Assembly: GCA_001275005.1 (NCBI GenBank)
Contig: JWZX01001868.1
Span: forward strand, 1-34,874
DNA length: 34,874 nt
Direction of reading: 5' to 3'
Source of the DNA: Chrysochromulina tobinii
Taxonomy: Eukaryota > Haptophyta > Prymnesiales > Chrysochromulinaceae
In this document: piece after piece, positions 1 through 34,874 of the stretch
Layout of the letters: each line of letters starts with the position of its first letter
How positions within the stretch are numbered: the first letter of the stretch is position 1
Notes under the pieces: model-generated
Told to the model about the DNA's origin: nothing
What the model saw: only the letters and a program-made list of their open reading frames with translations
Databases searched by the model: none
Translations under genes and position numbers: made by a program

Positions 1-85
1 ACCTCTGATGACCTCTGATGACCTCTGATGACCTCTGATGACCTCTGATGACCTCTGATGACCTCTTGATTGCCTCCTTCATCAG

Positions 86-290
86 GTTCGATCTCGACGG
101 CGGAGAACCTCTGATGACCTCTGATGACCTCTGATGACCTCTGATGACCTCTGATGACCTCTGATGACCTCTGATGACCTTTGATGACCTTTGATGACCT
201 CTGATGACCTCTGATGACCTCTGATGGTCTCTGATGACCTCTGATGACCTCTGATGACCTCTGATGGCCTCTGATTGCCTCCTTCATCAG
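86..290 (+). other. Intron of the canopy-like gene, with minisatellite and duplicated boundary
   Basis: This stretch holds about 16 near-perfect copies of the 10-mer CTGATGACCT and ends in a pyrimidine-rich tract followed by CATCAG. The 32 bases at 68-99 are repeated exactly at 273-304, each with AG|GT in the same place (85/86 and 290/291). If both junctions are used, the intron is exactly one repeat-to-repeat unit of 205 bp. Alternatively one larger intron starts before the window, since bases 1-66 are the same 10-mer, and the first copy is a decoy acceptor. The acceptor at 290 is well supported by the reading frame that follows. Which donor is used cannot be decided here. Confidence 0.6.
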
Positions 291-1006
291 GTTCGATCTC
301 GACGCTGCTCGAAATGGAACGCGAGAACCCTGAGGCGATGCTCGAGCCCGAAGAGCTCGCGCTCGTGCAGGCGGGCGCGCGCGCGCTCCGGTGCGACGTG
401 TGCCTCGCGGCCTCGAAGGTGGGCGTGCAGCGTGCCAAGAAAGGAAAGGCGCTTCAGGACGAGACCGCGCTGAGCTCCATCGTGCAACTCCTGTGCTACG
501 GCACGCCTCCAGACAGCCTGCATGAGTATCCGAAATACCCAGGCAACCCCCCTCTGTGGGGAGAGTTGTATTCTGTCCAACGGCCCAGTAAGGGCGGCGG
601 CGGCGAGGGCGGCGGCGAGGGCGGCGGCGAGGGCGGCGGCGAGGGCGGCAGTGGCGGCGGCGAGGGCGGCAGTGGCGAGGGCGGCAGCGGCGGCGGCGCC
701 GCTGGTGGCCGTGGCAGCGGCGGCTGGCGACTGACGAAACGTCCAAAGGGCTCCAAGCCCGAGGAACGCGGCGGCTCGACGATGCAATACAACGAGCTGG
801 TGATCAAGCATGTAGTCATTAGCCGCGCATGCAAGCACGTGATCCTCGAGCCCGATGCGGACATCGATGACCACGACGGCGCGGTCGACCGGCCCGACCT
901 CGCTCAGACGATCTACGTCCACTCGGCCGAAACCGCTGAACAGATCGCCGCGCGCTACTGCCGCCCGTTTTGCGGCGCGAGGGCAGGCTCCAAGGAAGAG
1001 CTCTGA
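291..1006 (+). CDS. Canopy/saposin-like ER-resident protein, 3' exon (5' end outside window)
   Basis: This is the last exon of a gene that enters from the left; it is read in frame from GT at 291 to the TGA at 1004-1006. Six cysteines are spaced as CDVC, then CYG, then RACKH, then RYCRPFC. This resembles the saposin-type fold of canopy/MZB1 proteins, which are ER cofactors for folding client receptors. The protein ends in KEEL, a plausible variant of the KDEL/HDEL ER-retrieval signal. Between the third and fourth cysteines lies a glycine/glutamate-rich insert (592-715, GGGE repeats) not expected in canopy proteins. The first exon and signal peptide are not visible. The family call rests on cysteine pattern and C-terminus, so another saposin-like ER protein is possible. 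Confidence 0.5.
592..715 (+). repeat. In-frame GGC/GAG codon repeat (Gly-Gly-Gly-Glu)
   Basis: A trinucleotide-type repeat of GGC with periodic GAG and AGT codons encodes a Gly-rich linker inside the canopy-like protein. It keeps the frame, so it is a coding expansion and not an intron. Confidence 0.8.
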
Positions 1007-1367
1007 AGGTGTGAAGGTGTAGTCGAACGTGTGAATGGCCGCCAAGGAAGAGCTCTGGGCCGGACCCGAACAGCTGCTTGCGAGCGCGGTCTTGGAGGGC
1101 GTCCAACCTCACCTCTCACGGATCATGCTGGTTGGAGGTTGCTGGAGCGCGTTCCGTGGTGTGGCACATAATTTCAGAAAGATATTTCTCCCCCGCGCGG
1201 GTAACGGTAAGCCTGAAAGCCTGTAGGGTGGTAGTAGGGTGCGCTGATCGCCGCCCGCCCTGCAGCCGCAGGTCCCAGGCTACCTTCCGCGTCCACTTGC
1301 GACTACTCCAATCTCCAAAACAAAGCGGTTGAGCAAGGCGCGCCTGTCGCTCCCTGTGCGGCGCGCC
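1007..1367. other. Intergenic region between convergent genes
   Basis: This is the shared 3' flank of the canopy-like gene and the DM10 gene. The 16 bases CCAAGGAAGAGCTCTG that contain the KEEL codons and part of the stop (990-1005) recur at 1041-1056, so the end of the coding region has been copied into the 3' flank. I see no gene or RNA here. Confidence 0.6.
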
Positions 1368-2171
1368 TCAGCTACGATAGCGCTGGAGCAGACCCTCGAG
1401 CGCATGCACCTCCATCGTCAGTCTCGCCAGGTTCGCCTTGCCGCCGTCAGGCGCGATGGCCGTCGTGCTGGCGTCCATCAGACGGTTGAGGTAGAGCTGT
1501 GTGATGCCGATTGTCTCTAGGGCCTTATGCACATCCTGAAACTTTTGGATCGCCGCGCACAAGGCCTCGCGACGGCGCAGGAGGCGCTTCGCCTCCGCAT
1601 CCACCCAAGCGATCGTTTTGGCAGAGGCGCTGCGTAACGTCATCGGCCGGCCGAGGACGTCAAGCGTCGCGCCGACGAAGAGTTCATGTGGACGCACTGG
1701 TGTGCCGTCGGTATGCTCGATCGAGAGCGTGAGCGCCGCCTTGACATCCTCGGTGAACAGCTGGAAGCAATCCGTCGATGGCAGGTAGTGCAGCTTCACA
1801 TTCCGGCGGACGCCCATGCCCTGCCCGGAGGTCGTATAATCCGGGTGCGTGGCGAGCTCCTCGTTCCACCACGAGTAGAAGACGAGCGGATCGGGGATTG
1901 TAGTCACCGCAGCCGGCCGTGCACCCGGCCGCGGATCTCGTAGCAAGCCGTGGCACACAGTCTCCATCCCGATCGGTCCCAGGCGCGAGCTACGCTCGGC
2001 TACGGACATGGATGTCGCCGCGGCAGCCCGGGGCGAATTGCTCATGCTGGTCTGCATCAAGGCGGTGCCGGAAGGAGGGTCGCGGGGCGGGGCGACCAGA
2101 AAGGATTTGGTGAATCCCGTCTCCGGACGCGGCCGGAGGTCGGCTGGCCGATGTCGTGGCGAGCCGGCCAT
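1368..2171 (-). CDS. DM10-domain protein related to the N-terminus of NDK7/CFAP67
   Basis: The 267-residue protein has a disordered N-terminus (1-90) and a DM10 domain at about 95-190, recognisable by RRNVKLHYLPSTDCFQLF, the following HELFVGATLDVLGRPMTL and the trailing basic helix. It matches the N-terminal domain of nucleoside diphosphate kinase 7, where a similar strand pattern ends in LFIGNKVNVFSRQLVL. DM10 proteins are inner proteins of ciliary microtubule doublets. The kinase domains that normally follow are absent; a predicted helical tail of about 75 residues replaces them. ATG at 2171 is the first in frame; internal methionines at residues 39, 43 and 54 are alternatives. It implies a flagellated organism. 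Confidence 0.65.
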   Translation of the reverse strand: MAGSPRHRPADLRPRPETGFTKSFLVAPPRDPPSGTALMQTSMSNSPRAAAATSMSVAERSSRLGPIGMETVCHGLLRDPRPGARPAAVTTIPDPLVFYSWWNEELATHPDYTTSGQGMGVRRNVKLHYLPSTDCFQLFTEDVKAALTLSIEHTDGTPVRPHELFVGATLDVLGRPMTLRSASAKTIAWVDAEAKRLLRRREALCAAIQKFQDVHKALETIGITQLYLNRLMDASTTAIAPDGGKANLARLTMEVHALEGLLQRYRS

Positions 2172-2508
2172 GTCAACGGAGTCGGATCAACGACGGGCGT
2201 GTGAACGGGCTGTTAATACGCGGCCGCCGACACCCAGGCCACACACGAACGATATTTCCGATTACGGGCGAGGCGTCCGCGTCAAAACGGTTTGACCGGA
2301 ATCAAGTGTGAAGTGAAACGGCTCTTCATGTAATGAAGTCTAGTTTCACAGCACGAGAGACGCACGCCGCACGGACGTCGAGCGACACGGCACGACATTC
2401 AACACCAGGTCGTAGCGAGCGACGCACCTGCCATGGCCCTGCCACAGTGTGATAACGAGAAGCAACTCCCAGCGACTCACCGTAGCGCACGGGCACAGCT
2501 TGTCAGCT

Positions 2509-3420
2509 TCAGGCGAGGCCTTGGGCTTGGCCACGTCCGTCCCCCATCATCTGCAGCTCTACGGCCGCCGGCTTCTTCCCGCCAAACCAGTTCGAAAGCC
2601 AAGCGCCCAAACCCGCCTCCTCCTCCGGCGCATGCATTGGCGTCGCGTCTCGCGACAGTTTCGTTTCCTCCTCCGGCGCATGCATTGGCGCCGCGTCTCG
2701 CGACCGTTTCGTTTCAGTGGCGGCCGGCATGGCGCCCGTTGCCTTGAGCGCCTCTTCGCCGCTCGGCGTGAGGCATAGCTGAAGGGCGAGCTCGATGTCA
2801 CCGTCGGCCTCGTCGTAGTAGAACTCCGCCTCGAGCAAGCTCATATCCGCCCCGATCATGAGCCTCCGTAGGCCCGTGGCACGCTTCTCTTCAGTTGTTG
2901 GCTCGCGCGCTGGTCGTACTCGAAGCTTCCGGCCTGGATACAGCTCCGACGTGAGCAGCTTGTTCAGCCTCATCAGCTCGTGACGGCGCATGCCGTGCCG
3001 TAGGCACACGGAGGCAAGTGTGTCGCCCAGCCCCACCTCGTAAAAATCGGTGCAGTCAGACGGAAGAGGCACTGCGGCCGCCGTGGGGCTGACGACGTTG
3101 GAGGTATCTCGCTTGGAACGCTGCCGCAGGCCGGCGACAAGTCCGCCTTCCGTGGCCGGGGCATCGAAGGAGGCCAGCGCGCGCGCTGTGATCTCGCAAC
3201 GTAAATGCGTAGCGTGCTTCGCGCAGCCACGTGACCGCTCGTCGCTGGCGTTGCAGCACGTCCACCCGATGGGCCCGTGAGGCGGAGACGCCGTGGGTCC
3301 GCCCTGGAACCTACCCGGGTGATGCATGCACGGGGTGCACTCGGACTCGTCGTAATGCTTCATGCAGCGCTTGCAGCGTGCAAGCCGCCCCTGGATGCCT
3401 GGTTGTTGGGCGTCCTCCAT
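2509..3420 (-). CDS. Zinc-binding, LysM and UBA-like domain protein
   Basis: A 303-residue protein starting at the ATG at 3420. Residues 16-73 hold cysteines and histidines in a CHORD-like order (CKRCMKHYDESECTPCMHHPG, abbreviated as CxxC..C..CxHHPG, then WTCC, GCAKHATH), so this is probably a zinc module. Residues 126-170 are a LysM domain (YEVGLGDTLASVCLRHGM onwards), and 185-217 resemble a ubiquitin-associated helix bundle (DGDIELALQLCL). No signal peptide is seen, so it is probably intracellular like the LYSMD family. A 16-residue unit, SRDA[A/T]PMHAPEEE plus linker, is repeated near the C-terminus by a 48-bp tandem duplication around 2615-2715. The 208-bp gap to the next gene is a probable divergent promoter. 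Confidence 0.6.
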   Translation of the reverse strand: MEDAQQPGIQGRLARCKRCMKHYDESECTPCMHHPGRFQGGPTASPPHGPIGWTCCNASDERSRGCAKHATHLRCEITARALASFDAPATEGGLVAGLRQRSKRDTSNVVSPTAAAVPLPSDCTDFYEVGLGDTLASVCLRHGMRRHELMRLNKLLTSELYPGRKLRVRPAREPTTEEKRATGLRRLMIGADMSLLEAEFYYDEADGDIELALQLCLTPSGEEALKATGAMPAATETKRSRDAAPMHAPEEETKLSRDATPMHAPEEEAGLGAWLSNWFGGKKPAAVELQMMGDGRGQAQGLA

Positions 3421-3628
3421 TAGCTCACAGACTTACGAGAAGGAGAAAATGGACGAAACGCGGTGTGAACCTAAGGACGCGTATTCAAGCTCTTAGACGG
3501 CGTTATTGTAGATTGTAGCGGTCATCTCATGGTCGAGCGTGGAGGTCGGGTTGGACAAAAATGGGCCTTCGCAAACCGCGCGCCTGAACACTATAAGGGT
3601 GCTTCGCGCTCAGACTGTCACGCTCGAG

Positions 3629-4729
3629 ATGGTTGATCGCCATGCCTCTGGCCAACTAAGTAGCACGGCTCCTTCGGGAAGCCCCACACCGGCATCTCAT
3701 CCTTTACCCCTTTACAACCGCATCTTGTGGGACTGTGGACGCCATCAAGGTGCTGCAATGGTTGCGTACTGCAATGCGTCAAGCAATGCTCAGAACATCG
3801 ACTGGCTTCGTAAGTTTGACACCGACGCAACCATTTTTGAATCCTATTTTGCGGGCATCTACGGTGGCTCGGCAATTGTGACATCAGCGCATCTCGAGTT
3901 TGTGTACAATTCAGTACCACAGCGCGGCAGCTTTTCGGCCTTGTGGACGTGCACCATTTGCACACCCTATCGGCAGTATGGCTGGCTATGGGCACCGCTC
4001 CAGGACGCAGTCCTCAACCCGTCACACTTGAGTGATCGGCTGCAGCCAACGCCGCCGAGCTTCAACATCTCGTTCGCTCGGTTACGGACTGAAGACGCCA
4101 AGCGCCGCGGCGTGTCCGTCATGGCCGATGAGTCCAACGGGCATTCGGCGTTTCCGGGATTCTTCATCCATCGACTAAACGGCACATGCCAACACGCATT
4201 TTGCGACGACTCGTCACACCGCAAACCGGTGCCCGACAACGCATGGGTGGAGGTGATGCGGATCAGTCGCTTCGAGTCGAACACGCTTGCATCGGAGAGA
4301 TGCACGATCGGCCAGGTGTTCTATTGGGTCGCGTTCGGCTCAGGATTCTGGATCAACGTGGGTCGCTCGGTTCGGCCATCGCGCCCTCAGTCACCGCGAG
4401 AGCACATAGGCTGGACCCACAGCTGGAATTGCGATCGGGCACATGAGCTCGGATTTGACACAATTCAGAGGCTGGGGGACCTTTCCTTTGAGCTCGTCGA
4501 CTGCCGCGGACTCGCTGAGCGTGCGGCCAGAGCCAATGAGACCATCTGGGAGGACGCGTGCCCACCGAAGCACACCGAGCTGCTGACGGGCGGATTGCCT
4601 CTCGGCTTCTTCTCTCCGGCCGTGCATCTGCCTGCTCACCAGGGGTTTGCTCACGCGCAGAATCAGAGTGCGCGCCGCTGCCAGTGCGACCCGACCTTGG
4701 ACTACCTCAATTGTCGACGGGGAGTATAG
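3629..4729 (+). CDS. Unrecognised cysteine-containing protein
   Basis: The frame is open from 3539, but the first ATG is at 3629, giving 366 residues. I do not recognise the family. It has many cysteines and aromatic residues, five NxS/T sequons (such as NASS, NISF and NGTC) and a conserved-looking core, GQVFYWVAFGSGFWINVGRS. That composition suits a secreted or luminal protein. No signal peptide is evident at 3629, so a short upstream exon or another start is possible. Base composition is less GC-rich than the neighbours. It sits head-to-head with the LysM gene. Confidence 0.55.
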   Translation: MVDRHASGQLSSTAPSGSPTPASHPLPLYNRILWDCGRHQGAAMVAYCNASSNAQNIDWLRKFDTDATIFESYFAGIYGGSAIVTSAHLEFVYNSVPQRGSFSALWTCTICTPYRQYGWLWAPLQDAVLNPSHLSDRLQPTPPSFNISFARLRTEDAKRRGVSVMADESNGHSAFPGFFIHRLNGTCQHAFCDDSSHRKPVPDNAWVEVMRISRFESNTLASERCTIGQVFYWVAFGSGFWINVGRSVRPSRPQSPREHIGWTHSWNCDRAHELGFDTIQRLGDLSFELVDCRGLAERAARANETIWEDACPPKHTELLTGGLPLGFFSPAVHLPAHQGFAHAQNQSARRCQCDPTLDYLNCRRGV

Positions 4730-5712
4730 ACGAGGAGCACGTCCGATAGGGGGACTTGGGCGCTTGCGCGGCTCGTGGCGGCGGCGGGCAACGCTCTGAT
4801 AGCGCTGGGCCGTTGGCCAGCGGCTTTCTGTAACTCAGGATCTGACAAACGTGAAAGATAAAGTCGGCGAGGGTTTAGTACGACGGTATGCTTTCGTTTA
4901 GTATGCACCGGTAATAGCGTAGGTAAATCCTCGGTCCATCTCCAAGCCCCCGCGGCGCGCGCGCGCGCGTGCGGGCCCCGCCCGGCGCCCCCAATAGTCC
5001 GACGTCCGCTCGTCCGGCGCCGTCGTCCCGGGACGCGGCGAGCCGTAGGCCGAGGCATCCGCGAGCCGCAGCGGCGTAGGAACGCGAATGCGCGAAACTT
5101 CAACTAACTCGAAACTCGGTGTGGGGGTCGCGCCGTCCCGTCCGCTCCCGGCGAAAGCGCTGCGGGGCGCGGGCGCGTGACCGGAATCCGTAACGCTCTC
5201 GGTATGGCGGACTGTGTAAGTGTGTGCGATGCTGAATCGTCAATCGCGTTATATCTCGTTCGGTATCCATACAGCGGTGTCCGGGTTCTCGGTTACGAGC
5301 AACTACGGAATAATGAACTCCTGCACCTTGGAGCTCGGGTTCGAGAACGAACTCGACAAGCCCCGCGGTACGCGACATGCTGAGCGACCATGTGAGCGAC
5401 AACCTGAGCGACAACCGTGAACCGACATCCTTCACAACTTCACTACCGTGGCGGACTACCAGGGGCAGGCGAGCACATCCTTCACTGGCGGGCGAGCAGG
5501 CGCGCAGGCCGCAGCGGCCCGCTGTGCGCGCGGAGAGAGATTAGGGAGATTAGGGAGATTAGGGAGAGAGATTAGGGAGATACACCGGCCGCTCGGCTGT
5601 CGAGTGTCCGTATGAGTATGAAACGTGTGAACGAGCACGGGCCATCATGGAGCCCGGGAATTGACCCGATTTGACATCACTAATGACCTCACTCTGACAT
5701 CACTAATGATCT
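4730..5712. other. Intergenic region between convergent genes
   Basis: There is no convincing gene. It contains an alternating GC run near 4955-4975 and a short ATTAGGGAG tandem repeat at about 5537-5583. A duplicated TGACATCACTAATGA at about 5672-5709 lies just past the stop of the minus-strand gene and is probably in its 3' UTR. Open frames here are short and unlike any family I know. Confidence 0.5.
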
Positions 5713-8700
5713 CTAATGGCCCGAATTGACCCACTGGTCCGCCGCCTGGCTGGCCACCTTGGTCGCGCCCTCCGCCGCCTGCAGCAGCGAGCCGACGAAG
5801 ACCTCGAGGCTTCGGACGGCGGGTGGCGGACCCCCGGGCGGCGGCGTATAAGGAAACAAGGAAGGTGATCATCCCCGACGTTATCCCCGACGAGCACGGG
5901 CCACGAGCCAGTCAGCCTCTCGCGGGGCGTGCTGTTCAGTGGCCTTGAAGGCCCCTCGAGAGGCCACCTCCGCGCTCGTGTCGCATGCCTTCGACGAGCA
6001 CCACTTCCTAACATGGGAGGTGTCGCATGCCTTCCACGAGCACCACGGCTCAATTGCCGGGGCACTCAGCGCATTGACGAGACCGAGAAAGGGCAGCCGC
6101 GCCCGCCAGAGTTCGCGTCGCTCACCTAAGTGAAAGGCACATCAGGGAGGTCATCAGGGAGGTCATCAGGGAGGCCATCAGGGAGGTCATCAGGGAGGTC
6201 ATAAGCGCCGCTCACCTAGGTGAAAGGCGACGAGCTCGGCCGCGGCGAAGTTGCGGTCGTACGCTTGCTCTTGCTTGGGCGCCGCGCCAAAGTAGGCCAC
6301 GTCATCGACCACCATGAGCCCTTTGGTGAACCACTTGCCTCCGGCTGCACACGCGGGCGGACGAGGTTGAATCACGCGGGCGGACGAGGTTGAATCACGC
6401 GGGCGGACGAGGTTGAATCACGCGGGCGGACGAGGTTGAATCAGAGGCAATTAGAGGCAATCAGAGGCAATCAGAGACAATTAGAGGCAATCAGAGGCAA
6501 TTTGAGGCAATCAGAGGCGATTAGAGGCGATCTTGGATGTCAGCAGAGACGTCATCACGTCATCAGGGAGGTCATCAGGGAGGTCATCAGGGAGGTCATC
6601 AGAGACGTCATCAGAGACGTCATCACGGAGGTCATCCGGGTGGTCCTCAGGAATCTCACCGGTCCAGAGCGTCGACGAGGTGCCGTTGGGCGCGAGCAGC
6701 CCGAGACCTCCGATCTGCGAGAGGAGATAGAGCACCTGTGGGGAAGGGGCGCCGTGGTGAGCATGCGCATGCAGCCCGAGGCCGCCGAACTGCGAGAGAG
6801 GAGATCAGAGCACCTGCCCACGATAGAAGAGAGGAGATAGAAGAGAGGAGATCGGAGGAGATCGGAGGAGATCAGAGGAGATCAGAGGAGATCAGAGGAG
6901 ATCAGAGCACCTGCCCACGATAGAAGAGAGGGTTGTGGCAATTGGGTCCTCCGAGTCGCACGCTGCGCCGCGGCTTGCCCGTGCGCCGGTCGACCAGACG
7001 AAGCATGGAGGTTGCGGCGAGATTGTTGTGCAGGCACCAGAGCAGGCGCGGCGTGGCGAGCACGTTGTTCGCGTGCGCGTGTGCGCGGCCGATCGCGGAC
7101 ATGCCCAGCGCGGTGGACACGCTGCGCTTGATCACCAGCCGTACAAATGGACCGCCACCCTCCATCCCGGGGTCCTCTAATCCCAACCATCCACCTTCCT
7201 TATTTGGACCACCTCTCTCAAATCGCAACGGTCGCACGCCGCCGTCGGCGCGCCATACGGTAAAGTTGGCCTCCGGAATCTGACGAATCTTCTTCGAAGA
7301 CCATTCCTTATTCGGACCAGCTTCCTTATTTGGACCAGCCTCCTCATTTGGATCTCCCTTGATTGCCCTTGATGACGACAGTATCTCGATGTCGAGCTCG
7401 AGCACACGCGCGGTAGCGGAGTCGACTACAAGGGGCGCCCATCGTGGTTATCAGTGGTAATCAGTGGTGATCAGTGGTGATCAGTGGTAATCAGTGGCAA
7501 TCAGTGGTAATCAGTGGCAAATCAGTGACCACACCAGAGGTCATCAGGGGCCATCAGAGTTCATTCACGCCTCTCATTCACACCTACAAGGAGCGTCCCC
7601 TCGTCGGAGAGGATTGAGTCATGAAGGTAGCCAGTGGGCAGCCCCCACTCGCCCGCCACACGCCTCGAGCCCGGATCGAGAAGCGTGAGGCCATCCATCC
7701 CGACACCGAGGGACGACGCGTTGCGTGCGGCGGGGCGCGAGTACTTCTCCTGGCTGCGGAGGGGGGTGGGGGGATGAGGATGAGATGAGGAGTGCAATCA
7801 GCATTCGGGACGGGAGTGCTTCTCCGCACGAGAAGCAATCAATCGCACTCATAGAGATCATCCGCGTTGAGTGCTTCTGAGATCTGCAATCAATCGCACG
7901 CAAAGAGGTCATCCGAGATGAGAAGCAATCAATCACACTCAGAGAGATCGTCATAGAGACAGGCCATCAGAGAGGTCATCCGCGTTGATCACCTGCCCAC
8001 GAGCAGCCACGGCGCCGTCCTGGGCAGCGGCACCACGCCATAGTAGTGGCCGTAGCCGCGGCTCAGCCGCCGGATGCAGCCCAGTCCCAAATCGAGCTCC
8101 ATGAGCGCCTGTGGGGAAAGGGCGCCGTGGTGAGCACATGGGTCCCAGCTCGAGCTCGAAGCGCGTCGTGGTGAGCACATGGGTGGCGTCGGGAGGATCC
8201 AAGATAACACTCACTAGCAATCACTTTCAATCACTTTCAATCAATCACAATCAGGAGCAATCAGGATCACTCAGGAGCACCTGGTGCGTCGACAGGAGCA
8301 ATCATGAGCAATCAGGAGCAATCAATAGCAACCAGGAGCAATCAGGAGCAATCAAGAGCACCTGGTGCGTCGACAGGAGCAGGCGAAACGCACTCGTGCC
8401 TCTCCCCGCCCACGCAGGCCACTGGTCGAGCGGGGGAGTGACGGAACACGTACGCCACGCGGGCGATGCAAGCGCGTTGGGTCGGGCGTAGATAGGCAAT
8501 TGCATGCCGATCGCGTTGGGTCGGGCGTAGATAGGCGATTGCCTAAAAAGGGACCCATGCCGATCCAAATTCGGATCCAAATGAAGAGGGCTCGCCCGGT
8601 ACGGCGCCGTGGGTGCGCCCGGTACGGCGCCGCCGATCCCGAGCCAACGAGAGAGGAAGTCTGGTATAGCTGGCATAGCGGCAGCCAGATGAGGCAGCCC

Positions 8701-10687
8701 GACGAGACAGCCCACGGCGACCTTGTTGCAGCTCTCGGGCATCGCGGCCGCTTGGCGCAGCCCGACGAGCCAGCCCACGGTGCGCACGAGACCAAATATG
8801 AAAGGTCCACTGCGCGAAGTGACGCTCGGGACGGCGCTCGAGTCGGCGCAAGTGCGACGGCGTGCTGTGAAGGCGAGCTGTGAAGGCGTCGGCGGCGGCG
8901 AGGGCGGCAGAGAAGGCGGCGGAGGGTGAGCGCCACCTCGCGCCGTCCCGAGCGCCCCCCGGCTGGCCTCGTGGTAGGCGACGGCCGCGACGATCATCGC
9001 GCCGACGACGCTCACGGCGACCAGCACCGTGTGCACGGACGAGAACATGTAGATGAACGTGTCGGCAGCGATACCGGGCAGGCTCTCGAACCGCTCAGTA
9101 CGGCGCGCGAGGGCCTCGATCGCGCTGCGGTTGTACACTGTGGGGAAGGGGCGGCCGAGGCTGAAGTCGGGCACTAAGCCGGGGTACCGACGGCGCACGC
9201 GGGTGGTGTCGTGCCTGTGGGGGTGGGGGCGCCGTAATGAGCAATTGTATGCACGGCGGCTGGCGGAAGGGGAGGCCTTGCAGTGAGGGGGAAGCCTTAC
9301 AGGGAGGCGCCGTGGTGGCAAGAAAGAAGATGAGGGGGGCACTCAGCATGAACACTCCGCGCACCCAAATGGTGAGTCCTCGACCGCAGCTCGCAATCAA
9401 CACGCAATCAACACGCAATCAACGCAATCAACGCAATCAGCGCGCACCCAAATGGTGAGTCCTCGACCGCAGCTCGCAATCAACACGCAATCAACATGCA
9501 ATCAGCGCAATCAACGCAATCAGCGCGCACCCAAATGGAGAGGCCTCGACCGCAGCTCGCAATCAACACGCAATCAACACGCAATCAACGCAATCAGCGC
9601 GCACCCAAATGGCGAGTCCTCAACCGCAGCTCGATGGACTGGCCGTTGCTGAAGCACCTGTGGGGAAGAGGGCGCCGTGCTGAGCACCCGCAGGCAGGCA
9701 GGCAGCTCGATGGACGGGCCGTTGGCGGCGCCGTGCGGAGCACCTTGAAGCCGATCGCGAGGCGCCACTGGTCGGGTTGCAACGCGTGGCTGTCGGTCCT
9801 GTGGATCTCCACCTGTGGGGAAGCGAGGACGCCGTGGTGAGCGTTTGCATGCAAAGGTCGGGTTGCAACGCGTGGCTGTCGGTCCTGTGGATCTCCACCT
9901 GTGGGGAAGCGAGGACGCCGTGGTGAGCGCTTGCATGCAAAGGTCGGGTCGCAACGCGTGGCTGTCGGTCCTGTGGATCTCCACCTGCGAGATCGCGGTC
10001 ATCAGCGCCCATCAGCGCCCATCAGAGGCCATCAGGGGCTATCAGGGGTCATCAGAGGTCATCAGAGGTCATCAGCGGCAATCCGATACCATCTGTGGCC
10101 ATCAGAGGCCATCAGTCGCAATCAGTGGCAATCAGTGGCCATCAGTGGCCATCAGTGGCAATCAGAGGCAATCAGTCTCTCCACCTGCTTGAGTACGAGC
10201 GCATCCCCCGACTGCAACGGCACCTGTGGGGAAGCGATAGGGAAGCGAGGGCGCCGTGGTGAGCACTTGCATGCGTCTGAGCGCATCCCCCGACTGCAAC
10301 GGCACCTTGATCGCCCGTGGCGTGTGAACGCCTCTCAAGGTGGCGCGTGCGCGGGGGGGGACCCATCCCAAGATGCCCTTGGCAGAGAGACGCACAGCCT
10401 GCAATCAAGGACGCACTCGGAGTGCATGCAATGAGGGACGCAATCAGCGGCACTCAGTGGCACGCAGAGGCACACAGAGGCACTCCGAGGCCATCGAGAG
10501 GAGCGGATGCGCCGTCTCGAGCACTCGGGGGCACTCAAGGGCTATCAGAGGCCATCGAAGGCCATCGAAGGCCATCGAGAGGAGCGGGTGCGCCGTCTCG
10601 AGCACCTCTTCCGGCGAGTGAAGCGGCTGCGTGCTCGAAAAGTTGGCGCCCGCTGCGCCGAAACGAGCCGCGTAGCACGCGTCGTAC
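5713..10687 (-). CDS. Many-exon gene: single-pass membrane protein with beta-propeller (5' end unresolved)
   Basis: Exons were joined by AG acceptors, GT donors and matching phases, in transcript order: 10606-10687, 10306-10398, 10185-10223, 9744-9812, 9605-9657, 8937-9214, an unresolved part in 8543-8936 (an acceptor at 8809 fits), 8362-8542, 8179-8213, 7993-8108, 7584-7753, 6911-7425, 6660-6735, 6216-6344, 6047-6125, and 5713-5809 ending in TAG. Phase agrees at every junction except across the unresolved part. Exon 8937-9214 encodes a hydrophobic membrane span (HTVLVAVSVVGAMIVAAVAY). Later exons read like propeller blades, for example GMDGLTLLDPGSRRVAGEWG, DEGTLLVVDSATARVLELD and KGLMVVDDVAYFG. 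Exon 6911-7425 carries four copies of a GPNKE-type motif. I do not recognise the family. The first exon, which must leave two bases, was not found, and the last acceptor (5810) lacks a pyrimidine tract. Confidence 0.55.
5810..6046 (-). other. Proposed last intron of the propeller gene
   Basis: The intron starts GTGGTGCTCG after AATTGAGCC and ends at CGAAG. The first 27 or so bases of the intron are repeated about 40 bases further in, around GTGGTGCTCGTCGAAGGC. Phase 2 on both sides gives the joined peptide APAIEPLEVFVGSLL. The acceptor lacks a strong pyrimidine tract, so this junction is the least certain of the gene. Confidence 0.4.
6126..6215 (-). other. 90-bp intron bounded by direct repeats
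   Basis: The end of the preceding exon plus the intron start (6207-6230) and the intron end plus the next exon start (6117-6140) are 24-base copies differing at about two positions. Each contains TAG|GTGAGCG, so donor and acceptor are equivalent positions of one duplication. Between them are about six copies of the 12-mer GATGACCTCCCT (sense strand), each with a CTGAT at its edge. Confidence 0.65.
6345..6659 (-). other. 315-bp intron built from three kinds of tandem repeat
   Basis: Sense order: GTGAGATTCC donor, an array of 12-mer units related to GATGACCTCCCT (about 6545-6650), an array of 10-mer units TGATTGCCTC (about 6440-6535), and four exact 23-bp units at 6352-6374, 6375-6397, 6398-6420 and 6421-6443. 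It ends GTGTGCAG. Flanking exons join as TLWT|AGGKWF with matching phase. Confidence 0.65.
6736..6910 (-). other. 175-bp intron with shared 3' module and degraded exon copy
   Basis: The exon end and donor around 6906-6930 (CTATCGTGGGCAG|GTGCTC) recur around 6808-6830. After the second copy, sense bases 6815 down to about 6775 are a diverged copy of the first roughly 45 bases of the next exon (6735 down to 6694). The intron then finishes with the shared module at 6736-6774: GCATGC, TGCTCACCACGGCGCC, CTTCCCCACAG. A GGAGATCAGA (plus strand) 10-mer array fills 6838-6907. Confidence 0.7.
7426..7583 (-). other. 158-bp minisatellite intron
   Basis: The preceding exon ends CTCCTTGTAG and the intron itself ends CCCCTTGTAG, so the donor-side exon end matches the acceptor. 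The interior is an array of about eight 10-mer units, ACCACTGATT or ACCACTGATC in sense, each showing CTGAT. Phase 1 joins as GTLLV|VDSATARV. Confidence 0.7.
7754..7992 (-). other. 239-bp intron with CTGAT/TGATTGCTTCTC repeats
   Basis: Donor GGGCAG|GTGATC and acceptor CCCCTCCGCAG flank a loose array around 7800-7985 in which TGATTGCTTCTC and GATGACCTCT blocks alternate. Phase 2 (AG|C) joins WLLVG to SQEKYSRP. Confidence 0.65.
8109..8178 (-). other. 70-bp introner-like intron
   Basis: The proposed donor is ACCCAT|GTGCTC and the end is the shared module at 8109-8140 (TGCTCACCACGGCGCCC then TTTCCCCACAG). The block CCCATGTGCTCACCACG occurs twice, at the start and near the end, so most of this intron is two copies of the module. 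A diverged copy of the next exon (GAGCTCGA..TGGGAC) lies between. The junction gives DPPDATH|ALMELDLG, which reads naturally. Confidence 0.55.
8214..8361 (-). other. 148-bp minisatellite intron
   Basis: The donor block TCGACGCACCAG|GTGCTC occurs twice, at the true exon end (8362) and again about 81 bases into the intron (8281). The interior is an array of TGATTGCTCC units. The acceptor is the weak GCTAG at 8214-8218. Confidence 0.5.
9215..9604 (-). other. 390-bp intron with fourfold amplified exon end
   Basis: The end of exon 9605-9657 together with its donor (GAGGACTCGCCATTTGG|GTGC) is repeated inside the intron. The GTGC ends fall at 9601, 9527, 9444 and 9361, a spacing of 74, 83 and 83 bases, and TTGATTGCG units separate the copies. 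The intron ends with a diverged shared module (TTGCTCATTACGGCGCCC then CCCCCACAG). Its interior reads MLSAPLIFFLATTAPP, which imitates a signal peptide. Confidence 0.6.
9658..9743 (-). other. 86-bp introner-like intron
   Basis: It starts AAG|GTGCTCC and ends in the shared module (GTGCTCAGCACGGCGCCC then TCTTCCCCACAG). The first roughly 42 bases are an expanded copy of the next exon's start; both contain CAACGGCC[C/A]GTCCATCG followed by AGCTGC. Flanking exons are both in phase 0. Confidence 0.7.
9813..10184 (-). other. 372-bp intron with 86-bp exon-start/module unit in series
   Basis: The start of exon 9744-9812 (GTGGAGATCCACAGGACC and about 25 more bases) is present three times, with acceptor edges at 9812, 9898 and 9984, exactly 86 bases apart. 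The two intronic copies are each followed by the shared module, TTTGCATGCAA[A/G]CG, CTCACCACGGCGTCC, TCGCTTCCCCACAG. Upstream is an array of about 20 CTGATGGCCA/CTGATTGCCT 10-mers. Any of the three acceptors would keep AG|GTGGAG. Confidence 0.7.
10224..10305 (-). other. 82-bp introner-like intron with perfect 27-bp direct repeat
   Basis: The first 27 sense bases of the intron (10305-10279) are identical to the first 27 of the next exon (10223-10197). The rest is the shared module: GCATGCAAG, TGCTCACCACGGCGCCC, two CGCTTCCC units, CACAG. Both exons are phase 0, joining PRAIK to VPLQSGDALVLKQ. Confidence 0.8.
10399..10605 (-). other. 207-bp intron with duplicated donor segment
   Basis: The sense block GTGCTCGAGACGGCGCACCC plus CTCCTCTCGATGGCC at the donor recurs about 77 bases downstream with one difference. 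10-mer units of the GATGGCCTTC and TGAGTGCCTC type follow. The acceptor is TTGATTGCAG|GCTGTG, and phase 0 joins HSPEE to AVRLSAKG. Confidence 0.6.
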
Positions 10688-10941
10688 CTGTGAATAATCA
10701 AAGGTCATCAGAGGTCATCAGAGGTCATCAGTGGCAATCAGAGGTCATCAGCGTCGTGCCCATGTTCTCCAAGGCACTCCTTGGTCATCAGTGGTCATCA
10801 GTGGTCATCAGTGGTCATCAGTGGTCATCAGTGGTCATCAGTGGTCATCAGAGGCAATCAGAGGCAATCAGAGGCAATCAGAGGCAATCAGAGGCAATCA
10901 GAGGCAATCAGAGGCAATCAGAGGCAATCAGAACTCCTCAC
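10688..10941 (-). other. Repeat-filled region between the DDX1 exons and the propeller gene
   Basis: On the sense strand this holds about eight TGATTGCCTC units, then seven TGATGACCAC units, then a unique island at about 10746-10785, then more TGATGACCTC units. The unique island contains the small inverted repeat CCAAGG..CCTTGG and an ATG. A small exon could sit there, but no AG/GT pair convinced me. A 3' end of DDX1 or a first exon of the next gene must lie here or be missing. Confidence 0.5.
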
Positions 10942-12503
10942 CTGTCCGCCGACCGGCGGCAGCTTCGCATGCAATTTGAGGATCGTGTCGAGATGTCCCG
11001 TGTCGAGCAGCCGGTCAGCTTCGTCGAGCACGAGGAACTGCGAGGGCGAGAGAGAGGGGGAGGAGTGAGTCGAGAGAGAAGAAAACGATCGCAGTCAGAA
11101 GCACTCAGACACTAGAGACGCAAACAGAGGCGCAATCAGAGGCAATCCGAGGCGCAATCAGAGGCAATCCGAGGCGCAATCAGAGGCAATCCGAGGCGCA
11201 ATCAGAGGCAATCCGAGGCGCAATACGAGGCGCAATCAGGAGAGATCGCACCTGGACCCCCGAGAGCACGAGCTTGCCCGAGCTCACCAAATCCCACACG
11301 CGCCCGGGCGTGCCACATACAATGTCGACGCCTGCGCGCAACCGCTTGAGCTGCGGACCTGGATCCACGCCACCTGAGAGGCAATCAGCGGCAATCGGCG
11401 GCAATCGGCGGCAATCAGCGGCAATCAGTGGTAATTCGTGGCGCAATCAGCTCCACCCCACCGGTAAGGAGGGCAGCCTCGAGGCGCGGCTCGGCGAAGT
11501 AACGGCTGAATTGGGCCACGCACTCGTGCACCTGCTCGCACAACTCCCTTGCGGGCTCAAGGATCAGGGCAGTCGGTATGCGCCCCTCGCCATCAGCACC
11601 GCCGCCACCGCCGCCGCCGCCGCCGCTACCGGCAGCGGCAGCGGCGTCCCTGCTGCTAGAGGTGGCGGCCGAGTTGGTGGCCGCGTGTTCGGGAGCGATC
11701 GCGTCGAGAGCATGCGCGCCGCCGGGGAGGCAGTTTCCATAAAAGGGTCGAGCGCCCAAGTTGATGCGCACCGCGGCGCCCTTGAGGCAAATCGCGGGGA
11801 AGAGCGCCGTGCCCTTGAGCGTCGGCGGCACCGAGAACGCTTCTCCGAGGCTCACGCCGTTCTTGTAGAAGGCCATCGAGCCGATCTCGCGATCGAGCTC
11901 GCAGCCGATCACGTCGCCGCGCGCGTACGAGTCTCCGTAGTCGACGAACTGGTTGCCGTTGGACTTCTTGCCGGTCCCCCCAAAACCGAAGCCCATCTTG
12001 TCGGTGCCGAGCGCGAGCTTGGCCGAGAGGGTGGCCCATCCGACACGGCAGAGCCCATCGCCCAGCTGCTCCACCTCGTAGTAGTAACGGCCGCCCGTCA
12101 CGCCCACGCCCGCCCGCCCGCCCGCCCACGCCTGCGCGGCCCCACACGAGCACTCGAGCCCTTGCGCGCTCACCTGAAGCAGACCGTCGCGATCGCTGCC
12201 GAAACCTATGCCACCCGCGGCCTGCGCGCGTGCGGCCGCCGCCGCGAGCGCAGCGATCTTTGGCTGCGATGAGGCGGCTGCCTGCTCGCGCAGTGCCTCG
12301 TGGCAGATCTGGAGAACGGGCAGTGCAAAGGCCCCCGTCTTGCCGCTGCCCGTCTCGGCGGCAGCCATGACGTCGCCGCCGCCGAGGATTAAGGGGATCG
12401 CCTCCTGCTGCACGGGCGTGGGGAGGAGCCAGCCGAGGTCTTCGACTGCGCGCACAATCGGCGCGTCGAGGCCAAGCTCGGCAAAGGCTGCCATGTGCGG
12501 CAA
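10942..12503 (-). CDS. DDX1: DEAD-box RNA helicase DDX1, first RecA half with SPRY insert
   Basis: Three exons, 11462-12503, 11252-11373 and 10942-11037, join in phase to 420 residues. Motif I is TGSGKT at 51-56, after a Q-motif region ([12 protein letters not shown]). A SPRY domain (about 105-265, [25 protein letters not shown]) is inserted between motifs I and Ia, an arrangement diagnostic for DDX1. Motif Ia ([10 protein letters not shown]), TPGR and the Walker B motif DEAD ([11 protein letters not shown]) follow. DDX1 acts in tRNA splicing-ligase activation and RNA repair and transport. The second RecA domain (motifs IV-VI) is not found in this window; after 10942 the strand continues with exons that do not resemble it. 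Either the 3' exons are lost or displaced, or this is a truncated copy. Confidence 0.8.
11038..11251 (-). other. DDX1 intron 2, minisatellite-filled
   Basis: Donor CCAG|GTGCGATC, acceptor CCCTCGCAG|TTCC. An array of about five 22-bp double units, TGATTGCGCC then TCGGATTGCCTC in sense, lies at 11108-11240. Unlike most introns here, its first bases do not copy the next exon. Confidence 0.75.
11374..11461 (-). other. DDX1 intron 1 (88 bp)
   Basis: It begins GTGGGGTGGA and the next exon begins GTGGCGTGGA, again a short near-copy of the exon start. The interior is TGATTGCCGC units ending CTCTCAG. Phase 1 joins LLTG to [11 protein letters not shown], which agrees with the DDX1 family. Confidence 0.8.
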
Positions 12504-12610
12504 AGACTCCGAAGAATTTTGCTGCGTGCCTGCGTGAACGCAGCTGTGAACAATTTTTCCAAAAACTTTCCAGGTTTAGGACACAGCTGAATCTCTAAGG
12601 ACGCGTCGCC
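12504..12610. promoter_or_regulatory. Divergent promoter region, DDX1 / AARSD1
   Basis: Only 107 bp separate the start codons of DDX1 (-) and the AARSD1-type gene (+). Both genes handle tRNA-related RNA metabolism, so co-regulation is plausible but inferred. I see no clear TATA box; an AT-richer patch lies at about 12550-12572. Confidence 0.4.
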
Positions 12611-14194
12611 ATGGGCGTTTCACATGAGGTTTCTGCAACAAGAAATGGTCGAGTCGTCGGGCGTATCCCCCCGACACGTAGCGGCGCCATTAGGCTCTGT
12701 ACACGCGCCCTCCTTCTCGCGCCTTTCTCGCGGCCGGCACACATGGATGCCTTCGTTTGGAGGCGTGAAGGCCCATGGTGGCTAGAAGGAAGCCGCGCAG
12801 CCTCTGCAGTGGCCTCCATACCCGCGCCTGTGACTCCCGTGCTTGCGTCGGTGCCGAGCCGCGTGGCCTCCATCGTGGCGTCTGCTGTCATCCCCGCATC
12901 CAGCACACCCGTGCGCTGCGGCGAGCTGCTTTGCCAACACGACTCGTACGCTCGTACGCTGGACACCGTGGTCGTCTCTTGCGAGCCCAAGGCGGCTCAA
13001 GAGGCTGCAGCCAAGGGCAAGAAGAAGGGCGGTGCCGAGGCTGTGCCGGCTGAGCAGCTTTGGGACGTGGTGCTCGGCAACACGGTCATCTTTCCGGAGG
13101 GTGGAGGCCAGCCGAGCGATTGCGGCACCGTCGGCGGCGTGCCGTGCCTGCGCGTCGACAACGTCGACGGGCTTGCGAAGCACGTGCTCACCGCGCCGCT
13201 CGCGCCCGGTACGCCCGTGACCGTCGCCGTCGAGTGGGCGCGGCGCGAAGACCACATGGCCCAACACTCGACGCAGCACCTCGTCACGGCCATCGCCCTC
13301 AAGAAATGGGGCTACGAGACCACTTCATGGGGCCTCGGCGAACAGACTTCCTTCCTTGAGCTCGGGACCCCCGAGTTCACGTCGGCGCAGATGATGGAGC
13401 TCGAGACAGCGGCGAATGAGGCGGTCAAGGCCGGCACGCCGGTCACCCCCTCGTGGCACTCGGTCGTCGCGGTCAACGAGGGCGCCGTCGCCGGCCTGCG
13501 CAAGTCGTCAAAGGCACTACCGCCGAGCGTCACGGGGCCCGTCCGTGTCGTGTCCTTCGAAGGGATCGACACGAACACATGCTGTGGCACCCATGTGCAG
13601 AACACTGCACGGCTGCAAGCAATCAAGCTGCTCCGCGTCGAGCGTGTCGGCAACAAGGGCGCGTGCCGTGTCCACTACGTCGCCGGCGGACGCGTGGTCT
13701 CGTACCTTGGAGGCGTCTACGAGCGTGCAAGCGCCCTCGCTAGCCGAATGAACGTGCCAATCGAGTCGATGCTCGAGCGCTACGAGGAGAATGCGAGGAA
13801 GGCCCTCGAGCACGAGAAGGCGTCCAAGGCGCTCGCGCTCGAGGTCGTCGGCCTCCTCGCAGAGGGTCTCCTCCAGAGGCTCACCGCGGGCGAGAAGGCG
13901 GTGCTCGTGCGCCGCGCGGCCGCCGACGCCGATTTCGTCAAGGCGCTCGCGACGGCGCTGGACGAGACGCTGGCGGCGAAGCAGGCGCTGCTGCTCGTGG
14001 TGGTCGGCGAGGGCGAGGGCGAGGGCACCTTCACCCTCGCTGGGCCGCCGGCACTGGTTGACGTTGCCAGTGGCGCGGTGGCCCAGGCGCTCGATGGGCG
14101 CGGCGGCGGCAAGGGCGGCCGCTACCAAGGGAAGTGCCAAAAGCTCGCGGGCGCCTCGGAGGCTCTCGCGGCTGCGGTGGCAGCTTTGGCGTGA
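12611..14194 (+). CDS. AARSD1: Alanyl-tRNA editing protein, AARSD1/AlaX type
   Basis: A 527-residue single-exon protein. From residue 108 (CQHDSYARTLDTVVVSC) it follows AARSD1, a free-standing editing domain that hydrolyses Ser- or Gly-tRNA(Ala). The zinc site is seen as HSTQH (H219, H223) and TNTCCGTHV (C324, C325, H328); GGGQPSDCGTV is the typical N-terminal subdomain motif. A DHHA1-like C-terminus ends at 527. Residues 1-100 are an extra Ala/Ser/Arg-rich extension that could be an organelle-targeting sequence, or the real start may be the methionine at residue 45 (12743). A GEGEGEG run near residue 461 is a small coding repeat. Confidence 0.85.
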   Translation: MGVSHEVSATRNGRVVGRIPPTRSGAIRLCTRALLLAPFSRPAHMDAFVWRREGPWWLEGSRAASAVASIPAPVTPVLASVPSRVASIVASAVIPASSTPVRCGELLCQHDSYARTLDTVVVSCEPKAAQEAAAKGKKKGGAEAVPAEQLWDVVLGNTVIFPEGGGQPSDCGTVGGVPCLRVDNVDGLAKHVLTAPLAPGTPVTVAVEWARREDHMAQHSTQHLVTAIALKKWGYETTSWGLGEQTSFLELGTPEFTSAQMMELETAANEAVKAGTPVTPSWHSVVAVNEGAVAGLRKSSKALPPSVTGPVRVVSFEGIDTNTCCGTHVQNTARLQAIKLLRVERVGNKGACRVHYVAGGRVVSYLGGVYERASALASRMNVPIESMLERYEENARKALEHEKASKALALEVVGLLAEGLLQRLTAGEKAVLVRRAAADADFVKALATALDETLAAKQALLLVVVGEGEGEGTFTLAGPPALVDVASGAVAQALDGRGGGKGGRYQGKCQKLAGASEALAAAVAALA

Positions 14195-15340
14195 CACCGG
14201 GCACGCTTGAGGCACGCTGAGAAGTCCACGGGCAGCTTGACTCACTGCTCGTCGGCTCGCGTGTGGGTATGCGTTCGATCTCGTTTCTCGAGCCGTACGT
14301 GTGCGGAGACCGCGCATTGGTGTGCCCCTCTAGTGCCCCTCGTCTAAGGCGCGCGCGTCGTCGATGAGCAGTGGGGTGCGGCGGCAAATCGATGGTGTGC
14401 ATGGCCTTAGGCGGGGGGCCGCGTAGCGGGGGGGATCAGGAGGCACAGGCCGACACGCGAGGGATGCACCGCCGAAAAACTCGACTTCGAGGCACCTCGG
14501 GGAGTTCGAGTTGCGAGGAACGGAAGCGACTAGCACTAGGGGTTCACGGTCTGTAAATTGACGTAAGTTGTGCTCCGAAATAGGGGTGATGGGGGAAAGT
14601 TCAACGGACAACGCTGGTCATCCTAATCGAAACCACAGATGTTATTACACGACACGAATCGTTAACCGTAAATCAAACGGGACGAAAATGTACCGCTATA
14701 ATCGCCAAAACGTGTCAAAACGTGTCCATCTGCCATCATTTCATGTGTGGTTATAATCCTGGGACTTATCTGAAAATAATCATATTAAATGCGGGCAAAT
14801 CCGCTACCGCGATAGCTGGCGTCGGAAGAGCAAGGAGGTGGCTCGAGAGATGGACCCAAAGCTGGGCGTTTTCTGACCCGTTCATCGGCCCGTTCACCCT
14901 GCAGTGCGAACAGCGCCGGCGACAGGTCGGACATCGTGCGGCTTCACGATTGTGCCCTCAAGAAGCAACGTATAGCACCCCCGAGCCCCGTTATTCTCCT
15001 TGGACCTTGGAACTTGCTCAGATATCAACAGATAGCCATTTTAAACATTTTTAGCATCGGCCCAGGCCGCGTTGGTCCACAGGGATTACTCGGTGCGAGC
15101 TGCGAGGCCGCCGCGTTGTCGTTTTTTCTTCATGCGTGTCGTTGCACCCAACTTTGGCTCCAAAAATAGCGTGAAATAAGTGAAACGACATTCTCCCCAA
15201 AACGCACTCGGAGCGAGCTTTCTCGCGGTCCTCACGGTCTTCGTTGCAGGGCTCTTCCTGCCTCCCGTCTGCAGCCTGGTTCTGTGCTGCTTCTTAGTGC
15301 GTCAGCGTGCGTTCAACACCTCCACAATCAGCACCTGACC
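14195..15340. other. Intergenic region
   Basis: About 1.1 kb between two plus-strand genes. The 3' part is less GC-rich, with AT-rich patches at 14640-14800. The 10-mer AAAACGTGTC is present twice in direct repeat near 14707-14727. I see no gene, RNA or mobile element. Confidence 0.5.
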
Positions 15341-16516
15341 ATGTGGAAAGAGGACTACCAAAGAAATTTGCCGCCGGCGCTGACGCTGATGAAGCAGTGG
15401 CCCCAACCAAGTGCGCCACTATCATCGAGCCTCTCGAGAGAAGACCGAGCCTCTCGAGAGAAGATCGACCAGGCCACGCCAGGTCCACTCGAGACTGGAG
15501 AACCTTCCACGATGCCGCAGACTTCCATATCACCCAAGTTCGAAGAGCCGGACGTGCTTGCCACCTTGATCCGCAACGCAACAACACCACCGAGGATCCA
15601 CAAGTCAGTTCCAACGAGCTCCAGGAGCACGAAAATTGAAGCTCAGAGCGCTACCAAGGCGACACCGAGGAAGCAGGTCGCCAGCCAGGAAGCGACCGGA
15701 GAGAAAAAGACTCCAAGACGTGCAACCTCGGCGCGGCGGCTTCGGCCCGCAGGTGCGACGAGTGCCAGCGCACGCAGCAGTGGCAGGAAGAATTCAGCCA
15801 ATTCATCGCGCCGCTCAGAATCAGGAGAGTCTTCTGAGCGGATTGTGTGGCCAACAGACGCTGAGTATTCATCGCGCTTCAAGAAGCAGTCTTCCTTTAA
15901 TTCGCCGCCAGAGAGTACTTACGGTGCAGGGTTGACGTCGAGGGACCCACACTTGGCTGAGGAGAGGAAACCGTATGGTAGCCATTTGCGCACGGCGGGC
16001 AATTACTCCAACATCGTGCATCCCTTTGGCAGTGCCGTGCCTCGATTTGAGGCGTGGGATCCGAGGCGCGCCTCCTTTGGTGGCGGGGCCTCGAGTGGCG
16101 GGGACAGGCATCCACCTGGTAATGGGACCGGGAGCCGCTTTATGCGTTCTTCGTCTTCGGCGCCCAGCTTGAGCAACCAGCAACCAGAGTGGGACAGCAC
16201 ACCGAGCTACTCAAGGCCGAATGCGCTGCAGGGGCTCAGGCTCTACAAGGCAAACGAGGCGTGGGCGAGGGACGAGATTCTCTATCAATTGCGAGGGGGG
16301 AGATCCTCGAATTACTGGTCAGACTACCACGGAATGTTCGATGTCCCTGGCTTCAGCCAGCTCTCACCTAATCGCGTCTTCAATTGGGAACTGCGTAAGA
16401 CAGACTACTTGGGGCGATGGAACAATAAGTTCGTCGAGACCGGCTCGCAGCTGGGTGGAATGAGAGAGAGCGGAGTGGGCGGTTACGATCGCTTCGACGG
16501 CAACCCCTTTACTTGA
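15341..16516 (+). CDS. Unrecognised Ser/Arg-rich, mostly disordered protein
   Basis: The first ATG (ACCATGTGG, 15341) gives 391 residues. The first 200 are rich in Ser, Thr, Arg and Lys (TPRKQVASQEATGEKKTPRR) and look disordered. The last 100 are more ordered and aromatic: NALQGLRLYKANEAWARDE, then NYWSDYHGMFDVPGFSQLSP, FNWELRKTDYLGRW. I do not recognise the family. The composition resembles microtubule- or axoneme-associated proteins, but that is only an impression. Near 15431-15465 a short CCTCTCGAGAGAAGA is repeated, giving SLSREDRASREK. Confidence 0.5.
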   Translation: MWKEDYQRNLPPALTLMKQWPQPSAPLSSSLSREDRASREKIDQATPGPLETGEPSTMPQTSISPKFEEPDVLATLIRNATTPPRIHKSVPTSSRSTKIEAQSATKATPRKQVASQEATGEKKTPRRATSARRLRPAGATSASARSSGRKNSANSSRRSESGESSERIVWPTDAEYSSRFKKQSSFNSPPESTYGAGLTSRDPHLAEERKPYGSHLRTAGNYSNIVHPFGSAVPRFEAWDPRRASFGGGASSGGDRHPPGNGTGSRFMRSSSSAPSLSNQQPEWDSTPSYSRPNALQGLRLYKANEAWARDEILYQLRGGRSSNYWSDYHGMFDVPGFSQLSPNRVFNWELRKTDYLGRWNNKFVETGSQLGGMRESGVGGYDRFDGNPFT

Positions 16517-17084
16517 GAGTGCTAATAGCATCGCAGAGTTGGGCAGGGAAGCCGAGCGCGCCCAGCCGTGTCCATGGTGCATGGAGGACCGATCTTGAGC
16601 GTACATCTACAAACTACAGCATGTGGTCTTCGGAAACCACCACATTCCAGGAGGCTGCAACAGGTTCGAAGTCGCGCCTCACCGCGCGACGGTAGTTTTC
16701 TGGGCGGCCGTCTCGCAACCGTTTTGGATTTCGTGAAGACTGAAGTGAGGGCTGATCTTGTAGTTATTACGTAAATTTTTCGTCTTCGGGCCCGGGACGC
16801 GCGCCGGATGTGGGGGTTCGCGGGACGGGACGATTATATGACGGTGTGGAGCCGTTGGGCGTTACGTCGTTAGTCGTTGGGTGTGGGCTCTTCGTACGGT
16901 ACTTCGAACTCGACGTACGACGACTCGGTCTCGCCGGCTCCCAATGTTACGGATTCCCCTGTGTGCCGTACGCGCAGACATCGATCGACAAAATAAGACC
17001 GCTCCAATACTCCGCGGAGTGCCACGCATGAGCCATGACGAATCATGCGCGCAATTTGGCCCTGCCCCCTGGGGGGAGCGTGCT
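16517..17084. other. Intergenic region between convergent genes
   Basis: No supported feature. It is the shared 3' flank of the Ser/Arg-rich gene (+) and the dehydrogenase gene (-); open frames on both strands lack recognisable content. Confidence 0.5.
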
Positions 17085-18179
17085 CTATGCCTTCTTGGTT
17101 TTGCTGACGTGTGTCTGGTAGTCCGGCGTCAGATGTGCGGTGAGAGCTGTCAGAAGGGCCATCGTGTTGTACCCAAGGAGCTGGATCACGAGCCGCAGCC
17201 CCACGCTCACACCGCCCAAGTCCGCGACGATTGCTCCGCGTCCAATGTGGCTGAGGAACTTTTGGGGAAGCACCTCCGGCCCAGAGGCGAACTTGTAAAA
17301 GGCGGCCATGGCCTCGATCTTGCGCTGCTGGACCTGGTTGCCTCCGCCGGCGGTGAAGCGGCTGTTGACAGGCGAGGGGTGGATAGAGTGCACGTGGATT
17401 CCACGCGGCCTCGCTTCGCAAGCGAGGCTGGCGGCAAAGGCCGAGACGCCCGACTTGGTGGCGCCGTACATGACGGCGAATGGGTTGGGGATATACGATG
17501 CGGAGGAGGAGGTAAAGACGATGCAGCCGCGGAGCTGTTTGGCGAGCATGCGCTCGTAGAAAAAGTGGCTCAGCCAGATGTTCGACGTCAGGTTGCAGTG
17601 CAGATTTGCGAGGTGCGCGCCAACGGCATTCTGCTCAAACATGCCAGTAAGGATGTAGCCAGCATTGAGGAAGACGCACTGGACATCGTTGTCGCCGACC
17701 GCGGCCTTGACGCCCTCCATCCACACGCCAGTCCCGTCCGAAAGATTCGCATTCACACGAACTACCTTGCGTGACGGGAACTGCTGCGACAGCTCCGCGA
17801 CGGTGTCGCCGAAGAGGGGCTCGTCGCGGGCAACGAGGATCACGTCGAGCTCCTGCTTGAGCAAGGTGCGCGCAAGCTCCTTGCCGATGCCACTGGACGA
17901 ACCGGTCACAAGCGCCCACTTGGCGCCGTACTTTTTCTTCAGATTTTGGCTGGGGAGCAGCATTGGAATCACGCTGTTCAGCACAAAGTACGCAACCGGC
18001 GCGAAGCCCAACACGCAGAGCCAGAAGGTGGAGGACGTAAGGAGACAGACTAACTGGTCGAGCGTACTCAGGAGTATCGGCTGCACCACAGCCCACGCGT
18101 CGATGGCTGACAAAAAGGCGGAGGCCAACGTATCGGGCGGCGGCGACGGTGGTGGTGGCGGCGGCGCCCTGAAAAACAT
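17085..18179 (-). CDS. ER-anchored short-chain dehydrogenase/reductase (HSD17B12-like)
   Basis: A 364-residue protein from ATG at 18179. After a Pro-rich start and two hydrophobic stretches (about 28-48 and 52-75) comes a classical Rossmann SDR domain: TGSSSGIG at 92-99 for cofactor binding, NAG at 172-174, and a catalytic Ser near 225 with YGATK giving Y238 and K242. The C-terminus KTKKA fits the KxKxx ER-retrieval signal. The N-terminal anchor and ER signal suggest a 3-ketoacyl-CoA or steroid-type reductase of the HSD17B12 group, probably in fatty-acid elongation; substrate is inferred. A PPPPPP run at residues 6-11 comes from a GGC-repeat microsatellite at about 18135-18170. Confidence 0.75.
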   Translation of the reverse strand: MFFRAPPPPPPSPPPDTLASAFLSAIDAWAVVQPILLSTLDQLVCLLTSSTFWLCVLGFAPVAYFVLNSVIPMLLPSQNLKKKYGAKWALVTGSSSGIGKELARTLLKQELDVILVARDEPLFGDTVAELSQQFPSRKVVRVNANLSDGTGVWMEGVKAAVGDNDVQCVFLNAGYILTGMFEQNAVGAHLANLHCNLTSNIWLSHFFYERMLAKQLRGCIVFTSSSASYIPNPFAVMYGATKSGVSAFAASLACEARPRGIHVHSIHPSPVNSRFTAGGGNQVQQRKIEAMAAFYKFASGPEVLPQKFLSHIGRGAIVADLGGVSVGLRLVIQLLGYNTMALLTALTAHLTPDYQTHVSKTKKA

Positions 18180-18310
18180 TGGGCAAAAATTACGTGTGCT
18201 GTTTCAGATCGCAATCTCGAAACGTCGATAGGATGTCGAGCCACACAATGTGGGGAAAACTAGTAGAAGGGCCAAGCTGACCTGTGCGACGCGTCGCAAA
18301 ACTCACGGTC

Positions 18311-19888
18311 TCAGCCGCCCGCCTTCGCCGCCCTGGCGACTTCGCGTTGTACAAAGTCGGTCACGCACCGCGCCGCCTCGAGCTGCTCGTTCTCAGCGCG
18401 GCTCGCGCTTTCGCGCAGCGTGCGCGCCACGTCCGCGACTCCCAGGCGCGCGGCCACCTCCCAATCGAAGCCGTCCAAGTACGCAGCGACTGAAGGCGCA
18501 TTCGGTGTCACGTGCGTCCCGTCGAGGCGCTTGAAGTCGAGACGGCCGCCGAGCCCCGTCGCCTTGTCAGTGAAGCGCGCCTACAGATGCAGCCGGGATC
18601 AGGGGGAGTGAGGGAGGGCAGCGTGCAATGAGGGAGGCCACTCAGCATTCGTCGCCTTGCCCACGGAAGCGCACCTGCAACCGTTTCGCGAGGGCGCTCG
18701 ACTGATCGATCTCGTCATTGACGAAGCGCACGAGGAGATTGCGCCCGACGGCGTAGCTCGATGAGACGAGATGATCCATTTCCGCAGGGCCAGGCGTGAA
18801 CTCGGGGACGCTGGTGGCCGTGCTCGCGCCCGCGCCCGCGCCCGCACCAGTGTCGGCACCGCCGCCGCCGCCAGGGCCACCGACGCCCCCGCCGGCCGCA
18901 CCCGCGGCGGCGCCTGCCGAGCGCCGTGCACGCACGCTCGCGTCAGCGGCGCCTCGGCTAAAGGCATCGAGCTGCGACGCTGTCGTGTCGAGAGCCCGGC
19001 GCACAGCCTCCACGGTCGAGGTGGACGCCGCCCGAGAGCGCTGTGCCGAGCGCTCCTCGAGCGACTCGCTCAGCCCTTGCAGTGTGCTCGCCACTCCCCT
19101 GCCAAGCATCGCTCCAAGCTCACCTGTGGGCAAAATGGCGCCGTGGTGAGCACATGCATGCAAGGCAATAGCGCTCCAAGCTCACCCGCGCTCCCTAGTG
19201 CACTGCCCGCCCCTTGAGCGACCGTCGTGCCGAGCACGTCTGCCAGCCGCCCGCCCTGCGCGGCGTCACTCAGGCGCACGGCCTGCTCGAGCAGCGGGAT
19301 CGACTCCGCCGCGGCGAAGTTGTTGTACGCGATCAAGACGTTCGCCGCCCGCGGGCCGAGCACCTCGATCATCTTGGCGTCCGACCCCAGTAGCACAAGC
19401 AACTTGGCTCCGAGCGAGTGGCCGAGCCCGACCGTTGGGAGCGTGTCTGTGGACGGATCGCCGCGCACAAAGAGCGCCGCGTCGAGCTCGCGCTTCGCGG
19501 CGCACCATCGAAGCAGCACCTCACTCGCAGCCCCCCAGTGGTCGAGGCCGGTCAGGCCCTGCACGGGCGTGGCCACGATGCCCAGGCCCGTGCCGACGGC
19601 GACGGCCTCGAGGAAGGGACTGTAGGCTTGGCGTGGCGCGGCGCCCACGAGTGCGCCACCCACAAAGTGCACCAAGCCGGTGCAGGGCGTGCCTTCCTCA
19701 GGCAGCAGCACGTCGCACTCACCGATCCGCTGCCAGCGGTTGACCGCACGCGGACGACCGTTGTCAGCGCCCGAGGCCTGCCCACCACGGCCCCAATCAT
19801 CCGATGCGTACGCGCCCGAAGCGGTGCATTGCGGTGGCCGCGCACGCACGATGGCGGCGAACGTGGCGACGGCCGCTAAGAAACCCAT
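18311..19888 (-). CDS. DUF1350-type alpha/beta hydrolase, probably plastid-associated
   Basis: Exons 19186-19888, 18675-19123 and 18311-18580 join in phase to 473 residues, ending TGA at 18311-18313. The first true ATG is at 19888 and gives a signal-like start (MGFLAAVATFAAIVRA), which in secondary-plastid algae may begin a bipartite targeting sequence. Residues 70-185 match DUF1350: GLVHFVGGALVGAAP, then IVATP, GLDHWGAASEVL, and the nucleophile elbow GHSLG at 156-160, followed by NVLIAYNNFAAAESIPLL. The family is known from cyanobacteria and plastid-bearing organisms; its substrate is unknown to me. The C-terminal half has a Gly/Ala-rich linker and a helical region (DGFDWEVAARLGVADVARTL). 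Both introns are bounded by direct repeats. Confidence 0.75.
18581..18674 (-). other. DUF1350 intron 2 (94 bp)
   Basis: Donor TTGCAG|GTGCGCTTCC, acceptor ATCTGTAG|GCGCGCTTCA. The first 26 intron bases and first 26 exon bases are diverged copies that both end CAAGGCGACG. The interior has CTGAGTGGCC and CTCATTGCA units. Phase 0 joins ALAKRLQ to ARFTDKATGL. Confidence 0.75.
19124..19185 (-). other. DUF1350 intron 1 (62 bp), introner-like
   Basis: The shortest member of the family. The 15 bases at 19172-19186 and 19110-19124 are identical, each containing G|GTGAGCTTGGAGCG in sense. The remainder is the shared module: TTGCATGCATG, TGCTCACCACGGCGCC, ATTTTGCCCACAG. Phase 1 joins GSAG to ELGAMLGRG. 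Confidence 0.85.
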
Positions 19889-20603
19889 GTTCCTGTTCAA
19901 CACAACGCCGAGGACTCAGAGGCGCTCCCTCCGGAGGATGGTAAAAAGACACCGGGGGAGCCGGGACACACACGGGACACACGGACCCTACCGGTAGCAC
20001 AGGAAGCCACAATCACTATGGACGGAGGAGTGGCCTACACAGCCCGTGGTAACACTTCCGTATTAACACAGGCCGTTACATGTGTAGTCGGCAGCGTGGG
20101 GGAAGAGGAGGCGCCGGGCAGCGCCGGGCCCCCTTTCCTGCTACGCGTCGCACCGGCGGCGTTTTTGTGGAAATGAGAAAGCGAGCTTGCCTGCACATGG
20201 TGGGAGCTCGCTTGCCTTCTCGGGATCTGCAGCGGGACGATCCACCGTTGGTGAGATGCCAGATGGGTACGTATAACGTGAGTTCGTGGTACGACTCAGA
20301 CGCGCTGAGCATTGCCGCTGAGGGCGCGCGAAGAAACTATGACGAAACATGTTTCGTCCCAGTCAACACGAGTTCGCGTAGGGCCCGGTTCAAAAACTTT
20401 ACCGAAAAACACCTTAGGCAGCCGGGAGACGGGACACAGTGACACGAGTCACGACACACGTGGTCACCGGACAGGACAGTGACAGACACACAATTAAACA
20501 CAAAGAAGGAGAATTTCACAACCATGCAAACCGACTAAAACCGACTTCACCCCCGGTACTTCCGGTTCGGGTGTCCGCGCGGTCCCGAGCTGTTCCCAAG
20601 TTC
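19889..20603. other. Intergenic region upstream of the DUF1350 gene
   Basis: About 700 bp between the start of the DUF1350 gene and the stop of the Kelch gene, both on the minus strand. It contains the 31-bp element at 19954-19984 described separately. The block at 20410-20490 is rich in GACAC/GTGAC repeats. No gene is supported. Confidence 0.5.
19954..19984 (-). promoter_or_regulatory. 31-bp upstream element shared with LRRC45
   Basis: On the minus strand this reads CCGTGTGTCCCGTGTGTGTC then CCGGCTCCCCC, followed within a few bases by GTCTTTTT and preceded by TACCGGTA. The same 31 bases occur at 22734-22764 on the plus strand. In both places the element lies upstream of a start codon and in that gene's sense direction. 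Function is inferred from position only. Confidence 0.45.
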
Positions 20604-22316
20604 TCACATGGATACGGCACAACCGGATCTCGTCACTACGCCAAGCGCCATGCTGGTCATTGCCGCCCACTCGTTCGTCGCCGGATCGTACCGCTCAACG
20701 GAGCTGAGCCGGTTTTGGCCGTCATGGCCGCCCATCACATACAGCTTGCCGTCGATTGCCGCCGCCGGACTGGTCCGTGCCGTGGGCATCGGTGCGACTG
20801 CCTCCCAGGCATTCGTCGCCGGATCGAACCGCTCGACGGAGCTGAGGTAACCATTAGGACCATAGCCACCCATCACATACAGCTTGCCATCGATTGCCGC
20901 CGCCGCCGAAGCGGCTCGTGCCGTGGACATCGGTGCGACTGCCTCCCAGGCATTCGTCGCCGGATCGAACCGCTCAACGGAGCTGAGCCGGTTTTCGAGC
21001 CGGTTTTGGCCGTCCAGGCCCCCCATCACATACAGCTTGCCATCGATTGCCGCCGCCGCCGGCATGACTCGTGCTGTGGACATCGGTGCGACTGCCTCCC
21101 AGGCATTCGTCGCCCGATCATACCGCTCGACGGAGCTGAGCTGGTTTTGGCCGTCATGGCCGCCCATCACATACAGCTTGCCGTCGATTGCCGCCGCCAC
21201 CGGACCGGTCCGTACTGTGGACACCGGTGCGACTGCCTCCCAGGCATTCTTCGCCGGATCGAACCGCTCGACGGAGCTGAGCCTAACTCCATTAGGACCA
21301 TAGCCACCCATCACATACAGCTTGCCGTCGATTGCCGCTGCCGCCGGACAGCTTCGTAACGTGGACGCCGACGCCAGTGCCTCCCAGGCGTTCGCCATGG
21401 AATCGTACCTGCAAAGGTAAAGGGTGGCCAACGCATCGCTCGCAAGCCCGCCCACAATGTAGAGCTTCTCAAAGCCCATACGACGACGCGCCGAGTCGCC
21501 GTGCAGTGCGCCAAAAAAGGTCCGGCTCAGCATCTGCATGCCAGCAACGGTCAAGAGGAGCGGCTCGTTGTGCACCGTCTCTTGGACAAACTCGCGCCTC
21601 AGCAGCGGGAAGCGCACCAGCCGAAGCAGTGCCAGCGCGTCGTCCTCGGCGGGTGGAGGCGCCTGGGCGTGCAGCCACGTGACCGCTGCCGAGTACACAG
21701 CCTCTTCACCAGCCACCTTGAGCCGGTCGGAGGCGAGCAGCGCACGCACGGTCTCTGCCGGCGTGCTCAGCCACGCGGGCGTCGCTGCGATCTGCTCAAA
21801 GTGGCGAGTCGCTGCCGACACCGCGTGAGCCGCGAGCTGGCTCAGACCCTGCCGGTCGGCGACGGCCCAGTAGGCGAGGGCTGTGGTCGCGCTCAGGTGT
21901 ACACTCATTGCCTTGGCCGCGGCGTCCACAAGGTGTGGAATCTGCAGATAGGCCGCCGCCTCAAGCACGACCATCAGCTCTGCCGCATCGGCGACTGTGC
22001 AGCTCCCCGTGTAGATGAACTCGAGGCATGCGGCGAGCCCTTGCTTCGGGACCACGGGCAGCGACAGCGGCCGGCCGGCTGTGTCCGCCCACCGCTCACC
22101 GGCTAGCAGGCGCTCAAAGTACTCCGAACCCGAGGTGATGCACAGGGCGTGAGCGTGGAAGGCGGTGCCGTCCGCCGCCACCACCTCGACGTCGGTGAGG
22201 CGGCCATCGCGAAATTTGGCGATGGTGCTAGGCTTCTCGGCGAGGCCGCCCACGAGCTCGATCGATGCGGCGGAGGGTGCGTCGGCGGAAGCGCGGGCGC
22301 GCTTTCGGGGCGGCAT
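20604..22316 (-). CDS. BTB-BACK-Kelch protein (Cullin-3 adaptor type)
   Basis: A 570-residue protein from ATG at 22316. The BTB domain (about 40-145: RLTDVEVVAADGTAFHAHAL, SEYFERLLAG, FIYTGS) is followed by BACK (about 150-265) and six Kelch blades (about 290-565) with the core AAIDGKLYVMGG and NAWEAVAPMSTAR. Such proteins recruit substrates to Cullin-3 ubiquitin ligases. The blades are almost identical at the DNA level, so they expanded or were homogenised recently. One blade has an extra NRLENR duplication from a 15-bp repeat near 20985-21010, and the last blade has lost one alanine codon. Divergent from LRRC45. Confidence 0.85.
   Translation of the reverse strand: MPPRKRARASADAPSAASIELVGGLAEKPSTIAKFRDGRLTDVEVVAADGTAFHAHALCITSGSEYFERLLAGERWADTAGRPLSLPVVPKQGLAACLEFIYTGSCTVADAAELMVVLEAAAYLQIPHLVDAAAKAMSVHLSATTALAYWAVADRQGLSQLAAHAVSAATRHFEQIAATPAWLSTPAETVRALLASDRLKVAGEEAVYSAAVTWLHAQAPPPAEDDALALLRLVRFPLLRREFVQETVHNEPLLLTVAGMQMLSRTFFGALHGDSARRRMGFEKLYIVGGLASDALATLYLCRYDSMANAWEALASASTLRSCPAAAAIDGKLYVMGGYGPNGVRLSSVERFDPAKNAWEAVAPVSTVRTGPVAAAIDGKLYVMGGHDGQNQLSSVERYDRATNAWEAVAPMSTARVMPAAAAIDGKLYVMGGLDGQNRLENRLSSVERFDPATNAWEAVAPMSTARAASAAAAIDGKLYVMGGYGPNGYLSSVERFDPATNAWEAVAPMPTARTSPAAAIDGKLYVMGGHDGQNRLSSVERYDPATNEWAAMTSMALGVVTRSGCAVSM
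20640..21420 (-). repeat. Tandem near-identical Kelch-blade coding repeats
   Basis: Six direct repeats of about 145 bp share long runs such as CATCACATACAGCTTGCC and GTGCGACTGCCTCCCAGGC on the plus strand. The repetition is within coding sequence. Confidence 0.85.
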
Positions 22317-22698
22317 AAAAAGGAGACCTGGTGACGAGCAAACATCTCGTCTTCCCACAGCCCCGCGGAAGCAGAAGTGCTGAAACCGAACTTACGCGTC
22401 AAGTAACGCGTCAAGACGAACAAGTCGTCAGTCTCGTCACTTCTCTTAATTCTCTTAACACTTCTCGACTTCTCGTCACCTCCTCACAAGTGAGTTACCT
22501 CACATTCTTCTAATAACACCCGGATCTCATCAATCTTCTGTGAACGCGGGCACTGGATGTGGGCATGTCGCGTGTCGGCTGGCAGCGCCGGCGGCGGCGG
22601 CCCATGTCAGATCGGTGTGCGACATGTACATGTAGAACAAGTGAACAACCGACAAGTTTTATCAAAACGACAACACAACAGTACATGTACCGGTACAG

Positions 22699-22724
22699 TA
22701 CATGTACCGGTACCGGTACATGTA
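22699..22724. repeat. Perfect 26-bp palindrome of TACATGTACCGG units
   Basis: The sequence TACATGTACCGGT then ACCGGTACATGTA reads the same on both strands. Partial copies of the same unit flank it at 22681-22696 and 22719-22730. It could form a hairpin or bind a dimeric factor. Confidence 0.8.
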
Positions 22725-22733
22725 CCGGTAAGC

Positions 22734-22764
22734 CCGTGTGTCCCGTGTGTGTCCCGGCTCCCCC
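22734..22764 (+). promoter_or_regulatory. 31-bp upstream element shared with the DUF1350 gene
   Basis: Identical to the reverse complement of 19954-19984. It lies 138 bp before the LRRC45 start codon in sense orientation and is followed by GTCTTTTTT. Confidence 0.45.
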
Positions 22765-22784
22765 AGGAGTCTTTTTTGGCGTTT

Positions 22785-22828
22785 ACTTGACTTGACTTGA
22801 CTTTGGCGTTTGACTGACTTGACTTGAC
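22785..22828 (+). repeat. (ACTTG)n pentamer repeat upstream of LRRC45
   Basis: About three plus two pentamers, split by TTTGGCGTTTGAC, end 75 bp before the start codon. The same sense-strand pentamer precedes two other genes in the window. Confidence 0.6.
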
Positions 22829-22902
22829 CACCCGCTCGCCTCACGAGCGCATTCCTACCCGTCGCGAGCGTGTGCTAATCCGTGTGCTGCTGCTCCCCTG
22901 TT

Positions 22903-25900
22903 ATGACGGCTGAACCCTCGCCCGATGCATTCGTATTGCCACCCGTGCCCTCTCCAACGCTCTCCTTCTCGGACCGCTGCCTTGGCGACCACGGCGTGCG
23001 CGCTCTGGTTGCCGCACTCTCGGTCCGCCGAGACGTCACCTCGATCGACCTGCGCGGCTGCCATGTGCATGCGGCCGGTGCGCTTGCGCTCGCCGAACTG
23101 CTGCTTGGCCCTGGAGGCAGCCGCATCGGCTCGCTCTCGCTCGAGTGGAACGCGCTCGGCACCTCGGATGCGGGCCCGCGGGCGATCGCCCGTGCTCTCG
23201 CGGCCAACTGTGCCCTCACCGCCCTCGATCTGCGCAACAATCGTATGGGCTCATCGGGGGTCGCATCCCTCGCGGAGGCTCTCGCGTACAACAGCACGCT
23301 CATCACCTTCGACTTGCGCTGGAATTCGGCCGGCGTGAGCGGCGGCTTGGCGCTCGAGTCGGCGCTCGCGCAGAACAGGACGCTGCTGCGGTTGCTGCTG
23401 CAGGGCAACCGCGTGCCCGACGACCTGCTCAAGCGCATCGAGCGGCTGCTCGGACGCAACGGCGCCGCCTCGAGCCTTGTCGCCGGCGCCTCAGCGCCCT
23501 ACTCCGAGGACTCCTCGGACAGGTGGCCTGCGATCATATCCTCCCACGCCCTGCCGGGGGAGAGGCTTCTCGTCGCACCGGCGGCGAGGGTGGGCGCGCT
23601 GTCCGACCGCGCGTGCTCCGCCATTGCGAGCACGGCCGACGTGGCCGTGGACGCCTCTCAGTCGTCGCTGTCGCCGCCGCACGGGCTGCTCCGTGCCGCG
23701 TCAGTGCCACCTGTGCCGCCGTCCACAAGCACGCAAGTGCACCTCCACTTGCATGCAGAGGCCAAGGAGAACGAGGCTGGCCAGCTCATCGCTCTACCAC
23801 CGGTATCGGCCGCTGCCGGTCTCGCACTCTTGCCCCCCGCCGGCGGCACAGCAGCGGCCGCGGAGGGTGCCTCAGCGGCGTCACGCTCGCTCAGTGCGTC
23901 GCTGGCGACGGCCGGCGGTTACGTGGCCGACTCGAGGTCCTCGCTGCCACCCGGCGGCTACGTGGCAGACCCGAGGTCCTCGCTGCCGCCTCCGCCAGGC
24001 TACTCCGCCGACGACCCGTGTGCTTCGGTGCCGTATGCGGCGGAGCCGAGTGCCTGCCTGCCGCCCGGCTACGCCGCCTACTCGATGCCCTACGCGGCGG
24101 ATGCGAGCACGTCCCTGCCGCCCGGCTACGCGCCGCCGTCCTCGCAGATGGGCTCGGTACCGGCGTCGATGCCCACGTCGTGGATGGCGTCGCCAGCCCC
24201 CACGCCGCTGCGCGCAGCGGTGCGCACGCGCACGCTCGAGAACGCCCTGGTGCTGCAGCACGCCGAATTCAGTAACAAGCTGAAGCACGCCTTCGAGCGC
24301 GCGGACGCTGCCGAGGAGATCTTGACCTCGGAGCGATCTCGCGCCGACCAGCAGCGTGAGAAGGCCCTTGTGGCGGCGACTGAGGAGGCGGAGGCACGTA
24401 AGAAGCTCGCGCTGCTGCAGCGCGAGCTCACGGAGGCGCGTAAGAAGGCGGACGAGGAGGTGGCGCGCGTACTCAAGGAGGGGTCGACCCGGGAGCAGCG
24501 CACTGCTCTCGCCGAGGCCGCGCGTGATCACCTCGAGCGCGAGCTGCAGGCGCGAGATGCGCGCCTCGAGTGCACATGATCGCATCTGATGGCCCCTGAT
24601 AGCCTCTGAGTGCCTCGATTGGCCTTTGCATGCAGGCGCGAGATGCGCGCCTCGAGATGGAGCTCAAGGCGATCGCCGATCGCGAGCAGCGGGCGGCGAT
24701 GGCTGAAGCACGCGCGGCCGAGTCCGCGTCGCAGCTGAGCGCGCTCAACGAGCGGCTACTCAACGAGCGGCGCGCGCACGCCACCACGCTCACGGAGCTT
24801 CAGGACCGTCTGAGCGACGCGAACCCGACTGCACCACGGCTCGGCATGCACGTGCTCACCACGGCGCCCTCCTCTCCCCACAGGACCGTCTGAGTGACGC
24901 GGAGGCGGTACGCACCTCCGCGGAGCTCCGCCTCGCCTCCGCCGAGGCGGCGCGTGCTGCGGCGGTCACGGAGGCTCTCTCGAGGCAGTCGCGCCGTCAT
25001 GAGCAGGCGCTCGAGCAGGTGCGCGTGCATGCATGCTGATGGTCCCCTCTCCCCGGTTGCATGCATGCTCCCCACCCTTCCCTCCGCGCAGGTGCGCGTG
25101 TCCGTCGAGCGCGTGCCTGCATGCTGATTGCCCTCCCCATTTGCAGGCTGACTACCCCCGCCCTCCCGAGCAGGTGAAAGAGTCCGTCGAGCGCGCCGAG
25201 GCCGACGCGGCGCGCGCGGCCGAGCAGATCTCCAAGCACCGAGATGAGCTCGAGACGGCGCGAGCCCTCGCGGAGACGAAACAACGGTCGCTCGAGAGCC
25301 AAGCTGTGGAGCGCGAGGCGGCGCTGGAGAAGAGCTACGAGGCGCGCCTCGAGGCGGTGGAGAAGGAGAAGGCGTCGCTGCGCGAGTCGCACCACGCGAC
25401 GCTCAGCCAGATGCGCGAGGCCGAGGAGGTACGCCGGCAACAGCACGACGTGAAGCTCGATACGGCGCGCAAGGCGCATGCAACGCTGGAGCGGCGCTGC
25501 TACGAGCGCGAGGCGCATGCGGAGAGTCTGGAGCGGGAGCTCGCACGCGTGCAGTCCGAGTTGGCGGAGGCGGGGCACGCGGAAGGCGCCCTCAAGGAAG
25601 CCCTCGAACGACAGCGCGAGGCGGCCGCGGAGCAGAGCGCCGCCGCGGCCGCGGAGCTCGCGACGACGCGTCGCCACTGGGAGGAGCGACTGGCGACGGC
25701 CACCGCGGACAACCGCGCGCTCGCGCGCCAGCTGCTCGACACACAGCGCGAGCTCGCCCTCGCCAATGGCCGTTGGGAGGCGTCGGTGCAGACGCTGCAG
25801 CACTCCGTGCTCCAGTGCTTCCAGCATTCAATCGAGTCGACGCGCGGGGGAGGGTCGCCACCACTGATGGCTGGAGAGCTGGGCGACGAGGACGAGGAGG

Positions 25901-25905
25901 AGTGA
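22903..25905 (+). CDS. LRRC45: LRRC45 orthologue (leucine-rich repeat, coiled-coil centriolar linker protein)
   Basis: Four exons, 22903-24549, 24636-24803, 24884-25018 and 25174-25905, all in phase 0, encode 893 residues. ATG at 22903 is the first in frame. LRRs at about 25-190 match vertebrate LRRC45 closely in IGSLSLEWNALGT, LTALDLRNN, FDLRWN and NRTLLRLLLQGNRVPDDLL. A lineage-specific low-complexity region (about 330-415, PPGYA/YVAD..RSSLPP repeats) follows, then a long coiled coil (about 435-860), as in LRRC45 but with an added linker. LRRC45 tethers centrioles and builds ciliary transition fibres in animals. Intron donors are GC, GA and GT respectively, each inside a direct repeat. Confidence 0.85.
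24550..24635 (+). other. LRRC45 intron 1 (86 bp), GC-AG, 24-bp direct repeat
   Basis: Bases 24547-24570 and 24633-24656 are identical (CAG, GCGCGAGATGCG, CGCCTCGAG). Cutting after CAG in both gives a GC-AG intron and restores a continuous coiled coil (ERELQ|ARDARLEMEL). Reading through meets a stop at 24577. The interior carries CTGATGGCCC and CTGATAGCCT units and ends TTTGCATGCAG. Confidence 0.8.
24804..24883 (+). other. LRRC45 intron 2 (80 bp), GA-AG, introner-like
   Basis: Bases 24801-24821 and 24881-24901 differ at one position (CAG, GACCGTCTGAG[C/T]GACGCG). The frame (TLTELQ|DRLSDAEAV) and the AG acceptor require a GA donor. The 3' half is the shared module: GCATGCACG, TGCTCACCACGGCGCCC, TCCTCTCCCCACAG. 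This is the only plus-strand member of the module family. Confidence 0.75.
25019..25173 (+). other. LRRC45 intron 3 (155 bp) with three copies of the acceptor segment
   Basis: CAGGTGCGCGTG at the donor (25016-25027) recurs at 25089-25100, where it continues TCCGTCGAGCGCG. A third, diverged copy, CAGGTGAAAGAG then TCCGTCGAGCGCG, begins at 25171 and is the true exon (EQALEQ|VKESVERAEA). GCATGCATGC blocks and CTGAT occur between copies. Using the middle acceptor would require a second intron with a weak GTGCCTGC donor. Confidence 0.65.
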
Positions 25906-26120
25906 GGTTCTTGTAGCTCTCAGTGGGTGTGGACACGTGGACCCACCGCGTCTTTCAGCGCTCTCGTGATGTGACGGTGGCCGTGTGGTGCGCGTTGCGT
26001 CGCTGCGTTCGTTCAAGGGCGTAGGGCCCACATGCTAGGAAGTTGTTGGGGAGTGACCTGGAGTCCCTGTGTGGCCATGTGGGCACCGTGCACGGGTCGT
26101 GCAGCAAGTAGTTGACAAAA

Positions 26121-26148
26121 GGACTTGACTTGACTTGTCTTGACTTGT
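26121..26148 (+). repeat. (GACTT)n pentamer repeat upstream of the 864-residue gene
   Basis: GGACTTGACTTGACTTG, then TCTTGACTTG, ends 32 bp before the start codon, in sense orientation. Confidence 0.6.
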
Positions 26149-26179
26149 TAGAAGTTCAACAGACTCGAGACTTTTCACG

Positions 26180-28774
26180 ATGGTGCGGTACTATTATGAC
26201 GGGACTGAGAGCAGCAGCAGCCTCGGCGACGGCGAGCAGCCCATGCTCGCCGAGATCTTGCTCTCGCGGCTGCCCACGCCGGTCGTACGGGTCGACTGGA
26301 AAGTGCTGCAGATGGCGGTCCGCCGGCCACAAGCTGCTCCATCTGGCAGTGTCGAGGCGAGTATCATGAGGCGCTATCAGCTGCGGCACTGCGAACGCAT
26401 GCGCGAAGCGCTCGGACGGCTCTGGAACACGGCAAGCCTGGGCGAGGAGGTGATGAGCAAGGGCGACTTTGTCGCGTGGCACGCGCTGCTGTCCCGCGCG
26501 CTGCTCGCGCGCACGGACGAGCGCACGGGGTTGATCGTCGCCGACTGCGAGTGGGCGCTGTACTGCCTAGACAGCCTCGAGGACGGCATGCCGCAGGGCC
26601 CCTTCGAGGAGTGGTGCTTCGAGGTCCTGGAGTCGTGGGCCCCGACCACCTACGCGGGCGCCAAGGCCTCCTCGGAGGCGGAGATCTCGGCGGCCATGTC
26701 CGATCTCGTTGACGAGCTCATCGAGGCGCTGACGGTGCGGGGTGCGAAGCACGAGCTCCGCCCGCTCGACGAGGTGGAGTGGCTCGGGCTCTCGCGCCCC
26801 GAATCGTACATCCACGGTCTTCCCACGCTGTTCAACTGGCCGCAGTGCCGATTTCTTGTGGCTGCCGCCCTCGCATGGCGGGGCCCCACGGAGCCCTCCA
26901 AGGCGCAGCTGATCGAGATTGCGCGTGGACGGATGCAGTCGCCGCCGCCGCCGACCGGTGCGAGCGCGCCGCCGAGCACGCACGCGCTCCAATCGCGCCT
27001 GGCGCAGCCGCAGGCCGGGCTAGGAGCGTCGAGCATGCTCGACACGGCGCTCGGCAGCTCGGTGGCGCCACAAGACGAGTTGCGCCCCTTCGCTCTCGAC
27101 GTGGCGCCGCTGCCGCGGCTGGACGGCATGATGGCGCGCCGCGCGCAGCAGCGCTCGGGGCAGCGCTCGGCTGTGGGCAGCAGCACTGCGTGGAGCAGCG
27201 AGTGCGGCAGCGCCGACGCCAGTTCCAGCAGTCACTTTGGGGTACCCTCGACCGCTGACGCCGATGCCGAGGCAGTCGCTGTATTTGAGCCCTCCGCTCC
27301 CTTTGCGCGCGGAGCGCCGATAGCGCGACGCCGCCGGGCCGAGGTCGTCGCCGTCGCCCCCAGCGGCAGCCAGTCGGCCCGTGCATCGGTCGGTGGCGGC
27401 GGCGGCGGCGGTGGCGCCGGCGGCGGCGGCGGCGGCGGTGCGCGCGCGGGTGCCGCTGCCTTCAAAAGCTCAAGCGCCGCGGTGGGCGCCTCTGGACCGG
27501 TAGTTCACGTGCATGTCGAGCGCCGTGTCGAGCGCCGCGGCGACGGTGCACGGCGGAAGCGCACGTACCCGAGGCCACCGCACGAGGAGCTTGTCGAGGA
27601 GCTGGGCGCCACGCGCGTCGCGGTGCCTCTGACGCAGCCGCAGCCGCCCGGCGAGACGCTCAGTACGACGCTCAGTACGCCACCTGTTCACGCCAAGGGG
27701 GGGGGCAAGGGGGGCAGCGCTGTGCTGAGCGCCGTACCCGCGCCCCCCAAGCCGCCCGGGCGCTGTGCTGGGCGCGAGTACCAGGGTGAACCCTGGGTGT
27801 CTGCCACCACGGCGCGCCGGCGCACCGGCGCCCCGAGCATCACGGCCGGTGTGTCTCCCCGGCATTTCGTGCGACAGCCCCTCGAGCCACTTCATCCGAC
27901 TGACGCCGCCACCGGCCAGCCGCTCATCGTGCCGCCTGCCGATCCCGAGAGGAAGCCGCCCGTCGTCGCCCTCTCGCCGCGGCTGCCGCCCGAGGCAAGC
28001 GGGAGTGGGCCGGGGGCCTTCGTGAGCGCCGACCTGAGAGGCTCGACCCTATTCACAGAGACCCTCAAGAGGCGTGAATACCTTCTCGAGCGTGCTGACC
28101 TTCACATTCACAGCTCTGCGCCGGCAAGTAGCCCGCGCCTCGTCGACGTGGGCGGGCGGCGCGCGCGGCTGCTGCCGCCGCCGCAGCTCCCCGAGCCGAT
28201 GCGTCAGGCGGCCGCGGCTCAGGCGGCCGTGCGCACCGCCCGCGCCGTCCTCGGTCCAGACGCCATCAAGCGCCTCGAGGCGCGCGCGCGTGGCGCCATC
28301 ATGGCGGCCGTCGGGCCCCTTGTACCCGGCGTGCCGCTCAACACGCCCAACACGGCGCTCCACGCGCTGAGCACGCCCGCGACGGCGGACGCCTGCGACG
28401 ACGCGGGAGGGCCTGCGGAGCCGCTCGAGGTCTTCGGAAGCGTAGACGCGACGCTGCTCGATGAGCTCGCGGGCATCGGGCGCTCGGAGCTCGAATCTCC
28501 CGGATGGTCGTCGACGACGAGCCAGCTGCGCAACGAGCTCGCCACGTGGATTACCCTCTCCCGCGGTCGCGTGAGCTACCTGAACCGCGAGAAGAGCAAG
28601 ACGAGCCAGGTCACGGCCTCGAGCGCCAAAGCAGCTCTCAAGGAGGGCGTGCGCACGCCGCTGGAGCTCTCTCGGAACGAGATCCGGACGCGCCTCGAGC
28701 GGCAGCACGGGCCGTTCGAGCTGCTTGCTCTGCGCACGGCCCTCGAGGCGGGCGAGACTGTGACGGGCAGCTGA
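26180..28774 (+). CDS. Unrecognised 864-residue protein with low-complexity centre
   Basis: ATG at 26180 follows directly on the pentamer repeat. Residues 1-255 look globular and helical (WKVLQMAVRR, RMREALGRLWNTASLGEEVM, ESYIHGLPTLFNWPQCRFLV). Residues 255-480 are Pro, Ser and Gly rich, with a nearly pure glycine run coded by 27393-27445. The C-terminal 130 residues are helical and basic (RNELATWITLSRGRVSYLN, EIRTRLERQHGPFELLALR). A short repeat, ETLSTTLSTP, lies near residue 495. I do not recognise any domain. Its setting among centriolar and axonemal genes is suggestive only. Confidence 0.6.
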   Translation: MVRYYYDGTESSSSLGDGEQPMLAEILLSRLPTPVVRVDWKVLQMAVRRPQAAPSGSVEASIMRRYQLRHCERMREALGRLWNTASLGEEVMSKGDFVAWHALLSRALLARTDERTGLIVADCEWALYCLDSLEDGMPQGPFEEWCFEVLESWAPTTYAGAKASSEAEISAAMSDLVDELIEALTVRGAKHELRPLDEVEWLGLSRPESYIHGLPTLFNWPQCRFLVAAALAWRGPTEPSKAQLIEIARGRMQSPPPPTGASAPPSTHALQSRLAQPQAGLGASSMLDTALGSSVAPQDELRPFALDVAPLPRLDGMMARRAQQRSGQRSAVGSSTAWSSECGSADASSSSHFGVPSTADADAEAVAVFEPSAPFARGAPIARRRRAEVVAVAPSGSQSARASVGGGGGGGGAGGGGGGGARAGAAAFKSSSAAVGASGPVVHVHVERRVERRGDGARRKRTYPRPPHEELVEELGATRVAVPLTQPQPPGETLSTTLSTPPVHAKGGGKGGSAVLSAVPAPPKPPGRCAGREYQGEPWVSATTARRRTGAPSITAGVSPRHFVRQPLEPLHPTDAATGQPLIVPPADPERKPPVVALSPRLPPEASGSGPGAFVSADLRGSTLFTETLKRREYLLERADLHIHSSAPASSPRLVDVGGRRARLLPPPQLPEPMRQAAAAQAAVRTARAVLGPDAIKRLEARARGAIMAAVGPLVPGVPLNTPNTALHALSTPATADACDDAGGPAEPLEVFGSVDATLLDELAGIGRSELESPGWSSTTSQLRNELATWITLSRGRVSYLNREKSKTSQVTASSAKAALKEGVRTPLELSRNEIRTRLERQHGPFELLALRTALEAGETVTGS

Positions 28775-29693
28775 CGAAGTTGACGTGACGAGGCGCTGAC
28801 CGACAGGGCCGGGCAGCAGGCATCGCAGCCGGCATACGGGCATACGGGCATATGGCCTCTGCCAGGGCCCCGTCATGGCGCCGACCATCACGTGACCATC
28901 ACGTGACCATCACGTGACCGCTGCAGGCCGGCGGGATGTTCGGGGCCGTTTGAGGCCGTATGAGGCCGTATGAGACTCTGTGGCCGGGAAAGCGCCGCGG
29001 GCCCGCGAGCCGGGCACACATCCTTCGCGCTTCGGTCCGTCGAAGGTGATACTAATAGAAGCGGGCGGAACGGCACAGCGTCGGCAGACTGGCCTGCACG
29101 CTCGGCATTAGAGTTGCAAGGTTTATCCCTTAGGACGGTACCGCGGTGGCCGGTGCGAGGGACGTGACTCGTGACGGATGTCTGTAAGTCTGAAATTTTT
29201 ATCATGGATATTTTTATTGTTCACCGCACCCGGACCGACCCGCTCACCGGTCGCTGATGCGATGCTCTGTTGTCTGATGTATCGTAGTATCGACTGATCG
29301 AGCGTAATCGTGGCGTTTCCGTTGACCGTGTTGTCCGTTCGTGAGCTTCGACGCCTTCGTGCGAAAACCGTTACAAAACCGAAATTGTGTAATTGCGTGC
29401 TTAATTGATGAGACTGGATTTCGTCTCCACACACATCGGGTATCGGGTACGTGGGCGCGCTGCGGATCCGAGATGGTCTATAATAGGATTCGGTCGCCGT
29501 GGAGCGTGGTCGTCCGCCTCGCGCCGGCGCCCTGCCCCCGCTGAGATGCGCGCTGACGGCGGCACACATGTACAGCCACGCCCGCCGCGCCATAGGTTGC
29601 ATGCAGGCAATATGCAGTCCAATTATCGACCGGGCATCAGAAGCACAGTCTGGGACCCTCTGTGCGAAGTGCATGGCGAAGTGGCGTCCACGA
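28775..29693. other. Intergenic region between convergent genes
   Basis: About 900 bp of shared 3' flank. It holds GGCATACG triplicate units (28830-28852), three CACGTG palindromes (28884-28918), repeated TGAGGCCGTA units (28951-28972), and a less GC-rich stretch at 29170-29420. No gene is supported. Confidence 0.5.
28884..28918. repeat. Three tandem ACCATCACGTG units (CACGTG E-box/G-box)
   Basis: The 11-mer ACCATCACGTG is repeated three times, each centred on TCACGTGA, the classical bHLH/bZIP site. It lies about 110 bp after a stop codon, so it may be chance microsatellite growth. Confidence 0.7.
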
Positions 29694-30407
29694 TCAGAAC
29701 TCAAATGGTCTGGCATTTGGTATCCCTTGAGCATGGGTGGCGGGCCGCCCCGTTCGCGACGCGAGACGGCGCACAGGCGCCACGGCCGCTAGGAGCATCT
29801 GCTGCGGCGCCGGGTTGCGCAGAACGGCCAGGTGGCGCTCGTGCTCGCGCGCGTGCTTCGTCACGTCCTTGACCGAAATGCCCTTGCTCGCCTTGACACT
29901 GGTCAGCCGGCGTGCCATCGCCGCGTTCTCGCGCGCAATCTGGTCGTTCTTGTGGCGCCGGTTGATGGCGACCGTGCTCTTCGCTGGGTTCTGGCGGAGC
30001 ACCGGCGGGCCGTCGACGAGCGGCCTGCGCCGCTCCGTCGCGATCGCGCCGAGCTTGCTGACGAGGATCTGGTTGGCACGCGTGATCTCGGCAGCGCGCG
30101 CCTCGCTGTGCGTCGAGCCACCCCAGCCGCCATTTTTCGGGCGAGGGACAAGCAGGCCAGCTGCTGTGCGCGGCGGCTGCGCTTGCCGCGCACCCATGGG
30201 CAGCCGCATCTGCGGCTGCTGCAGCCGCTGCTGCTCGGACGCTTCGGCTTGCGCCAGCATGGCCTTGAGCTGCGCATTCAAGGCCATGCTCTCCTGCATG
30301 CGCGAGTTGAAGACTTCCTCGTCCTCCTCCTCCTCCTCCTCGCCCTCCCTGCTGTGCGGAGGAACCTCGTCATAATTCGCTGAATACCCAGCAAGAAGGT
30401 CGGCCAT
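29694..30407 (-). CDS. CFAP97/Hemingway-like ciliary protein
   Basis: A 237-residue protein from ATG at 30407. An acidic run (EGEEEEEEDEE, 21-31) and a Gln-rich helix precede the conserved part (about 100-200): RANQILVSKLGAI and AINRRHKNDQIARENAAMAR, RLTSVK, then KHAREHERHLAVL. This R-N-D-I-xREN-xxxxRRL pattern is that of the CFAP97D/KIAA1430 (Hemingway) family, linked to axoneme assembly. Divergent from the next gene with 204 bp between start codons. Confidence 0.6.
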   Translation of the reverse strand: MADLLAGYSANYDEVPPHSREGEEEEEEDEEVFNSRMQESMALNAQLKAMLAQAEASEQQRLQQPQMRLPMGARQAQPPRTAAGLLVPRPKNGGWGGSTHSEARAAEITRANQILVSKLGAIATERRRPLVDGPPVLRQNPAKSTVAINRRHKNDQIARENAAMARRLTSVKASKGISVKDVTKHAREHERHLAVLRNPAPQQMLLAAVAPVRRLASRTGRPATHAQGIPNARPFEF

Positions 30408-30611
30408 CCTCGGTCAACGCTGGCTCTCGGAGCGGTTGCCTTCAAAGAGGACTTTCCGAAGCCAATTTTGGAAATGGATAAAAACCCAATCCCCCCGAAG
30501 CACCACGATCTTCGAAGACTCGGAAGCCTGAGATGGCGGAGGCAACGAGGATTTTTCACGAGAGGACCTCGGAGGACAACGGAGAACCCTCATCGTGCAT
30601 TGTCCGCGAGA

Positions 30612-31559
30612 ATGCCGCCCCAAAGGCACACTACCAAGACGGTCGACTACTCGAAGTGGGACCACTTCGACGACGACGACGATCTGTTGCTGCGCACGGG
30701 ACCTGCGTCCTCGACAGCGCTTGCCAAGCTGCAGAGCAATGGGCAGCCCATCGTGACAGAGCGGCAGCGGATGGCCAACCATGAGGAGTCGCTGCGGCTC
30801 ATCGCCGAGTGGGTCAAGCAGGCATACCCGCGTATCCCGGCCGACAACGTGACACAGCTCATCAGGTTCATCACGCTGCAACACCGGGGCATCCACCCCG
30901 ACAATGCGAGGCGCGCGGCAGAGATCACCGCCTTCCTCGAGACGAGAGATGCGGCGCTCGGCTCTGAGCTCGAGACGCGCAAGGAGGACGATCTACTGCA
31001 CGCACTGCTCGCGCTCGGCCACCTGTGCTCGCAGAAGGCGAGCCTCGCGGACGGCTCAGTCGACGACAACGAAAAGGCCAAGGCGAACGGCGTACTCACG
31101 GTGGTGCACGGCGCGCTCAACACGCTCTGGGCGGCGCGTGTCGAGGGCGGCGCGAGGCGTCTATTCGATCAGCTGCTCAAGGAGCCCGAGGGCACCTTGG
31201 CCAAACGCTACTGCGCCCTCGAGTTCGCGCTCGACTGCGTCCGAAATCCGCCCGAGGACCCGCGCGACCGGCCGCCTGAGGAGCTGACGTGGATGACGAA
31301 GCTTGGGCGCGCCGTGTTCATGCAGGTGGCCATCGGGCTGCTCTGCTCGCTGATCCTCGTGATGGCGATGGCCACCGTCGCCTTCTTCGACCCTGAAGGC
31401 AAGGTCTTTCGAGGGCCTCTTGCCCAGATGCTTCTGCGTCCGGAGGGCGCCGGCACCGCGGGCGAGGCCGTAGGTGGCGGCGTGAGCGACCCGTGGCAGG
31501 CGCTCGAGTGGAATGGCGGCAAGGGCCCGCTCCAGCCGGGCGACAGCCTTGAGCACTAG
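30612..31559 (+). CDS. Predicted single-pass membrane protein with DYSKWDHF motif
   Basis: ATG at 30612 gives 315 residues; the open frame extends upstream to about 30474 with another ATG, but the sequence there (RRWRRQRGFFTRGPRR) is poor. The N-terminus VDYSKWDHFDDDDD resembles a short acidic motif common in algal and protist proteins. A helical soluble region (55-215) is followed by one membrane span at about 234-259 (FMQVAIGLLCSLILVMAMA) and a Gly-rich tail, so the bulk of the protein probably faces the cytosol. Family not recognised. Confidence 0.55.
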   Translation: MPPQRHTTKTVDYSKWDHFDDDDDLLLRTGPASSTALAKLQSNGQPIVTERQRMANHEESLRLIAEWVKQAYPRIPADNVTQLIRFITLQHRGIHPDNARRAAEITAFLETRDAALGSELETRKEDDLLHALLALGHLCSQKASLADGSVDDNEKAKANGVLTVVHGALNTLWAARVEGGARRLFDQLLKEPEGTLAKRYCALEFALDCVRNPPEDPRDRPPEELTWMTKLGRAVFMQVAIGLLCSLILVMAMATVAFFDPEGKVFRGPLAQMLLRPEGAGTAGEAVGGGVSDPWQALEWNGGKGPLQPGDSLEH

Positions 31560-31922
31560 AAATGGAGGAGCCGCACAGGGTTGAGACGCGATCCTTCTCT
31601 CTGTCTCACACGTTACCAATGGGTTGTCCTTTGTCCAATGAATGCATCGACCATCGTCGAGGGGCGGATAACGTTACGGTTACCCGACCCTTAGCCGCAC
31701 TCACGTTACCCCGGGCCTAATAAGGATGTGTCAATGTGTTACGTGTCAAGATGACGAAAAATTTCTCACGCACTTCTGAGTGTGCGCATCACCTGTTTCA
31801 TCAAATGGTTCGATCATACATGCCACTGAGATATTAGGTTTACAGCAGCCGGGCCACGCATCGCATCCGTCCGCAACCCGCATCCTCCTGCCCGCGCCCG
31901 CGCATAGAGACCAGTAAGAGGC
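31560..31922. other. Intergenic region between convergent genes
   Basis: A less GC-rich shared 3' flank with several GTTAC/CGTTACC motifs (31605-31745). No other feature is seen. Confidence 0.5.
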
Positions 31923-32948
31923 TCAAAAGGCACTGAATTTGCTATTGTCGTTCTTCTTGCGCGTGTAGATGTCATGGCCGCTGCTGTCCTTGGCCTGCGT
32001 CACCAGCCGCATCACCAGCTCCGGGTCGTGCCGCGCCTGGGCGAGCAGCGTCCGCAACAACTCAGGGTCGCGAGGCAACGCGCCCGAGTCGAACTGCTCC
32101 TGCAGCCAGAGCGAGTCGGAGCGCGAGCATATCCACTCGTTGCGCGTGCTCCGGAGTACATCGCGCACAAAGGCGAGCGAAGGGTCGCCTTGCAGCAGCT
32201 GCAGTTCGAGACGATTCAGATCCGCTTCCACCGACTTGCGCAGCAGTCGCGCGTCGTTGCGCCGGCGCGTCGCCTCACCAAGCTGCCAGCCGGCGAGCCA
32301 GCCGGGCTGCCCCTCGACGAGCCGCAGGTACGCCTGCTCACCCTTCGCGCGGTCCGCGTCCTCTTTCGCCTGGTCCTCGCTCAGCTGCAGCAGCCGCACG
32401 ATCGAGTTACGGATCTTCCGCACGTCGTCCAAGGCGCGCATCGCGAGCGCCTTGCGCGACTCCTCGCCCACGCGCTGCGCCCGCTTGAGCTCGCCCCGCA
32501 CGAACTCGGCCGCCATCTCCGATGGCACCCGAGTACTCTCCAGCGCGCACCCGTCCTCGCTCCTGCACGCCTCGAGCTCCCGGCGTGCACTCTCAAGAAG
32601 GAGCTGCTGCAGCGCGCGGCGGGCAGCCATATCCTCGCGGAGGTCGGGCGAGTCAGGAGGCTGCAGCTCGAGTAGCGCCTCGTACGCCATGATCAACCTC
32701 GGCAGATCCTGCGCCTCCTCGGCCTCCTCGATCTGACCCTCCAAATTGGCCATCGTGAGGCAGCGCTCGAGAGCCTGAACCTCAAGCATTCTTCGGCCGT
32801 CGCTGGGCAACGCGCAATCGTCCGCATCTTCGAATGCCATGCGCGGCGAAGCGCATGGCTGTCGTGTGCGGCATCGAATGTCATGCGTGGCCGGTCCGGA
32901 CGGCGGCACTAGCAGCGCGAGCAGCATCGGATATTGAAGCATCGGCAT
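31923..32948 (-). CDS. Helical protein with predicted plastid (signal plus transit) leader
   Basis: A 341-residue protein from ATG at 32948. The N-terminus has a hydrophobic signal-like core (MPMLQYPMLLALLVPP) followed by a basic, Ser/Cys/Arg-rich stretch ending SPRMAFEDAD, which resembles the bipartite leaders of red-lineage secondary plastids. The rest is strongly helical and charged (ANLEGQIEEAEEAQDLPRL, REDMAARRALQQLLLESARR) and ends KKNDNSKFSAF. The segment near residue 68 recalls UVR-type helices of plastid Clp adaptors, but this is weak. Upstream lies a (GACTT)n repeat in sense orientation. Confidence 0.5.
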   Translation of the reverse strand: MPMLQYPMLLALLVPPSGPATHDIRCRTRQPCASPRMAFEDADDCALPSDGRRMLEVQALERCLTMANLEGQIEEAEEAQDLPRLIMAYEALLELQPPDSPDLREDMAARRALQQLLLESARRELEACRSEDGCALESTRVPSEMAAEFVRGELKRAQRVGEESRKALAMRALDDVRKIRNSIVRLLQLSEDQAKEDADRAKGEQAYLRLVEGQPGWLAGWQLGEATRRRNDARLLRKSVEADLNRLELQLLQGDPSLAFVRDVLRSTRNEWICSRSDSLWLQEQFDSGALPRDPELLRTLLAQARHDPELVMRLVTQAKDSSGHDIYTRKKNDNSKFSAF

Positions 32949-33277
32949 GACCCTCCGTCACGTTGCGCAAGTAGGCAAGTTCCTGGAAGCGAATCCAAGC
33001 ACGACCTTTTCACTGTGAAATTGTGCCATCTCGATGCCTCCGCAAGCTCGGAAACCGCAAGCTCCGGCTCACAGCCGTTTCACACAGAGCTGGAAGGATT
33101 GGAGAATTGCAGGAACCGTGAACGAGTGAGAACTCACACACATTCACATTCACACATACCGATACATGCTCGTGTGCTGCATCAAAATAAGTCAAGTCAA
33201 GTCAAGTCCAGGGGGTATGATGGTCCCGCATGTGATGTCAATCCCAAGGTCGAAGGGGGCATGTGTTTGTCTCCGCA
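32949..33277. other. Intergenic region between tandem minus-strand genes
   Basis: It contains a CACATTCACA/TCACAC repeat (33134-33155) and the pentamer repeat at 33189-33209, which on the minus strand reads GACTTGACTTGACTT and lies 241 bp before the start codon at 32948. No gene is seen. Confidence 0.5.
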
Positions 33278-34675
33278 TCAGCAGCTCCTGTTAATCGGGT
33301 GGTTGATCTCATGGAGCGATTCTACATATGGCGAGTACCAGCTGTTTCGGCGCCAAAGATACCCCGGAAGCTTCGCCGCCGGATGGATCCGGAAGCGAAA
33401 CGGTGCAATGTCCAGCGGCACGTGCAGATCGGTGAGCGCATTAGTGAGCTCGAACTCATTGCAATGGGGCCATGCCTTTGAGTGGCACACGGTGCACAAT
33501 TCGCACGGCGAGCCCGGCCGAGATGAGCTTCCCCACAGGTGGTGACCAAGGATCGCATGTGACGCGTTGCCACCTGGTCGAGTGTGGCGAGCGCGACCAG
33601 GCCACTGGTCATCAGCCCTCGCGATATGTCGTGGCCCGTTCTCCGCGGGGGAGGAGGAGGGCCCCAGGTGGCGCGGAGGTCGTGTGAGCGTAAAGTATGC
33701 CCACGCCAAAGGCCGGGGCACGATTGCAAACTGATCGTCAACGACGACACAGGCTGGTCCCCTTGCGCTCACGCACGATGAGCTCAACGGCCACTCGTTG
33801 CAGCCGCTCTCAAAGTGTGTCATATGGTCGACTGTGACGAGTAGCGGCTCGGATCCGCCGTGCAGCATACGCGCCCTGGACGTGACGGCTGACTTCGAGA
33901 GCGCACTCAAGGGTAGCATGTCCGCAAACCACCACACGTCCGGCCGTAGACGCACGAAGAAACTAAAGGGCATCTGTTCGCGCTGTTCGTGTTCGAGCGC
34001 AGCGTCAAGAAAGCAGTCCTTCCACCTCTGGGCTTGCAAGAGAAACGAGCTATTCTCACGCAGCAACGGATAGTCTCGGTGGATCGTCTTCGCGATCCGC
34101 AGTCTCGCAACCGCCGATGGAGATGGCTTGCTGGCCGCGCCGTCAATGCACAGGAAGGATGTGACAGCGCTGCGAGACGAACCGTCCGTGCGCTCCAGCA
34201 CGTCGACGACATGAGTGCCGAGCGTGGTCCACACGTCCTCTCGCAATGCTCCTCCGAGCCTAGCTAAGCTGCCGGACAAGAGCATGGCATGATTCACGGG
34301 CGCAGGCGCCCATAGCTCGTGGAAGGCCTTACCCTGCAGCGCAAGATCTGGGCTGGAGGTGCTGATTTTGCGCCGCCAGCTTCGTTGTGTTGTCGCCTCC
34401 ACTGGCGCCGTACGAAAGCCATGGACGTCGTTGCGCAACGAATCGACATCGCAAAATGAAAACCAGCTGCAATCCCCATACACAACAGAGATGGAGACGT
34501 ACTTGCACGGAGCGCACCTTTGGCAGAAGGACAGGCAATGCTCGACCGCAGCCGGCCAAGTGCTTTCATGGATGCTGAAGCTTCCTTTCTTCCCATTGCA
34601 GCCACCGCCGGTTACGGTGGTGTCGCAAAATCCTCGCAGCGACACACGCAGCCATGCCGCCGAAGCGTTCTGCAT
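33278..34675 (-). CDS. Glycosyltransferase-like protein, probably secretory
   Basis: The first in-frame ATG (34675) gives 465 residues, but there is no signal peptide, so an upstream exon may be missing. An N-terminal cysteine-rich segment (HCLSFCQRCAPCKYVSISV, CSWFSFC) resembles PAN/apple-like or WSC-like extracellular modules. A later part (FFVRLRPDVWWFADMLPL, then VVVDDQFAIVPRPLAWAYF) has the RPD and DDQF motifs seen in algal glycosyltransferase-like proteins, which suggests a Golgi role. The exact family is not certain. Confidence 0.5.
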   Translation of the reverse strand: MQNASAAWLRVSLRGFCDTTVTGGGCNGKKGSFSIHESTWPAAVEHCLSFCQRCAPCKYVSISVVYGDCSWFSFCDVDSLRNDVHGFRTAPVEATTQRSWRRKISTSSPDLALQGKAFHELWAPAPVNHAMLLSGSLARLGGALREDVWTTLGTHVVDVLERTDGSSRSAVTSFLCIDGAASKPSPSAVARLRIAKTIHRDYPLLRENSSFLLQAQRWKDCFLDAALEHEQREQMPFSFFVRLRPDVWWFADMLPLSALSKSAVTSRARMLHGGSEPLLVTVDHMTHFESGCNEWPLSSSCVSARGPACVVVDDQFAIVPRPLAWAYFTLTRPPRHLGPSSSPAENGPRHIARADDQWPGRARHTRPGGNASHAILGHHLWGSSSRPGSPCELCTVCHSKAWPHCNEFELTNALTDLHVPLDIAPFRFRIHPAAKLPGYLWRRNSWYSPYVESLHEINHPINRSC

Positions 34676-34874
34676 CACACAAGAGCAGCAAGCTCCAGTC
34701 TTGAGGGGAGTCGAGGAAGTCGACCTTCGTCCACGAGCGTGAAGAGGGCACGAGAGGGGAAACCTCTTCTGGGTACGGTACTTTTTGTGGCGTCGGGTGG
34801 CCTTGTGCTTCGCCGTCGCCGTCGCTATTTTGTCGTCGCCACCAGCTCTTGGTGGGGCGGTGCTGGTGCTCGCA

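What the first reader, a model, noticed from the sequence alone, without database searches (positions are those of the whole stretch)
6736..24883. A dispersed introner-like family shares one 3' intron module across three genes and both strands
Eight introns end with the same block, nine copies in all: minus strand at 6736-6774, 8109-8140, 9215-9253, 9658-9690, 9813-9855, 9899-9941, 10224-10275 and 19124-19163, and plus strand at 24844-24883. The block is a GCATGC-like palindrome, then TGCTCACCACGGCGCC, then a short variable part and CTTCCCCACAG. It is always in the sense of the host gene. CTCAC fits a YTNAY branch point about 20-30 bases before the acceptor. Unrelated introns should not share this much sequence, so the module was probably copied between genes, as with introners known from some algae.
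Basis: partly seen in the sequence, partly recalled or inferred. Interest (0 to 1): 0.92.

Follow-up and report, generated by a model that had tools for sequence, protein, structure and literature searches.

The report
Introns built from duplicated exon pieces
This alga's genome holds thousands of copies of a very short DNA module, and in the copies studied the module seems to make new introns by landing in a gene and duplicating some 15 to 45 letters of the exon beside it, which offers an unusually readable record of how new introns are born.

Summary
All nine blocks are present; the 16-base core has 4,140 places genome-wide at up to 2 mismatches against 161 for the reversed pattern. Intron = [GT + about 15-45 bp copied from the downstream exon] + [GCATGCAAG-TGCTCACCACGGCGC-C, pyrimidines, CACAG], then the original exon. 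The duplicate supplies the 5' splice site, the module the branch-point-like CTCAC and the 3' splice site. A few copies show the mirror form, with the upstream exon duplicated. A second module family (1,420 places) includes units built the same way. Excision at these borders restores the reading frame far more often than retention (20 against 3 of 29). One such intron lies inside a JmjC domain; among near-identical proteins some read into it and some lack it. Some copies lie in long open frames in both orientations, so the module is not strictly intronic. 'Introner-like' is supported; 'one 3' module copied between genes' is only part of it. Direct repeats I found in print are 3-12 bp at introners or new introns, 4-30 bp in a general survey. 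New variant of introners; insertion machinery unidentified; no RNA evidence.

The parts
6736..6813 (-). Core-family intron, 78 nt; donor GT at 6813 in a diverged copy of the exon start (about 40 bp, by eye), module, acceptor CAG at 6736; follows 6814-6910 head to tail
   Evidence: (34-column repeat)
6814..6910 (-). Unit without the core, 97 nt: CTGATCTCC-type repeats between two exact 38-bp copies that contain GGGCAG|GTGCTCTG
8109..8140 (-). Core module and acceptor; donor not settled; only weak gapped similarity between flanks, by eye
9215..9253 (-). Diverged core module (2 mismatches) with acceptor; no flanking duplication found
9658..9743 (-). Core-family intron, 86 nt; GTGCTCCGCACGG... copy upstream, GTGCTTCAGCAACGG... 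exon downstream
   Evidence: borders read from the sequence
9813..9898 (-). Core-family intron, 86 nt, 43-bp exact duplication; part of an 86-bp tandem array
9899..9984 (-). Core-family intron, 86 nt; head-to-tail repeat of the previous one
10224..10305 (-). Core-family intron, 82 nt; first 27 bp of the duplication exact (the script's 38 bp at 89% overruns its end)
19124..19185 (-). Core-family intron, 62 nt; 15-bp exact duplication GGTGAGCTTGGAGCG
24804..24883 (+). Core-family intron, 80 nt, GA-AG borders; duplication CAGGACCGTCTGAG[C/T]GACGCG
24550..24635 (+). Intron-like unit without the core, 86 nt, GC-AG borders inside an exact 26-bp duplication TGCAG|GCGCGAGATGCGCGCCTCGAG
   Evidence: borders read from the sequence
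25092..25173 (+). Intron-like unit without the core, 82 nt, GT-AG within a 30-bp imperfect duplication

Best explanation
These are introners of an unusual build. A very short module (core GCATGCAAGTGCTCACCACGGCGC, about 24 bp, usually with a 3' tail of pyrimidines and CACAG, sometimes with a 5' head GTACGTTGATTGCCACTGATGACC) is inserted at a staggered break whose overhang is about 15-45 nt. Filling in both ends leaves a long direct duplication of the target. If the duplicated piece starts with GT after an AG-like exon end, the upstream copy gives the 5' splice site and the module gives branch point and 3' splice site (type I). If it ends in AG and the insert carries GT, the downstream copy gives the 3' splice site (type II). 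If it contains AG|GT, it gives both. Splicing then removes exactly one copy plus the module and restores the old mRNA, so the insertion is nearly neutral and accumulates. Insertions that cannot be spliced survive only if in frame or outside genes. Shown here: anatomy, duplications, their alignment with the splice borders, frame restoration on excision, and copies in both orientations inside a long open frame. Inferred: that splicing takes place, that the break is staggered, what makes it (a transposon endonuclease or break repair), and the selection step.
For: Duplication: 101 of 150 core copies score 13 or more against 20 of 413 flank-swapped pairs; anchored test 68 of 103 above the 99th percentile of 1,948 swapped pairs, starting exactly at exon base 1 in 54 of 68. 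Thirty-two clean cases outside arrays: duplication 15-46 bp, median 25, mean identity 0.955, 8 perfect; introns 63-89 nt; GT at the start of the exon copy in 27, GC 3, GA 2; exon -1 is G in 27. Held-out loci: 9 of 14 core copies. Frame, codon model trained without the locus tested, L019 left out: 28 of 38 phase-consistent if excised, 11 of 38 if retained; of 29 whose length is not a multiple of 3, 20 against 3; where both flanks look coding, 15 of 15 consistent and 15 of 15 sense; sense 32 of 38 overall (with L019 29 of 39, 21 against 3 of 30, 16 of 16). Acceptors: 75 of 100 YYYYACAG|G sites of the core-selected sample carry the core at up to 8 mismatches (74 at up to 5), none the reversed core. 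Gene level: an introner inside a JmjC domain (Pfam 4.3e-16 across the junction); P0124 and P0123 read into it, P0121, P0122 and P0126 lack it. Second family: 707+713 places against 0; perfect duplications of 30-37 bp in L028, L018 and L013.
Against: No RNA evidence. 48 of 151 core hits at up to 2 mismatches have no acceptor, 49 of 150 show no duplication at the threshold. The sample was chosen around exact core hits, and arrays make some copies non-independent. A scan of direct repeats without the core for GT-AG at matching offsets showed no clear excess over control dinucleotides (48 of 130 against 58, 33 and 12), so the second family rests on individual cases. Insert ends are not constant, unlike a normal transposon, and no enzyme was tied to the module: 26 reverse-transcriptase matches, none of the 8 fetched loci with either module. 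The JmjC contrast rests on proteins only; the intron-less ones could be spliced transcripts of other alleles, and loss by recombination between the repeats is possible.
Confidence: 0.72

Rival explanations
1. Tandem duplication of an existing intron-exon boundary (as in the potato RdRp gene): an intron end plus exon start is duplicated, and the new intron uses a cryptic donor in the upstream exonic copy. The module spreads only locally.
For: Arrays such as window 9813-9984, L022 8637/8710, L025 4917/5002 and L014 6033-6252 have exactly this form. The potato case is described in the abstract of PMC4974935.
Against: Singletons in unrelated genes share the same core, while the sequence upstream of copy 1 is plain exon without a module. 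The JmjC site has an intron-less state in near-identical proteins. Copies antisense to a long open frame cannot come from an intron boundary of that gene.
Confidence: 0.15
2. A retrotransposition-like (target-primed) insertion of intron RNA or of a very short SINE-like transcript, with 5' truncation and variable target duplications.
For: Variable 5' ends of type I inserts against a nearly constant CACAG end; variable duplication length; reverse-transcriptase genes present.
Against: Type II inserts and core-only inserts lack the 3' end; no poly-A seen in the listed inserts; no module in the 8 fetched reverse-transcriptase loci of about 3 kb each.
Confidence: 0.2
3. A non-autonomous DNA transposon (MITE-like) introner as in most published families.
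For: Family size, both orientations in one open frame, and general precedent in PMC9860276 (passages and section 7).
Against: Target duplications of 15-46 bp instead of 3-9 bp, no terminal inverted repeats seen by eye, ends not constant.
Confidence: 0.15
4. A conserved splicing signal (branch point to acceptor) that arose independently in many introns, without mobility.
For: The core sits at the right distance from the acceptor, and GCTCA is among its best conserved parts.
Against: The identity includes GCATGC and GGCGCC, which no splicing factor known to me needs; copies lie outside introns and in antisense; the exon duplication is unexplained; the U2 snRNA has an ordinary GTAGTA box.
Confidence: 0.02

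Closest known systems
Introners of Gozashti et al. 2022 (PMC9860276; passages and section 7 read), including a Chrysochromulina sp. family
   Same: Dispersed families in many genes; the element carries one splice site and co-opts the other from the duplicated target; types I and II both have counterparts there (legend of their Fig. 2, B and C).
   Different: They state 3-9 bp duplications for some earlier families and 4 bp for the Chrysochromulina example; here 15-46 bp. The insert here can be as short as about 24 bp and its ends vary. Their supplementary tables were not available to me.
Daphnia neo-introns by staggered double-strand-break repair (PMC4202315; passages read)
   Different: Repeats there 4-12 bp; no shared module in the passages I read.
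[quoted passage not shown] abstract read)
   Same: New intron made of a formerly exonic donor segment plus an existing intron 3' end.
   Different: Single local event; here the 3' end comes from a dispersed family.
Small tandem duplications by Pol alpha-primase fill-in of 3' overhangs (PMC8355091; abstract read)
   Same: A repair route that turns complementary overhangs into tandem duplications.
   Different: No inserted module in the abstract; a study of break repair in cells, not of introns.
Amoebophrya introner elements (PMC7789003; passages read)
   Same: Repeated introns with direct repeats at the borders.
   Different: Direct repeats 3-5 nt, inverted repeats of 8-20 nt at the intron ends, non-canonical borders.

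Membership tests
Introners | Many near-identical intron sequences at unrelated positions in one genome | tested here: met
   496 exact core+tail places against 0 control; 32 clean cases from 15 loci with different exons
Introners | Copies are spliced introns in sense orientation | tested here: inconclusive
   Frame test 20 against 3 of 29, and 15 of 15 sense where both flanks look coding; no RNA reads; some copies outside introns or antisense
Introners | Recent gain at formerly intron-less sites | tested here: inconclusive
   One site: 3 near-identical proteins without the intron, 2 proteins plus our genome with it; 11 of the 19 relatives found were aligned. Direction of change not proven, only proteins seen. 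A second gene gave no contrast
DNA-transposon (MITE-type) introners | Short target-site duplication (3-9 bp) | tested here: not met
   15-46 bp, median 25, n=32
DNA-transposon (MITE-type) introners | Terminal inverted repeats | tested here: inconclusive
   None seen by eye in the inserts (both core ends hold 6-bp palindromes, but the two differ); no dedicated test was run
Tandem-duplication introns (AGGT model) | Exonic AG|GT segment duplicated and used for both splice sites | tested here: inconclusive
   Individual cases without the core fit (L017 + 123-nt unit, L016 - 100-nt unit), but GT-AG shows no clear overall excess among repeats without the core; core-family introns mostly take only the GT from the duplicate
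LINE/SINE-type insertion | Constant 3' end with poly-A or similar and 5' truncation | tested here: not met
   Type I inserts fit 5' truncation, but type II and core-only inserts lack the 3' end

The most novel reading that the evidence does not exclude
A separate class of intron-making process: not a transposon with fixed ends, but capture of roughly 24-bp intron-derived modules at staggered breaks with 15-45-nt overhangs, so that each event writes a ready-made intron (duplicated AG|GT plus a branch-point cassette) in one step. It is still going on in natural populations, and it also writes in-frame peptide insertions when the module lands where it cannot be spliced.
Probability: 0.4. Interest if true: 0.88.

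Novelty: new variant of a known kind. Interest (0 to 1): 0.75.

Why it matters
How new spliceosomal introns arise is a long-standing question, and the staggered-break and tandem-duplication ideas rest on few cases or short repeats. If the sample holds genome-wide, one compact algal genome carries hundreds of cases in which the duplicated target is long enough to read the insertion site, the overhang length and the relative age. Two splice-site recruitment modes and unspliced copies occur side by side. This makes the mutational step testable apart from selection on splicing.

Tried and rejected
A first duplication test used flanks that still held neighbouring modules, so its control was inflated (53 of 151 above threshold); I replaced it by masked-anchored and ungapped tests. 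A first coding-frame test with two training ORFs gave 39 of 65 phase-consistent against 31.6% at random and 51 of 65 sense; the better version is, repeated without the overlapping locus L019. A first list of 38 clean cases (15-53 bp, median 28) still held six array members or cases whose measured repeat ran into a module or past its end; one search drops them and leaves 32. Scanning direct repeats for GT-AG at matching offsets did not separate introns from tandem repeats overall (core-bearing, not low-complexity: 38 of 76 for GT-AG against 23, 24 and 7 of 76 for control pairs, a fourth control being the reverse complement of one of these; without core: 48 of 130 against 58, 33 and 12; low-complexity without core: 30 of 115 against 70, 13 and 5). 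Arrays and indels interfere; I use that list only for individual cases, and for some of them, such as L028 5290, the coding strand is not known.

Overlapping contigs C101 and C235 (L016/L019) are 99.8% identical over 4.5 kb and share their introners. A search of the own genome with window 9600-11300 found, besides the window itself, only partial matches, mostly repeat arrays and modules, and no second allele; 40 of 1,698 candidates were scored. A search with the family-2 gene of L018 found one protein, P0140, which reads through the same 75-nt unit, so no presence/absence contrast. The negative correlation between duplication length and remaining head (Spearman -0.78, n=32) is partly due to how I set the border between decayed duplicate and insert, and may also reflect a minimum intron length; I draw no mechanism from it. 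L031, an IMG/VR contig whose last 60 bases hold the module, is probably a chimeric contig; one Pfam call on it failed and was not repeated. The second module had no exact match in viral contigs.
Full report
OBSERVATION. The window (34,874 bp, 63.6% G+C) lies in contig C853 of a genome of 53.15 Mb in 2,253 contigs. All nine blocks of the finding are present. At up to 2 mismatches the core TGCTCACCACGGCGCC occurs 13 times in the window; nine have a pyrimidine tract and [CT]AG downstream, and these are the nine reported. Chance does not explain this: one hit at 2 mismatches or fewer in ten first-order Markov shuffles, and none at 3 or fewer for the reversed pattern. Genome-wide counts are 2,039+2,101 against 86+75 reversed, 540+561 against 0 for the 25-mer with GCATGCAAG at up to 1 mismatch, and 234+262 against 0 for core plus CCCCACAG.

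WHAT IT REALLY LOOKS LIKE. The main feature is a long direct duplication. Typical order: exon ...AG | GT[copy] GCATGCAAG TGCTCACCACGGCGCC (Y)n CCCCACAG | GT[the same stretch] ... exon continues. I call this type I. The sample is 222,834 bp: the window plus 20 regions chosen around exact core hits. In it 101 of 150 core copies have such a repeat at score 13 or more, against 20 of 413 flank-swapped controls. Anchored at the acceptor, 68 of 103 exceed the 99th percentile of 1,948 swapped pairs; the repeat begins exactly at the first exon base in 54 of 68, and 80 of 103 downstream exons begin with GT. Of exact cores, 58 of 64 have an acceptor; of those with 2 mismatches only 17 of 49. After dropping arrays, nested cases, overrunning cases and L019 (it overlaps L016), 32 clean cases from 15 loci remain of the 66 introns in the table: duplication 15-46 bp, median 25, mean identity 0.955, 8 of 32 perfect; intron 63-89 nt; exon copy starting GT 27, GC 3, GA 2; exon base -1 G in 27; A of CTCAC to AG 20-39 nt, median 25.5. 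In nine loci not used to find the pattern, 9 of 14 core copies show it; by my reading of that output, 9 of the 10 with an acceptor do, four of these in one locus. In the window 7 of 9 do by one test and 6 of 9 by the stricter one.

OTHER FORMS. Type II is the mirror image: the insert begins with GTACGTTGATTGCCACTGATGACC or a variant, contains the core and ends near GGCGC, and the upstream exon end is duplicated and supplies the acceptor (L012 5894, L027 7597, L023 1499, L027 2919). A second family without the core, with CTGATTGCC/CTGATGACC repeats and the end CTGATTGCCTCCCTCATCAG|GT, has 707+713 places against 0. It shows the same duplications in individual cases, several of them perfect: 34 of 34 bp (L018 578), 37 of 37 (L013 57), 30 of 30 (L028 756). 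In the L017 123-nt and L016 100-nt units the AG|GT lies inside the duplicate, so both splice sites would come from the target. Over all repeats without the core, however, GT-AG at matching offsets is not in clear excess (48 of 130 against 58, 33 and 12 for control dinucleotides), probably because most such repeats are ordinary tandem arrays; the second family therefore rests on single cases.

ARE THEY SPLICED? No RNA was available. Indirect tests agree. With a codon model trained without the locus under test and L019 left out, 28 of 38 usable introns keep phase when excised and 11 of 38 when retained; of 29 whose length is not a multiple of three, 20 against 3 (binomial p 1e-4 against one third); where both flanks score as coding, 15 of 15 keep phase and 15 of 15 are sense; sense overall 32 of 38 (with L019). 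Of 100 YYYYACAG|G sites in the core-selected sample, 75 carry the core at up to 8 mismatches and 74 at up to 5, none the reversed core; G, C, T, C, A of GCTCA are kept in 0.97-1.00. The genome has a U2 snRNA with an ordinary GTAGTA box.

A SITE WITH AND WITHOUT THE INTRON. In L009 (minus strand, 5025) the introner interrupts a JmjC protein. Removing it gives a protein whose JmjC match (4.3e-16) and Cupin_8 match (1.6e-15) span the junction. The protein search found 19 relatives; I aligned 11. P0124 (BLASTP identity 100% over 77% of the query) reads into the intron...LECVQGAGRHGLREVRACKCSPRR.... P0123 (86% over 91%) reads into the same intron. P0121 (99%), P0122 (96%) and P0126 (99% over 59%) run straight through...IECVQGAGDMVFIPAGWHHAV... 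(GPG in P0122). The more distant P0125, P0129, P0131 and P0132 also run through; P0128 ends just behind the site and P0127 departs from the others before it. P0121, P0122 and P0126 then read through downstream modules (GARMQVL...), as our unspliced DNA does, and differ from ours by I for L beside the site. This makes intron-less genomic alleles likelier than spliced transcripts, but if the downstream stretch is exonic the argument weakens, and only proteins were seen. Direction: a duplication flanking the insert points to gain; recombination between the two repeats could also remove it cleanly. A second gene (L018) gave one relative, which has the same unit.

COPIES OUTSIDE INTRONS. On the minus strand of L023 a 1,044-aa open frame holds RRGEHLHA three times, RRGEHVHA once, RRGEHLNA twice and VVSTCMH twice (core antisense to this frame) and HASAHHGA once (core sense), most of them inside direct repeats whose spacing is a multiple of three. 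The opposite strand is open there too, so the coding strand is not proved. Of 19 duplicated core copies without acceptor in the sample, 14 have a repeat unit divisible by three; at least eight of these belong to two arrays and one is a type II unit, so this is weak statistics. I read it as insertion at the DNA level in both orientations, followed by selection: spliceable copies become introns, in-frame ones stay, others are lost from coding sequence.

MECHANISM. Insertion of a short module at a break with a 15-45 nt overhang, fill-in of both ends and joining would produce what is seen. Repair that turns complementary 3' overhangs into tandem duplications is known (PMC8355091, abstract). The source of the break is unknown. 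The genome has at least 26 reverse-transcriptase matches, but neither module occurs in the eight loci fetched. Inserts do not have constant ends: in the clean set 7 to 34 nt lie between the duplicate and the 16-base core, and type II and core-only inserts lack the tail. This fits capture of fragments of existing introns better than a transposon with fixed ends, but a target-primed mechanism cannot be excluded.

ORGANISM. A haptophyte near Chrysochromulina, by inference. The kelch protein of the window is 79% identical to that of C. tobinii, so it is probably not that species. Two plastid rRNA operons carry tRNA-Ala in one spacer and tRNA-Ile in the other, the split arrangement described for C. 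tobin (PMC4226036, passages). The C. tobin genome paper reports 59 Mb, 63.4% GC and on average one intron per gene (PMC4580454, passages).

LITERATURE. An introner survey describes duplications of 3-9 bp in earlier families and 4 bp in a Chrysochromulina sp. family (PMC9860276, passages and section 7). Daphnia neo-introns have 4-12 bp (PMC4202315, passages), Amoebophrya introners 3-5 nt (PMC7789003, passages). A survey of direct repeats near introns gives 4-30 bp, mean 11.4 (PMC11782384, abstract). A potato intron arose by tandem duplication across an intron-exon border (PMC4974935, abstract). I found no report of introners with duplications of 15-45 bp in nine searches of the open-access library, of which I opened only the eight papers named in this report; supplementary tables and subscription papers were not available.

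VERDICT. The introner reading is right in kind but misses the exon duplication that makes these introns work. New variant of introners; mechanism of insertion open.

Noticed in passing
L023 1545-4679 (-) and L009 4302-4410 (-): Core-derived peptides appear inside long open reading frames (RRGEHLHA, HASAHHGA; an 18-bp repeat coding DAHHGA), so the module may also add in-frame peptide repeats.
   Followed up: partly
L031 4495-4554 (IMGVR_UViG_3300027760_000958): A contig from a viral collection ends with an exact 25-base module followed by a pyrimidine-rich CAG|GTGAG; probably a chimeric contig end.
   Followed up: partly
L029 and L030: Two plastid rRNA operons with different spacer tRNAs (Ala against Ile), as described for Chrysochromulina tobin.
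   Followed up: yes
window 10000-10175, 10697-10932, 11114-11239 and others: Other probable introns in the window consist mostly of 10-12 bp tandem repeats (CTGATTGCC/CTGATGACC type) that recur at dozens of places in the genome.
   Followed up: partly
L017 3035 (C124) and L049 1513 (C2002): Two contigs share the same introner at the same target, with nearly the same head but different tail lengths (29 and 12 nt), so the pyrimidine tail seems to change length quickly.
   Followed up: no
P0121, P0122, P0126 against L009 4700-4800: The number and sequence of modules downstream of the JmjC exon differ between near-identical proteins (two in our genome, three in P0126), suggesting array copy-number changes.
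   Followed up: no
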